Assembly: GCA_902801485.1 (NCBI GenBank)
Contig: CADCIP010000017.1
Location: 1-61,938, forward strand
Origin: an uncultured Bacteroidales bacterium
GTDB taxonomy: Bacteria > Bacteroidota > Bacteroidia > Bacteroidales > Bacteroidaceae
DNA length: 61,938 nt
Reading direction: 5' to 3'
A model generated the notes under the pieces. The model did no database searches, was not told where the DNA came from, and worked only from the letters and a program-made list of their open reading frames with translations. Numbering within the stretch: the first letter of the stretch is position 1; the number at the start of each line of letters is the position of its first letter. Made by a program: the position numbers and the translations under genes. Below, piece by piece: positions 1 through 61,938 of this stretch.

Positions 1-183
1 CTTTGCAGTGTCAAAAAGATAAGGAGTAAAAATGGCGGGTATTAAGAGAAACAACTGCTACCATTAATATTAATTTTTGCGCGCATTAATACTAGCAAAT
101 GCGACCCCTAAAGCCCTAAGTCGTAACCCCATCAGGTGACAAAGAGAAAATTATTTACAAACAACTAAAACTAAACCTTAATT
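1..183 (+). promoter_or_regulatory. Leader region upstream of the HU-type gene
   Basis: The window opens with CTTTGCA, which looks like the 3' half of a TAnnTTTG Bacteroidetes -7 element, so transcription probably starts within the first 15 bases and gives a leader of about 170 nt. It holds a well-spaced AAGGAG (21-26) before a 12-codon mini-ORF, then a C-rich stretch (about 100-140) with a weak CGAC/GTCG pairing. The leader is long for this genome, where most leaders are 15-60 nt. I see no known riboswitch. A regulatory role is inference only. Confidence 0.4.
32..67 (+). CDS. Possible 11-residue leader peptide
   Basis: ATG at 32 opens an 11-codon reading frame (MAGIKRNNCYH) ending at TAA 65-67. 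It is preceded at 5-nt spacing by AAGGAG, a near-perfect Shine-Dalgarno sequence. That is notable because most genes in this window lack one. It lies inside the long leader of the HU-type gene and could be a leader peptide. It could equally be chance in a conserved RNA leader. No family is recognised. Confidence 0.25.
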   Translation: MAGIKRNNCYH

Positions 184-408
184 ATGGCTATTAAAGTAAT
201 TGCACAGCGCCGAGTGCTTAAAATCGGCAAGAACCCTGGAGTGAAGAAGTTCGTGATGCGTCCCGACCTTTACATCCCCATACAGGAGAAGAAAGTGTTC
301 AAGGAGGCATCTACCCGCAGCGGTATCTCCGTGGGCGTGATGAAGGCCGGTCTTATCCGCAGCGATAAGGTGTTAGGCTCTTCGCAGGAGCACCCTACCT
401 CACCTTAA
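184..408 (+). pseudogene. HU/IHF-type DNA-binding protein, truncated
   Basis: The first 53 or so residues (MAIKVIAQRRVLKIGKNPG..., then VMRPDLYIPIQEKKVFKEASTRSGISVGVMKA) match the N-terminus of the Bacteroidales HU-like nucleoid proteins. These are normally about 120-200 residues, with a DNA-binding arm and beta-sheet body. After VGVMKA the similarity stops, and a 20-residue unrelated tail leads to a stop at residue 75. The dimerisation and DNA-binding body is missing, so the product is unlikely to work. The break looks like an internal deletion with a frame change, or a mis-assembly; the upstream leader looks intact. Identification rests on remembered family sequences; the truncation is direct. 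Confidence 0.6.
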
Positions 409-446
409 AACAACATTATAAGGGGAGAATCTCTCCCTCCGTATCT

Positions 447-1643
447 TTAGTGATTTTTTTTCTTTATTTGATCTAACTGATACAATGCCATCTTGAAGTA
501 CTTGCGGTCGGTTTCGGTCTTGGCGTTTTCAATCAATTTGTCCACCTCGCGCATTAACTGCTCCAGCTCTTCCTTGGAATACGGGTCGATAAAGAAATTC
601 AATTCGTTGGAGTACTTGCAAAGCGAATAGATAGAAATGGCAGTAAACTCAGCATTCTGATGATTGCCGTAATACTGCTTCAGGTTAGAAAACATGAGCA
701 GAACGATTTCGTCATCAAGCATATCATTTACGGCTTCCGCAGCATCCTTTGGCTTCCACACGCCGTCAGAGCCCTTTACCTCAAAGGTGGTATCGGGTAT
801 GTTAAAGGAGCGTTCGTATTCAACGCGAATGGAATCCAGGCGCTGGCGATTCAAGACGTTCTCAATCTCAGAATTTGCCTGTTTGTATATCTCCTGAATG
901 TCTTTACCAATCCTTTTGGCTAATTTATCCTTGTTCAAATACCACGCCTTTGCCTTGTTCTCTGCCCGCTGGAGCTTTTCTTTGGGAAGCTTCCAGTCTA
1001 ATACAGAAGGGTATTTGACGGTTGCATTATAGCTGGTAAAGGCAGAGGGAATCTTGGCGTAGGTTACGATGTAGCGCACGAAGGCGTTGCCCTTGCGGTC
1101 TTCTTTCCATTCCAGAGCGTAGGCGTAGCGGTGGGTCTTGGTGGTATCCGTAGCATCCAGGATATTAACGTTCAGGTAATTGCCGTAGTTCTCGCCGATG
1201 GTGACGTAGTTGTTAGGGTTGTCGCCAATCATCAGGTTGCGCTTGCCTTCTGTCTGACTGGTTCCCGTCCGCTTGCTGTTGATGCCGTAGCAGTTGGGAT
1301 TATGGTGACCGTTTTCCTCGAAGGCCCTTATCATATCCTCGAGCATAGAACGTTGTTTTTTGGAAAGCGTGAAGGTAAGAATGTCACAACGCCACTTCAG
1401 CGGATTACCCTCCTTCTGTATGTCACGCTCTTGCCCAAGGTTTTTGTCAACCACAACCTTGTTATCGATAGCTTGAGTGATGAGACTGCTCATCCAAGAC
1501 TCCAAATCCTGAACTATGACCTTTTGTGCCGAAGCTGTAAAGGGAGCGAGTAAAATGAGAAGAAGAAGAGACCCTCCCCTAACCCCTCCCTCTATGGAGG
1601 GGAAAGAGATCTTTGATAATAGTTTTAATATAATCGTTCTCAT
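447..1643 (-). CDS. Secreted hypothetical protein of the first sigma-factor operon
   Basis: A 398-residue protein with a signal peptide: charged start (MRTIILKLLSK), hydrophobic core SLLLLILLAPFTASA and likely cleavage before QKVIVQ. The mature part is hydrophilic and helical, with no domain I recognise. It lies 22 bp downstream of the anti-sigma-type gene, so it is probably the third gene of the sigma operon and may be its target or effector. Residues 13-24 (FPSIEGGVRGG region) are encoded by a GC-rich palindromic repeat inserted between the n-region and the hydrophobic core of the signal peptide. If that makes the peptide inefficient, no internal Met offers a better start. Function unknown. 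Confidence 0.75.
   Translation of the reverse strand: MRTIILKLLSKISFPSIEGGVRGGSLLLLILLAPFTASAQKVIVQDLESWMSSLITQAIDNKVVVDKNLGQERDIQKEGNPLKWRCDILTFTLSKKQRSMLEDMIRAFEENGHHNPNCYGINSKRTGTSQTEGKRNLMIGDNPNNYVTIGENYGNYLNVNILDATDTTKTHRYAYALEWKEDRKGNAFVRYIVTYAKIPSAFTSYNATVKYPSVLDWKLPKEKLQRAENKAKAWYLNKDKLAKRIGKDIQEIYKQANSEIENVLNRQRLDSIRVEYERSFNIPDTTFEVKGSDGVWKPKDAAEAVNDMLDDEIVLLMFSNLKQYYGNHQNAEFTAISIYSLCKYSNELNFFIDPYSKEELEQLMREVDKLIENAKTETDRKYFKMALYQLDQIKKKNH
1571..1603 (-). repeat. GC-rich palindromic repeat inside a signal peptide
   Basis: Stem CCCCTCC (1583-1589) and GGAGGGG (1596-1602) with 6-nt loop CTCTAT, flanked by another CCCTCCCC run. The same 20 bases occur in opposite orientation at 6483-6502. 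It is in frame in the secreted-protein gene and encodes PSIEGGVRGG. Confidence 0.75.
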
Positions 1644-1665
1644 AAAGCAGAAAATTATGAATTAA

Positions 1666-2325
1666 TCAAAATGCAATAATAAGGTGTGATGTTTCGGGCA
1701 CCCTACCTTCCAGTCCTGCAGTAAAGGCACGAAGCTCTTCTGTCTGTTCCTGCTGCATATAGGCAACTTGTAAGGCCTCTTCTGCCAGAAACATATCTAC
1801 CAATGCCTGGCGATCAGGGGGAAGGACGGGCAATTCTACAGGACTCTCCCCCTGCTCCTCCGGGATGGGAGTATTTTGTGCTTCGGCCAAAAGGGGAAGA
1901 CTTTCCACCAGTGGACTCTCCCCCTGCCCCTCTCTTGTAGCGAGGGGAGTATTTTGTGCTTCGGCAGCTGGCTGCTGCGGCTGCCTTGACTCACGGGACT
2001 CATAGGACTCACGGGGCTCATAGGACTCACGGGGCTCATAGGACTTATGGGGCTCATAGGACTTATGGGGCTCATGAACTTCTGCTACAACCGGTTGTAG
2101 TGTTTCTGGCTGCGCGATGGGAACCGTTTCGCCCTTGGGCCAAAGCAAAAAGGCGATTAGTATGCTGGCAGCAATGGCCGGGATGGGGTACAGCCAACGG
2201 CGCATAGGGCGAGTCTTTGCCTCTCCCCCTCGGGGGAGTTGGAGAGGGGTCCTCATCTCAGGCACATTGGCGTAATTGCGCCTCAGGGCTTCACGCAGGT
2301 CTGTATCTTTGAATTTCTCGTTCAT
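1666..2325 (-). CDS. Anti-sigma-type single-pass membrane protein built of repeats
   Basis: About 219 residues from the ATG at 2325 (MNEKFKDTDLRE). A TTG 15 nt upstream also opens the frame but is a poorer choice. A cytoplasmic N-terminus of about 45 residues is followed by one membrane segment (YPIPAIAASILIAFLLW) and a periplasmic part rich in Pro, Glu, Ser and Gln. The gene starts 26 bp after the ECF sigma gene stop, the classic sigma/anti-sigma arrangement, so I infer it restrains that sigma factor. It carries three kinds of repeat: a palindrome (residues about 25-34), five hexapeptide units of the E-P-H/R-K/E-S-Y type, and two AEAQNTP...GESP blocks. Only the N-terminus, the membrane helix and the last 50 residues look non-repetitive. 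Confidence 0.7.
   Translation of the reverse strand: MNEKFKDTDLREALRRNYANVPEMRTPLQLPRGGEAKTRPMRRWLYPIPAIAASILIAFLLWPKGETVPIAQPETLQPVVAEVHEPHKSYEPHKSYEPRESYEPRESYESRESRQPQQPAAEAQNTPLATREGQGESPLVESLPLLAEAQNTPIPEEQGESPVELPVLPPDRQALVDMFLAEEALQVAYMQQEQTEELRAFTAGLEGRVPETSHLIIAF
1841..1966 (-). repeat. Direct duplication within the anti-sigma-type gene
   Basis: Two related blocks, about 1841-1888 and 1913-1966. Both start GGACTCTCCCCCTG and end GAGTATTTTGTGCTTCGG, with diverged centres. Each encodes an AEAQNTP...GESP peptide block. The GC-rich start resembles the palindromic repeats found elsewhere in the window. Confidence 0.7.
1989..2078 (-). repeat. Five-unit 18-bp tandem repeat (hexapeptide)
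   Basis: Five consecutive 18-bp units of the form ACTCACGGGGCTCATAGG (units 4 and 5 read ACTTATGGGG...). The unit length is a multiple of three, so copy-number change would lengthen or shorten the periplasmic linker without breaking the frame. Confidence 0.85.
2221..2250 (-). repeat. GC-rich palindromic repeat
   Basis: CTCCCCC (2223-2229) pairs with GGGGGAG (2232-2238), followed by the tail TTGGAGAGGGG typical of this family. It is in frame in the anti-sigma-type gene just before the membrane segment (TPLQLPRGGEA). Confidence 0.65.
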
Positions 2326-2341
2326 TATATTATTGTACAAT

Positions 2342-2369
2342 GGTTAGCGGTTAGAGGTTAGCGGTTAGG
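2342..2369. repeat. Heptamer array (GGTTAGC x4)
   Basis: Four 7-bp units: GGTTAGC, GGTTAGA, GGTTAGC, GGTTAGG. Most of it is translated as the last residues (SLTANL) of the ECF sigma factor on the minus strand; the rest is the spacer to the next gene. Confidence 0.75.
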
Positions 2370-2902
2370 GAATTATACAATTTCCTTCTTATTCTGTAAA
2401 GCCTTACGGCCAGGGCCTTGGGGTCGGCGTCTGTGATGTAGGCTATTTCCTTGAGCGGCAGGTCGTCGAAGTAGTAGAGCGTCAGCAGCATTTGTTCCTC
2501 GTTGGGCAACTGTTGCACCAACTCCTGCAGTTTCTCTATGCGTTGCTCGTTGCCTGTCGAGAGGGCTGCTTCCAGCTCCTCGTCGCTGATATCTGTCTGC
2601 CAAACAGAGCTGTCTTCTATAGAGACAACTATGGGTCGGCGGCGTTTCAGGAAGTCAAGCGTCAGGCGATAAGCAATACGGCAAAGCCAGGTGGAGAGTG
2701 AAGACTGGCGGGCATCGTAGCGGTCGATATGGCGGAAGGCTTTCAGGAAAGTATCCTGCGTCAGCTCCTGAGCATCCATTATATCAGGCACCTGCTTCAC
2801 AATCATACAGAAGACCTGATTGACGAAGCGGCGAAACATTTCGTCTTGCCCTTCACGCTCGCCTTTCCTAACGGATTCCACTATTTGCTTTTCTGTCTGC
2901 AC
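2351..2902 (-). CDS. ECF-type RNA polymerase sigma factor
   Basis: A 183-residue group IV sigma factor that would direct RNA polymerase to a stress- or envelope-responsive set of promoters. Region 2 spans about residues 20-90 (ELTQDTFLKAFRHIDRYD... and the -10-binding STWLCRIAYRLTLDFLKRR). Region 4 spans about 120-178, with an HTH (LPLKEIAYITDADPKALAVRLYRIRRKL). Translation starts at a GTG (2900-2902); no ATG lies upstream in frame. It is followed by a membrane anti-sigma-type gene and a secreted protein, which form its likely operon. The C-terminal SLTANL is encoded by a heptamer repeat array and so is probably not functionally important. The target regulon is unknown. Confidence 0.9.
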   Translation of the reverse strand: MQTEKQIVESVRKGEREGQDEMFRRFVNQVFCMIVKQVPDIMDAQELTQDTFLKAFRHIDRYDARQSSLSTWLCRIAYRLTLDFLKRRRPIVVSIEDSSVWQTDISDEELEAALSTGNEQRIEKLQELVQQLPNEEQMLLTLYYFDDLPLKEIAYITDADPKALAVRLYRIRRKLYNSLTANL

Positions 2903-3030
2903 TTTTAACGTTTTGTTTATGCCTTTCTACTTGTTATACGACGGAATCGGAAAAATATTACACCCCACCCCAACTTTTTTTTGGAAAACAACAAAAAAGA
3001 TGAAATGAGCCAAGATTAATCAATGTTCAA

Positions 3031-3741
3031 TTAGAGAACCGCCTGCACTTCGGCCTTATATTTGCGTGAGACGGGAAGACGAAGGTCACCAAGGATGACG
3101 TTTTCGCCCTCAGTCCCTTGGCAGGCAGAAATGCGGACTAAGTAAGAACGGTGGATGCGCAGGAAGTCATCCCCTAAGAGATTAGCCCATGCAGAAATGG
3201 GACGTTTGTTGCGATACTTACGGCCCTCAGTAGCATAAATCCACGTTTCCGTGTCGCAACTCTCCACATAAAGAATCTCCTGACGCTGAAGCGTAACGGG
3301 CTGGCGGTCACTGGTGAAGGTAATAGACTCCTCTGCTTCAGGCAAACGTTCCTCAATCATCCGCCCCACAAAATAATCGCCCACGATAATCAGCAGCAGC
3401 ATGGCCAGCAGGAATATAGGATTCAATAATATGGGAGAGATGACCATATCGGTTTCATACAGCTGACGATGTAGTGCCGATAATAGTGTGTGTGCCAAAT
3501 GAACAGCCAGGAATGCCATTGTGAGGATGAACAAGACCAGGAAACATACATCGCGTATTCCCTGCCATCGCGAGGTAAAACGCATCTGTGCCAACAGGTA
3601 ACGGAACAGTACGGCCACAGGCAAAAGGGAGCTGGCAAGGAAGAAAGCATCGGGAAATGTATAACCCGTGCTGGAAAGTACAATGGCAAACAGAACCAAT
3701 GCCACCGTCCAATAGGAAATAATAAGCGCTGTACGTTTCAT
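3031..3741 (-). CDS. Membrane-bound LytTR-family transcription regulator
   Basis: About 236 residues from the ATG at 3741 (MKRTALII). A longer in-frame reading to 3783 would start upstream of the likely promoter. Four hydrophobic segments in the first 125 residues are followed by a LytTR DNA-binding domain (about residues 140-236: ILYVESCDTETWIYATEG..., FLRIHRSYLVRIS, LPVSRKYKAEV). LytTR domains bind direct repeats and often control cell-envelope genes. There is no receiver domain, so the membrane part may itself sense a signal. A single TATCTTTG lies 9 nt before the ATG, suggesting a leaderless or nearly leaderless mRNA. It is transcribed away from the small membrane-protein gene at 3930, a plausible target. 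Confidence 0.85.
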   Translation of the reverse strand: MKRTALIISYWTVALVLFAIVLSSTGYTFPDAFFLASSLLPVAVLFRYLLAQMRFTSRWQGIRDVCFLVLFILTMAFLAVHLAHTLLSALHRQLYETDMVISPILLNPIFLLAMLLLIIVGDYFVGRMIEERLPEAEESITFTSDRQPVTLQRQEILYVESCDTETWIYATEGRKYRNKRPISAWANLLGDDFLRIHRSYLVRISACQGTEGENVILGDLRLPVSRKYKAEVQAVL

Positions 3742-3749
3742 AACGGGAA

Positions 3750-3757
3750 CAAAGATA
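3750..3757 (-). promoter_or_regulatory. -7 promoter element of the LytTR regulator gene
   Basis: TATCTTTG on the minus strand (matches TAnnTTTG), with TTTTG about 16 bp upstream as a possible -33 element. The expected transcription start falls at or within a few bases of the ATG at 3741. Confidence 0.6.
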
Positions 3758-3851
3758 ATACATTTCCCCCGTTCAAAAGCCATTGTAGGAGGGAAAAATC
3801 CCCTTATAGAGGGTTTCAGCAGGCAAACGAGGGGTTTTAACAGCCAAAAAA

Positions 3852-3883
3852 TTTGGTGCCCCTACCCTAATGCCGTACCTTTG
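3852..3883 (+). promoter_or_regulatory. Bacteroidetes-type promoter of the small membrane protein
   Basis: TTTG at 3852-3855 and TACCTTTG at 3876-3883, separated by 20 bp, a close match to the TTTG/TAnnTTTG consensus. It lies after the ATG at 3870 has begun, so the real start must be the ATG at 3930. Confidence 0.75.
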
Positions 3884-3929
3884 CACCAGCAGCTGCAAAA
3901 AAACAAGATGTTTAACTTTTAAATTAAAA

Positions 3930-4307
3930 ATGATTATGACAGCAATTACTGATTTCTTTGTGATGGGTGGCCCTTGGTTCATGGCCGTTCTCACCCTTCT
4001 GCTGGCGTTGGTATTCCTGGCAGCATGGAAAGCTCCCGCTTGGGTACGTAACATAGGCGCTATCGCGTTTGTTTGTGGATTACTCTTCGGAGCGTTAGGC
4101 CTCAATCAGATGTTTGGCTACATGCAAGAACATATGCAAGAAACGCTTAAAACCATAGAAGAGTCGGGCTATGTAACCCCCACAGATGTAGACATGTCCC
4201 CCGTTATATATGGCGGATACAAGTGCGCCTTAGTTCCTGTTATCTACGGTATCATCATCCTTCTTATCTCCCTTATCGTTCACCTCTGCCAGAAACCGAG
4301 GATTTAG
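3930..4307 (+). CDS. Small three-helix membrane protein, weakly ExbB/TolQ-like
   Basis: A 125-residue protein starting MIMTAITDFF with three predicted membrane segments (about residues 10-30, 36-55, 95-118). The third, GGYKCALVPVIYGIIILLISL, loosely resembles the pore helix of MotA/TolQ/ExbB proton-channel subunits, but the protein is much shorter than ExbB (about 220 residues) and lacks clear partner genes. The start was chosen because the promoter overlaps the upstream ATG. It is divergent from the LytTR gene and convergent with the MGMT gene, whose stop abuts this one. Family assignment is uncertain; membrane location is clear. Confidence 0.65.
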   Translation: MIMTAITDFFVMGGPWFMAVLTLLLALVFLAAWKAPAWVRNIGAIAFVCGLLFGALGLNQMFGYMQEHMQETLKTIEESGYVTPTDVDMSPVIYGGYKCALVPVIYGIIILLISLIVHLCQKPRI

Positions 4308-4646
4308 TCAGGCGAGGTCAGGTTCCCACAAATGCCGGGCCATATCTACATGACCGTTAGCTTTAAAGGTAACGCCTTCTTCCTCCAGGAGAGGGCGTTG
4401 CCATTTCCAGCCGGGAGCGGTACGTCCCACCTTGTTGACTACACGATGACATGGGAGAAGAGCTGCCCCGGGTGTATATCGGAGCGTACGGCCCACCATA
4501 CGCGAATGGCTGGGCCAACCGGCCAAGGTGGCAATAAGACCATAGGTAGTGACACGACCCCGCGGAATCTGACTTACAATGCTGAGCACAGCATCCCTGA
4601 ATGCTTGTGCCTCCTCGGCCGTCATCTTATCTGGAAAGTCTTTCAT
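4308..4646 (-). CDS. MGMT-family (alkyltransferase-like) DNA repair protein
   Basis: About 112 residues from the ATG at 4646 (MKDFPDKMTA). It is the C-terminal, DNA-binding domain only of O6-alkylguanine-DNA alkyltransferases: helix-turn-helix (PRGRVTTYGLIATLAG), arginine-finger region (SHSRMVGRTLR) and the active-site motif PCHRVV with Cys at residue 66. Related ATL proteins replace this Cys with Trp and only flag damage; here the Cys is kept. The family's usual GGYSGG-type segment is replaced by RTAPGWKWQR, as in the short MGMT/ATL-like group. The ATG is 4 bp after the lipoprotein stop, so it is translated from the same operon as the second sigma factor. Confidence 0.8.
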   Translation of the reverse strand: MKDFPDKMTAEEAQAFRDAVLSIVSQIPRGRVTTYGLIATLAGWPSHSRMVGRTLRYTPGAALLPCHRVVNKVGRTAPGWKWQRPLLEEEGVTFKANGHVDMARHLWEPDLA

Positions 4647-4650
4647 TTCA

Positions 4651-5817
4651 CTATAAGTGTTTTCTGCGCAGGAAACCGCCGATAGAGAGCAGAATAAGGA
4701 GAAACGTGACGATATAGGCCCAGATGTGGGTGACACGCGAGGTGGCGGTAATGGTGTAATCCTGAGGAATCAGGCGCTCACCCGTGAAGGGATAGAAGAC
4801 GGTCCCGTCGGGCTGCAACATGCCGTTTCCGGTATCGGTAACCTTGCCAGGCATGGTAAGGGTGTAGGGCACATTGAACCAGAAGATGTTCAGGCGGTTC
4901 ATGAATTCCCGGTTCAACGATTCGCCAAGAGGATTGCCTTCATCAAAGAACAACGCATAGGCATCCGAGTGGAAGAACACCCGAAGCTTCTCTTCCGGCT
5001 GAGCAGTCAGGATATCCTCCTCCCCAGCCATCATAAAGTGTACCAATGAATCCTGAAGCTCTATGAAACGCTCACGGCTGACGGGCGGATTGGGAATAGA
5101 ATCGTAGTGAGAGACGATGAAGTCGAAGCCCACCTTGAAGAGATTATCGTTGAGCCACTTGGTGACGGCAGGCTCCATGTTGCCCAGTTTCTCGTATGCT
5201 TCGGCTCCGTTCAGTCCTTGCAACAGATTGGGCTGGCCCGTAAACCAATAGCTTACAGCATCCTTGTCGGCATAATCTGTTGGGGGCAGCTTGAAGCTAT
5301 CGCCTACGCAGTAGAATGTTTCGGTAAAGACATATTCGGTATAGAACCAGCGGAAGCGCTTGTCCAGCTTGGCGTTCGAGCGAAGGCGTACCCCGTTCAG
5401 TTGCAAAGGTGTCTGCTCGCACATTTCTTCTACAGAGGAGAAGGGGCAGATAAATGTCGTCCTAACTGTATCGCCCTCGCCAACTTCTGTATGACTCTTG
5501 CAGAAAGCATCAACATTCAGGCACTCAGGCATGGGTTGAGACCATCCGCAGAGGTCTTTACCAAGAAGGGAATCCCTCTTTTCCTTAGACATCACATTAC
5601 TGTAGCTGACCTCGCGAGTGCAATCCTTTCCGAAACCGCCGTGAATTGTAGTATGCATCAAAACCTTAGGCTGATAGCATGAGGTAAAGAGCAGCCCCAC
5701 CACCAAACCGTAAACAGTAAACCGCAAACTGTAAACCGCAAACCGTAAACCGTAAACCGCAAACCGTAAACCGTAAACCGTAAACCGTAAACTGTAAACC
5801 AACTTACTTATTTTCAT
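4651..5817 (-). CDS. Lipoprotein with a heptamer-repeat signal peptide
   Basis: A 388-residue protein. After MKISKL the first 38 residues are a heptad peptide repeat (VYSLRFT/VYGLRFA). A short hydrophobic core VVGLLFTSC follows, with a lipobox whose Cys is near residue 47. The mature part has no domain I recognise. It ends with a single hydrophobic segment (HIWAYIVTFLLILLSIGGFL) and RRKHL, so both ends may be membrane-attached. The start overlaps the anti-sigma-type gene by 14 bp, which makes it the third gene of the operon. The 7-bp array in the 5' end means a one-unit slip would shift the reading frame and abolish the protein. Function unknown. Confidence 0.75.
   Translation of the reverse strand: MKISKLVYSLRFTVYGLRFAVYGLRFAVYSLRFTVYGLVVGLLFTSCYQPKVLMHTTIHGGFGKDCTREVSYSNVMSKEKRDSLLGKDLCGWSQPMPECLNVDAFCKSHTEVGEGDTVRTTFICPFSSVEEMCEQTPLQLNGVRLRSNAKLDKRFRWFYTEYVFTETFYCVGDSFKLPPTDYADKDAVSYWFTGQPNLLQGLNGAEAYEKLGNMEPAVTKWLNDNLFKVGFDFIVSHYDSIPNPPVSRERFIELQDSLVHFMMAGEEDILTAQPEEKLRVFFHSDAYALFFDEGNPLGESLNREFMNRLNIFWFNVPYTLTMPGKVTDTGNGMLQPDGTVFYPFTGERLIPQDYTITATSRVTHIWAYIVTFLLILLSIGGFLRRKHL
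5705..5800 (-). repeat. Heptamer array, 13.7 units, within a signal peptide
   Basis: Thirteen full 7-bp units plus 5 bp of AAACCGT (plus strand; variants AAACCGC, AAACTGT, AAACAGT). It is translated on the minus strand with a 21-bp/7-residue period. The units are not multiples of three, so unit gain or loss changes frame except in threes. Confidence 0.95.
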
Positions 5818-6247
5818 AAAGCATCGTTTTAAATTGGGTGTAACTTAAATGTTTCTCCTGATGCCGGTGGCCTGTGTACACATTCCTGAGGGTGCTGCCG
5901 GCAGAGAGGTTTGATGTATAATAATGAGGTACTTCATTCGTGTTTTCTGTAGGGAGATGCTGATACAGGAACAAGCCCACCAGCAATACAGCTGCCATAG
6001 AGGAAATGATAGAAAACCACCTGCGGCCCCTCTCCAAACCTCCCCCAAACGGGAGGCTTTTTTTTGCCACGATTGTGTCATACTCTGCCTCGCCTAAGGT
6101 CAGTTCACCCAACATCAGGCGGATGGCCTTCCATTCCTGAGGGATATCCGGACGTTGCAGTTCCAAGGCAATTTCTTGCTCCTTTTCCGGCGAAGTTTCG
6201 CCTTCCAGGTATTTGTTGATCAGTTGTTCTATATCTTTGTCCTTCAT
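5804..6247 (-). CDS. Anti-sigma-type membrane protein
   Basis: A 147-residue protein: acidic cytoplasmic N-terminus (KDKDIEQLINKYLEGETSPEKEQE, a pattern common in Bacteroidetes FecR-like anti-sigma proteins), one membrane segment (FSIISSMAAVLLVGLFLYQHL, about residues 82-102) and a 45-residue periplasmic tail. Its start codon overlaps the stop of the ECF sigma gene and its end overlaps the lipoprotein gene. It is far shorter than a full FecR. Residues about 64-74 (SLPFGGGLERG) are encoded by a palindromic repeat just before the membrane segment. I infer that it binds the sigma factor encoded immediately upstream. Confidence 0.75.
   Translation of the reverse strand: MKDKDIEQLINKYLEGETSPEKEQEIALELQRPDIPQEWKAIRLMLGELTLGEAEYDTIVAKKSLPFGGGLERGRRWFSIISSMAAVLLVGLFLYQHLPTENTNEVPHYYTSNLSAGSTLRNVYTGHRHQEKHLSYTQFKTMLYENK
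6027..6056 (-). repeat. GC-rich palindromic repeat in the anti-sigma-type gene
   Basis: CCTCCC (6039-6044) pairs with GGGAGG (6051-6056) around a 6-nt loop. The outer part CCCCTCTCCAAA is the complement of the GGAGAGGGG tail that marks the family. It is in frame, upstream of the membrane-segment codons. Confidence 0.7.
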
Positions 6248-6738
6248 TATTTCATCCTCCTTTTAAGTTCCGTGAAGACTTTCTTTCGTGCTGCTGATAC
6301 CATTGCCGTGATGGACGGCTTGGGGATTCCCGTTTCCGTAGATATTTCATCTACCGACAGACCCTCCAGCTGCCGCATCTCGAAGAGCTGCCGTTCCCGG
6401 GGTTTCAACAGGTCAAGTGCCTCTTCCAGCATCCGTTGCGTATCATTAGCCTCCATAATTTCCTGAGGAGAACTCCCAAGCTCCCCTCCATAGAGGGAGG
6501 GGATGGGGGCAGGTCTGTTTCTCCTGTACATACTTACGCAACAGTTCTTAGCCACTCTGACGGCCAGGGGCTCAATGTTGCGGCTGGCATCTATCTGCTC
6601 GCAGTAACGCCACAACTGCACCATCGTCTCCTGTGCGGCATCTTCGGCATCCTCTGGGGAACCGAAGAACTGAAGTCCTACCTTCAGAACCTTCTGACGC
6701 AACTGCGCAGCTATATGTTCGAATTCTGAGCGTGTCAT
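6247..6738 (-). CDS. ECF-type RNA polymerase sigma factor
   Basis: A 163-residue sigma factor. Region 2 lies at about residues 8-75 (FFGSPEDAEDAAQETMVQLWRYCEQID, VRVAKNCCVSMYRRN). Region 4 lies at about 105-160 (LKPRERQLFEMRQLEGLSVDEISTETGIPKPSITAMVSAARKKVF). The linker between them, PAPIPSLYGGELGSSPQE, is encoded by a GC-rich palindrome. It is the first gene of an operon with the membrane anti-sigma-type protein (start overlaps this stop), the repeat-bearing lipoprotein and the MGMT-family protein. The start ATG at 6736-6738 is the only sensible one. No strong TAnnTTTG is seen just upstream. The regulon is unknown. Confidence 0.9.
   Translation of the reverse strand: MTRSEFEHIAAQLRQKVLKVGLQFFGSPEDAEDAAQETMVQLWRYCEQIDASRNIEPLAVRVAKNCCVSMYRRNRPAPIPSLYGGELGSSPQEIMEANDTQRMLEEALDLLKPRERQLFEMRQLEGLSVDEISTETGIPKPSITAMVSAARKKVFTELKRRMK
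6481..6508 (-). repeat. GC-rich palindromic repeat in a sigma-factor linker
   Basis: CCCCTCC (6483-6489), loop ATAGAG, GGAGGGG (6496-6502). These 20 bases are the exact reverse complement of the copy at 1583-1602. It is in frame between sigma regions 2 and 4. Confidence 0.8.
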
Positions 6739-6769
6739 ACATCTATAATACGCAGCAGACAGGAAAATG

Positions 6770-8128
6770 TTAAGTTAAGGATGAATCTTCGTCTAAACGG
6801 CCGCCCCAGAGGTATTTGTCTGTTTCGCGAGCAGCAACGCCACTCAACAAAAGCAGAGCCACAAGGTTGGGGATAGTCATTAGGGCATTCATCGTATCGG
6901 CGATGTTCCAAATAACATCCAGGCTGATGATGCTGCCGAAGAACAAAGCCACAATATAGAGAATGCGATAAAAGCGGTTGATGCGTTGATGTTCGATGTA
7001 GTTGACTGCACTCTCGCCGTAATAGCTCCAACCGAGGATGGTGCTGAAAGCAAATGTAAGAATACCGAAGGTAAGCAACGGAGCGCCGACATAAGGAATC
7101 TTGGAGAATGCTACCTTTGTCAATGCTGCCCCGTCGGCATAGCTGATATCGGGATGTGCCAGAATACTGCTGACGAGTACCAAACCTGTAAGGGCACAAA
7201 TGATTACCGTGTCCCAGAAAGTACCTGTACTGGAAACCAAAGCCTGACGAACGGGATTACGTGTCTGGGCTGCTGCAGCCACGATAGGAGCGCTACCCAT
7301 ACCACTCTCGTTAGAGAACAAGCCACGGGCAATACCATAGCGGGCTGCCATCATTACAGAAGCTCCTACAAAACCTCCGCCTGCCGCCATTGGGTTGAAG
7401 GCCGATTCGACGATAAGTTGCAAAGCTGGCCAGACAAAACTATAGTTCATATATAGTATATACAGGCAGCCAATCACATAGAGTAATGCCATGAATGGCA
7501 CAAGAATCGTACAGACTCGGGCAATGGACTTAACGCCTCCCATAATAACAACGGCTGTGAGCACGCTGACGAATATACCCACTATCCAAGAGGGAATACC
7601 AAAGGTCTCGCTGGCTAAGAGAGCAATGGAGTTGGCCTGAACAGTACAACCGATACCGAAACTGGCTAAGGCGGTGAAGATGGCAAAAACAAGGGCCAGC
7701 CATTTCATGCCAAGTCCGAGCTCCAAGGCGTACATAGGACCTCCGTAGGTTCGGCCGTCACTACCTTTTACACGGTATTTAACGGCTAATAACCCCTCGG
7801 CATACTTGGAGGCCATACCAAAGATACCCGTCAGCCAACACCAAAGTACGGCACCCGGTCCTCCGAGCGCCACAGCCGTAGCTACACCAACGATATTACC
7901 CGTTCCAATGGTAGCAGCAAGTGCTGTAGCCAATGCACCAAACTGAGATACGTCGCCCTTGGCATCCTTGTCTTTCTGTACCGACAGACGAATACCCGTC
8001 AGCAAACGACGTTGCGGGAAACGAAGCCGGAAAGTGAGGAATACATGTGTGCCCAGCAACATGATGACCATCGGCCATCCCCAAAGCACAGAGCTGAGTA
8101 GAGAGAAAAGGCTATTAATTTCGTCCAT
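6770..8128 (-). CDS. Sodium:alanine/glycine symporter (AGCS family)
   Basis: A 452-residue polytopic inner-membrane protein with about 10-11 hydrophobic segments. Family signatures are present: TALAATIGTGNIVGVATAVALGGPGA near residue 70-95, FSNESGMGSAPIVAAAAQTRNPVRQALVSS near 270-300, and the GWSYYGE region near 370. AGCS proteins import alanine, glycine or similar small amino acids with sodium. Length is normal for the family. It lies 130 bp downstream of the TrpB2 gene on the same strand; the spacer holds a 16-bp direct repeat (TTTTCCTGAGGCAGAA type, about 8153-8185) but no obvious promoter. Substrate cannot be assigned from sequence. Confidence 0.9.
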   Translation of the reverse strand: MDEINSLFSLLSSVLWGWPMVIMLLGTHVFLTFRLRFPQRRLLTGIRLSVQKDKDAKGDVSQFGALATALAATIGTGNIVGVATAVALGGPGAVLWCWLTGIFGMASKYAEGLLAVKYRVKGSDGRTYGGPMYALELGLGMKWLALVFAIFTALASFGIGCTVQANSIALLASETFGIPSWIVGIFVSVLTAVVIMGGVKSIARVCTILVPFMALLYVIGCLYILYMNYSFVWPALQLIVESAFNPMAAGGGFVGASVMMAARYGIARGLFSNESGMGSAPIVAAAAQTRNPVRQALVSSTGTFWDTVIICALTGLVLVSSILAHPDISYADGAALTKVAFSKIPYVGAPLLTFGILTFAFSTILGWSYYGESAVNYIEHQRINRFYRILYIVALFFGSIISLDVIWNIADTMNALMTIPNLVALLLLSGVAARETDKYLWGGRLDEDSSLT

Positions 8129-8258
8129 CTTTCTTGAATTTAATTTTTCTTATTTTCCTGAGGCAGAATTTTCCTGAGACAGAACACAAGAAACTGCTAC
8201 CCATAACCTATATATTACAGATAGCAGTTATAATTAAGAGCCTTACAGCCACATAAAA

Positions 8259-9620
8259 TTACATCTTTGGCAGTTTGTCCAAATACTCCTTAATAACCTC
8301 GTCGCTGGGGATGATGTCTGTCATCGTACCATTGTTATATTGCTCGTAGGCATAGAGGTCGAAGTAACCGGTACCGGTCAGACCAAAGAGAATTGTCTTC
8401 TCTTCGCCTGTCTCTTTGCATTTGAGGGCTTCATCGATGGCAACACGGATAGCGTGGCTGCTCTCGGGAGCAGGCAGAACACCCTCAACACGTGCAAACT
8501 GGGTGGCAGCATCGAAGACCTGAGTCTGCTCTACGGCGCGAGCCTCGAACAAACCATCGTGATACAACTGAGAAAGGATGGGACTCATACCGTGGAATCG
8601 CAGACCGCCTGCATGGTTGGCAGAGGGAATGAACTGGCTACCGAGGGTGTACATCTTGGCCAGAGGGCAGATCATACCGGTATCACAGAAGTCATAAGCA
8701 AACTTGCCACGGGTAAAGCTGGGACATGAAGCGGGCTCTACGGCAATTACCTTATAATCAGCCTCGCCTCTCAGCATCTCACCTATGAAGGGAGATACCA
8801 GACCGCCCAGGTTACTGCCGCCACCGGCACAACCAACGATAATGTCGGGCTTGATGCCATACTTGTCCAACGCCTTCTTGGCTTCCAGACCAATAACGGT
8901 CTGATGCAAAAGCACCTGATTCAACACAGAACCCAAAACATAGCGATAGCCGTCGCTGGTTACTGCAGCCTCTACAGCCTCACTGATGGCACATCCCAAA
9001 GAACCTGTGGTATCGGGGTGGTCTGCCAGAATCTTTCGGCCTACCTCTGTTGTCAGACTGGGAGAAGGGGTTACGGTAGCACCATAGGTACGCATCACTT
9101 CACGACGGAATGGCTTCTGCTCGTAGCTACACTTTACCATATACACACGACAATCCAGACCGAAATAGGCACAAGCCATACTCAGGGCTGTACCCCATTG
9201 TCCGGCACCCGTTTCGGTGGTAACACCTTTCAGGCCTTGCTTCTTAGCATAGTAAGCCTGGGCAATGGCGGAGTTCAACTTGTGGCTGCCCGAGGTATTG
9301 TTACCTTCGAACTTGTAATATATCTTGGCAGGCGTACCTAATGCTTTCTCCAGGAAATAAGCACGTACAAGTGGTGAAGGACGATACATTTTATAGAAAT
9401 TGAGTATCTCCTCGGGAATATCAAAGTAAGGAGTCTCGTTATCCAGTTCCTGTTTGTTCAAGTCCTCACAGAATATAGGATTAAGGTCTTCTAATGTCAG
9501 AGGTTTTCCCGTTCCAGGATTGATAAGCGGTGCAGGTTTGGTCTTCATGTCAGCACGGACATTGTACCATTGTGTCGGAATCTCGTTTTCCTCAAGATAA
9601 ATTTTGTAGGGGACTTTCAT
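8259..9620 (-). CDS. trpB: TrpB2-type tryptophan synthase beta chain
   Basis: A 453-residue PLP enzyme of the TrpB2 group, which is longer than TrpB1 and makes tryptophan from indole and serine. Visible are the PLP-lysine motif SGSHKLNSA, the glutamate-bearing ETGAGQWG loop and the phosphate-binding GCAGGGSNLGG. The N-terminal extension (IPTQWYNVRADM) is typical of TrpB2. No trpA or other trp gene is nearby; TrpB2 proteins often stand alone and may salvage indole. The gene follows panB by 39 bp, and that spacer is an AT-rich heptamer array. Cytoplasmic. Confidence 0.9.
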   Translation of the reverse strand: MKVPYKIYLEENEIPTQWYNVRADMKTKPAPLINPGTGKPLTLEDLNPIFCEDLNKQELDNETPYFDIPEEILNFYKMYRPSPLVRAYFLEKALGTPAKIYYKFEGNNTSGSHKLNSAIAQAYYAKKQGLKGVTTETGAGQWGTALSMACAYFGLDCRVYMVKCSYEQKPFRREVMRTYGATVTPSPSLTTEVGRKILADHPDTTGSLGCAISEAVEAAVTSDGYRYVLGSVLNQVLLHQTVIGLEAKKALDKYGIKPDIIVGCAGGGSNLGGLVSPFIGEMLRGEADYKVIAVEPASCPSFTRGKFAYDFCDTGMICPLAKMYTLGSQFIPSANHAGGLRFHGMSPILSQLYHDGLFEARAVEQTQVFDAATQFARVEGVLPAPESSHAIRVAIDEALKCKETGEEKTILFGLTGTGYFDLYAYEQYNNGTMTDIIPSDEVIKEYLDKLPKM

Positions 9621-9623
9621 AAT

Positions 9624-9660
9624 AGATTGATAATTTATGATTGATGATTATGGTTGATGT
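9624..9660. repeat. AT-rich heptamer-like array between panB and trpB
   Basis: Degenerate 7-bp units (GATTGAT, AATTTAT, GATTGAT, GATTATG, GTTGATG) fill the whole spacer before the trpB start. The period is recognisable but less regular than elsewhere. Confidence 0.5.
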
Positions 9661-10478
9661 TAATAACTCTCCGTTTCATTTGGGAAACTACCGTCCTTCA
9701 CATCTGTAATATACTGACCGATAGCATCGTTCATGATAGCGTGAAGGTCGGCATAGCGGCGCAGGAACTTTGGTTTGAAGCTATCGTTCATACCCAACAT
9801 ATCATGAGCTACCAGCACCTGGCCGTCGGCTATGCCGGCACCTATACCGATAACAGGAATAGAAACCATCTGGCAAACCTTCTTGGTAAGCTCGGCGGGA
9901 ATCTTCTCCAAAACCAAAGAGAAACATCCGGCTTGCTCAAGTAACTTGGCATCACTCAGCAACTTAGAAGCTTCTGCATCTTCTTTTGCTCTAACTGAAT
10001 AACCGCCAAACTTATATACGCTCTGAGGGGTGAGTCCCAAGTGGCCCATTACAGGAATTCCGGCATTGACAATACCGCGGATAGTATCTATAAACTCTTC
10101 GCCGCCTTCCAGTTTCAAGCCATCTACACCAGACTCGGCCATCATGCGCACAGCATTGCGAATACCATCTTCGCGGCTTATCTGATAAGATCCGAAGGGC
10201 ATATCGCAGATTACCATCGCTCTTTTTACACCACGAGCCACACAACGGGCATGATAAATCATCTCATCGATGGTAATGGGCAATGTAGTAAGATTGCCTG
10301 CCATAATGTTACTTGCACTATCGCCCACCAGAACAATGTCCATACCAGCCTGGTCAACAATCTGTGCCATCGTATAATCGTATGAAGTAAGCATGGCTAT
10401 CTTTTTGCCATCCTTCTTCATCTGCATGATTCTCTGGGTTGTTATTTTCTTTGTATCTTCAACAATATATGCTGCCAT
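9660..10478 (-). CDS. panB: 3-methyl-2-oxobutanoate hydroxymethyltransferase
   Basis: A 272-residue enzyme for the first committed step of pantothenate synthesis: it transfers a hydroxymethyl group from 5,10-methylene-tetrahydrofolate to alpha-ketoisovalerate, giving ketopantoate. Family motifs include KIAMLTSYDYTMAQIVDQAG, the metal/substrate site DIVLVGDSASN, the Mg-site region around MPFGSYQ and GLTPQSVYKFGGY, and IPVIGIGAGIADGQVLVAHDMLG. Length is normal. It has a clear promoter facing the divergent AddA gene. Its pathway partner coaBC is about 33 kb away. Confidence 0.95.
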   Translation of the reverse strand: MAAYIVEDTKKITTQRIMQMKKDGKKIAMLTSYDYTMAQIVDQAGMDIVLVGDSASNIMAGNLTTLPITIDEMIYHARCVARGVKRAMVICDMPFGSYQISREDGIRNAVRMMAESGVDGLKLEGGEEFIDTIRGIVNAGIPVMGHLGLTPQSVYKFGGYSVRAKEDAEASKLLSDAKLLEQAGCFSLVLEKIPAELTKKVCQMVSIPVIGIGAGIADGQVLVAHDMLGMNDSFKPKFLRRYADLHAIMNDAIGQYITDVKDGSFPNETESY

Positions 10479-10506
10479 TTTGTGTTATTTTTTATTTTTG
10501 CGGTTA

Positions 10507-10514
10507 CAAAGGTA
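10507..10514 (-). promoter_or_regulatory. -7 promoter element of panB
   Basis: TACCTTTG on the minus strand, 29 nt before the panB ATG; matches TAnnTTTG. It is divergent from the addA promoter 30 bp away. Confidence 0.7.
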
Positions 10515-10536
10515 CAACATTTTCAGATAAAAACCA

Positions 10537-10544
10537 TATATTTG
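10537..10544 (+). promoter_or_regulatory. -7 promoter element of addA
   Basis: TATATTTG, 26 nt before the GTG start at 10570; matches TAnnTTTG. No ATG lies between it and the GTG, which supports that start. Confidence 0.65.
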
Positions 10545-10569
10545 CAAAAAATCAATTGCATTTATCGCT

Positions 10570-13793
<3,224 letters not shown>

Positions 13794-13797
<4 letters not shown>

Positions 13798-16709
13798 AGA
13801 CATTTCTGAGTTTAGTAGCCAACGACCTTCTGAAGCGTTTTGGTAACAACATGCACAACGTAACGGTCGTGTTCCCTGGTAAGCGCGCCAGCCTTTTCCT
13901 TAATCAGGAACTGGCTCTGGCAAGCGATACACCCGTCTGGGCTCCGCGTTATATCACCATGAGCGACCTCTTCTACAGCCTCTCACCCTACGTGAAGGCT
14001 GACCCTATAGACAGCATTGCCTCTTTGTATCAGATTTTCAGCAAAACCATCCTCACGGAGGAAATACAGGAAGAATACTCGCTCGATAAGTTCTGGGGAT
14101 GGGGAGAGATTATCCTTTCCGATTTCGATGATATCGACAAACACCTTGCCGATGCAGAAGCTATCTTCTCCAATGTGTACGAACAGATGCAACTGGAGAA
14201 CTTGGATTATCTGACTAACGAGCAGAAAGATACACTCCAACATTTCTTTAAGAATTTCTCGGCCGAGGGCAATTCTCTCATCAAGGAACGTTTCTTAAAT
14301 GTCTGGTCTAAGATGTACCAGATGTACACAGACTTACGCAAAGAGCAGATGCAGGCAGGCACCGTTTACGAAGGGGCTATCTTCCGTAGCGTAATAGAAA
14401 GACTAAAAAAAGATGACACCCTCCTGACCTCCTTCCTGGCCGACCGGCAAACCATCGTCTTTGCAGGATTTAATGTCCTGAACGATGTAGAGCACGCCTT
14501 AATGTCTGCTATTCTGAAACAGGGCAAGGCACTCTTCTATTGGGATTACGACTGCTATTATGTAGAGAATCCCGAACACGAGGCTGGTGAATTTATGCGT
14601 CAGAATCTCAAGGACTTCCCTTGCGCCTTGGGTAAGGAGAACTACGACAACCTGCGTCACTTGCAGGATGTTACCTTCATCTCCTGTAATACCGATAATG
14701 CAGCGGCCCGCTATGCACATCAGTGGTTAACACTCCTGAAGGATAAGAATCTCCTCCCCGTAAAGGGGGAGGCCAGGAGAGGGTCTGTTATCCTCTGCAA
14801 CGAGAACCTTCTGCAACCCGTCCTGCACTCCCTGCCCCAGCAGGTTGAGAAGGTCAACATTACAATGGGCTTCCCCCTTACCGATGCCCCTATCTACAGC
14901 TTTGTTATGGCCTTGCTGTCGTTGCAGACAGACGGGTTCGACCTTACACAACAACGTTTCCGTCATCCCTTTGTGCAGGTTGTACAACACCATGTATATG
15001 CACCGCTCCTGGAAGAAGAACAATGGCTCAGGTATCAGGCAACGGACAACATGCAACTGCTTGCCTATCTGATAGAGATGGTGGAGAAGGTGGGTGTTCA
15101 TTTCTCCGAAATACAAGAACCCAATGTTTACGAGCAGCTATACATCGAGGCGATTTTCCAGACGCATCGAATACTGACAAAATTCCTGCAGTTGACCTGT
15201 CGCGATAAGAATCCGCTTGTAGTCCAGCACATCACCTTACGCCGTCTCTTGCGTACACTCTTGTGCAGTACCAGTATTCCATTCCACGGCGAACCGGCTC
15301 ACGGGTTGCAGGTAATGGGTGTCTTGGAGACGCGATGCCTCGATTTCTCCCACATGCTCATGCTGTCCGTAGAAGAAGGTATGCTCCCCAAAAACACGCA
15401 GGGCAACACGATGATCCCTGCCGATATACGCGAGGCATTCGGACTGACAACTCCACGCCACCGCATAGCTGTCTTTTCGTATTATTTCTACCGGCTGATA
15501 CAGCGAACGGAACATCTGACCTGTGTTTACAACGAGAACTGCGTTGGAAACAGCAAACACGAGATGTCGCGTTTCCTGCGTCAGATGCTGGCCGAGACGG
15601 AGATTCCTATCCGCACACTCTGGCTACGTAGCGATACAAGTATCCAGGATGCACAGACGCTTTCTGTCCCCAAGACACCTAAGATACTGCAGCGCATGCT
15701 AGAGCGCTATGACATCAATACCAGCGGAAAGAATGCCATCCCACTAAGCCCGTCTGTTATTAATACGTATATGACGTGCCCTCTGAAGTTCTTTCTGGCT
15801 CACGTCTCGGGCCTCCGTGCCGATGTCGATCCGCAGGATGGACTCAACGCCCCGCTCATAGGTGACATCTTCCACGATACGGCAGAACTTATCTACAAAC
15901 GTATCATACAACGAACAGGAAGTCATATTATCCAGCGCAACACGCTCTCCGAATTGCTTTCCGATATGGAGGGGCTTGTCGGTCCTATACTGGATATCGT
16001 CTTTGACACTGTCTATTTCCATCCAGCCGACCATTGGCAGCGCACAGAGGAAGCTTGGAAGATGGTCTGTCGAGATTCCCGTCCTGGAAACCAATACACA
16101 GGCGAACTCATCATCATACGTCGTGTACTTATGCAGTATCTTACCAACCTGCTTCGTTACGACCTTCGCCACACGCCCTTCCGCATCATCGCTACAGAAA
16201 CAGACAGAATGTTCAATGTTCAATTAACAATGAACAATTCAACTAACTCTGAACTCTCAACTCTAAACTCTCAACTAAACATCACCACCGGAGGTCGTAT
16301 AGACCGACTGGATGAACAGGACGGCCGCATCCGTGTGGTGGATTACAAGACAGGATATCATGTGCCCAGTATCAAGAGCATGGATGACGTCACCAATACG
16401 GCAGGCAAGCATGAAGGATATTTCTTACAAGCATTCCTCTACTCGTATGCCGTGCTGCAGAACGACAAACCGCAGCTCCCGCTCGTTCCAGCCCTCTTCT
16501 ATCCCGGTAAGGCGTACAAGGAGGATTACGACCCAACCCTCACCATAGACAAAAATGTTATAGAGGATTTTGCACCTTTGGCCGACGAGTTTTACAAGGG
16601 ACTGACTCAAGTAGTGAAGCAGATATTCTCGCCCGACTACAGTTTTACACAGACTCCCGAAGTAAAGGACTGCGCCAACTGCGACTTCAAACTACTTTGC
16701 GGAAGATGA
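13794..16709 (+). CDS. addB: AddB-type PD-(D/E)XK nuclease subunit
   Basis: A 971-residue partner of AddA. The N-terminal part is a degenerate helicase-like fold with FPGKRASLF where a Walker A would be. The C-terminal third carries a RecB-type nuclease motif (GRIDRLDEQDGRIRVVDYKTG) and a four-cysteine arrangement: one Cys in TCPLKFF (about residue 662) and CANCDFKLLC at the very end. That matches the AddB iron-sulfur staple that brackets the nuclease. The start overlaps the addA stop as ATGA. Two repeats are translated within it: a GC-rich palindrome (NLLPVKGEARRG) and a heptamer block (TMNNSTNSELSTLNSQL) just before the nuclease motif. Confidence 0.8.
14751..14783 (+). repeat. GC-rich palindromic repeat inside addB
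   Basis: CCTCCCC (14753-14759), loop GTAAAG, GGGGAGG (14766-14772), then the tail CCAGGAGAGGG. It is in frame and encodes LLPVKGEARRG. Confidence 0.8.
16208..16277 (+). repeat. Mixed heptamer block inside addB
   Basis: AATGTTC/AATTAAC/AATGAAC-type units run straight into AACTCTG/AACTCTC/AACTCTA units, about ten 7-bp units in all, translated as a Ser/Asn/Leu-rich segment. It shows that the two heptamer sequence types can be joined. Confidence 0.75.
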
Positions 16710-16761
16710 TTAATTTCAATTCATACCTCTATATCAATGTATAACTTTAAACTCAAACAAT

Positions 16762-18663
16762 ATGAAAAGAACACGTCTATCAATTTTTACCCTTTTGGTG
16801 AGCATAGCTATATTTGCTCAGGAGAAACCCTTCGTTGTTCCAACCGTAGAGAACTGGAAGGCCGGAAAAGGAGAACTACAATGGAACCAGCTGGCCAATA
16901 TCACCTACAACGATGCATCCTTGCAAGACGAAGCCCAATACCTCTCGGGCTTCATGGGCAAGATTCCTGCCACATTAGGTAAAGGCGGCTTTGTGAGCCT
17001 TCAACTCTGCAAAGACAAGAAGTTGGGGGCAGAAGGTTACCAGCTTATCGTCACCACCAAGGGCATTACCATTAAAGCTCAAACAGAGCAAGGGATACTA
17101 TGGGGCATACAGACGCTGCAACAGTTGAAGTTTCAGGGCAAGACCCTCGCTTGCGGCACCATTACCGACACACCTGCCTATCCTATGCGCGGTATGATGA
17201 TAGATGTGGGCCGTAAGTACATCCCACTATCCTATCTGTACAGCTTGGTTAATCTGCTCTCTTATTACAAGATGAACACCCTGCAGGTGCATCTGAACGA
17301 TAATGGATTCCGCGATTTCTTTCACGGAAATTGGAACGAGACTTATTCGGCTTTCCGCATGGAAAGCAACTACTTCCCCGAACTGACGGCTAAAGACGGC
17401 TACTATACCAAGAAAGGGTTCCACGATTTTATCCTTTATGCCAAGCAGATGGGCGTGGAGATTATCCCGGAGTTTGATGCTCCGGCACATTCGCTGGCTT
17501 TCACACATTACCGTCCATCGTTGGCTTGCGAGGAATACGGAGCCGACCATCTAGACCTTCGCAATCCTGCTGTCATTCCTTTCTTAGACAGCCTCTATAC
17601 TGAATATCTGGATGGTCCTGACCCCGTCTTTTGCTGCCCGCGTATGCACATCGGAACGGATGAGTACAGCAATAAGGACAGCGCTGTGGTGGAACTGTTC
17701 CGATCGCTAGCCGACCATCTGATCCGTCACGTGGAGAGCTTTGGCAAGCAAGCCGTGCTGTGGGGCTCACTCACACACGCCAAAGGTAAGACACCCGTCA
17801 AGGCCGATAACGTTATGATGCAGATGTGGTACAACGGCTATGCAAACCCCAAGGACATGAAGGCTCAGGGATACCAGATGATTAGTATCCCCGACCGTTT
17901 TGTCTATATAGTTCCCGAGGCAGGATACTATTACAACTACCTGAACTGCAAAAACCTCTATGAACGTTGGACACCGGCACAGATTGCCGACCAGCACTTT
18001 GAAGAACGCGACACGCAGATCTCCGGCGGTATGTTTGCCGTGTGGAATGACATTTGCGGCAACGGTATTTCCGTTGGTGACATCCATCATAGAATCTTCC
18101 CCGCTGTACAGGTTATTTCAGAAAAAACGTGGCGAGCAGTCAACGACACCCTGGGCTATGACGCTTGGGATAAACAACGTAAAGCATTAGGTGAAGGATA
18201 TACCTGTAATCAATTAGGAAACACTCAGGTGGAACTTTCAAACTTAAAACCTGAGACCGTCATCAACAAGAGCGATGAAGCTCAGATAGGTTACGACTAT
18301 CAGGTGGACTTCGACATTACTTGGGACACCGAGCCAAAGGGTACCATTCTGCTGGAGAACCCCTACTCTTGTGTCTGGCTCTCCGACCCCATAGGCGGCT
18401 GGTTAGGTTACTCACGCGATGGTTACCTATATACCTTCAATTATAAAGGCAAGGCAGGCCGAAAGGAACACATCAGCATCAAGGGAACCAACCGTAGCAC
18501 AACACTTTACATTGATGGCAAACTGGTGCAGGAGTTAGGTATAGAAAAACGCTTTGCCAGCGAAAAGAAACAATACAACTACATTCGCACCCTCATCTTC
18601 CCCCTCCAGAAAACAGGTGCTTTCAGCAGTCAGATTACCAACTTCAAGGCAAAGAAAATATAG
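16762..18663 (+). CDS. GH20 beta-N-acetylhexosaminidase, secreted
   Basis: A 633-residue protein with a signal peptide (MKRTRLSIFTLLVSIAIFAQ). Residues 20-125 are the GH20 N-terminal accessory domain (EGYQLIVTTKGITIKAQTEQGILWGIQTLQQL). The catalytic TIM barrel follows (AYPMRGMMIDVGRKYIPLSYL), with the family's Asp-Glu pair in HIGTDEYSN (D300, E301), needed for substrate-assisted hydrolysis of terminal N-acetylhexosamines. The C-terminal 150 residues look like a concanavalin-type beta-sandwich (YDYQVDFDITWD, GWLGYSRDGYLYTFNY). Likely periplasmic, acting on host glycans or peptidoglycan fragments. It starts 52 bp after addB but is functionally unrelated. Confidence 0.9.
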   Translation: MKRTRLSIFTLLVSIAIFAQEKPFVVPTVENWKAGKGELQWNQLANITYNDASLQDEAQYLSGFMGKIPATLGKGGFVSLQLCKDKKLGAEGYQLIVTTKGITIKAQTEQGILWGIQTLQQLKFQGKTLACGTITDTPAYPMRGMMIDVGRKYIPLSYLYSLVNLLSYYKMNTLQVHLNDNGFRDFFHGNWNETYSAFRMESNYFPELTAKDGYYTKKGFHDFILYAKQMGVEIIPEFDAPAHSLAFTHYRPSLACEEYGADHLDLRNPAVIPFLDSLYTEYLDGPDPVFCCPRMHIGTDEYSNKDSAVVELFRSLADHLIRHVESFGKQAVLWGSLTHAKGKTPVKADNVMMQMWYNGYANPKDMKAQGYQMISIPDRFVYIVPEAGYYYNYLNCKNLYERWTPAQIADQHFEERDTQISGGMFAVWNDICGNGISVGDIHHRIFPAVQVISEKTWRAVNDTLGYDAWDKQRKALGEGYTCNQLGNTQVELSNLKPETVINKSDEAQIGYDYQVDFDITWDTEPKGTILLENPYSCVWLSDPIGGWLGYSRDGYLYTFNYKGKAGRKEHISIKGTNRSTTLYIDGKLVQELGIEKRFASEKKQYNYIRTLIFPLQKTGAFSSQITNFKAKKI

Positions 18664-18672
18664 ACTATAGCA

Positions 18673-18760
18673 TAATTCACAAAGCATAATGCATAATTAT
18701 AGATAAAAAATAACATATAAAAAGAAAATTATCCACGGTGAATTGTGAATTATGAATTAA
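18673..18760. repeat. AT-rich heptamer-like repeats before the tRNA
   Basis: CATAATTCAC/GCATAAT/GCATAAT units at about 18673-18702 and GTGAATTGTGAATTATGAATT at about 18738-18760, the second a 7-bp period (TGAATTG, TGAATTA). The two halves are partly inverted relative to each other. The second half sits where the -33 element of the tRNA promoter would be. Confidence 0.55.
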
Positions 18761-18766
18761 AATCAC

Positions 18767-18774
18767 TATCTTTG
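18767..18774 (+). promoter_or_regulatory. -7 promoter element of tRNA-Arg
   Basis: TATCTTTG, a perfect TAnnTTTG match 26 bp before the tRNA 5' end. Confidence 0.75.
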
Positions 18775-18799
18775 CACCCGCTTAATAGCGATTAAGGTC

Positions 18800-18874
18800 G
18801 GTTCGGTAGCTCAGTTGGATTAGAGCAGCAGCCTTCTAAGCTGCGGGTCAAGGGTTCGAGCCCCTTCCGAATCA
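18800..18874 (+). tRNA. tRNA-Arg (anticodon TCT)
   Basis: Cloverleaf read by eye: acceptor GGTTCGG pairs with CCGAATC (one G-U); D arm GCTC...GAGC; anticodon stem GCAGC/GCTGC with loop CTTCTAA, anticodon TCT at 18835-18837; T arm AGGGG-type stem with loop TTCGAGC; discriminator A at 18874. CCA is not encoded. It decodes AGA. It has its own promoter and is followed 9 bp later by a terminator. Confidence 0.95.
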
Positions 18875-18883
18875 CAAACAAAG

Positions 18884-18920
18884 AGGGTGTGGCAAATAAA
18901 ATGTCGCATCCTTTTTTTTT
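18884..18920 (+). terminator. Rho-independent terminator after tRNA-Arg
   Basis: An 11-bp stem AGGGTGTGGCA / TGTCGCATCCT (three G-U pairs) with a 7-nt A-rich loop, followed by nine T. It overlaps the in-frame GTG at 18889, ruling that out as the start of the next gene. Confidence 0.85.
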
Positions 18921-18930
18921 AATTGGAATC

Positions 18931-21804
18931 ATGAAGTTAATAGTTTTGATTCTTTGTGCATTGGTTTTGTTGCCGGGCAGAACAAATAGTCAGGTGATAA
19001 TAAACGAGATTCAGGTGGCCAACGTGGATATGTTCATTGACCCTTCGTTCAACTATGGAAGTTGGATAGAGTTGTATAATCCCACAGAGCAAAGCATATC
19101 ACTCTCGGGCATGAAACTTCGCCACACAAACTCAGAAGGTAAGATAAATGAACAAAAACTGACGGAACTGCACGGAACACTACCACCCGACGGGTATCTG
19201 CTTTTGTGGTTCGATCATAACAGCAAAGATGGTTATTATGGCCGAACAGCCGGTCAGCAAATTCCTTTTAAGATGGATGAAGAAGGTGGCATAGTAGAAC
19301 TTTATAATTCCATAAATATTCTACAGGACGCTACAAGCTATCCGCCAGCCGTAACACGTTGTTCCTTTGCCCGCTTTCCCGACGGAGGTAATACATGGGG
19401 CATGACTTCAGAACCTAGTCCCAAGCGTTCAAATGTCGAAAGCACTTTCTCTGATGAACGACTCAACATGCCAGAAACAGACCATAAGGGCGGATTGTTT
19501 AATGAATCACTCTCTTTCAAAGTAAACATCCCTGCAGGAACAACGCTCTATTATACGACAGACGGTGCTACACCCATTCCAGGTAAAAGCCAAGTTTCAG
19601 ATTCCGGCATATTCTCCGTTACAGAAACTTGCATTTACCGCTTTATGCTCACTCAGGAGGGCTACTTAAACAGTCCCGTGACAACCCGATCATTCATTAA
19701 GAAAAACCGGGACTATTACCTGCCCGTAGTAAGCGTTACCACTCACCCGGACAATCTGTTCGGCGACTCCATAGGCCTATATGTACAAGGAGTAAACGGA
19801 CGAACAGGCAACAACAAAGGAATACCCATGAACCAGAATATGGACTGGGAACGCCCCGTAAATGTGGAGTACTTCGTATCAGACGAGCAAGGAGTATGGA
19901 AGGAGGAACTGAATCAAGGTGCGCTGTTTAGTATTTTTGGCGGATGGACACGTTTCAATGATGGTGACGAAACTTTCCAATACAAGCCATCATTCAAATT
20001 AAAAGCTGATAAGCTATGCGAAGGTCTGAACTTCTATCCCTACCCCGTTTTTCAGGCAAAACCTTACATCAAGAACAAAACATTGTTAGTGCGTAACGGT
20101 GGACAAGACCAACACGGCCGTATCTGGGATGCCGTAATCCAAGACCTGTTAATCAGCAGCGGTATCAACCTAGACTGTCAAGCCTCTCAGCCAGCACACA
20201 TCTTTTTGAACGGTCTTCCACTAGGCATGTTTAATCTGCGAGAGGCAAGCAACCGCAGCTACGCCTACAGCAACTATGGTATAGGCAACGACGAAATAGA
20301 CCAATGGGAAAACGAATTCTTGATAAAAGCAGGTACCGGTGCAATATACACAACATGGCAGACGCTATGCCAAAAGTTAAGTGCCAACCCGACTAACGAG
20401 TCCATATGGAAAGATATCTGCAAAATTGTGGATGTAGATGAATACTGTAATTATATGGCGGCTGAAATCTACATGGGGAACCTGGATTGGTTACGTGGAG
20501 GACTAAAAAACATTAAGGGATTCCACTGCAACAAAGACGACGGAAAGATTCACATCGTGGTATTCGATCTAGACGGGTGTTTCGGAGACACAGACATGAT
20601 TCAGCAAGTCTACAGGAAAGGCAGCGGCAAACAACTGGATATATTCAAAAACATGCTCAAATATCAGCCTTTCCGTCAGCAGTTCATAGATGCTTATTGT
20701 CTAATGGGCGGCAGCATATTCCTGCCAGAGCGATGCGTTCCCATCATCCGCCAATGGGAAGCCAATATAACACCCGCCCTATCATGGGAAGGCAATGAGC
20801 CACATACCCGTGCTGACCGCCTCTGTAACACACTTACAGATAGAGCGAATCAGCATGAGAAACGCATGGCCAGTCTGAAGGCTCAGTTTGGCCTTACAAA
20901 AGAGATGAGTGCCCGAATAGAAACCACCACCCCATTGGCACGCATCTTACTGAACGGGCAGGAAATTCCAACATCTTATTTTTCCGGCACCTTATTCGAG
21001 AAGGCTGAACTCACAGCCGTAATTCCAGAAGGTTACCAGTTCATAGGTTGGCAGGTAAACGGCAAAACCATTTCAACAGATACCGTATTGAATGCCATGA
21101 ACTATGCAAACTTGAATCCACACATCACTCTGGCTTTGAAACGCAATAAAACGGTCAATCCCATCAGGATTAATGAGGTCAGTTCTGCAAATGACATCTA
21201 CATAAGCGACTATCTTAAGAAAAGCGACTGGATAGAACTCTATAACACTACCGATGAGGCGATTAACATCTCTGGCGCTTACCTTACAGACAATCCCGAC
21301 AAACCATATAAGTACCAACTCTCAACTTTAGACTCTCAACTCTCAAAATTAATTATTCCACCACACGGCTACCGCATTGTCTGGTGTGATAACAACGTAC
21401 CCATAACCCAACTACATGCTGCATTCAGATTAGAAAACACAGACAACGCCTACGTTGGCATAAGGGCTGCTGATGGGTCGTGGGCAGACAGCCTAATCTA
21501 TCAGTCTCAAGGCCGCTGGCAGAGCTACGGCAGATTCCCTGACGGGACTGACAATTATGCATTGTTCGACCGTATAACAATTGAAGATAGTAACCGTATC
21601 AATACTCATACAGTTATCACCACCCCCGACTGGGAAACAGGTAAGAAATCGGTATTGATGCAAAAAAACAGACAGATTGCATCTATACAATATTTTAATA
21701 TGTCAGGTCAGCGTTTGAGCAGTCCAAAAGATGAACATATCGTTATACGACGCATCATCTATGATGACGGAACCGTGGAAAGCCGTAAGATGATAAACTT
21801 ATAG
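18931..21804 (+). CDS. Secreted CotH-kinase-like protein with two lamin-tail domains
   Basis: About 957 residues from the ATG at 18931, which begins a good signal peptide (MKLIVLILCALVLLPGRTNS). Order: lamin-tail domain (VIINEIQVAN... SWIELYNP), a chitobiase-C-terminal-like domain (TTLYYTTDGATPIPG), a CotH kinase-like domain (about residues 250-620, with FLIKAGTGA and HIVVFDLDGCFGD), an InlB-type repeat (FEKAELTAVIPEGYQFIGWQVNGK), a second lamin-tail domain (IRINEVSSAND... DWIELYNT) and a C-terminal tail (IQYFNMSGQRL..., DGTVESRKM) of the kind seen on exported Prevotella proteins. CotH relatives in other bacteria phosphorylate proteins; here the target is unknown. A heptamer repeat is translated in the second lamin-tail domain (QLSTLDSQLS). 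Confidence 0.8.
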   Translation: MKLIVLILCALVLLPGRTNSQVIINEIQVANVDMFIDPSFNYGSWIELYNPTEQSISLSGMKLRHTNSEGKINEQKLTELHGTLPPDGYLLLWFDHNSKDGYYGRTAGQQIPFKMDEEGGIVELYNSINILQDATSYPPAVTRCSFARFPDGGNTWGMTSEPSPKRSNVESTFSDERLNMPETDHKGGLFNESLSFKVNIPAGTTLYYTTDGATPIPGKSQVSDSGIFSVTETCIYRFMLTQEGYLNSPVTTRSFIKKNRDYYLPVVSVTTHPDNLFGDSIGLYVQGVNGRTGNNKGIPMNQNMDWERPVNVEYFVSDEQGVWKEELNQGALFSIFGGWTRFNDGDETFQYKPSFKLKADKLCEGLNFYPYPVFQAKPYIKNKTLLVRNGGQDQHGRIWDAVIQDLLISSGINLDCQASQPAHIFLNGLPLGMFNLREASNRSYAYSNYGIGNDEIDQWENEFLIKAGTGAIYTTWQTLCQKLSANPTNESIWKDICKIVDVDEYCNYMAAEIYMGNLDWLRGGLKNIKGFHCNKDDGKIHIVVFDLDGCFGDTDMIQQVYRKGSGKQLDIFKNMLKYQPFRQQFIDAYCLMGGSIFLPERCVPIIRQWEANITPALSWEGNEPHTRADRLCNTLTDRANQHEKRMASLKAQFGLTKEMSARIETTTPLARILLNGQEIPTSYFSGTLFEKAELTAVIPEGYQFIGWQVNGKTISTDTVLNAMNYANLNPHITLALKRNKTVNPIRINEVSSANDIYISDYLKKSDWIELYNTTDEAINISGAYLTDNPDKPYKYQLSTLDSQLSKLIIPPHGYRIVWCDNNVPITQLHAAFRLENTDNAYVGIRAADGSWADSLIYQSQGRWQSYGRFPDGTDNYALFDRITIEDSNRINTHTVITTPDWETGKKSVLMQKNRQIASIQYFNMSGQRLSSPKDEHIVIRRIIYDDGTVESRKMINL
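21316..21343 (+). repeat. Heptamer array inside the CotH-type gene
   Basis: CAACTCT, CAACTTT, AGACTCT, CAACTCT: four 7-bp units, translated as QLSTLDSQLS in the second lamin-tail domain. Confidence 0.85.
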
Positions 21805-21831
21805 GTATGTGAAAAAATACTACTTTATTAT

Positions 21832-23181
21832 TTATTGACCTATAGAATGCTTGTATTCCAATAGTTTGTTATGATAATCAGAGAAAGCGTCGGTGCGTTT
21901 GTCTTGTGCCTGCTGAAAGAGCAACTGAGCTTGCAACAGGTCTGACATCTTGGAAGTGCCTGCATTGTAATAGTTGCGATTCAGACGTAAATTCTCCTGA
22001 GCCTGCTCAATGCTACGCTGCGCAAGCAGCAACTGCTGATAGGATTCTTGAACTCCATTCCAAGCATTCTGCATACGTATCTGAAGGAGCTGTGTATTAT
22101 CTTCCAGCTGTTCCTCAGCCTTCTGTACTTCTATCTTCTTACGCTTGATAGCATGTGAACCGCCCCACCAGTCAGAAATAGGAATGTTAACCGTAGCAAA
22201 AACAAGGCCGAAGGAGCGATCGTTATCCAGTAGATTATGGTAGTTATAGCCCACACCAACGCCAACGGAGGGTAGGTTCTGCCCCACGGCCAACTTGCGC
22301 TGCAGCTTGGCTGCCTCTACCTGTTTGTCCAAGAGTTGGTACTCAGGGAGAAGCTTCACCTCCTGTCCTTCTTCAATGGACGTGGGGAGAATATTTTCAG
22401 GCTGATTCATGTCCGGCACCACAATTTCAAATGCGGTATCATGAGTGAGTCCACAATACTGCCCCAACAGCATACGAACAAGCGTAATAGCGTTCTCTAT
22501 CTTCAGTTTCTGGCTAGCAATCTCATTTTCTCGGAGTTGAACCTGCAACATATCGTTGGGCATGGCCACTCCTGCACGAACGGCCACATCCACATCATTA
22601 TGAATATTGCCAAGCAACTGCTCCGCTGCCAGGATAGTCTTCAACTTCTCCTGCACAGAGGCCAGCTGCCAAAAGTATTGCTCGGCGGTTTTCTCCACCT
22701 CGTTCTCAGAAAGTTCTAACTGTATTTTACTAACATCCTCCCCCACCTTGGCAAGTCGGTTACCGTTGACAATCTGTCCGCCAGCAAAGACGGGTTGTAT
22801 GGCAGAAACAGTACCGATGACACCCTTCCTGAGCATGGTAATAGAGGTGGGAGTGGCCAGTGCAGCAAGAGCAGAGGCAGGAAGCACTTCGGCCAAATCT
22901 TGAACCGCCTGAGGCGAGAGCATCTCACCGGGGTTCACGGTCATCTTGGCCATATCCTTGGTGGCATTGAACCACACACCGGCAGCACTTACGCTTGGGA
23001 AATACTTGGTAAATGCCTCCTTACGTTGCTGTTGGGCAGCCTCTATGCCCAGCTGGGCATTACGGATGGCAATATTGTTGTGGAGGGCAGAATCAAGTAT
23101 CTGCTCCAAGGTATATTTGGGTTGTGCAGCTACGATGCTGCAGCAAACAAGACATATTATGATTGCAAATATCTTCTTCAT
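21832..23181 (-). CDS. TolC-family outer membrane efflux protein
   Basis: A 449-residue protein with signal peptide MKKIFAIIICLVCCSIVAAQ and two outer-membrane efflux protein repeats. The first starts at YTLEQILDSALHNNIAIRNAQLGIEAAQQQ; the second ends with the long helical segment ESYQQLLLAQRSIEQAQENLRLNRNYYNAGTSKMSDLLQAQLLFQQAQD. It would form the trimeric outer-membrane duct of the RND pump encoded just upstream. It is the last gene of the operon, 57 bp after the pump gene. Length is normal for Bacteroidetes TolC proteins. Confidence 0.9.
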   Translation of the reverse strand: MKKIFAIIICLVCCSIVAAQPKYTLEQILDSALHNNIAIRNAQLGIEAAQQQRKEAFTKYFPSVSAAGVWFNATKDMAKMTVNPGEMLSPQAVQDLAEVLPASALAALATPTSITMLRKGVIGTVSAIQPVFAGGQIVNGNRLAKVGEDVSKIQLELSENEVEKTAEQYFWQLASVQEKLKTILAAEQLLGNIHNDVDVAVRAGVAMPNDMLQVQLRENEIASQKLKIENAITLVRMLLGQYCGLTHDTAFEIVVPDMNQPENILPTSIEEGQEVKLLPEYQLLDKQVEAAKLQRKLAVGQNLPSVGVGVGYNYHNLLDNDRSFGLVFATVNIPISDWWGGSHAIKRKKIEVQKAEEQLEDNTQLLQIRMQNAWNGVQESYQQLLLAQRSIEQAQENLRLNRNYYNAGTSKMSDLLQAQLLFQQAQDKRTDAFSDYHNKLLEYKHSIGQ

Positions 23182-23199
23182 TTCTTCATTTTATATTTT

Positions 23200-23232
23200 C
23201 TCCCTCTCTCGCGTGGAAGAACTGGGGAGGGA
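23200..23232 (-). repeat. Probable GC-rich repeat between pump and tolC genes
   Basis: TCTCCCTCTCTCGCG...GGGGAGGGA resembles the palindromic family, but pairing is imperfect and the loop is longer. It lies in the intercistronic spacer of the efflux operon. Confidence 0.4.
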
Positions 23233-23238
23233 TAATCT

Positions 23239-26200
23239 TTATTTCTGACTCACTTTCCAATAAATCACAGGCAGCATTGTAACGACCATGATAAGCGAAC
23301 CGATACCACCGGCAAAAATAGTAACACCAACAGGCATCCAGAAACTGGACTGTGCAATAATCATTGGCACAACACCAACGGCCGTAGTAGCCGTAGTAAG
23401 GAAAATGGGCACCATGCGGCGCTTTCCTGCATCGTAGGCAGCCTGCTTAACAGCTTCGTTATAACCCTTGCGGTCAACCGTCCAGTCGCCATGCTCGGCA
23501 ACATGCTTCTTTATCAAGTCTATGGCGTGCTCAAAGATGAGAATCTCGTTTCGCATAATCATACCCATCAGTGTTATAAGCCCGAAGATGGATGTAAGAC
23601 CTAATGCTCGGTTCATCAATCCTAAACCTATCAGGGCACCAGGAATCAGAAGCGCCAGTGCCACCATACATATCATGGTTATACCGTACTTCTTGAAATT
23701 GAACAGCAAGAAGAAGAACACAATAACCATGGCTATAGTAATACCGGCATAAATCTGCGGCATAGCCTCGGCGCCATTCTCCAACTCACCGCCCACCTCA
23801 GAGCGCACACCTTGTGGAATGAGGATTTCTTTCTCCATAATTTTGGCAATCTTCTTCTCGATAGGCGTTGTATATATTCCCTGTTCAAAATGTGCCGTTA
23901 CAGTAATGCAACGCTCGCCTCCGCGGTGCACAATGCGACTCTCAGTCCAACGGGGCTTCACATCAGCAATCTGACGCAAGGGGATGGTGGTATTTTTTTG
24001 GCCAAGTACTGTTGAGGCCATAGTAACAGGTGTAGCAATACCCAGATTCTCAATATCGGAGAACGTCATGTCGGCATCATCCTTAACAACGATAGGCACC
24101 TCGTAATTCCCCTCCCAAAGCTGCCCAACGCGTAAATCGCTGGAGGTAGCATTCAAGGCCAACTCAGCCGTAGCCCTGCTAACACCTAACTGGGCAGAAG
24201 TCACAGGGTTGAGCTGCACACTGACCATGGGGAAGGGCTGTAAGTAATCCGTATGCACCCATTCCAACTCGGGCAACTGGCGCATACGCTTTATCAGCCT
24301 TTCAGCCACAATGTGCAGCGAGTCGATGTTCTCACCATAAAAACGGTACTCCAACTCGGGTACTCTCATAAAATCCAGTCTTTTGAACATGACGTAAGCA
24401 TTGGGGAATGCCTCGCCTAAACGGGGTTGATACTCAGAAAGGAGGTCGAGTGTGGCACTATTCGACTTTGTATTCACAATAAACTGAGCATAATTCTTGC
24501 CTGCTATCTGAGGTGCATAACAATCCATGAAGCGAGGCGAAGAACAGCCTATGAAACTGGTGATGTTGGTAATGCGCTTATCTTTAGCAAGGACGCTTTG
24601 TACAGAATCTGCCACTGCGCGGGTTTCTGCCAAGCCTTTTCCGTCAGGCAGATATATCTCCACAGCAAACTGGTCGCGGTCGGCATACGGGAAAAGCCTG
24701 ATTTTAAGCGTGGGAATAATGAGTAGTGAAAGGACAATCACTACCACACCTCCGCCAATGGTAATCCAGGGGAAGCGGAAAGTGAAATCAAGAACGTGAT
24801 CGTACGTCTTCTGCACAAAGTTGGTAATGGCATTGCCCTCGGTACTTACCTTCCCTGGCTTGATGATACGTACCTCCAGGAAGGGAATCACAGTAACAGC
24901 CAACAGCAGGGAAACCATCAGGTTGATGGTGATGGTCATTGGGAAATAATACAGTGCATCCAGGAACATTCCCTTCAGCGTAGCCAGGAAGGGGAAGAAG
25001 ATACTGCAGATGCAGACGGTAGCCAGCATCATAGGCATAAAGTACTGACGAGCTGATGCAATGGCGGCCGCCTTAGGTTCGTAGCCCTTTCCCAGATACT
25101 CCAGATAGCCGTCGATGACCACAATGGAGTTGTCCACTATCATTCCCAGCACTACAATAAGTGCCGCCAGCGTGATGATGTTCAGTTCGATACCCATCAT
25201 ATACATGATAGACACGCTCACAAATGTACTGATAGGAATGGTAGCCGAGGCTACAATGGCCGAACGGATGGGGAACAGCACCATCATAACCAGAATAATG
25301 ATAACCATAGAGATGAGCAAGTCACGAAGGAAATCGTGCACACTCTTGGCAACAACCTTGGGTTTGTCGGCAATACGGGTAACATTTACGTCGGAAGGCA
25401 ATTCGTTCTGGCGGAAAGCCTTCAGTACCTTGTCAACCTCACGTCCATACTGAATCACATTATTGCCTGGCGACATTTCCATAGAAAGCAATACGCAAGG
25501 ATGTCCGTCCTGATTGATAAAACTGTTATCACTGTCATACTCCCTAACCACACGGGCCACATCTCTCACACGAGCTACCTTGCCAGTAGCAGGGTCGGAG
25601 AAGATTATCTGGTTGGCAATCTCCTCTTCTGTGTTTTCTATGGTCTCTACGTGTATAGGAATCTGCTGGTCGTCATCGCTAAGACTGCCACTTGTGGTGA
25701 TAAGGCCCTGCGCCTGCAAACGTGTAAATAGCAACTGCTGGCCTATACCGTATGCCTGCAAACGCTGACGATCAACGTAAAGGGAAATCTGTTCTTTCTG
25801 CTCGCCAAACAGTTTAACATTGGCAACCGATGGGATGCGACGCAGGCGGTCACTCAGATTGTCGCTGTACTCTTTCAACTCACGATAACTACGCTGCTCA
25901 CTCTCAATGGCAATCAACAAGGCTGAGGTATTGCCGAAGTCGTCATTCACAATAACACCCAGAACGCCCTGTGGCAAAGAATGTTTGAAGGTATTAATTC
26001 CATGCTTAATCTTGCTCCAGACTTCCTCTTTATTATTTACATCATCGTTCAGTTCAACCATCACTATGCACATACCGTTCTGCGATGTGGTGGTGGTCTT
26101 GATACGATTAACTTCTCCGAATGTGAACAGATAGCGCTCCAACGGGCGGGCTACCTGCTGTTCTACTTCCTCGCTGGTGGCACCAGGATAAACCGCCACC

Positions 26201-26355
26201 ACTACTCCCTGACGGATGGTAACTTGCGGAAACTCGTCTTTGGGCATTTCATACATACCCATGATGCCCAACACAAACAGGATACCTATGATAAGCAAGG
26301 ATATAGGATAGTGTTCCAATTGCCATGCCAGCCAATTCTGCATCTTAGTTTGCAT
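23239..26355 (-). CDS. RND-family efflux pump permease
   Basis: About 1038 residues from the ATG at 26355 (MQTKMQNWLAWQLEH). A longer reading to 26385 would start at TTG and translate a heptamer repeat. It is an inner-membrane proton antiporter with 12 membrane segments: the first is ISLLIIGILFVLGIMGMYEM, followed by two large periplasmic loops and the usual ALIVVLGMIVDNSIVVIDGYLE region in TM4. The length and MPKDEFPQV-type start of the first loop fit the AcrB/heavy-metal-efflux superfamily; the substrate cannot be told from the sequence. It follows the adaptor gene directly and is controlled, I infer, by the divergent AraC regulator. Confidence 0.9.
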   Translation of the reverse strand: MQTKMQNWLAWQLEHYPISLLIIGILFVLGIMGMYEMPKDEFPQVTIRQGVVVAVYPGATSEEVEQQVARPLERYLFTFGEVNRIKTTTTSQNGMCIVMVELNDDVNNKEEVWSKIKHGINTFKHSLPQGVLGVIVNDDFGNTSALLIAIESEQRSYRELKEYSDNLSDRLRRIPSVANVKLFGEQKEQISLYVDRQRLQAYGIGQQLLFTRLQAQGLITTSGSLSDDDQQIPIHVETIENTEEEIANQIIFSDPATGKVARVRDVARVVREYDSDNSFINQDGHPCVLLSMEMSPGNNVIQYGREVDKVLKAFRQNELPSDVNVTRIADKPKVVAKSVHDFLRDLLISMVIIILVMMVLFPIRSAIVASATIPISTFVSVSIMYMMGIELNIITLAALIVVLGMIVDNSIVVIDGYLEYLGKGYEPKAAAIASARQYFMPMMLATVCICSIFFPFLATLKGMFLDALYYFPMTITINLMVSLLLAVTVIPFLEVRIIKPGKVSTEGNAITNFVQKTYDHVLDFTFRFPWITIGGGVVVIVLSLLIIPTLKIRLFPYADRDQFAVEIYLPDGKGLAETRAVADSVQSVLAKDKRITNITSFIGCSSPRFMDCYAPQIAGKNYAQFIVNTKSNSATLDLLSEYQPRLGEAFPNAYVMFKRLDFMRVPELEYRFYGENIDSLHIVAERLIKRMRQLPELEWVHTDYLQPFPMVSVQLNPVTSAQLGVSRATAELALNATSSDLRVGQLWEGNYEVPIVVKDDADMTFSDIENLGIATPVTMASTVLGQKNTTIPLRQIADVKPRWTESRIVHRGGERCITVTAHFEQGIYTTPIEKKIAKIMEKEILIPQGVRSEVGGELENGAEAMPQIYAGITIAMVIVFFFLLFNFKKYGITMICMVALALLIPGALIGLGLMNRALGLTSIFGLITLMGMIMRNEILIFEHAIDLIKKHVAEHGDWTVDRKGYNEAVKQAAYDAGKRRMVPIFLTTATTAVGVVPMIIAQSSFWMPVGVTIFAGGIGSLIMVVTMLPVIYWKVSQK

Positions 26356-26388
26356 AACTATTAACTCTCTACTTTCAACTCTCAACTA
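26353..26388 (-). repeat. Heptamer array bridging adaptor stop and pump start
   Basis: On the coding strand: AGTTGAG, AGTTGAA, AGTAGAG, AGTTAAT, AGTTATG, five 7-bp units. The last supplies the pump ATG; the first is joined to the adaptor's TAG stop. Confidence 0.8.
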
Positions 26389-27438
26389 AAAAATGACCTT
26401 TGTTCCCTCACTCAATTTCTGGTATCCTTCTGTAACAATGCGTTGGTTGGAACCAATGCCAGAAACAATAATAATTCTATTGCCCATTGTTGTTCCAACT
26501 GTAACATCTGTACGGTGTGCTTTATTGTACTCATCCACAGACCAGACGAACAACTTTCCACTGGCTTTCTTTTGCACAGCCGTAACGGGAAGCGTTAACT
26601 GCCCTGCATCCTGTGCTTGCTGTGAATACAGATTAAACGTAACAGAAGCAACCATACCAGGAAGCAATTGGTGGCCAGTATTTGTTACAATGATGCGGAT
26701 TTCATAAGTATGCGTCAACGCATCTGCCTGCACCCCCTTCTCAATAGTAGTTCCTTTGAACTGTTGATTAATAGCATCAACCTTAATATTTGAAGGGGTA
26801 TTCGAGCTGATTCCACTAATCTCCGCCTCGGGAATAGCTACCTTTATCTTTACCTTATTTATATTTAGGATGTTCACCACAGCCTGAGAGGGCAAAGCTG
26901 TTTCACCGGCATCAACTTGTTTGTTGCCCACGATGCCACTTACGGGAGCTATCAGCCGACAGTCGGAAAGATTTTTTTTTGCAACCTCTAACTGAGACTG
27001 TGCTTGTGCTACCTTACTTTGAATCTCCACCCATTGAACCTCAGGTAAAGAGCCGTTTTCGTGCAACATACCATAGCGTTGCAAGGCATCGTTAGCTTGA
27101 GTCATCTGAGCTTCGGCACCAGCAAGTAGGTTACGTGCCTGTGTATCATCCATCTCTGCAATTAATTGTCCTTTTATGACCGCCTGACCTTCGTTCACAT
27201 ACAAACGTTTTATAACACCCATGCTGGTAAAACTTACTGCTGTGGCTTCACTTTCCTCAACAATCCCAACATAGGTCTGGAGGCCTTCGCCAATAATTGG
27301 CGTTACTACCTCTGTTTTAACCCTTATGGGAACCGGTTGTTCACGATTGTTATCTTTATTATTGCCATCTGTTTGTTTACCTGAACATGAGCATAAAACT
27401 GGCAAAAGCATAAAAAACGGAAAAAACAATTTTTTCAT
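26386..27438 (-). CDS. RND efflux periplasmic adaptor (membrane fusion lipoprotein)
   Basis: About 350 residues from the ATG at 27438 (MKKLFFPFFMLLPVLCSCSG), which gives a lipoprotein signal with Cys near residue 17; the reading frame extends 25 codons upstream across the promoter. It has a barrel-sandwich/lipoyl half-motif (VNEGQAVIKGQLIAEMDDTQAR), a helical hairpin (AGAEAQMTQANDALQRYG... QSQLEVAKKNLSDC), the second lipoyl half (LIAPVSGIVGNKQVDAGETALPSQAVVNI), a beta-barrel and a membrane-proximal domain. It links the RND pump to TolC. First gene of the operon. Confidence 0.9.
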   Translation of the reverse strand: MKKLFFPFFMLLPVLCSCSGKQTDGNNKDNNREQPVPIRVKTEVVTPIIGEGLQTYVGIVEESEATAVSFTSMGVIKRLYVNEGQAVIKGQLIAEMDDTQARNLLAGAEAQMTQANDALQRYGMLHENGSLPEVQWVEIQSKVAQAQSQLEVAKKNLSDCRLIAPVSGIVGNKQVDAGETALPSQAVVNILNINKVKIKVAIPEAEISGISSNTPSNIKVDAINQQFKGTTIEKGVQADALTHTYEIRIIVTNTGHQLLPGMVASVTFNLYSQQAQDAGQLTLPVTAVQKKASGKLFVWSVDEYNKAHRTDVTVGTTMGNRIIIVSGIGSNQRIVTEGYQKLSEGTKVIF

Positions 27439-27459
27439 GTCTTTAATTTTATTTTTTTG

Positions 27460-27467
27460 CAAAAATA
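27460..27467 (-). promoter_or_regulatory. -7 promoter element of the efflux operon
   Basis: TATTTTTG on the minus strand (TAnnTTTG), 22 nt before the adaptor ATG. It faces the araC-type promoter about 120 bp away; that AT-rich gap is the natural place for regulator binding. Confidence 0.65.
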
Positions 27468-27585
27468 TCACATTATCCCCAAAAAGAGATATCCCATTTC
27501 TCTCATTTAACATTCTGTTTTACCTATATGCGCTAAATAGAACATCTTTTTGACCGATTTTACCATTCTATTATTACATAATCAA

Positions 27586-27593
27586 TAATTTTG
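27586..27593 (+). promoter_or_regulatory. -7 promoter element of the AraC-family gene
   Basis: TAATTTTG, 20 nt before the ATG at 27613; matches TAnnTTTG. Confidence 0.65.
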
Positions 27594-27612
27594 TATTCAA
27601 ATTTTATCCGAT

Positions 27613-28509
27613 ATGAAGCATAAAGAAGAAATAACATTCCAGACGCTGGCAGAGAATGACGAAATACAAATTGGTTATTCAGACAATGATATTGTCATCA
27701 TTGATAGCATTCAGATGTTTACTAAAATTAGTGAGGCCCATGTGGCAATGAACGCTGTTATTATCTGTCTTGACGGAAAAGTCCAGGGAATTATCAATGG
27801 TCACACCATCGAGTTGCACAAAAACCAAATCGCTATTATACCAGAGAACATGACCATTACTGATGTGATGATCAGCCCCAACTTTGAATCTAAAGGCCTC
27901 TTCCTCACGACGCGTATTCTTCAGAGTTTCTTACGAGACCAAATGAGTGTTTGGAATTCAGTGATGTATATACACCGCCTTAATGTGATAACCTTGGAGG
28001 ACGATGCAATACAATTTTACAACTACTTCTATCACATGATAACCGTGGCCATCAATAAGTTTCAAAATAATCCCTTCCAGAGCGAGGTAGTTCATTCCCT
28101 ACTGCGTGCTGCCATTCTAGCCTTTTGTGGAAGCATAAAAAGAAATTTACCCACAGCAGATTTCATCAGCGAAACAAATATGGCCAATATGCATTTCCAA
28201 AGATTTCTGGAACTGCTGAATAACAAAGGAGTAAGACACCGCACTGTGAATGCATATGCTAACGAGTTGTGTATTTCGCCCAAATACTTTTCATATGTCT
28301 GCAAGAAATGTTCTGGAAAAACAGCAAACGAGTGGATTCGCGAACGTATATTGGAAGAAATCAGGTACTACCTGCAACAAACCGACCTCAGCAACAAGGA
28401 AATTTGTAATCATATAGATTTTCCCAACACTTCATTCTTCGGCAAGTACGTGAAAGAACACTTTGGAATGACCCCAAAAGAGTTGCGTAAAACTAATAGC
28501 TGTAAGTAA
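27613..28509 (+). CDS. AraC-family transcription regulator
   Basis: A 298-residue regulator. The N-terminal cupin-like sensing half (about residues 30-110: ISEAHVAMNAVIICLDGKVQGIINGHTIELHKNQIAIIPEN) is followed by a C-terminal AraC DNA-binding domain (about 195-292: RTVNAYANELCISPKYFSYVCKKCSGKTANEWI, then SNKEICNHIDFPNTSFFGKYVKEHFGMTPKELR), both helix-turn-helices being visible. It is transcribed away from the MFP-RND-TolC operon, a common arrangement for a local regulator of efflux. The inducer is unknown. The 3' end overlaps a small convergent gene by 17 bp. Confidence 0.9.
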   Translation: MKHKEEITFQTLAENDEIQIGYSDNDIVIIDSIQMFTKISEAHVAMNAVIICLDGKVQGIINGHTIELHKNQIAIIPENMTITDVMISPNFESKGLFLTTRILQSFLRDQMSVWNSVMYIHRLNVITLEDDAIQFYNYFYHMITVAINKFQNNPFQSEVVHSLLRAAILAFCGSIKRNLPTADFISETNMANMHFQRFLELLNNKGVRHRTVNAYANELCISPKYFSYVCKKCSGKTANEWIRERILEEIRYYLQQTDLSNKEICNHIDFPNTSFFGKYVKEHFGMTPKELRKTNSCK

Positions 28510-28711
28510 ATCCTTCGGAGAACTCCGTCATCACCTTCCCGTGTTTATCAGTCACATGGTCGTGAATCTTCTGTTTAAGTTCATCACTCAAGGCTAACCA
28601 GTGCTCAGTGCAGCGAGGATATTTGTTATCGTCCTTAAACAACTTGCCCGCGATTCTCTCTTTTTCAGAAATGGTGAGTTGTATCCACCAATCATCTAAA
28701 CTATACTTCAT
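28493..28711 (-). CDS. Small hypothetical protein (72 residues)
   Basis: MKYSLDDWWIQLTISEKERIAGKL... A compact charged protein with three aromatic residues near the start and no signal peptide or membrane segment. I do not recognise the family. Its own TATTTTTG promoter 37 nt upstream and its codon-like composition make it a plausible real gene, although it overlaps the end of the AraC-family gene tail to tail by 17 bp. Confidence 0.6.
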   Translation of the reverse strand: MKYSLDDWWIQLTISEKERIAGKLFKDDNKYPRCTEHWLALSDELKQKIHDHVTDKHGKVMTEFSEGFTYSY

Positions 28712-28747
28712 GGTATCCTATTTTAAAATTAATTTGGTTTTATTTGG

Positions 28748-28755
28748 CAAAAATA
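28748..28755 (-). promoter_or_regulatory. -7 promoter element of the 72-residue protein gene
   Basis: TATTTTTG on the minus strand, TAnnTTTG match, 37 nt before the ATG. Confidence 0.5.
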
Positions 28756-28859
28756 CATATTTATATCAAATAACCAAAATAAATGGATATAACTAAACAA
28801 CATTTCTGAATTAATGTAAAATAAAACACGTGTAATGACCTTTATTCGGCTTTTATCAT

Positions 28860-28867
28860 TATCTTTG
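28860..28867 (+). promoter_or_regulatory. -7 promoter element of the flavodiiron gene
   Basis: TATCTTTG, a perfect TAnnTTTG match, 44 nt before the ATG at 28911. Confidence 0.7.
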
Positions 28868-28910
28868 CATGATGAAAAAAAGATAAAACAAATAAAACAA
28901 CTATTATTAT

Positions 28911-30065
28911 ATGAAAGCAAACGTAAAATACATAGGCTGTGACGACGCAGAAATGAGTCTCTTCGAAAGTCAGTATATAACCCCAGAAGGAATGTGCTAC
29001 AATAGTTACCTTATCCTTGACGAGAAGGTTGCAGTAATGGACAGCGTTGATCCCAGAAAAACTGATATGTGGATGCAGAACCTATCTGCGGCACTTGAAG
29101 GCCGTATCCCAGACTATCTGATTGTTCAGCACATGGAGCCCGATCATTCCGGCTCTCTTGCAACTTTCAGAAAAGCATACCCCTCAGCCACTATCGTCGC
29201 CTCCGAGAAAGCCCTCGCCATTATGAAACAATTTGACGAGAACACCAACTTTGGTCCCACGATGTCTGTCAAAGAAGGCGATACACTCAGCTTGGGCAAG
29301 CGTACCCTTCAGTTCATCGGTGCATCGATGATCCATTGGCCCGAAGTAATAGTCACATACTGTCCCGAAGAAAAGACACTTTTCTCTGCTGATGGATTTG
29401 GGAAATTCGGTGTGATAGATGCCGATGCTGACGATTGGGCTTGCGAAGCCCGACGATACTACTTCAATATCTGTGGAAAATATGGAGCTCCCGTCAGTAC
29501 TCTCCTCAGAAAGGCTTCAGCCTTGGATATTCAGACCATCTGTCCTTTGCACGGCCCAATTCTTGAAGACGATAAACTTGCAGAAGCCATCCGCCTCTAT
29601 ACTATTTGGAGCAGCTATGGCATAGAGACAGAAGGTGTGCTAGTTGCTCATGCTTCCATTCACGGCAATACCAAAAAGGCTGCAGAAAAGCTGGCAGAAA
29701 TACTTAAGGAAAAAGGTGCGAAGAAGGTAGTGGTAGCTGATCTCTGCCGCGATGATATGGCAGAAGTAATAGAGGATGCCTTCCGTATGAACAAGTTGGT
29801 TGTTTGCGCATCTTCATACGATGGTGACGTTTTCCCACCCATGCACATGTTTCTCTGGAAGTTGAAACTCAAGGCATATCAAAACCGTACCATAGGCATC
29901 TTAGAAAACGGCACATGGGCACCTTCGGCAGGTAAAGCCATGCAGACCATAATAGAACAGATGAAAAACGTCACTGTTGCAGAGCCAATCGTTACCATTC
30001 GTTCTGCAATGAAACAAAACGACATTCCAGCACTGGAAACATTAGCCGATGCTGTATTGAAATGA
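28911..30065 (+). CDS. Flavodiiron protein (FprA-type oxygen/NO reductase)
   Basis: A 384-residue cytoplasmic protein. The N-terminal metallo-beta-lactamase fold holds the diiron ligands: HMEPDH (H, E, D/H), a His in MIHWPE, the Asp in FSADGFG and a His in CPLHGPIL. The C-terminal flavodoxin domain (about residues 240-384) begins VLVAHASIHGNTKKAAEKL, with the FMN-binding loop and the ENGTWAPSAG region. These enzymes reduce oxygen to water, or NO to nitrous oxide, and protect anaerobes. It is a single gene with its own promoter; no rubredoxin is next to it. Confidence 0.93.
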   Translation: MKANVKYIGCDDAEMSLFESQYITPEGMCYNSYLILDEKVAVMDSVDPRKTDMWMQNLSAALEGRIPDYLIVQHMEPDHSGSLATFRKAYPSATIVASEKALAIMKQFDENTNFGPTMSVKEGDTLSLGKRTLQFIGASMIHWPEVIVTYCPEEKTLFSADGFGKFGVIDADADDWACEARRYYFNICGKYGAPVSTLLRKASALDIQTICPLHGPILEDDKLAEAIRLYTIWSSYGIETEGVLVAHASIHGNTKKAAEKLAEILKEKGAKKVVVADLCRDDMAEVIEDAFRMNKLVVCASSYDGDVFPPMHMFLWKLKLKAYQNRTIGILENGTWAPSAGKAMQTIIEQMKNVTVAEPIVTIRSAMKQNDIPALETLADAVLK

Positions 30066-30070
30066 TGATT

Positions 30071-30763
30071 TTACGTCATTTTGTCGCAGAAAGCTTTGTA
30101 AGAAGTCTCTAATCTTGCTAGTTCAAAGGGTTTCAGTTGAAGGGAAAAAGTGCCCTTCAACTCCTCCAACCCGAAATATGCCTTTATTAAGCTCGCTAAA
30201 TTAAAGGATAGACCATCACCTCGTTTCATCAAGTAATAAGCAATCCTTACCAGATAATCTCTTTCGTGCTCAATGTAACGCAAACTGGAAAACAAGACAA
30301 AAGCGCAAGGCAGGGTGTTAACTTTTATCAGGAATGGAATCCACTCATAGGTTTCCATGGAAAAACAATCAAAAAGGTGGCGAACTTCTTCATGGTTCCT
30401 CATATATGGCAGTAGGAAAGAAAGAGTCTTCTTTTGGTCTATGTTGTTCATCATATGACAGAGGCCTATGAATCTATCATCCCAAATGGAAACTTCGCCG
30501 TTTTCAACACGTTGGACAAGAGCTTTCAACATAACCAACAAGAATGCCTTGGAATTATTCTGAAACAAATGGGAGAAAAGACGCCAGAAGACATCCGGAG
30601 CAAGTTCCAATGCATATTTCTCGCCTAGCATATAAACCGCTGTGCGGAAATCGGAATGTGAAAAAGAACTCAACAACATCGAAAGAGCATTATAGTCCTC
30701 GGCTAAAATTAATGGTTTTACCCTTCTGTCAACCTGAAAGCTATAATGAACATCACGTATCAT
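30071..30763 (-). CDS. Hypothetical protein, all-helical
   Basis: A 230-residue protein without signal peptide or membrane segment. It is rich in Leu, Phe and Arg, with HEAT/TPR-like amphipathic helices (e.g. YNALSMLLSSFSHSDFRTAV, FLLVMLKALVQRVENGE), but no family I recognise. It is convergent with the flavodiiron gene (5 bp between stops). A TATCTTTA, one base off the -7 consensus, lies about 15 nt before the ATG. No function is proposed. Confidence 0.6.
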   Translation of the reverse strand: MIRDVHYSFQVDRRVKPLILAEDYNALSMLLSSFSHSDFRTAVYMLGEKYALELAPDVFWRLFSHLFQNNSKAFLLVMLKALVQRVENGEVSIWDDRFIGLCHMMNNIDQKKTLSFLLPYMRNHEEVRHLFDCFSMETYEWIPFLIKVNTLPCAFVLFSSLRYIEHERDYLVRIAYYLMKRGDGLSFNLASLIKAYFGLEELKGTFSLQLKPFELARLETSYKAFCDKMT

Positions 30764-30840
30764 TTTAATTGTAAAGATACATCAAATATGTTTATAAATA
30801 ACCCTTCAACTTCTTATCTTTGTAATGTATAAACAAATCA

Positions 30841-31455
30841 TTACAACTCATCTATGCTAACAAAGCCTTTTACTACACAATAGATAATAATATCTGCAAG
30901 GGAACGAGCGTGAATCTTTTCCATGATATTCTTACGATGAGATATCACGGTAGTTGTTGCTAAAGAAAGCAAATCAGCTATTTCCTTATTTATATAACCT
31001 TTACAAAGCAGTATTGCAACTTCTATCTCACGAGAAGAGAGAATTTCTTTCTGCTCTATCTGGCGAGCCATATTTATTGCATGATCATGCCCCATATGCT
31101 GCAAAGCCATGATATCACCTACTATCTGCTTCTCTGTCTGGCAGATGTTAAGCGTATGGAAACCCTTTATCTGCATGTCACCCTTCACTAAGACAATTGT
31201 CTTCTTAGGATATTGGCGGAAAAAAGTGGGCTGCTGAAAATAGATATTGGAAGAAATAAAAAAGTGAAGGAACCCGGACACATCTCCGAGTTCCATCAAT
31301 TCTTTGGAACTTGTAAAAACTTGTATTTCTGCCATAGGCAGCAGTCGGCCTAACAAATGCTGCAGGCCAATGCACGTAAGTACATTACTGTCTATGACGG
31401 CAAACTTGATGTTAACCTTATCGACAGACGAGAAACTGTCTGAATGCTGGATCAT
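30841..31455 (-). CDS. LuxR-type regulator with degenerate receiver domain
   Basis: A 204-residue protein from the ATG at 31455, which overlaps the phosphorylase stop as ATGA. The N-terminal half is laid out as a response-regulator receiver ([20 protein letters not shown], with one acidic residue, D22), but the beta-3 strand reads FLHFFISSN (residues 62-70): there is no phospho-accepting Asp. The C-terminal half is a clear LuxR/FixJ helix-turn-helix ([43 protein letters not shown]). It is the third gene of the glycogen operon, so I infer it reports metabolic state by a route other than phosphorylation. Confidence 0.8.
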
Positions 31456-34016
31456 ACAAACCACTTAACATAACAGAAATCCTGACGATGAGGTAGGTTC
31501 TCATTCTTGGGATACATACGGTAGCAAACCTTGAAACTTCCGGCATTATCCACACTATGCGATGCTCGGAAGGTATAACGGTTGCCTTCAACATTCACCA
31601 GTTCAAAATCGTTGACATGGTAAATATGGTCTTCGCCATGAACATCTGTCTGCAAGGTTACCAGTTCTATACCGATGGCGTTGTCCAGGCCAGCCTCATC
31701 CACCACAACCTCAACATTGTACTTCTTGCCTGATTCGATATTGCCATTCATCACTTCCTCAGATTTTCTGATGTCAATCACATTAATAGCATCCCAACGT
31801 TCTGCAACAGTTTCTTTCCAAAGTGCAATCTCGTGTGCCAACCTTCTATTATCAGCATTGAGGGCTAACGAACGATCACGCAACTTATTGTAGAATTTGT
31901 TATAGTAATCATCCAATTGTCTTTTCATAGTGTAATGAGGTGCAATCTGTGCAATGGAATTCTTAATTACTTTAATCCATCCCGGACTAAATCCTTTTTC
32001 ATTCTTGGCATAGTAGAGAGGCATTATTTCGTTCTCAAGGAGCGAGTAGATTGTAGCGGCATCCAACTGATCCTGATACTCTTGATTCTGATAGGTACGC
32101 TTTTCTGTCAAGGCCCATCCCGCACCTTCACGATAGCCCTCAAGCCACCAGCCATCTAAGACAGAAAGGTTTACAACGCCATTCATCTCGGCTTTCTCAC
32201 CAGATGTACCTGATGCTTCAAGCGGACGAGTTGGTGTATTCATCCAGATATCAACACCACTAACTAAACGACGGGCAAGTTGCATATCATAATTCTCTAA
32301 AAAAATGATCTTGCCAAGGAACTCTGGACGCTGGCTTATCTCGAAGATTTTCTTGATAAGTCCCTGTCCCGCCCCATCTGCAGGATGTGCTTTTCCTGTA
32401 TAAAGGAACTGAACAGGATGATCTGGATTGTTAACAATCTTAGCTAAACGATCGAGGTCTGTAAACAAAAGGTGAGCACGCTTATATGTAGCAAAACGTC
32501 GACCGAAACCAATTAGCAAGGCATTGGGATTAATCTTCTCCATTAAATTTACAACACGAGAAGGATCGCCCTGATTCTTCAACCAGCTGTCACGGAACTG
32601 CTCGCGAATATATTCAACCAACTTGGTCTTCAGTTTCATACGCGTTTCCCAAACTTCCTCATCACTTACATTATATATTGCCTCCCATATGGTCTGGTTG
32701 CTTTGATCACTGAGGTGCTTGGCATCAAAATGCTTAGCGTAAAGCTGACGCCACTCATTAGCACACCAAGTGGGGAAGTGGACACCATTTGTTACGTACC
32801 CCACATGACTCTCTTCTGGGTAATATCCCTTCCATATACCAGCAAACATTTTCTTGCTTACTTCGCCATGTAACCAACTTACGCCGTTAACTTCCTGAGA
32901 AGTATTGCAGGCGAATGTTGACATACAGAAACGTTCTGAGTGGTCATCGGGGTTCATACGACCCATTCCGATAAAATCATCCCAACTGATACCCAGCATT
33001 TGGGAATAACCACTCATATACTTGCTGAAAAGGCCCTCATCAAAGTAATCATGACCAGCAGGAACAGGTGTATGAACAGTGTATAGAGATGAAGCACGAA
33101 CAAGTTCAAGAGCCATAGTGAAACTCATACCCTCATTAACGTAGTCTACCAGACGCTGAACATTGCAAAGTGCAGCATGTCCCTCGTTGCAATGATATAC
33201 ATCCTTCTTTATACCCAGCTTCTTAAGCGTAAGCACACCACCAATGCCGAGTAAAATTTCCTGTTTCAAACGATTTTCCCAATCGCCGCCATATAAGGCA
33301 TGAGTAATGCTGCGGTCAAACTCAGAATTCATCTCGTTGTCTGTATCCAGCAGATAAAGCTTAATACGCCCAACATTAACACGCCACACATAAGCATGTA
33401 CATGATAATTCATATAAGGTACATCTACAACAAAAGGTGTACCGTCCTCATTCATCTGTTGTTCAATAGGAAGAGTGCCAAAGTTCTGTGCCTCGTAATT
33501 AGCAATTTGCTGGCCATCCATACTCAAGGTCTGAGTGAAATAACCGTAACGGTACAGGAATCCTATAGCACACATATCCACATTGGAGTCACTAGCTTCT
33601 TTTAGATAATCACCAGCCAAAATACCTAATCCGCCAGAATAAATCTTCAGCACTTGATTCAGTCCATACTCCATACAAAAATAGGCTACACTGGCACGCG
33701 TTTTGTCTGGCTTAACATCCATATATGCGCGGAACTCATCGTACACATCATTCACCTTCTGGATGATAGCCTTGTCCTTAGCCAATTTCTCCATTTTTTC
33801 AAAACTGATACGCTCTAACAGCAAAACTGGGTTTTGTGCACATTTCTCGTACAAGGGTTTGTCCAGAAGGCGAAACAGACTTCTAGCGTTGTGGTTCCAT
33901 GACCACCACATATTATGTGCGAGTTCTTCCAACTTGCTCAACTCTGCCGGAACATTACTCTTTACAGTAATGGGTTTCCAACAAGGTTGATTAGTATTAC
34001 TTGCTTTTATTCTCAT
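31452..34016 (-). CDS. Alpha-glucan phosphorylase (GT35, DUF3417-type)
   Basis: An 854-residue enzyme that releases glucose-1-phosphate from glycogen. The DUF3417 N-terminus ([30 protein letters not shown]) marks the short bacterial phosphorylase group. The catalytic part contains FCMEYGLN, the nucleotide/phosphate region [14 protein letters not shown] and the PLP-site region [23 protein letters not shown]; the PLP lysine is in the SGTSGEK motif as in the family. A C-terminal beta-rich extension (about residues 750-854) resembles a carbohydrate-binding fold. It lies 27 bp after the glycogen synthase gene, so storage and mobilisation are co-transcribed. Confidence 0.92.
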
Positions 34017-34043
34017 TTATTTTTTTAATAGTATAATGAATAT

Positions 34044-35705
34044 TTATTTTAACAATCTTTTATTTCTTTTGTTTAAAGCAAAACTATAGGCATCAAAATA
34101 ATATGCAATAAAGTGTTTCCAAAGAGCTTTCTCTGAGAGTTTTGACGTCTTCTTTCGTACCGCCTCTTGTTTCCTGGCATCAAATGTAGAATATTCCGCA
34201 ATGACAGATAAGATATTATCTACAATCTCGTTAAAGTTATAATCGTTTCGAGCAATAACCTCAACACCATCCGAGATCTTACTCTGATGCCCCACCAGCT
34301 TATTAGCCCACATACCAAAACCGGAAACCGATGTCGTGATACAGGGAACATGGAATGCTACCGCTTCCAACGGAGTATAGCCCCAAGGCTCATAATAAGA
34401 AGGATAAATAGCAAGATCATCGCCAATTAACAAATCGTAGTATGGCATATTAAAGATACCATCATCTCCATCTAAATAACAGGGAACAAAGACAACCTTA
34501 ACACGACTTTCTTTGTTATTATGCATGCCGTGCGAATGAAGAAAATTAACCACCCTGTCGGACTCTTGATTGTGTAAAATGTGGGTATATAGTGGATCAA
34601 CCAGTGGCGTTTTATAAACAGTATCATACTTCAATCTGTCTTTAAGGTCTGCACGAGGAGCCTCCACCCAACCGGGAACCTGAATCATAGCAAGAACGGG
34701 ACGCTGAATACCTTGTTCATACAAGCCTCTATACATAGTCTCAAGGAACACATCAATGCCTTTGTTCTTATATTCATAACGACCGCTGATAGCAAGCACC
34801 ATTGTATCATCTGCAATTTCTGTTCCAGTTAAAGCATTTGCTACACGGAAAATTTGCTTGCGAGCCTTTTCTCTGGCAAAAGCAAATTTCGTGCCACGAG
34901 GAACAAAGTCCTGCTCAAAGCCATTCATTAGAACAGCATCACATTCTTTATCCAGCAACTCCTTGCACTCGTTAGCAGTAACATCACTTACAGTTGTAAA
35001 ACAGTCAACATTATGTGCCGTCTGACGCTCGATACTATGCTTAGACTCCATATTTAACTCTTGAGCCATCTGATTACCATTGTAAGCCCACAGATAATCA
35101 TACAAGGGTTTATGGTTGCCGGCTATACTGCGTCCAATGCTGGTAGCGTGGGTGGTAAAGATGGTTGCAATCTCAGGCACATGCTGTTGAATATAAAGTG
35201 CACCCATACAAGTCATCCACTCATGAACCTGATATACTACATTTTTCTTCTTGCTCAGGTTATGGCGATAGAAACTTTCAACCACCAGTCCGGCTGCATA
35301 TGCAAACATGCAAGCTTCGTCGTAGTCACCGTATGCATGTAGGCTATCAACCTGATAATAGTTCCAGGCGGCTGCGTAAATATCATTCTTTATGGCAAAA
35401 TACGGGGTGAAGTCAACCAAGATTACATAAGGCTGACCAGGAATATTCCATCGGCCAACACGAATAAGCAACCCTTCCTCCGCCGCTTTCTTTGTCCAGG
35501 AAGGCCACAGTTTTTTATCTTCTATAAATAGAGGATTCTCTTTGTTCAACCAAAAATCAGGCCCTATGAAGGCTAAATTGCCTTTTATCGTTTCCTGAAG
35601 TGTCTTTGCTCTGGTACTGAGTACGGTATAAATACCGCCAACTTTATTACATACTTCCCAACTGCTCTCAAAGATGAAGTCGGGACATAAACTCTTATTT
35701 GCCAT
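34044..35705 (-). CDS. Glycogen synthase, GT3 (eukaryote-like) family
   Basis: A 553-residue glycosyltransferase that extends alpha-1,4-glucan. The GT3 signature start FIFESSWEVCNKVGGIYTVLSTRA, QVHEWMTCMGALYIQ, TTHATSIGRSIAG and the acceptor-side FEPWGYTPLEA-type motif (YYEPWGYTPLEAVAFHVPCITT) are all visible. Bacteroidetes use this UDP-glucose-type synthase rather than the ADP-glucose GT5 enzyme of most bacteria. It is shorter than animal or yeast GYS (about 700) and lacks their regulatory tails. First gene of the glycogen operon, with a clear promoter. Confidence 0.92.
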   Translation of the reverse strand: MANKSLCPDFIFESSWEVCNKVGGIYTVLSTRAKTLQETIKGNLAFIGPDFWLNKENPLFIEDKKLWPSWTKKAAEEGLLIRVGRWNIPGQPYVILVDFTPYFAIKNDIYAAAWNYYQVDSLHAYGDYDEACMFAYAAGLVVESFYRHNLSKKKNVVYQVHEWMTCMGALYIQQHVPEIATIFTTHATSIGRSIAGNHKPLYDYLWAYNGNQMAQELNMESKHSIERQTAHNVDCFTTVSDVTANECKELLDKECDAVLMNGFEQDFVPRGTKFAFAREKARKQIFRVANALTGTEIADDTMVLAISGRYEYKNKGIDVFLETMYRGLYEQGIQRPVLAMIQVPGWVEAPRADLKDRLKYDTVYKTPLVDPLYTHILHNQESDRVVNFLHSHGMHNNKESRVKVVFVPCYLDGDDGIFNMPYYDLLIGDDLAIYPSYYEPWGYTPLEAVAFHVPCITTSVSGFGMWANKLVGHQSKISDGVEVIARNDYNFNEIVDNILSVIAEYSTFDARKQEAVRKKTSKLSEKALWKHFIAYYFDAYSFALNKRNKRLLK

Positions 35706-35737
35706 TAAATTGATGTCTTATGCTTTTAAATCGCATG

Positions 35738-35745
35738 CAAAGGTA
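35738..35745 (-). promoter_or_regulatory. -7 promoter element of the glycogen operon
   Basis: TACCTTTG on the minus strand, TAnnTTTG match, 33 nt before the glycogen synthase ATG. Confidence 0.65.
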
Positions 35746-35802
35746 TAACAATTATTCGATTGCAAGAAATCTTTCCTGTTTTTTTGACTTATGTCAATAT
35801 TG

Positions 35803-35829
35803 AAAAAAAAGGGGAGCCGAAATCTCCCC
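35803..35829 (-). terminator. Rho-independent terminator of the beta-galactosidase gene
   Basis: On the minus strand GGGGAG (35829-35824) pairs with CTCCCC (35816-35811) across a 7-nt loop, followed by eight T. It starts 8 bp after the GH2 stop codon. Confidence 0.85.
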
Positions 35830-35836
35830 TATCCTC

Positions 35837-39388
<3,552 letters not shown>

Positions 39389-39418
39389 TTATTATTAATA
39401 TATGTTATTTCGTGGCCA

Positions 39419-39426
39419 CAAAGATA
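39419..39426 (-). promoter_or_regulatory. -7 promoter element of the beta-galactosidase gene
   Basis: TATCTTTG on the minus strand, perfect TAnnTTTG match, 40 nt before the ATG; back to back with the monooxygenase promoter. Confidence 0.7.
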
Positions 39427-39447
39427 ATAAAATTCAGGGAATTTTCG

Positions 39448-39455
39448 TAATTTTG
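39448..39455 (+). promoter_or_regulatory. -7 promoter element of the ABM/symporter operon
   Basis: TAATTTTG, TAnnTTTG match, 41 nt before the ATG at 39496. Confidence 0.65.
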
Positions 39456-39495
39456 TATAACGAAAATATATTGTTTAATTAAAATTGACACAGTT

Positions 39496-39771
39496 ATGTT
39501 AAGACTAAATTGTTTTTTCCAAGCCAAAAAGGGGCAGTATGAACGAGCTTTAGAAGCTGCTATTGTACTGGTTGCAAAATCTCAGAATCACCCTGGATGC
39601 ATTGCCTATGATGTTTTCGAAAGTGCGACCCGTCCTGATGTCTTCTGTATTATCGAAACATGGGCCGATCAGACATCTTTGGATGCTCACAGCAAAACGC
39701 CAGAATTCATCGAGAACGTTGGCATCATCAACGAATGCGGTGAAATGAAGATTGAAATAATGGAGAAGTAA
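39496..39771 (+). CDS. Antibiotic-biosynthesis-monooxygenase (ABM) domain protein
   Basis: A 91-residue single-domain ferredoxin-like fold of the ABM/YgiN family: LRLNCFFQAKKGQYERALEAA, HPGCIAYDVFES and the WADQTSLDAHSKTPEF motif are typical. Members include quinol monooxygenases and haem-degrading enzymes, but the general annotation does not fix a substrate. It is 9 bp before an SSS-type symporter gene and probably co-transcribed with it. Confidence 0.85.
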   Translation: MLRLNCFFQAKKGQYERALEAAIVLVAKSQNHPGCIAYDVFESATRPDVFCIIETWADQTSLDAHSKTPEFIENVGIINECGEMKIEIMEK

Positions 39772-39780
39772 AACCCATTT

Positions 39781-41226
39781 GTGACTAATTTTATTGTTTT
39801 CTCCGCTCTCGCCTTTTACATCCTTCTGTTGTTTGCTTTTGCACGGAAGGCAAAATCTAAGGGCGACAATGATGCTTTTTTTCGTGCCAGCAGGAAGTCT
39901 CCTTGGCTTCTTGTTGCATTTGGCATGATAGGATCCAGCATTAGCGGCGTAAGTTTAATCAGCGTACCAGGTTGGGTGAATCAGAATGGCATGACCTATA
40001 TTCAGATGTGTCTGGGTTTCTTTGCCGGCTACGTGGTCATCGCCTTTCTGCTTCTCCCTTTATATTACCGACTGCGTCTGACCAGCATTTACTGTTATCT
40101 GGCAGAGCGTTTTGGACGAAGAAGTCATCTTACGGCTGCTTGCTTTTTTCTGTTAAGCAAACTGACCGGTGCTTCTGCACGTCTATATCTTACCTGTACA
40201 GTACTTCACGAAATGGCTATTCGTCAACTCGGCCTTCCTTTTTGGTTTACGATAAGTATTGTTTTGTTGGCAATATTTTTCTATACTCACCATGGTGGCA
40301 CAGAAAACATTGTTCGTACAGATGCCCTGCAGACTTTCTGTATGCTTCTTGCCACAGCCTTTATCACCTGGGGCGTATCTGCAAAGATGAATCTCTCCCC
40401 CTCAAGCATTGCTGACGTTGTGGTTCAGAGCCCTATGGGACAGATGTTCTGCTGGGATATAACAAGTACCAAGTTCTTCTTGCGCCAGTTCATAAACGGC
40501 ATGTTCATAACAATTGCGATGAACGGAATTGACCAGGATATGATGCAAAAGAATCTTACTTGTCCCTCTCTGCGTGCTGCACAAAAAAACATGTGTTTAT
40601 ACGGATTCTGCATACTGCCTGTAAACCTACTTTTTCTAACTCTCGGCGTCTTGCTATATACCTTTGCTACCCAAAGTGGCATTGCCATTCCAAAAGATGG
40701 AGACAGTTTGCTGCCTATGCTTGTAGGTTGCGGAGCATTAGGACACCTTGTCATCTTCCCTTTTACAATTGGTATCACTGCTGCGGCATTATCCAGTGCA
40801 GACAGTGCCATGACATCGCTGACTACCAGTATCTGTATTGATATACTGAAAGTAGAACGACAGGGATATGATGAAAAAAAAGCTTTGCGGACACGCTATA
40901 CCGTACATGCTACGGTGGCTCTGGCTTTTGCCCTCTGTATAGCCATTTTCCATATAGCTGGTAGCGGAACAATCATAGACACCATCTACCGTTTGGCAGG
41001 CTACACATACGGTCCAATTTTAGGAATCTTTTTCTTTGGCCTTTTTACACATAGGCTAGTTATTGACAAGTTCGTACCTTATTTAGCCATTTTTTCGTCC
41101 ATAGCATGCATACTTTTAGACTATCTTACTCCCATTCTATTTACCTATCATTTCAGCTATGAACTGCTGCTGATTAACGCATCATTAACATTCTTTGGCT
41201 TGTGGTTTCTCTCCAAAAAGAATTGA
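39781..41226 (+). CDS. Sodium:solute symporter (SSS family)
   Basis: A 481-residue inner-membrane transporter with about 13 hydrophobic segments. SSS features: the GMIGSSISGVSLISVPGWV region early on, YYRLRLTSIYCYLAERFGRRSH in the TM3 loop, and ITAAALSSADSAMTSLTTSI (the sodium-site helix). Translation starts at GTG (39781); no nearby ATG fits. A stem-loop 70 bp after the stop ends the unit. The substrate cannot be told from sequence. Confidence 0.9.
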   Translation: MTNFIVFSALAFYILLLFAFARKAKSKGDNDAFFRASRKSPWLLVAFGMIGSSISGVSLISVPGWVNQNGMTYIQMCLGFFAGYVVIAFLLLPLYYRLRLTSIYCYLAERFGRRSHLTAACFFLLSKLTGASARLYLTCTVLHEMAIRQLGLPFWFTISIVLLAIFFYTHHGGTENIVRTDALQTFCMLLATAFITWGVSAKMNLSPSSIADVVVQSPMGQMFCWDITSTKFFLRQFINGMFITIAMNGIDQDMMQKNLTCPSLRAAQKNMCLYGFCILPVNLLFLTLGVLLYTFATQSGIAIPKDGDSLLPMLVGCGALGHLVIFPFTIGITAAALSSADSAMTSLTTSICIDILKVERQGYDEKKALRTRYTVHATVALAFALCIAIFHIAGSGTIIDTIYRLAGYTYGPILGIFFFGLFTHRLVIDKFVPYLAIFSSIACILLDYLTPILFTYHFSYELLLINASLTFFGLWFLSKKN

Positions 41227-41296
41227 TGTAACAAACAATTGTATGCAAACATGGCCCCGATTGAGACCTTCCCCCAAGCATGCTCTTGACAAAACA

Positions 41297-41334
41297 AGAG
41301 GAGCAGGCCTGGACTCTACCTAATCTGCTCCTCT
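41297..41334. terminator. Probable bidirectional terminator hairpin
   Basis: Perfect 10-bp inverted repeat AGAGGAGCAG (41297-41306) / CTGCTCCTCT (41325-41334) with an 18-nt loop, between the convergent symporter and DUF3127 genes. Weak T-rich tails on each side (ATTAATTT; TTGTTTTG) make termination likely but not certain. Confidence 0.7.
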
Positions 41335-41367
41335 AATTAATTTACAAAAACCAATTTTGGCAAAAAG

Positions 41368-41787
41368 TCAGAACGGCAAATCTTCTCCATCAGCAGCAGG
41401 AGCAAAGGGAGTCGTCTCGCCAGCAGGAGCGGCAGGAGCCTGAGTGGGAACAGGAGCACCACCGAAAGGAGTTGTGTCGGGAGCCAAAGGAGCGGCTGTA
41501 GCTGCTGCTGTCTGAACGTTACGGTCAACGCGGAAAGCACGTACGCCATTATACCAACGACCCTGATACTCGCGAGCATCAATATCGAAGGAGACTGTCA
41601 TTATCTCACCTAATTGAATATTAAACTGCTGCATACGGTCTGCACCAAAAACCTCAAAGAAAAGTTTACGTGGGTACTGATCCATAGTTTCAAGAACATA
41701 CTGACCGCAAATCCATTCATTTCCAGTTCTATTAGACGTACCCTTTCTTGGTTCGAGTACTGCGATGATTTTGCCTGTTATTTCCAT
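41368..41787 (-). CDS. DUF3127 (single-strand-DNA-binding-like) protein
   Basis: A 139-residue protein. The first 95 residues form an OB-fold-like DUF3127 domain (EITGKIIAVLEPRKGTSNRTG... WICGQYVLETMDQYPRKLFFEVFG). A Pro/Ala-rich disordered linker and an acidic tip, DGEDLPF, follow. The tip mirrors the DDDIPF tail by which SSB recruits repair and replication proteins. The gene is divergent from dnaN, in keeping with a DNA-metabolism role. No enzymatic activity is expected. The binding of DNA is inference from the domain and tip. Confidence 0.85.
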   Translation of the reverse strand: MEITGKIIAVLEPRKGTSNRTGNEWICGQYVLETMDQYPRKLFFEVFGADRMQQFNIQLGEIMTVSFDIDAREYQGRWYNGVRAFRVDRNVQTAAATAAPLAPDTTPFGGAPVPTQAPAAPAGETTPFAPAADGEDLPF

Positions 41788-41820
41788 TGTTATATATATG
41801 TTATATTAAAAATCGTGGCA

Positions 41821-41828
41821 CAAAGGTA
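41821..41828 (-). promoter_or_regulatory. -7 promoter element of the DUF3127 gene
   Basis: TACCTTTG on the minus strand, TAnnTTTG match, 34 nt before the ATG. Confidence 0.65.
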
Positions 41829-41891
41829 TGAAAAAATAACTTACTATGTGTTTTTTTCGGATTGTTTTTTTTGGTGTACGGGAAAAATCAG

Positions 41892-41899
41892 TATCTTTG
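41892..41899 (+). promoter_or_regulatory. -7 promoter element of the dnaN operon
   Basis: TATCTTTG, perfect TAnnTTTG match, 30 nt before the dnaN ATG; the only strong promoter seen ahead of seven tightly packed genes. Confidence 0.7.
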
Positions 41900-41928
41900 T
41901 ACAAAAATAAACAATACATATTATTAAA

Positions 41929-43053
41929 ATGGAATTCAAAGTTTCAAGTTCAGCACTTTACAGCCGCCTGACTGCGGCTAGTAAGGTTATGGGGTCAAAG
42001 AACTCCATGCCTATCCTTGATTGCATCCTATTTGACGTTAAGGACGGCCAAATAACTATCACCGCTTCGGATAGTGAAAAGTATTATATTACAACGGCTC
42101 CCGTTATTGAACAGAATGGCAACGCACGTTTCTGCATCCCAGCCAAAACTATTATAGATTCTATTAAAGAATTGGCAGAACAGCCTTTGACTATTTCTTT
42201 TAATGAGGAAACCATGAAAGTAGAGGGCCAACACAGCAGTGGTAGTTTTAGCGTGATGGCTCAGGATGCAGCCCCCTATCCTTTGGCTAAACAGGTAAGC
42301 GATAGCGCCACCTGCTTGACCATGCCAGCAGAAGTGATGCTAAATGGCATCAACCGTTGTCTGTTTGCCACAGCAAATGACGAGATTCGTTTGGTTATGA
42401 ACGGCATCTACGTGGACATTACCCCAGACTATCTTATCTTTGCCGGTACCGATGGGCGCAAACTAGTCCGCAATACTGTGCACAGCATCAAAACTGGACT
42501 GACCGCAGGTTTTATTCTGCCTAAAAAGGTGTGCACTATTCTAAAGACCGTCCTAAACAAAGACGACGAGCAAATTGAAGTTCTCTTCGACACAGACAAG
42601 GCAACTATCAAGTCAGAAGATATGACTATGCACTTCCGACTGATAGAGGGACGTTACCCCAACTACAACGCTGTAATTCCACAGAGCAATCCCTTCAAGG
42701 CTACCGTTGACCGTATAGCATTGTCCAGTGCCCTAAAACGTGTCGCTGTCTTCTGCAATCAAAGCAGCGGTCTGGTTAAGGTGGAACTAAGCAACAACAG
42801 CATGAAGTTGACGGGACAGGACAATGAGTATGCTACCAGTGCCGAAGAATTCCTCACATGTGATTACAACTCAAGTCCCATCAGTATTGGTTTCAGCTGC
42901 CAATTTCTGCTGGAGATTGCCAACATTTTGGAGAGCGACTCTATTACACTGGAAGTGGCTGACCCCAGCCGTCCCGGTATCATTCGTCCCGTTGATGACA
43001 ATACCGAGGATGAAGTGCTGATGCTGCTGATGCCCATGAGAGTTGAGGATTAA
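41929..43053 (+). CDS. dnaN: DNA polymerase III beta sliding clamp
   Basis: A 374-residue ring-forming processivity factor with the usual three-domain layout: MEFKVSSSALYSRLTAASKVMGSKNSMPILDCILF opening domain 1, DGRKLVRNTVHSIKTG in domain 2, and the C-terminal LMPMRV (P-M-R motif) that forms part of the peptide-binding cleft. Length matches the family. First gene of a seven-gene operon with an exonuclease, coaBC, DUF4835, recN, a TPR protein and tilS. In most bacteria dnaN sits by dnaA; here, as in other Bacteroidales, it does not. Confidence 0.95.
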   Translation: MEFKVSSSALYSRLTAASKVMGSKNSMPILDCILFDVKDGQITITASDSEKYYITTAPVIEQNGNARFCIPAKTIIDSIKELAEQPLTISFNEETMKVEGQHSSGSFSVMAQDAAPYPLAKQVSDSATCLTMPAEVMLNGINRCLFATANDEIRLVMNGIYVDITPDYLIFAGTDGRKLVRNTVHSIKTGLTAGFILPKKVCTILKTVLNKDDEQIEVLFDTDKATIKSEDMTMHFRLIEGRYPNYNAVIPQSNPFKATVDRIALSSALKRVAVFCNQSSGLVKVELSNNSMKLTGQDNEYATSAEEFLTCDYNSSPISIGFSCQFLLEIANILESDSITLEVADPSRPGIIRPVDDNTEDEVLMLLMPMRVED

Positions 43054-43068
43054 AACACACGGCAAAGC

Positions 43069-43839
43069 ATGAAGCTAAATCTGAAGAATCCTATTATTTT
43101 CTTCGACCTGGAAACTACTGGTCTTGACATAGCAAAAGACCGCATAGTGGAATTATGCTATATCCGTGTCGAGCCTAATGGTAACGAGGAATCCAAAAGT
43201 ATGCGCATCAACCCCGAGGTACACATCCCCGAGGAAGCAAGCCGCGTACACGGTATTTACGACATAGACGTAAAGGACTGCCCAACCTTCAAGCAGATTG
43301 CCAAGACGCTATGGCAAACCTTCGAGGGCTGCGATCTGGCAGGCTACAACAGCAATAAATTCGACATTCCCTTGCTTGTAGAAGAATTCATGCGGGCCGG
43401 AGTAGAAATAGATTTAAGTAAGCGCAAGTTAGTGGACGTGCAGAACATCTACCACAAATTGGAACGGCGAACACTCATAGCAGCGTACAAATACTACTGC
43501 GGAAAAGACTTAGAGAACGCTCACAGTGCGCTAGCCGACACTCAAGCTACCTACGAGGTGCTACAGGCCCAACTGGATAAATACCCTGACGAGTTAAAAA
43601 ACGACATGCAATTCCTGGCAGACTTCTCAAAGATGGGAAACAACATCGATTTCGCCGGGCGTTTCGTTTATGCCGAAGACGGAACAGAATTAGTGAACTT
43701 TGGCAAGTACAAAGGAAAACCCGTAAAAGAAGTCCTGCATAAAGACCCCGGCTATTATGGATGGATTATGCAAGGGGACTTTACCATGAATACAAAGCAA
43801 ATACTTACAAAACTCCGTTTCAAATATGCTGCAGGGTAA
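43069..43839 (+). CDS. DnaQ-type 3'-5' exonuclease
   Basis: A 256-residue DEDD exonuclease. Exo I is FFDLETTGLD, exo II is GYNSNKFDIPLL, exo III is the HSALADTQATYEV segment (DEDDh, His present). A C-terminal extension (about residues 195-256: GRFVYAEDGTELVNFGKYKGKPVKEVLHKDPGYYGWIM) is the domain found on Bacteroidetes members of this family. It probably proofreads with Pol III or processes DNA; its position 15 bp after dnaN supports that. It overlaps coaBC by 14 bp. Confidence 0.9.
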   Translation: MKLNLKNPIIFFDLETTGLDIAKDRIVELCYIRVEPNGNEESKSMRINPEVHIPEEASRVHGIYDIDVKDCPTFKQIAKTLWQTFEGCDLAGYNSNKFDIPLLVEEFMRAGVEIDLSKRKLVDVQNIYHKLERRTLIAAYKYYCGKDLENAHSALADTQATYEVLQAQLDKYPDELKNDMQFLADFSKMGNNIDFAGRFVYAEDGTELVNFGKYKGKPVKEVLHKDPGYYGWIMQGDFTMNTKQILTKLRFKYAAG

Positions 43840-45022
43840 GAAAATAGTTCTGGGCATAACTGGCAGCATAGCCGCTTATAAGGCATGTTACATCACTCGC
43901 GGCCTCATCAAGCAGGGTGCCGAGGTGCAGGTTGTCATCACCCCATCGGGTAAGGAGTTTATCACTCCGCTTACGCTGAGTACCCTTACCGGTAAACCCG
44001 TAGTAAGCGAATTCTTTGACCGCAGAGACGGTTCATGGCACTCACATGTGCAGTTAGGACTTTGGGCCGATGTCATGATTATAGCTCCTGCCAGTGCCAG
44101 CACCATAGGTAAAATGGCCAATGGCATAGCCGACAATATGCTCGTTACCACATATCTAAGCATGAAGGCACCCGTGTTCATTGCACCTGCTATGGATTTG
44201 GACATGTACGCCCATCCCAGCACACAGAAGAACCTTGAAACACTCCGTTCATACGGAAACCATATTATAGAGCCGGGCACAGGCTTCCTTGCCAGCAAAC
44301 TGGAAGGAAAAGGCCGTATGGAAGAGCCGGAACGCATCATTGAAATAATTGAAGCCTTCTTTGCAGAGAAAGCAGATCTGAAGGACAAAAAAATTTTGAT
44401 TACCGCCGGTCCAACATACGAAAAACTTGACCCAGTACGTTTCATCGGTAACTACAGCAGCGGCAAGATGGGGATTGCCATAGCTGAAGAATGTGCAACA
44501 CGTGGCGCAAAAGTGGAACTTATCTGTGGCCCCGTCAACATCAAGACCAATCATCCAAATATTAAACGGACTAACGTGGAAAGCGCAGCTCAGATGTACC
44601 AGGCTTCAACAGACTTATTCCCCAGTACAGATGTAGCCATACTTTGTGCAGCCGTTGCAGACTTTACACCTTCTTGCGTAGCTGAGAATAAGATAAAGCG
44701 CAAAGGTAACCACCTGACTCTGGAATTGGAGCCTACCAAAGACATCGCCCAAGCCCTGGGACAGATGAAACGCGAAAATCAGGTGATGGTAGGATTTGCC
44801 TTAGAGACAAACGACGAGGAGAATCATGCCAAGGAAAAATTACAGAAAAAAAATCTGGACTTCATAGTCCTAAACAGTTTACATGACGAGGGTGCCGGAT
44901 TCCAACACGACACCAACAAGGTAACACTCATAGACAAGGAAGGCGAGAAAAGCTTTCCCTTGAAGTCAAAAAGAGAAGTGGCAAAAGATATTGTAAACAA
45001 ATTGGTATCAATCATAAAATGA
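43826..45022 (+). CDS. coaBC: Bifunctional CoaBC (coenzyme A synthesis)
   Basis: A 398-residue protein. The N-terminal half is the FMN-dependent 4'-phosphopantothenoylcysteine decarboxylase (GITGSIAAYKACYITRGLIKQG; active-site region with PAMDLDMYAHPS). The C-terminal half is the phosphopantothenate-cysteine ligase (ILITAGPTYEKLDPVRFIGNYSSGKMG; KIKRKG, DFIVLNSL). It is fused in the usual order and of normal length. It makes 4'-phosphopantetheine from phosphopantothenate, cysteine and a nucleotide triphosphate. The ATG at 43826 overlaps the exonuclease gene. PanB in this window supplies the same pathway. Confidence 0.95.
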   Translation: MLQGKKIVLGITGSIAAYKACYITRGLIKQGAEVQVVITPSGKEFITPLTLSTLTGKPVVSEFFDRRDGSWHSHVQLGLWADVMIIAPASASTIGKMANGIADNMLVTTYLSMKAPVFIAPAMDLDMYAHPSTQKNLETLRSYGNHIIEPGTGFLASKLEGKGRMEEPERIIEIIEAFFAEKADLKDKKILITAGPTYEKLDPVRFIGNYSSGKMGIAIAEECATRGAKVELICGPVNIKTNHPNIKRTNVESAAQMYQASTDLFPSTDVAILCAAVADFTPSCVAENKIKRKGNHLTLELEPTKDIAQALGQMKRENQVMVGFALETNDEENHAKEKLQKKNLDFIVLNSLHDEGAGFQHDTNKVTLIDKEGEKSFPLKSKREVAKDIVNKLVSIIK

Positions 45023-45921
45023 GGAAACTATTTCTTGTCTTAACAGTATTTGTTCTAACCGGTGCTAATCTTTCCGCCCAAGAACTGAATGCAAGGGTAA
45101 ACATCAACTATTCCCAAATAGAGAGCCCAAAAACAGAGACATTCACTAAACTGCAAACCACAATAGAGGAGTTTCTGAATAACCATAAATGGACAGAAAT
45201 CGCTTTCCGCGAGAACGAAAAGATTCAATGCAATTTCAACATTACCGTTTCTGAGCATAACGTTTCCGAGAACACGTTTAAGTGCACGCTTTTAATGACT
45301 AGCAACCGACCTGTCTTCAACAGCAGCTACAATACTGTATGCTATTCTGTGAACGACAAGGAGTTTGTTTTCAAATTCTCGGAATTCGACCAGATAGAGT
45401 ATCAGGAGAATCAGATTGACAATAATCTTGTAGCACTGCTTGCTTACTATGCTTATATGATAATAGGTATGGACTTAGACACCATGTCGCCCAAAGGCGG
45501 GACATCCTGCTTCCAAACAGCAGAGAACATTGTATCGGCAGGTCAGAATTTGGACTTCCCCGGTTGGAAAGCGTTCAGCGACGCTAGCAACCGTTTTGGC
45601 TTACTAAACGACTACCTTGACGGTTCAATGGAATGCATGCGCGAATTCCAATATATCTATCACAGAAAAGGTTTAGACCAAATGACAGAGAACCCAGATA
45701 CTGCCAGAGCTGCCATTACAGAGGGACTAGACCTTCTGCTTCAAGCTCATAAAGCAAAGAACATGAACCGTGTGGCTCAGCTTTTTACTGAATACAAAAG
45801 AAACGAATTGGTAAATATCTATTCGGGAAAAGGCACAACTGAAGAGAAAAATAAAGCCTACGACGTTCTATTTGCCATAGATGCCTCGCAGGATCAGGAA
45901 TGGCAAAAAATAAAGAAGTAA
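45019..45921 (+). CDS. DUF4835 secreted protein
   Basis: A 300-residue protein with signal peptide (MRKLFLVLTVFVLTGANLSAQELNARVNI). It matches the Bacteroidetes-specific DUF4835 family found between coaBC and recN in this phylum. The sequence reads as a periplasmic, mostly helical C-terminal half (LDGSMECMREFQYIYHRKGLDQM...) after a beta-rich start. Function is unknown; conserved position suggests an envelope role. The ATG overlaps the coaBC stop by 4 bp. Confidence 0.85.
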   Translation: MRKLFLVLTVFVLTGANLSAQELNARVNINYSQIESPKTETFTKLQTTIEEFLNNHKWTEIAFRENEKIQCNFNITVSEHNVSENTFKCTLLMTSNRPVFNSSYNTVCYSVNDKEFVFKFSEFDQIEYQENQIDNNLVALLAYYAYMIIGMDLDTMSPKGGTSCFQTAENIVSAGQNLDFPGWKAFSDASNRFGLLNDYLDGSMECMREFQYIYHRKGLDQMTENPDTARAAITEGLDLLLQAHKAKNMNRVAQLFTEYKRNELVNIYSGKGTTEEKNKAYDVLFAIDASQDQEWQKIKK

Positions 45922-45927
45922 GACTTT

Positions 45928-47598
45928 ATGCTTAAACATCTTTATATCAAGAACTTCACTCTCATCAAGGAGTTGGACATTGATCTGCAGCCGGGGTTTT
46001 CCGTTATTACGGGTGAAACGGGTGCAGGCAAATCTATCATGTTGGGAGCCATTAACTACCTATTGGGCCAAAGGACAGATATAAAGAGCATTCTGCCAGG
46101 AGCTGACAAGTGCACCATTGAGGCAACTTTCAGCATAGAAGGATACGATTTGAAAAGTTTGTTCGAAGAAAACGACACAGACTTTTATGAACAGGAATGT
46201 ATCATCCGCCGCGAGTTTTCCACCAGCGGAAAAAGCAGAGCCTTTGTGAATGACACGCCTGCCAACCTCACATTCCTAAAAGAACTGGGGTTTCATCTAA
46301 TAGACATTCACTCCCAGCACCAGAATCTTCTCATTTCCAAAGAAGATTTCCAACTTCACATCTTAGATATAATGGCGCAAAACCATTCGTTGCTGGAACA
46401 ATACCATACTAGTTTTTCTGAGTACAGACAAACTGAGCAAGAGTTGAAGAAAGCAAAAGAGGATATAGCAAAATCGAGAGCAGAGGAAGACTATCTGCTT
46501 TTCCAACTGGAACAACTGGAGGAGCTGAATCCAAAAGCCGGAGAAGATGAGGAACTGGAGAAAGAGCAGAGCGAACTAAGTCATGCAGAAGAAATAAAGA
46601 ATATACTGTTTAAAGCAGAAGCCCAATTCAGCAACGACAGCGACCAAGGAGGTCTCATTGAGGTTCTGAAGCATATTATCCAAGATATTCAGTCCCTCAC
46701 CCGTATATATCCTGCCATAGAAGAATATGCAGAACGATTAGAAAGCGCACTCATAGAACTAAAGGACATAAATGCGGAACTAGGCGACTTAGCTGAGAGA
46801 GTAGAATACAATCCGGCACGATTAGAGGAGATAAACAACCGCCTTGACAAATTATACACCTTAGAAAAGAAACACGAGGTAAAATCAACTGCCGACTTGG
46901 AAGCCTTTATGCTGGGTCTAAGACAAAAGCTAGACATTATCAGCAACGGAGAGGAAAGAATCGACGAACTGGAGAAAGCTGTTAAGGAAAAACTTGCCAG
47001 AACAAAAACACTGGCAGAACAACTGTGCATGCGGAGAACTTCTGCAGCCAGAGAAGTGGAAGCTGCCGTTACAAGCATGCTGACACAGTTGGACATCCCC
47101 AACAACAAGTTTGAGGTTAAGATTGAGAAGAATCATCAATTGACAGAAAACGGAATCGACAAGGTTACTTTCTTCTTCTCGGCCAACAAAAATGCACCCA
47201 TGAGAGCCATATCGGAAGTAGCCAGCGGTGGTGAAATAGCCCGTCTAATGCTCGCACTAAAAGCCCTCACAAGCAAAAGGGAGAATCTACCCACTATCAT
47301 ATTTGACGAAATAGATACAGGTGTCGGTGGGAAGGTTGCCTCATCAATGGCCAATTTGATGAAAGAAATGACTGCAAGTAACAAGCATCAGGTGATAACC
47401 ATCACACACCTGCCCCAAATAGCATCATGCGGTACAACACATTATTGGGTTTATAAGGAAGATACTGACGACCGGACATTTAGCCATATACGCGAACTGA
47501 CTCCCGAAGAACGGGTGACAGAGATCGCACACATGTTAAGTGGAACTGAAATCTCTGAAGCAGCCATCCTTAATGCAAAACAATTATTGAAACAATGA
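45928..47598 (+). CDS. recN: DNA repair protein RecN
   Basis: A 556-residue SMC-like ATPase that holds broken DNA ends during repair. Walker A is TGETGAGKSIML (about residues 29-40), then the coiled-coil arms (about 150-360), the ABC signature SEVASGGEIARLMLALKAL, Walker B TIIFDEIDTGVGG and the D/H-loop region ITITHLPQIASCG. Length and domain order are normal. It lies 6 bp after the DUF4835 gene and overlaps the next gene by 4 bp (ATGA). Confidence 0.95.
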   Translation: MLKHLYIKNFTLIKELDIDLQPGFSVITGETGAGKSIMLGAINYLLGQRTDIKSILPGADKCTIEATFSIEGYDLKSLFEENDTDFYEQECIIRREFSTSGKSRAFVNDTPANLTFLKELGFHLIDIHSQHQNLLISKEDFQLHILDIMAQNHSLLEQYHTSFSEYRQTEQELKKAKEDIAKSRAEEDYLLFQLEQLEELNPKAGEDEELEKEQSELSHAEEIKNILFKAEAQFSNDSDQGGLIEVLKHIIQDIQSLTRIYPAIEEYAERLESALIELKDINAELGDLAERVEYNPARLEEINNRLDKLYTLEKKHEVKSTADLEAFMLGLRQKLDIISNGEERIDELEKAVKEKLARTKTLAEQLCMRRTSAAREVEAAVTSMLTQLDIPNNKFEVKIEKNHQLTENGIDKVTFFFSANKNAPMRAISEVASGGEIARLMLALKALTSKRENLPTIIFDEIDTGVGGKVASSMANLMKEMTASNKHQVITITHLPQIASCGTTHYWVYKEDTDDRTFSHIRELTPEERVTEIAHMLSGTEISEAAILNAKQLLKQ

Positions 47599-49271
47599 AG
47601 AGAACTCTGATTATACTTATATATACATTATTATATTTATTACCATCTCAGGCCCAGTCTCACAAATGGTTCAAGAAGGTTAAAGGGGCTCAAGTTGCCG
47701 TTATGGTATATAACCAAAACGGCGAAATGAAGGAGACACAAGGTGTCTTCTCAAAAGATCAAGGAACAGTACTTACTGAGTATGATGCCCTGAAGCAGGC
47801 AACCCGTGCCATTGTAGTAGATGCAAACGGAAAAGAATATCCTGTAAAAGAGGTCTTAGGTGCCAATGCCATGTATAATGTCGCAAAGTTGCAGATTGAA
47901 CTCGTAAAGGGGAAAATCACATATTTAAGTCCGTCATCAGTACCAGCTCAGGAAAATAACACGGTTTACATCCTTCCTAATGTAAAAGCAGGAAAAAATG
48001 CATCTTGCACACAACAGACCATTACTAAAGTTGAAACATTCAAGGATACTTATAACTATTATACCATAAGCGATCCCGCCAACGAGCGACTAAAGAACAG
48101 CGCAGTATTAAACGAAAACGGTGAAATGATCGGACTGCTGCAACTAGCAGCTAAAGAAGGAAATAATGCATACGTTATAGACGGGAGATTTATCTCCGAC
48201 CTGAAGATAAAGCCAATAGATGCCGGGAATAACGACTTGAAAGCCATTTACATAAAGAAATCGCTCCCAGATACCGAAGAAGACGCCCTGACCTACCTGT
48301 ACCTGTTGGACAAGAAAGACAGCACATACATGGCCAGTTTAGAAGATTTCATCATTAAATACCCGACAAACGCTTCAGGAAGGATGTTGAAAGCAGAAAG
48401 ATTAATTGAACAAGGAAAATACGCAGAAGCAGACAAGATATACGAAGAAGCACTGAATACCAATGGAATCAACAAAGACGAAGTCCTGTTCTCGAAAGCA
48501 AGGGCCATATATTCGCTGAATTTGAATAAAGCATATAGTAAATACAACGATTGGGGTATGGAAAAAGCATTAGAGGAAACAAGGAATGCCTTTAACAACA
48601 ATCCATTGCCCATTTATACACAACAGGAAGCAAATTGCCTTTTTGCCATGAAACGTTACGACGAGGCTCGTGAGAAATTCATCTCCCTGACAAAGACCAA
48701 TCTTCGTAATGCTGATATATTTTTGAGTGCTGCACAATGCCAAATCATTCAGAACAAAGAAGATGGCGTACTGGAACTGCTTGACAGTGCCCTTGCTTGT
48801 TATAGTAAGCCTTACCCTATAGCTGCGGCTAATATCATTTTGATAAGAGCTGACGCATTAGCAAAAGCAGGAAAGAACAAAGATGCTGTGTTAGGACTGA
48901 ATGATTATGAGCGTTTGGCCGGAGATAATTTGAATGCTAACTTCTACTACGGAAGAGAACAACTGGAAGTAAAATGTCGCATGTATCCACAGGCACTCTC
49001 CGATATAGAAAAAACCATCAATCTGGCTCCCAAAGAGGCTTTGTACTATGCAGAAGCCGCAGCACTTAATTATAGATTAGGTCAAATAGACGATGCCATT
49101 GAATATGCAAAAAGGGCTATTGTAATAGATGAACAATTCGCCGACGCCTATCGTATAATAGGTGTTTGCTACAACCAGAAAGGGAATAAGGCCGAGGCCA
49201 GAAAATACCTTCAGAAAGCAATAGATCTGGGTGACACCTTGGCATCTGGCATTATTGATAAGATGAAGTGA
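47595..49271 (+). CDS. Secreted trypsin-like pseudoprotease with TPR repeats
   Basis: A 558-residue protein with signal peptide MKRTLIILIYTLLYLLPSQAQ. Residues about 28-205 follow a trypsin/HtrA-like strand order (VAVMVYNQNGEMKETQGVFSKDQGTVLTEYDALKQA... MYNVAKLQIE... NSAVLNENGEMIGL). The catalytic His position reads Asp (TEYDAL, residue 64) and the Asp position reads Asn (N95), while a Ser is kept (S169) without the GxSGG surround. From about 220 on there are six or more TPR-type helical repeats (e.g. YAEAAALNYRLGQIDDAIEYAKRAIVIDEQFADAYRIIGVCYNQKGNKAEARKYL). Probably a periplasmic scaffold rather than a protease. Overlaps recN and tilS by 4 bp each. Confidence 0.75.
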   Translation: MKRTLIILIYTLLYLLPSQAQSHKWFKKVKGAQVAVMVYNQNGEMKETQGVFSKDQGTVLTEYDALKQATRAIVVDANGKEYPVKEVLGANAMYNVAKLQIELVKGKITYLSPSSVPAQENNTVYILPNVKAGKNASCTQQTITKVETFKDTYNYYTISDPANERLKNSAVLNENGEMIGLLQLAAKEGNNAYVIDGRFISDLKIKPIDAGNNDLKAIYIKKSLPDTEEDALTYLYLLDKKDSTYMASLEDFIIKYPTNASGRMLKAERLIEQGKYAEADKIYEEALNTNGINKDEVLFSKARAIYSLNLNKAYSKYNDWGMEKALEETRNAFNNNPLPIYTQQEANCLFAMKRYDEAREKFISLTKTNLRNADIFLSAAQCQIIQNKEDGVLELLDSALACYSKPYPIAAANIILIRADALAKAGKNKDAVLGLNDYERLAGDNLNANFYYGREQLEVKCRMYPQALSDIEKTINLAPKEALYYAEAAALNYRLGQIDDAIEYAKRAIVIDEQFADAYRIIGVCYNQKGNKAEARKYLQKAIDLGDTLASGIIDKMK

Positions 49272-50533
49272 AAGAAAGAATAAGGAAATACATACTGACA
49301 AACCAGATATTATGCCAGAAAGGATTGGTTCTGGTGGGAGTAAGCGGAGGAGCCGATTCTGTAGCACTCCTATTAATACTAAAAGAGTTAGGATATCAGA
49401 TTCAAGCTCTTCACTGCAACTTTCGACTCAGAGGAGAAGAATCCGACAGAGATGAAAGATTTGTTTTCAACCTTTGCGAAAAGAACAACATTCCTTTACT
49501 TACCAAACATTTCGATACCAAGGACTATGCTGTCAAGAATAATATCAGCATAGAAATGGCTGCAAGAGAATTAAGATATAACTGGTTCTATGAAGTATTG
49601 ACCGAAAAAAACGCACAATGTATTGCTGTTGCCCATCACAAGAACGATCAGGCGGAAACCATACTTCTGAACCTGATTAGAGGAACAGGAATACGAGGTC
49701 TGGCTGGGATGCACCCCTTACGTAACAAGATTGCACGTCCATTACTCTGCATTACCCGCCAAGATGTTTTGTCTTATCTGAACCTAATCGGACAAGAGTA
49801 TGTAACAGACAGCACTAATTTGGAAAGAGATGCAACAAGAAACAAGATTCGCTTGGACATCTTGCCCCGGCTTACAGCAATTAATCCCAATATTATAAAC
49901 ACGCTTTCAGACACTTGCAGTATTATGATGACAAGCATTCCCCTTTACGAGCAGGCTGTTCAAGAGGAGCTGAAACAAGTGAAAGTAAATGATGCAGAAC
50001 TTAACATCAGGCCATTACTGGAAAGCAAGAATTCTGCCGTTATAATTTATGAATGGCTGAAAGACAAAGGATTTACCTACTCACAAAACGCGGAAATTGC
50101 GGAATCGCTAGGTAGTACATCGGGAAAAATATGGGAAAGCAAGACGCATCGTCTTTTAAAGGATAGGAACAGGCTAATTCTTCAAGAGAATGACAAGGAA
50201 GCCTTAATGCCACAAATTATACAAGAAGAGGTTGACCATATTTCTGAAACCGGTCCCAACATAGCCTACTTTGACAAAGAAAAAATCATATCCCCCATCA
50301 CCTATCGGAGAGCAAGGGAAGGTGATTGGTTTATTCCCTTTGGCATGAAAGGGAAGAAATTGATAAGTGACTATCTTACAGATGTTAAAGCTACCAGATT
50401 TGAAAAAGAAAGTCAAGTTCTTGCCTTGTGCGGAGAAGATATAATTTGGGTAGTTGGACACAGGTCCGACAACCGTTATAAAGTGGATAAGAACACCAGA
50501 AGAATTATTATGTTAAAGATAAAAAATGTCTAA
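49268..50533 (+). CDS. tilS: tRNA(Ile)-lysidine synthetase TilS
   Basis: A 421-residue enzyme that attaches lysine to C34 of tRNA-Ile(CAU), letting it read AUA. The ATP-pyrophosphatase loop is VGVSGGADSVALL. AVAHHKNDQAETILLNLIRGTGIRGLAGM is the conserved second motif. The C-terminal TilS domain follows (about residues 350-421: RAREGDWFIPFGMKGKKLISDYLTD... IIWVVGHRSDNRYKV). Start codon is GTG at 49268, overlapping the previous stop as GTGA. Last gene of the dnaN operon. Confidence 0.94.
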   Translation: MKERIRKYILTNQILCQKGLVLVGVSGGADSVALLLILKELGYQIQALHCNFRLRGEESDRDERFVFNLCEKNNIPLLTKHFDTKDYAVKNNISIEMAARELRYNWFYEVLTEKNAQCIAVAHHKNDQAETILLNLIRGTGIRGLAGMHPLRNKIARPLLCITRQDVLSYLNLIGQEYVTDSTNLERDATRNKIRLDILPRLTAINPNIINTLSDTCSIMMTSIPLYEQAVQEELKQVKVNDAELNIRPLLESKNSAVIIYEWLKDKGFTYSQNAEIAESLGSTSGKIWESKTHRLLKDRNRLILQENDKEALMPQIIQEEVDHISETGPNIAYFDKEKIISPITYRRAREGDWFIPFGMKGKKLISDYLTDVKATRFEKESQVLALCGEDIIWVVGHRSDNRYKVDKNTRRIIMLKIKNV

Positions 50534-50575
50534 ACAAAAACAAAAATAATAACAATACGACCTGTTAAACAAAGT

Positions 50576-50605
50576 ACTCCCCCAAAGGGGAAGCGGAGAG
50601 GGGGC
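50576..50605 (+). repeat. GC-rich palindromic repeat, intergenic
   Basis: CTCCCC/GGGGAAG pairing with a 4-nt loop, then the family tail GCGGAGAGGGGGCC. It lies between tilS and the zinc-ribbon gene; the only clean copy in this window outside a gene. Confidence 0.65.
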
Positions 50606-50624
50606 CGACAAAATAACAAAAACT

Positions 50625-51725
50625 ATGAGTATGATTAAATGTCCTGAGTGCGGAGAAAGAGTGTCCACAATGGCTGGCACATGTCCACATTGTGGAATAA
50701 AAATTGCAGGAAACCTGAAACAATGTCCCAATTGTAACGAATATTGCCAGAATTCACAAGACAAATGCCCACATTGTGGCACAACTCTTTCCGTAGTCAC
50801 AGAAGAAGCCATTGAACAGGATAAGAATATGCAGAGTACAAAGACAACAAAAAAGACTGAAAAGAAGAGCAACAAATCCCTTATCTTTTCAATATCCATT
50901 GCAACCCTATTAGTTTTAATCATTGGCGGACTGATTTTATTGGATTACAAAAATAGCATAGATCGGGAAGAAGAAGAGTTTGCCCGACTCGAGGACACCT
51001 CTAACCCTGAATACTATAACGATTTCCTGGCAAAATATCCCAAAAGCAAACATTTTAAGGAAGTCAAGGAACGTCTGAATGTTTTGTTGGATGAAACAGA
51101 AGAATGGGAAAAATTGATACAAAATATCAGTCGCTCAGAAATCGAAAAATTCATGAACGTTCATCCTTATTCCATACGCAAGCATGTATGCGAGGACATG
51201 ATAGATTCCATCGATTGGAATGAGGCCAAAAAACTTAACACAGAAGAAGCAATCGTAAACTATCTTAATGTACATCCAAGTGGTAGATATGCCGAAGAAG
51301 CCTCTCTAAAGAAAAACGAATTGGGATTGATGAAGATAACAGCCCAAGACAAGGCAATCATCCGAGGTGCTTTGGAAAACTTCTTTACCGTTGCTATGAG
51401 CAAGCAAGACATCTCTCTCATCTCCGAGGCAATAATTGGGAAGATGGAAAATTTCTGCGGAACACCGGATGCCACCCCCGAGCAGATTGTTGCTTTTGCC
51501 AAGAACAAGATGGCAACAGACGTTATGGGCCTTCATTATACAATTGGAGAAGAATTCAGTGTACGCAAGCAAACTATTTCCGACGGAACAACCGGATATG
51601 CTGTTGACTTCCCTTTACAGGAAATCATCTCACGTTCAGATACAAGCCAACCTGGCACAAAATCATATCAGGTAAATGCTTTGCTCAATGCAGACCATAA
51701 GATTGTAAAGATGTCAATCAAATAA
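50625..51725 (+). CDS. Double zinc-ribbon membrane-anchored protein
   Basis: A 366-residue protein. Two zinc ribbons open it (CPECGERVSTMAGTCPHCG and CPNCNEYCQNSQDKCPHCG), then a charged linker, one membrane segment (SLIFSISIATLLVLIIGGLILL, about residues 85-108) and a soluble part outside the membrane. The latter has TPR-like helices (FLAKYPKSKHFKEVKERL) and a C-terminal NTF2-like segment (ALENFFTVAMSKQDISLISEAI). Function unknown. Starts within this context at the first ATG (MSMIKC); the ATG at 50631 is an alternative. Confidence 0.75.
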   Translation: MSMIKCPECGERVSTMAGTCPHCGIKIAGNLKQCPNCNEYCQNSQDKCPHCGTTLSVVTEEAIEQDKNMQSTKTTKKTEKKSNKSLIFSISIATLLVLIIGGLILLDYKNSIDREEEEFARLEDTSNPEYYNDFLAKYPKSKHFKEVKERLNVLLDETEEWEKLIQNISRSEIEKFMNVHPYSIRKHVCEDMIDSIDWNEAKKLNTEEAIVNYLNVHPSGRYAEEASLKKNELGLMKITAQDKAIIRGALENFFTVAMSKQDISLISEAIIGKMENFCGTPDATPEQIVAFAKNKMATDVMGLHYTIGEEFSVRKQTISDGTTGYAVDFPLQEIISRSDTSQPGTKSYQVNALLNADHKIVKMSIK

Positions 51726-51788
51726 TCGTTTGAATCACTTTTTAGGCACAAATATATGAGTTTTCTTCATAAAGCGGTAATTTTTAGC

Positions 51789-51796
51789 TAATTTTG
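51789..51796 (+). promoter_or_regulatory. -7 promoter element of the glucosaminidase gene
   Basis: TAATTTTG, TAnnTTTG match, 25 nt before the ATG at 51821. It places the start of transcription after the TTG at 51794, so the ATG is the real start. Confidence 0.65.
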
Positions 51797-51820
51797 CGCC
51801 CGAAATTGAGAAAACGAGAA

Positions 51821-52741
51821 ATGAAGTCAAAGCTGTTTCCTTTATTTTTGCTATTATTGTTCCTGAATTCCAGCATTCTTGCACAGAGAACAAACCAAGC
51901 CTATTGGTCGTACATTGACCAATACAAGGGTCTTGCTATAGAACAAATGCAAAAATACCATATACCAGCCAGTATTACTCTGGCACAGGGGCTTCTGGAA
52001 AGTGGAGCAGGACGCAGTACTTTGGCAACAAAGGCTAACAACCACTTTGGCATTAAGGTAAGTGGAAACTGGACAGGGCCGTACGTCTTGAGGAATGACG
52101 ATGCACCAAACGAGAAGTTCCGCAAATACAGAAATGCAAGAGAAAGCTACGAAGACCATTCCAAGTTTCTGAAAGGAAGACGTTACCAAGGCCTTTTCCA
52201 ACTGAAGATTACAGATTATAAAGGATGGGCAAAAGGACTCAAGGCTGCAGGATATGCCACCTCACCTATATACGCAGAGTCCCTGATTAGAATTATCGAG
52301 ATGTATAACCTCTATCTGTTTGATAACGGAAAGTTCAAACAGGAAAAGAAAGTGGTAGCACCCGCCAATAACGAAAAAAAGGACTTTTTCCAAACCCACA
52401 CCATATACTCACACAACAAAAACTATTTTATTATTGTGGAAATTGGCGACAATATGGCAACCATAAGCAAAGAAACAGGTCTCAGCCTGAAGAAACTCTA
52501 TCAGTACAACGATCTTCCATTGGACTATGCACCCACACAAGGCGATCTTATTTACTTAAAGAAAAAGCAAAAATGTGCTAGCAAGCAGTTCAGGAAAAAT
52601 CCCATCCATATTGTAGAGCAAAACCAAAGCCTGTTCGACATTGCACAACTTTATGGCATACGCCTGAAGTACCTGTATAAACTAAACCAATTTGACCCTT
52701 CGCACGAGATTAAGCCAGGCGACATTCTTAGAATCAGATAA
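51821..52741 (+). CDS. Glucosaminidase with C-terminal LysM domains
   Basis: About 306 residues with a signal peptide (MKSKLFPLFLLLLFLNSSILAQ). The glucosaminidase domain (FlgJ/Acm type) spans about residues 30-165: IPASITLAQGLLESGAGRSTLATKANNHFGIK contains the catalytic Glu (LLESGAG), and YATSPIYAESLIRIIE closes it. Two LysM-like domains follow (FIIVEIGDNMATISKETGLSLKKLYQYN; HIVEQNQSLFDIAQLYGIRLKYLYKLN) for peptidoglycan binding. Cuts between N-acetylglucosamine and N-acetylmuramic acid, for growth or division. Single gene, possibly co-transcribed with the ABC-F gene 18 bp later. Confidence 0.92.
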   Translation: MKSKLFPLFLLLLFLNSSILAQRTNQAYWSYIDQYKGLAIEQMQKYHIPASITLAQGLLESGAGRSTLATKANNHFGIKVSGNWTGPYVLRNDDAPNEKFRKYRNARESYEDHSKFLKGRRYQGLFQLKITDYKGWAKGLKAAGYATSPIYAESLIRIIEMYNLYLFDNGKFKQEKKVVAPANNEKKDFFQTHTIYSHNKNYFIIVEIGDNMATISKETGLSLKKLYQYNDLPLDYAPTQGDLIYLKKKQKCASKQFRKNPIHIVEQNQSLFDIAQLYGIRLKYLYKLNQFDPSHEIKPGDILRIR

Positions 52742-54376
<1,635 letters not shown>

Positions 54377-54391
54377 CTGACAAAGTAGCAA

Positions 54392-54408
54392 TTGGCACAC
54401 TTTTTGTA
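54392..54408 (+). promoter_or_regulatory. Possible sigma-54-type promoter before grpE
   Basis: TTGGCAC-N5-TTGTA, with GG at 54394-54395 and GT at 54406-54407, exactly 10 bases between as in the GG-N10-GC sigma-54 consensus; the last base is T for C. It is 33 nt before the grpE ATG. No good TAnnTTTG is seen in this spacer. Inference only. Confidence 0.4.
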
Positions 54409-54440
54409 AAACATTTGTCAGAACAAATATATACAAGAAA

Positions 54441-55022
54441 ATGAGCGAAGAATTGAAGAACAAAGAACAAAAAGAGCAGCAAGAGCCTCAGGAGACTACT
54501 GCCAATGCTCAGACTGAAACAGATACAGAAAAAGAGGTTGGTCAGGAAACAGAGAAAGAACTTTCTGTGGAGGAGCAGTTAGAGGCTTCCAAAAAGGAGA
54601 TTGAAGAACTGAATGATAAACTTCTTCGTAAGATTGCCGAGTTTGACAATTACCGCAAGCGTACCCTCAAGGAAAAGACTGAGCTTATCCTGAATGGCGG
54701 AGAGAAAACCATTGTGGCTATCCTTCCCGTAATAGATGATATGGAACGCGCACTCAAGAACATGCAGAATGCTGATAATGTGACTGCCGTACTTGAGGGC
54801 GTAGAACTTATCTACAAGAAGTTTATGGATATCCTCAGCAAGCAAGGCGTTAGCGTTATTGAAACAAAAGATGCAGACTTTGACGTAGATATCCATGAAG
54901 CCATTGCCCAATTGCCTGCTCCCACAGAAGAACTGAAGGGAAAAGTGATGGATTGCACTCTTACCGGTTACAAGTTGAACGATAAGGTTATCCGCCACGC
55001 TCAGGTTGTGGTGGGCTTATGA
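54441..55022 (+). CDS. grpE: GrpE nucleotide exchange factor
   Basis: A 193-residue cochaperone that releases ADP from DnaK. A disordered Glu/Gln/Thr-rich N-terminus (residues 1-50) is followed by a long coiled coil (EQLEASKKEIEELNDKLLRKIAEFDNYRKRTLKEKTEL) and the small beta domain (GVSVIETKDADFDVDIHEAIAQLPAP... VMDCTLTGYKLNDKVIRHAQVVV). dnaJ follows after 211 bp, as expected for a grpE-dnaJ heat-shock unit. Confidence 0.95.
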   Translation: MSEELKNKEQKEQQEPQETTANAQTETDTEKEVGQETEKELSVEEQLEASKKEIEELNDKLLRKIAEFDNYRKRTLKEKTELILNGGEKTIVAILPVIDDMERALKNMQNADNVTAVLEGVELIYKKFMDILSKQGVSVIETKDADFDVDIHEAIAQLPAPTEELKGKVMDCTLTGYKLNDKVIRHAQVVVGL

Positions 55023-55233
55023 ATGAATAAATTAAAGTTTCGGAAGTAAAATTGGAAGTAAAATTGGAAGTTAACTCACTACGCTCGTGGAAGTTATAAA
55101 AGGACAATACCATATAGCAGACAGCATACTAAACTATCGTCCAGCCAGCTGCTGGCTTAACTCCCTGCGCGTAGCGCATAACTCCCTATTTAACTTCATC
55201 TTATAACTCCAGAAACTTATATGAATTAACATT
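55023..55233. repeat. Repeat-rich spacer between grpE and dnaJ
   Basis: GGAAGTAAAATT is tandemly repeated (55042-55065), followed by GGAAGTTAACTC, and near the far end TTAACTTCATCTTATAACTCC, an imperfect inverted copy about 120 bp away. Between them lie AGCCAGCTGCTGGCT (a near-perfect palindrome, about 55143-55157) and TGCGC-GTA-GCGCA (a 5-bp hairpin, about 55167-55179). No promoter or gene is evident; it may be a mosaic mobile palindromic element. Confidence 0.5.
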
Positions 55234-57273
55234 ATGGCAGAAAAAAGAGATTATTACGAGGTCCTTGGCGTAGCAAAGAACGCCTCTGACGCAGAAATAA
55301 AAGCAGCCTACAAGAAGATGGCCATCAAATATCACCCAGATCGCAATCCGGGTAATAAAGAGGCCGAAGAAAAGTTCAAGGAGGCTGCCGAAGCATACGA
55401 TGTGCTGCGCGACCCACAGAAACGCCAGCAGTACGACCAGTTCGGATTTGCCGGAATGGGCGGACAAGGTGGTTTCGGTGGAGCCAGCATGAATATGGAT
55501 GATATATTCTCTATGTTCGGAGACATCTTTGGAGGCCATGGCGGATTCGGAGGCTTTGAGGGCTTTAGCGGATTCGGAGGCTTTGGCGGAGGTAGTGCCG
55601 GTCATAAGACCTACAAGGGAGCCGACCTTCGTCTGAAAGTTCGTCTTACACTCGAAGAAGTGGCCACCGGCGTTACCAAGAAGTTTAAAGTTCGTAAGCA
55701 TGTTACCTGTACGGCATGTAATGGTACTGGAAGTGCTGACGGTAAGAAAGACACCTGTTCCCAGTGCAAGGGTTCCGGAAGCGTTTACAAAACAATCAAT
55801 TCTATGTTTGGTCGCATGCAGACACAAACAGTTTGCCCGTCATGTAACGGAACTGGTAGTGTTATAAAGAACAAATGCCCCAAATGTAACGGCGAAGGTG
55901 TAGTAAATGGCGAAGAAATCATCGAGGTTGCTATTCCTGCAGGTGTTGAAGACGGAATGGTTGTAACGGCAAGCGGAAAAGGACATGCAGGAAAGCAAAA
56001 CGGAGTACCAGGGGATATTCAGGTCTTCATCGAGGTTGAACCGCACAAGGAACTTCAGCGAAATGGACAAAATCTTGAATACAACCTCCTGTTGGATGTT
56101 CCAACAGCTGTTCTTGGCGGCTCTGCAGAAGTACCTACTATCGACGGGAAAGTTAAGATAAAGATTGAGCCGGGAACACAGCCAGGAAAAGTGATGCGCT
56201 TGCGTGGCAAAGGTCTTCCTGCCGTTTCAGGTTACACCAAGCAACAGCAGAATATCGGTAAGGTACAGAACAACGGTTTCGAACTGACTATCAATGGCGA
56301 CATTCTGCGCGGTAAGGACTATGTACTGAGTGCTAACTTCACACTGGGTCACAACAAGATGACCGTCAAGGAACTGAATGCTACAGACTCTAAATTGTAC
56401 AACTATTCAAGCCGCTTCTACTCATCGGGTAAAGACGACTATCTGTTAGAGGTCGGCAAGGAGGTCGGTCTGTTCTATGGTTATGTCTATGACGGCCTTT
56501 ACACCATTGACGACTTCGAAGAAAGTGGATATGCTCAGAAGTCTAAATGGGAGTTGAAAGAGGGTGTACCCCAGATGACGACAGACGTATTGGCTGCATC
56601 AAATTCAGGCGATCCCAATATGCCTGGAAAGATGAAGTTCAAAGATTTGGACGGTGATGGCAAGATTACATTGAAGGACCGCGAGGTTATTGGTAACACG
56701 AACCCGACCCTCCAGGGCGGTTTCGGTTTGAATGGCACTTGGAAGGATTTTGACTTTACTGCCAACTTCACCTATATGCTGAACTTTGATGTGTACAATG
56801 CAACAGCGTACGCCCTGTCATCAAGTTCTGGTAACAAGTCTACTTATACTAATGTATACAGCAAGTTCTCTCGTGATAACCGTTGGGTTTACACCACCAA
56901 CACCGGCCGCCACGAGGATTACTGGACTGAGCCATTCACCATTGACGAGTATTTGGCTGAAAACACAGGCAAGAGCCTATGGAACCCCGCTGATGTCGTA
57001 ACTAACACTATCAACTCTTACTTTATTGAGGATGGCTCATTCTTGCGCTGTACTGATGTCACTATTGGATACACCATCCCCAAGAAATGGACTGAAAAGT
57101 GGGGACTCTCCAAACTCCGTGCTTATGTCAGTGCTAGCAACCTATTCATTATTACCGGATATTCAGGCTATGATCCTGAGATTGACGTACAGACCGGTCT
57201 GACTCCCTCTATGGACTACAACCGCTATCCACGTAATCGTGCATTCTCATTTGGTGTAAACCTGACTTTCTAA
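55234..57273 (+). CDS. dnaJ: In-frame fusion of DnaJ (5') to SusC C-terminal part (3')
   Basis: A 679-codon open frame. Residues 1-331 are DnaJ: J-domain with HPD (34-36), Gly/Phe-rich region, four CxxCxGxG zinc motifs ([32 protein letters not shown]) and most of the C-terminal domains (up to LRGKGLPAV). From about residue 332 ([24 protein letters not shown]) it reads as the C-terminal third of a SusC/RagA TonB-dependent outer-membrane receptor and ends in the expected beta-signal (FSFGVNLTF). The last 50-60 residues of DnaJ and the SusC signal peptide, plug and most of the barrel are missing. The junction (about 56224-56236) is at a GGTTAC that both partners plausibly shared. Either a deletion or a mis-join. 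Confidence 0.85.
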
Positions 57274-57302
57274 AAACAACAAATAAGTAAACTCAAAATA
57301 AT

Positions 57303-59424
57303 ATGAAACTAAAAAATATTATCATCGGTGGACTTGGTCTGTTGGCGTTCAGTTCTTGTAACGACTATCTGGAAGTGGATGCTCCCTCCAAGTTTTCCCC
57401 GGAGGACATATATAGCTCCGTAAAGGATGCCGGCATGGCCCTAAATGGTGTCTACGCAGAGATTATGTCAAGCAACTGCTTCGGACAAGCTTATACATAT
57501 AGCCTCATCCTGAACAGCGACGTTGACTTTGTCACCAACAGCAGCGAAAATGATGAGACCAATACGCCTAAGCGTTACGACCAGACCGCTGCCAGTTCAA
57601 CGGCCAATGGCGTGTGGAATGCCACATACTCTGCAATTGAAACGGCAAACGCCTTCATCTACTTTTTAGAAAACAGCAACATTTATAAAGAGAATAACGA
57701 CGATTATGCATCATTGCAGCAGTATATGGGCGAAGCCAAAGTCATGCGCGCTATGCTCTATTATGAGTTGATGTGCTATTGGGGTGATGTACCTTTCACC
57801 ATGCAGCCCACACGTGTCACCAACAATTTCTACCCAGAAATCGTTTCGCGTGATGTTATTGCCAAAACCATTATGGAAGACCTCATTGCTGTAGCTCCTA
57901 ACATGAAGCCAACCTCACAGTTGTCTGAAGGCATTGAGCGCATTTCCCAAGAAGCATGCTGGGCTATGATCGCTCGCATTGGCTTGCAGGCTGCCGGCTA
58001 TTCTCTGCGTCACAATGCAGACGATGCCACTAGCTATGGCTATATGGGCAAACCCTCTGCTACAGAGGAGACATGGTTCCTAACTCAGGCCCGTGACTAC
58101 GCCAAGAAAGTAATTGATTCTGGTACACATTCCCTGAACAACTCCTATCAGGATGTTTTCTTGAATGAGTGTAACTTCAAAGTAATCAACGATGACGACC
58201 CCATCTTCGAGATTCCTTTCACAAAAGAGGTTTCAGGTTATATCGGCTATCGTCAGGGGCCAAAGTTCGAGTCAAGCGGTGGTGCCACAAACTTCCAGTG
58301 GGGTGAGTGCGGTGGCAACCAGCAGATTAACAATTTGTTCCGCTTCAGTTACAAGGAAGGAGACACACGCCGCGATGCGACTATCGGCTGGTGGTACTAC
58401 ACCTTTGATGGTATGCCTAAGATTAACACCAACATCACTGTATACAATAACAAGTGGTCGAAACTGTTCAATACTACCAGTGCTTTCACCAGCATTACTA
58501 CAGACTACTGTTGACACAGAGGCTATTGCTGCCGTACAACAGGTACGCAACCGTGCATATAAAGGCTCTACTATTAGTGCTCCCGCAGTGACGGGTGGTG
58601 ACGCAGATGCCTTCCTGAAGGAAATTCTGGACGAACGCAAGTGGGAGTTCGCGGGTGAAAACAGCCGTTGGAAGGACTTGGTACGTAACAACATGCTGGC
58701 TCAGGAACTCTACTACACCTTCCTTCGCAACTACGCCGTTGCAGCTGAGATGGGAGGACAGGGCGATGCCGTTGTCAACGACATGGTGACCTATCACGAC
58801 AACATTGACTATTTTGGTGGGACATTGGGTGAAACCTATACCCAAGAGGAGATTGACGCAGCCATTCCAGGCGACAATGCCTTTGGCAAATCTGCTGGTG
58901 CTGCCAAGGATCAACTTGTTCCTGCTTACATCTACTGGGTATATATGAAGAACCCACGGAAGAACAGTTATTTTGCTAACCATGATTTAAATGTGCTCTA
59001 TCTGTTCAATGCCTATGCTGCCAACCAAAAGTTCAAAACCGAGTACAACACAGCAGAAAAGTTCTTCAAGTACATCAAACAGAAATACCCCAATTCTCCT
59101 GTTGCAGCTTATGAGCCAGGAGGCGACCCAGAAGATCCTGCAGGAACTATAAAATATGAGATGAAGACTGCAGACTTTGCCACTAAATATTGGAAAGACG
59201 GTAATGATTATGCAGAGAACTCTGTACTCTACTCACTCTATGGCTTCATCAAGGCAGACCGCGACAACAAGACCACATTCCAGATGAACCGAAATGGTGT
59301 TTATACCACTTTTGACATCACAAGTGAACAGACTGATCTTCCTGTTGTACGTTATCTGATGCCTATTCCTCGTGAAGCCATCACACGTTCAGAAGGAAGG
59401 TTAAAGAATTATTATGGTTACTAA
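57303..59424 (+). pseudogene. SusD-type lipoprotein, frameshifted and partly deleted
   Basis: The first 400 codons (57303 to about 58490) are a SusD family glycan-binding lipoprotein: signal MKLKNIIIGGLGLLAFSSC with lipobox, then the SusD TPR start (EDIYSSVKDAGMALNGVYAEIMS) and EAKVMRAMLYYELMCYWGDVPF. They then run into a stop at 58512-58514. The rest continues in another frame from about 58495 (TVDTEAIAAVQQVRNRAYKG... FLKEILDERKWEFAGENSRWKDLVR) to 59424, also SusD-like. About 30-40 residues normally found at the junction (the MRYADVLLMYAEA region) are absent, so it is a deletion plus frameshift. Partner of the SusC portion just upstream. Confidence 0.75.
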
Positions 59425-59444
59425 TAACTATATTTAAAAAGGAT

Positions 59445-61684
59445 ATGAAAAAAGTATTATTATATGCCAGGTAATAGGACGCAACAGTATGCAGCTCTAT
59501 TGGTCACAAGTGAAAGGTGCAAAAGGTTACCAAATCAAAGCATCTTATGAACAGAGCATTGCAAACACCCCGGAGAACTGGGATGATGCCACTATGCTCG
59601 TACTTGATACTATAGTCTGGGGTGAAGAATAGGATCAAATGCTTTTGGAAGACCTGATATTCTCCAAGACCTATCGTTTTGCCATCCGCGCTCTCTCCGA
59701 GCGTGGCGAAGAGCATAACTCACAATGGTTCGGAACAGGAAATTTGCATCAATGGACTGACATGGTATACTATGACATGTTAGACAAATACAAAGTACCT
59801 TCCATCATTGCACAGAAAGCCAACATCACAAAAAACAGTTTCGATCTCTATCTGGACCGTAGTTATGCCAAGAGTGGTAACTATGAATACACTGCCGACG
59901 AGTTGGAAGAGATGAGTGAATACTTCCATGTTCTCACTGATGCCAGTGGAAACAAAGTATGGAAAGCAGACCGATTGGTTATTGAACCTGCTTCATCGAA
60001 CCCTGATGCAAAAGTACCGACTCAGTATCAATACCCAGGCATTAAACTTGAAGAAAGCATGTTCGGTTCTGACGGTGTGGCTATGGTTTCTATAGAAGGA
60101 CTCGACTCTAACTCTGTGTACAACATGTATACATACGATGAAAGCATCTTTGCTGAAAAGGCCAAGAAAAAGCTTTCCGTACAGCAATGTCTGAATTATG
60201 CTCAGCAGAATTTGGATGTCACCGTACGTACCAAGGGTGATCCCGGTGAGCCAATCGTCATTGATCCTGTTCCACAGGATACTATGATGTACACTGAGAG
60301 TGATGCACTGAAGTCGATTAGTTTACCGATTCCGGCCACTTCTATCCAGCCTAAGTTAGAGGAATTCATGAAGAGCAATGAGTATGCAGAAAACAAGGTG
60401 TTCTACCTTCGCGGTGGAGAAGCATACTTCCTACGCGCAGGTTTAGAGGTATACAAAGGCTTCAAACTGGCGACATTACCTGAAGACCTTGCAGAAGGCA
60501 AGGGCCGTGCAAAGGTATTCTTGTACTATCCACAGGTACTTGACATCAGCGGTGGCACATCGCCTTCACCCGCTTTCTTCATGCTGAGCCGCAACCCGAT
60601 TGGTTCAGAGAACCCCATGATTACCATTGACATTGACAAGATTGTATTGGAAGATCTTGACTTTACCATTGCGTATGCCCGAAACATCGGTGACGGCTCT
60701 AAAGTTGTTACAAATAGCTATTTCATGAATATGTATAGCAAGGGTATGGGGTCTACTGTAGAAGAAATATCTCTGAAGAACTGTTCGTTCCAGGGTATTG
60801 TGGGTGGTTTCTACCGCGTACAAGCCAATTACGGTGTCCGTATCAAGAACTTCATCATCGACAATGTTGACTTCTACAATGGAGGTTACTATTCTACTAG
60901 CGGACGTCGATATAACTGGTTCCACGCCAACCCTGAGGCAAACGTGAATATCAACATTTGGGAGAACTTCGTCATGAAGAATTGTACCATCTATGACAAC
61001 CCACTGGGTTATATGTTCAACCACAACAAGCAGCAGTCGATAGAGTGGCCCGCCAGCCTACATTACAACATTACGCTTGAGAACAACACGTTTATCAACC
61101 TGAATACTTGTAATGCTGGTAACAGTATGATATTCAACACTCGTTGGATACCTGGCGGTTCCACCTTTACTATCAAGCGCAACCTCTTTGTCCTGACACG
61201 CAACGACAATGATACAGAGCGTGACATGGTACAGGCTGGTTGTGACATCCGCACAATCAATGGTTCAGGCACAGTAACACTTGACTTCGAGGATAACTAC
61301 TCGACCAACGACAACTTGACCAGTGGTCAGATATGGAGCAACACCGCATCTGCATTTGACTATACCCAGAAGAACACCTTTGGTTCTTTGGCAAAGAACT
61401 ATGATGTGACATGGGGTGATGCTGGTGCAGAGGGACTGACTGTGAAGGTGGCCGACATCTCGGCTAAGGACTTGATGGTTCAGCCGAATCCGCCTCACAA
61501 GTTTGACCCTGCCAACGTATCTCACTGGGATCACCAGTGTGATGGTATTGACGGTACCGTTACGAATGTGGACAAAGAAATCCGCAGCGATTATCAGCCA
61601 GGTATGGTTGACCTCCACTTCAAAAACTTCAACAATGTGCTTGTTGAGAAGCAAGTTGGTGCTCCCAAGTGGCGTAATCAGTAA
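59445..61684 (+). pseudogene. DUF4957/DUF5123-type surface protein, 5' deletion and amber stop
   Basis: ATG at 59445 gives only MKKVLLYAR before a stop, and the following coding (fibronectin-III-like VIGRNSMQLYWSQVKGAKGYQIKA...) is in a different frame, so the signal peptide and first part are missing. That frame then hits TAG at 59630-59632, in line with the long downstream reading frame (59639-61684). The 680-residue remainder has a second Fn3-like stretch, then a beta-helix-like region typical of the DUF4957/DUF5123 proteins that follow SusC/SusD in pectin-type loci (NCSFQGIVGGFYRVQANYGVRIKNF, ending GAPKWRNQ). Three lesions in three neighbouring genes argue for decay of the locus or assembly faults. 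Confidence 0.6.
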
Positions 61685-61727
61685 TCTCTATTAGCAAAAC
61701 ACAAATAATAGTAAATCCTATAAAGAG

Positions 61728-61759
61728 GGCGGACGGCACTCAGCTGTCCGCCTTTTTTT
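61728..61759 (+). terminator. Rho-independent terminator closing the Sus-like locus
   Basis: GGCGGAC (61728-61734) pairs with GTCCGCC (61746-61752) across an 11-nt loop, followed by seven T. It lies 43 bp after the DUF4957-type gene. Confidence 0.92.
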
Positions 61760-61920
61760 AAATCCTCATCAGTATCAGAATCGTTTTTCCTGACTCTGAT
61801 GGACGATATGACCATGAGGCATGAGCCATTTTACTAAAAACATGCAAATAAATCCCAAAATATTTGGTAGTTTCAGTTTTTTTGCGTAATTTGCGCTACG
61901 TAAAACATGAAGCGTAAAAT

Positions 61921-61938
61921 ATGAAGCAACTGAATAAT
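61921..61938 (+). CDS. Possible start of a further gene, cut by the window end
   Basis: ATG at 61921 opens MKQLNN and runs off the window. TTTTTTTGCGTAATTTGCG about 40 bp upstream could hold a -7 element (TAATTTG, one base short of consensus). Too little sequence to identify. Confidence 0.25.

What the first reader, a model, noticed from the sequence alone, without database searches (positions are those of the whole stretch)
2342..26388. A dispersed family of heptamer arrays, many translated as heptad peptides
Seen directly: 7-bp tandem arrays at 2342 (GGTTAGC), 5705 (AAACCGT), 9624, 13107 (CAACTCT), 16208, 18673-18760, 21316 and 26353. Units differ in sequence but share the 7-bp period and often a GTTnA/AACTn core. 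In AddA, AddB and the CotH protein they give NSQLSTLNSQL-like insertions at domain boundaries. Two sequence types are joined at 16208. A common mechanism (slippage templated at 7 bp, or a heptamer-adding element) is possible. I do not know a described class with these properties in this phylum, though repeat peptides like NSQLSTL are familiar in Prevotella proteins.
Basis: partly seen in the sequence, partly recalled or inferred. Interest (0 to 1): 0.72.

Follow-up and report, generated by a model that had tools for sequence, protein, structure and literature searches.

The report
Dispersed seven-base repeats rewriting gene loops
This uncultured rumen bacterium appears to carry hundreds of short arrays of seven-base repeats, more than a quarter of those sampled lying inside genes, and sister species hold different seven-base repeats at the same spots; it is a known but little-studied kind of bacterial repeat at very high density that visibly reshapes spacers and protein loops.

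Summary
All the named arrays are present, and seven is the outstanding repeat period: in 800 kb of the same genome, 98 strong period-7 segments against 9 at period 6, 9 at period 8, at most 15 at any other tested period that is not a multiple of 7, and 0 in Markov sequence. The arrays share a core, TMAAYNN. Of 149 sampled arrays, 42 lie wholly inside predicted genes, in permissive places such as signal-like peptides, a C-terminal turn and enzyme loops.

The class is known: heptanucleotide simple-sequence repeats (PMC4679880, PMC4692102). What stands out is turnover. Slots in AddA, AddB, ileS and a tRNA-Arg upstream region hold different heptamers in sister species. Against a close relative, 11 of 17 arrays are essentially unchanged, two keep length with rewritten units, and one is replaced by an unrelated palindrome. 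Unit repertoire is lineage-specific. MutS loss is excluded. A structured ~75-nt element sits in register inside some arrays.

Best reading: slippage in 7-bp steps plus exchange between arrays, tolerated where function allows. The exchange, and why seven, are unproven.

The parts
2342..2368 (.). GGTTAGC/GGTTAGA array spanning the stop codon of the ECF-type sigma factor ORF 2351-2902 (-)
   Evidence: Pfam Sigma70_r2 and r4_2
5705..5800 (-). AAACCGT array, 13.7 copies, coding residues 6-38 of ORF 4651-5817 (-), a signal-like N-terminus (by eye)
   Evidence: no Pfam match for the protein
9625..9659 (.). Degenerate GATTGAT array filling the gap between ORFs 8259-9620 (-) and 9660-10478 (-)
   Evidence: the relatives differ here
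13107..13139 (+). Perfect CAACTCT array (33 bp, NSQLSTLNSQL) in the AddA-like protein, between UvrD_C and PDDEXK_1
16208..16238 (+). AATGTTC/AACAATG-type array in the AddB-like protein, inside PDDEXK_1
16245..16276 (+). AACTCTN array joined to the previous one, just before GGRIDRLD in the AddB-like protein
18670..18697 (.). Weak GCATAAT array downstream of ORF 16762-18663 (+)
   Evidence: only (71% matches)
18738..18759 (.). AATTGTG/AATTATG array ending 7 nt before a TAnnTTTG box, upstream of tRNA-Arg 18800-18875
21316..21346 (+). Degenerate CAACTCT array in the C-terminal lamin-tail domain of the CotH-domain protein 18889-21804
26355..26387 (.). AACTCTC-type array filling the 30-bp gap between the TAG of ORF 26386-27513 (-) and an ATG (26355-26353) of the RND-type pump ORF 23239-26385 (-)
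   Evidence: Pfam ACR_tran

Best explanation
The arrays are a lineage-specific, dispersed family of heptanucleotide simple-sequence repeats. Shown: seven is the dominant period; the arrays share the unit core TMAAYNN; the unit repertoire is similar in the near relative and less so in others; four of the five array indels between the two close genomes are multiples of 7 bp; the same slots carry different units in sister species; at AddA the array stands in place of linker sequence. Inferred: a short direct repeat such as AAYTNNNAAYT (4-bp microhomology at 7-bp spacing) seeds strand slippage; in genes a step of three units (21 bp) keeps the frame, so coding arrays cluster near 11+21 = 32-33 bp; short exchanges between arrays at different loci (template switching or conversion through the shared heptamers) keep the repertoire alike within a lineage and rewrite arrays without changing length. 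No dedicated enzyme or single function is needed. A minority of arrays lie right upstream of promoter-like boxes.
For: Period 7: 98 segments against 9 and 9 at periods 6 and 8. Shared motif against permuted controls. 65 unit classes against 122 or more for 149 random intergenic 7-mers; commonest class 14 against a null maximum of 6. Repertoire cosine 0.82 with G065, 0.00-0.51 with nine other genomes or loci (several hold only 4-7 arrays). Array indels of 7, 21, 21 and 42 bp, plus one of 5. Unit rewriting at constant length at L035:10867 and L070:7994. Different units at orthologous AddA, AddB, ileS and tRNA-Arg slots. AddA loops of 9 and 16 aa differ by 21 bp. Coding arrays: 24 of 42 measure 30-36 bp. 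A further weak 7-periodic segment flanks 49 of 149 arrays, against 1.7% of random 40-bp windows.
Against: Exchange between loci was not observed; it is inferred from repertoire and rewriting. Outside arrays no tandem 7-bp indel was seen (one 7-bp indel, not tandem), so a genome-wide tendency to slip by seven is not shown. Most arrays are stable: 11 of 17 essentially unchanged. The L035:10867 rewriting lies in a diverged stretch (flanks 90% and 82%), so older replacement is possible; the L070:7994 change could be three substitutions. The ratio of within-array variability between unit positions (3.7) is no larger than in the permuted null (mean 3.6, maximum 6.3), although its spread is (0.074 against at most 0.056). 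Lengths of intergenic arrays are broad. Nothing explains why G004, placed in the same genus, has no array in 80 kb.
Confidence: 0.55

Rival explanations
1. Independent slippage only: each array grew on its own from a chance seed, with no exchange between loci, and the shared core reflects a polymerase or sequence preference.
For: 7-bp and 21-bp steps; heptameric repeats arise in unrelated phyla (PMC4679880, PMC4692102 passages); L054's AddB loop has the 15-aa length of array-free remote homologues yet is 7-periodic.
Against: Strong concentration of unit classes and a lineage-specific repertoire; unit rewriting at constant length; array replaced by an unrelated palindrome at L034:9386.
Confidence: 0.25
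2. The arrays are binding sites (DNA or RNA) for a regulator, kept by selection.
For: TAnnTTTG boxes within 10 nt of an array end: 12 against 3.3 expected over 100 arrays centred in intergenic DNA; 30-bp-scale arrays with a preferred start and end phase (start 39 of 109, end 42 of 109).
Against: 42 of 149 arrays are wholly coding and sit in essential or housekeeping genes as loop peptides; units at one slot differ between species; one array is swapped for a palindrome.
Confidence: 0.08
3. A dedicated mobile or heptamer-adding element creates the arrays.
For: Length mode near 32 bp (46 of 149 and 38 of 89 arrays at 30-34 bp), phased ends, array-free member of the same genus, and element X associated with arrays.
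Against: No common flank found beyond paralogues, neighbouring arrays and X; X lies inside arrays and is absent from about half or more of the sites tested (9 of 20 copies in arrays; 149 arrays in the sample against 10 strong X copies there); genomes with few X matches still have many arrays (G029: 1 match, 22.5 arrays per 100 kb). No candidate enzyme was looked for.
Confidence: 0.08
4. Assembly artefact or loss of mismatch repair.
For: All genomes here are drafts; short-read assembly can misjudge repeats.
Against: Three window arrays recur letter for letter in a separately deposited MAG. mutS1 matches in 41 of 41 genus genomes, 39 over the cut-off, including G000 and the array-free G004.
Confidence: 0.03

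Closest known systems
Heptanucleotide long simple-sequence repeats (Mrazek et al. 2007, known here only as described in PMC4679880 and PMC4692102)
   Same: Tandem heptamers far above expectation; seven the commonest unit; mainly intergenic; slippage proposed; close relatives differ in length and sequence.
   Different: Here a family of related units rather than one; 42 of 149 wholly coding although 7 is not a multiple of 3; units swapped at fixed slots between sister species.
TAACTGA direct repeats of Beggiatoaceae, cyanobacteria and five Bacteroidetes (PMC4679880)
   Same: Heptamer direct repeats, many near start codons; close relatives of Gramella and Aequorivita lack them at the same gene pair.
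   Different: [quoted passage not shown] here many related heptamers are.
GGGAATC and GGGGA(C/T)T repeats of Xanthomonas and Nostoc (PMC4692102)
   Same: Dispersed heptamer arrays varying in length and sequence between close relatives.
   Different: Those are G-rich and G-quadruplex prone; these are A+T-rich.
Rickettsia palindromic elements (PMC10969869 passages)
   Same: Repeats accepted in frame inside many unrelated protein-coding genes.
   Different: RPEs are palindromes of about 150 bp; these are 7-bp tandem arrays, typically near 33 bp in genes.

Membership tests
Heptanucleotide long simple-sequence repeats | Tandem arrays of a 5-11-nt unit longer than expected, with seven the commonest | tested here: met
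Heptanucleotide long simple-sequence repeats | Copy number changes by whole units (slippage) | tested here: met
   array indels 7, 21, 21, 42 and one of 5 bp between two genomes; few events
Heptanucleotide long simple-sequence repeats | Units not divisible by three kept out of coding DNA | tested here: not met
   42 of 149 wholly coding. This is a stated tendency, not a defining rule; coding DNA is 87% of the sample, so arrays are still enriched in intergenic DNA
TAACTGA repeats | One dominant unit, with related heptamers rarely repeated | tested here: not met
   65 unit classes among 149 arrays, commonest 14
Phase-variable contingency repeats | High copy-number mutability between close strains | tested here: inconclusive
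   11 of 17 arrays essentially unchanged against G065; no strain series available
Rickettsia palindromic elements | Palindromic element of about 150 bp inserted in frame | tested here: not met
   arrays are tandem and mostly 17-60 bp
Mobile element | Common ends or flanks, or an enzyme that tracks the arrays | tested here: inconclusive
   no common flank beyond paralogues, neighbouring arrays and X; enzyme not sought

The most novel reading that the evidence does not exclude
The arrays are exchangeable modules of about 32 bp (five AAYT boxes at 7-bp spacing) that are copied between loci. Permissive slots in spacers, promoters, signal peptides and enzyme loops (AddA, AddB, even ileS) are repeatedly overwritten by whatever heptamer module the lineage carries, or by a G/C-rich palindrome, and they serve as in-register landing sites for a covarying ~75-nt element: a layered system that keeps rewriting linkers.
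Probability: 0.25. Interest if true: 0.78.

Novelty: new variant of a known kind. Interest (0 to 1): 0.52.

Why it matters
Heptameric repeats have been noted as over-abundant in bacteria without an established cause. A genus with very many of them, a member with none in the stretch held, a close relative and fixed slots holding different units makes the open questions testable: why seven, whether arrays exchange between loci, and how enzymes accept the peptides. Practically, NSQLSTL-like stretches in these proteins are repeat-derived and should not be read as conserved motifs.

Tried and rejected
Rejected: chance; mismatch-repair loss; ancient conserved protein sequence; clean 33-bp insertion at AddA. 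Not found: a common mobile flank around arrays (read by eye with follow-up of one group).

Weak or mixed: sharing of slots between arrays and the G/C-rich palindrome is seen in single cases (L034:9386 against L133; AddB of L051, L056, L058); proximity counts are small. Within 20 bp: 5 of 100 arrays centred in intergenic DNA against 1.5% of random intergenic points, 1 of 49 centred in coding DNA against 1.0%. Within 50 bp: 7 of 100 against 3.0%, 5 of 49 against 1.4%. A strict 32-bp module: the length mode is clear for coding arrays (24 of 42 at 30-36 bp) but broad for intergenic ones (33 of 79 at 27-35 bp), so frame-keeping explains much of it (I had noted 25 of 42 earlier and recounted). The heterogeneity-ratio test did not exceed its null.

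Limits: extraction of the AddB slot by a strict text pattern failed for 23 of 30 genome-search loci; of the 6 remote homologues read, one (L164) is 7-periodic there. The AddA pattern missed L055, which has the same array. The tRNA-Arg slot was covered in 5 of 9 genomes. Of the four ileS slots read outside the window, three have arrays. The reversed-pattern control is a rotation of the unit; it is close to another unit of the family (TCTAAAC) and also hits (G000 76+47, G218 139+122), so it is no negative control. Gene calls are from a home-made script. Rfam was searched for only two loci holding element X. Whole genome not analysed: 800 kb plus the window of 3.6 Mb.
Full report
What is there. 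The strongest are 5705-5800 (13.7 copies) and 13107-13139 (perfect); 9625, 18670 and 21316 are degenerate. The window is contig C17 of a 3.6-Mb, 85-contig draft genome, 85% complete. Its nearest named relative found is a sheep-rumen MAG labelled Bacteroidaceae with 99% AddA identity.

Is seven special? Yes. In 400 kb chosen by contig number, 32 loci have exact lag-7 runs of 10 or more, against 7 at period 6, 2 at period 8, 13 at period 12 and 0 in a Markov copy. In 800 kb at a stricter score it is 98 against 9 (period 6), 9 (8), 13 (9), 15 (12) and 0 in Markov sequence. A period-9 pattern has no genome hit, whereas CAACTCT x3 with up to 2 mismatches has 171 overlapping hits. The held sample (862 kb with the window) has 149 arrays, 17.3 per 100 kb, about 620 per genome by extrapolation.

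One family. An EM alignment of 149 arrays scores 487.5 against at most 359.5 in 20 column-permuted sets. Units fall in 65 classes against 122 or more for random intergenic 7-mers. The repertoire resembles that of the close relative G065 (cosine 0.82) and less so nine other genomes or loci (0.00-0.51), several of which hold only 4-7 arrays. Against this reading, the ratio of variability between unit positions is no greater than in the permuted null.

Where they sit. By a home-made gene caller, 79 are intergenic, 28 cross a gene edge and 42 are wholly coding, in DNA that is 87% coding. By eye, coding arrays lie in N-terminal signal-like segments, in the turn of a C-terminal GRK..GLYI..GKK hairpin (seven clear cases) and in enzyme loops. 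AddA's array is between UvrD_C and PDDEXK_1, AddB's is inside PDDEXK_1 and the CotH protein's is inside a lamin-tail domain. The array at 26355 fills the whole gap between a stop codon and the next ATG. Over 100 arrays centred in intergenic DNA, TAnnTTTG boxes within 10 nt of an end number 12 against 3.3 expected.

How they change. Against G065 (122 kb aligned; 23 of 26 blocks at 94-99.5% identity, three at 90-93%), 17 arrays have clear flanks. Eleven are the same length with at most one change. One (L044:8426) has the same body with changes at one end. Two keep length but have rewritten units (L035:10867, in a diverged stretch, and L070:7994, three A/T differences at the same unit position). 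One differs by one unit (L070:15690). One is replaced by a G/C-rich palindrome (L034:9386). One lies in diverged sequence (L032:2745). Seen from G065, three further sites differ: L137:19387 has three more units than the own genome, L139:19399 is degenerate in the own genome, and L148:5287 falls below the threshold there. Array indels in 119 kb are 5, 7, 21, 21 and 42 bp; outside arrays the single 7-bp indel is not tandem.

Slots. At AddA the window and L055 have CAACTCT, L051 CAATTCT, L056 CAACTGT, L054 a CGATTCT-like array, L052 only 12 bp of CAACTCT, and L053, L057 and L058 none. Loops are 16 aa (window, L056, L054), 9 (L052), 39 (L051) and 14 (the three array-free ones). At AddB all nine genomes (window and L051-L058) have 7-periodic DNA, with different units in most and loops of 15-46 aa; L055 equals the window. 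In ileS (NCBIfam) L053 has a perfect 32-bp AACTCTC array, L058 a degenerate one of the same length, L051 an ATTGAAC-type one, and L057 none. The tRNA-Arg upstream slot, covered in five genomes, has AATTATG-type arrays in the window, L052 and L053 and TCTTCAY-type arrays in L056 and L057.

Distribution. G004, placed in the same genus, has none in 80 kb; ten genomes of other families of the order have none in 324 kb held. Across the phylum 142 of 296 genomes match CAATTCT x3 within 3 mismatches; the window's genome has the most forward-pattern hits (140). The reversed pattern hits too, for it resembles other units of the family, so this is a survey and not a controlled count. mutS1 matches in 41 of 41 genus genomes, 39 over the cut-off.

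Mechanism. Shown: 7-bp steps, unit turnover at fixed slots, a lineage-specific repertoire, replacement of linker at AddA. Inferred: slippage from short direct repeats at 7-bp spacing, a 21-bp step in coding DNA, exchange between arrays. Not explained: why seven, and why G004 has none. The proposal that 7 nt matches the DNA segment interacting with the polymerase is in the literature (passages of PMC4679880 and PMC4692102) and was not tested here.

Element X. A ~75-nt repeat lies inside some arrays. Of 20 copies at E<=1e-6 (one orthologous pair included), the joined flanks form a 7-periodic array in 9, against 4 of 600 random points and 32 of 1500 random intergenic points. In the joins one AA remains, so X may duplicate AA. 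Its consensus fold has 19 pairs, 9 with compensatory double changes among 14 copies. Rfam gave no match over it in the two loci searched. It has 23 matches in the window's genome, 40 in G066 and 0 in G004; none was found in the window. X appears to have entered existing arrays rather than made them.

Known or new. The class is known (PMC4679880: abstract, find passages and section 12 seen; PMC4692102 and PMC10969869: find passages seen). Nine searches of the held library listed no account of heptamer families in this group or of unit replacement at fixed slots; that is no proof that none exists. I file it as a new variant: very high density, a family of related units, a large coding share and slot rewriting.

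Noticed in passing
L046:16561-16645; L064:14080-14156; L077:4069-4150 and 7678-7760; L120:3481-3561; L051:9003-9079: Dispersed ~75-nt structured element X lying in register inside heptamer arrays, with compensatory base changes and no Rfam match in the two loci searched.
   Followed up: partly
L035:4783-4874; L040:10662-10744; L061:625-704; L073:2826-2908; L051:8841-8990: Second dispersed element Y (~80 bp) beside or inside C-rich/G-rich palindromes, and in L051 apparently nested inside element X.
   Followed up: no
window about 1565-1610, 2221-2250, 6020-6060, 6480-6510, 14750-14790: G/C-rich palindromic repeat (CCCCTCCC..GGGAGGGG family), once in frame inside AddB; at L034:9386 it takes the place of a heptamer array in the relative G065.
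   Followed up: partly
window 1988-2076: 9/18-bp array GACTCATGG with 4.9 copies of the 18-bp unit, in ORF 1666-2340 (-), no Pfam match.
   Followed up: no
L043:2938; L045:17854; L050:8197; L061:1421; L063:8204 and 11242; L075:229: Heptamer arrays recur at the same turn of a C-terminal GRK..GLYI..GKK hairpin in unrelated-looking proteins (by eye).
   Followed up: no
window 26388-61938: Almost no heptamer array in the last 35 kb of the window (only a two-copy match at 54456), so arrays are unevenly spread.
   Followed up: no
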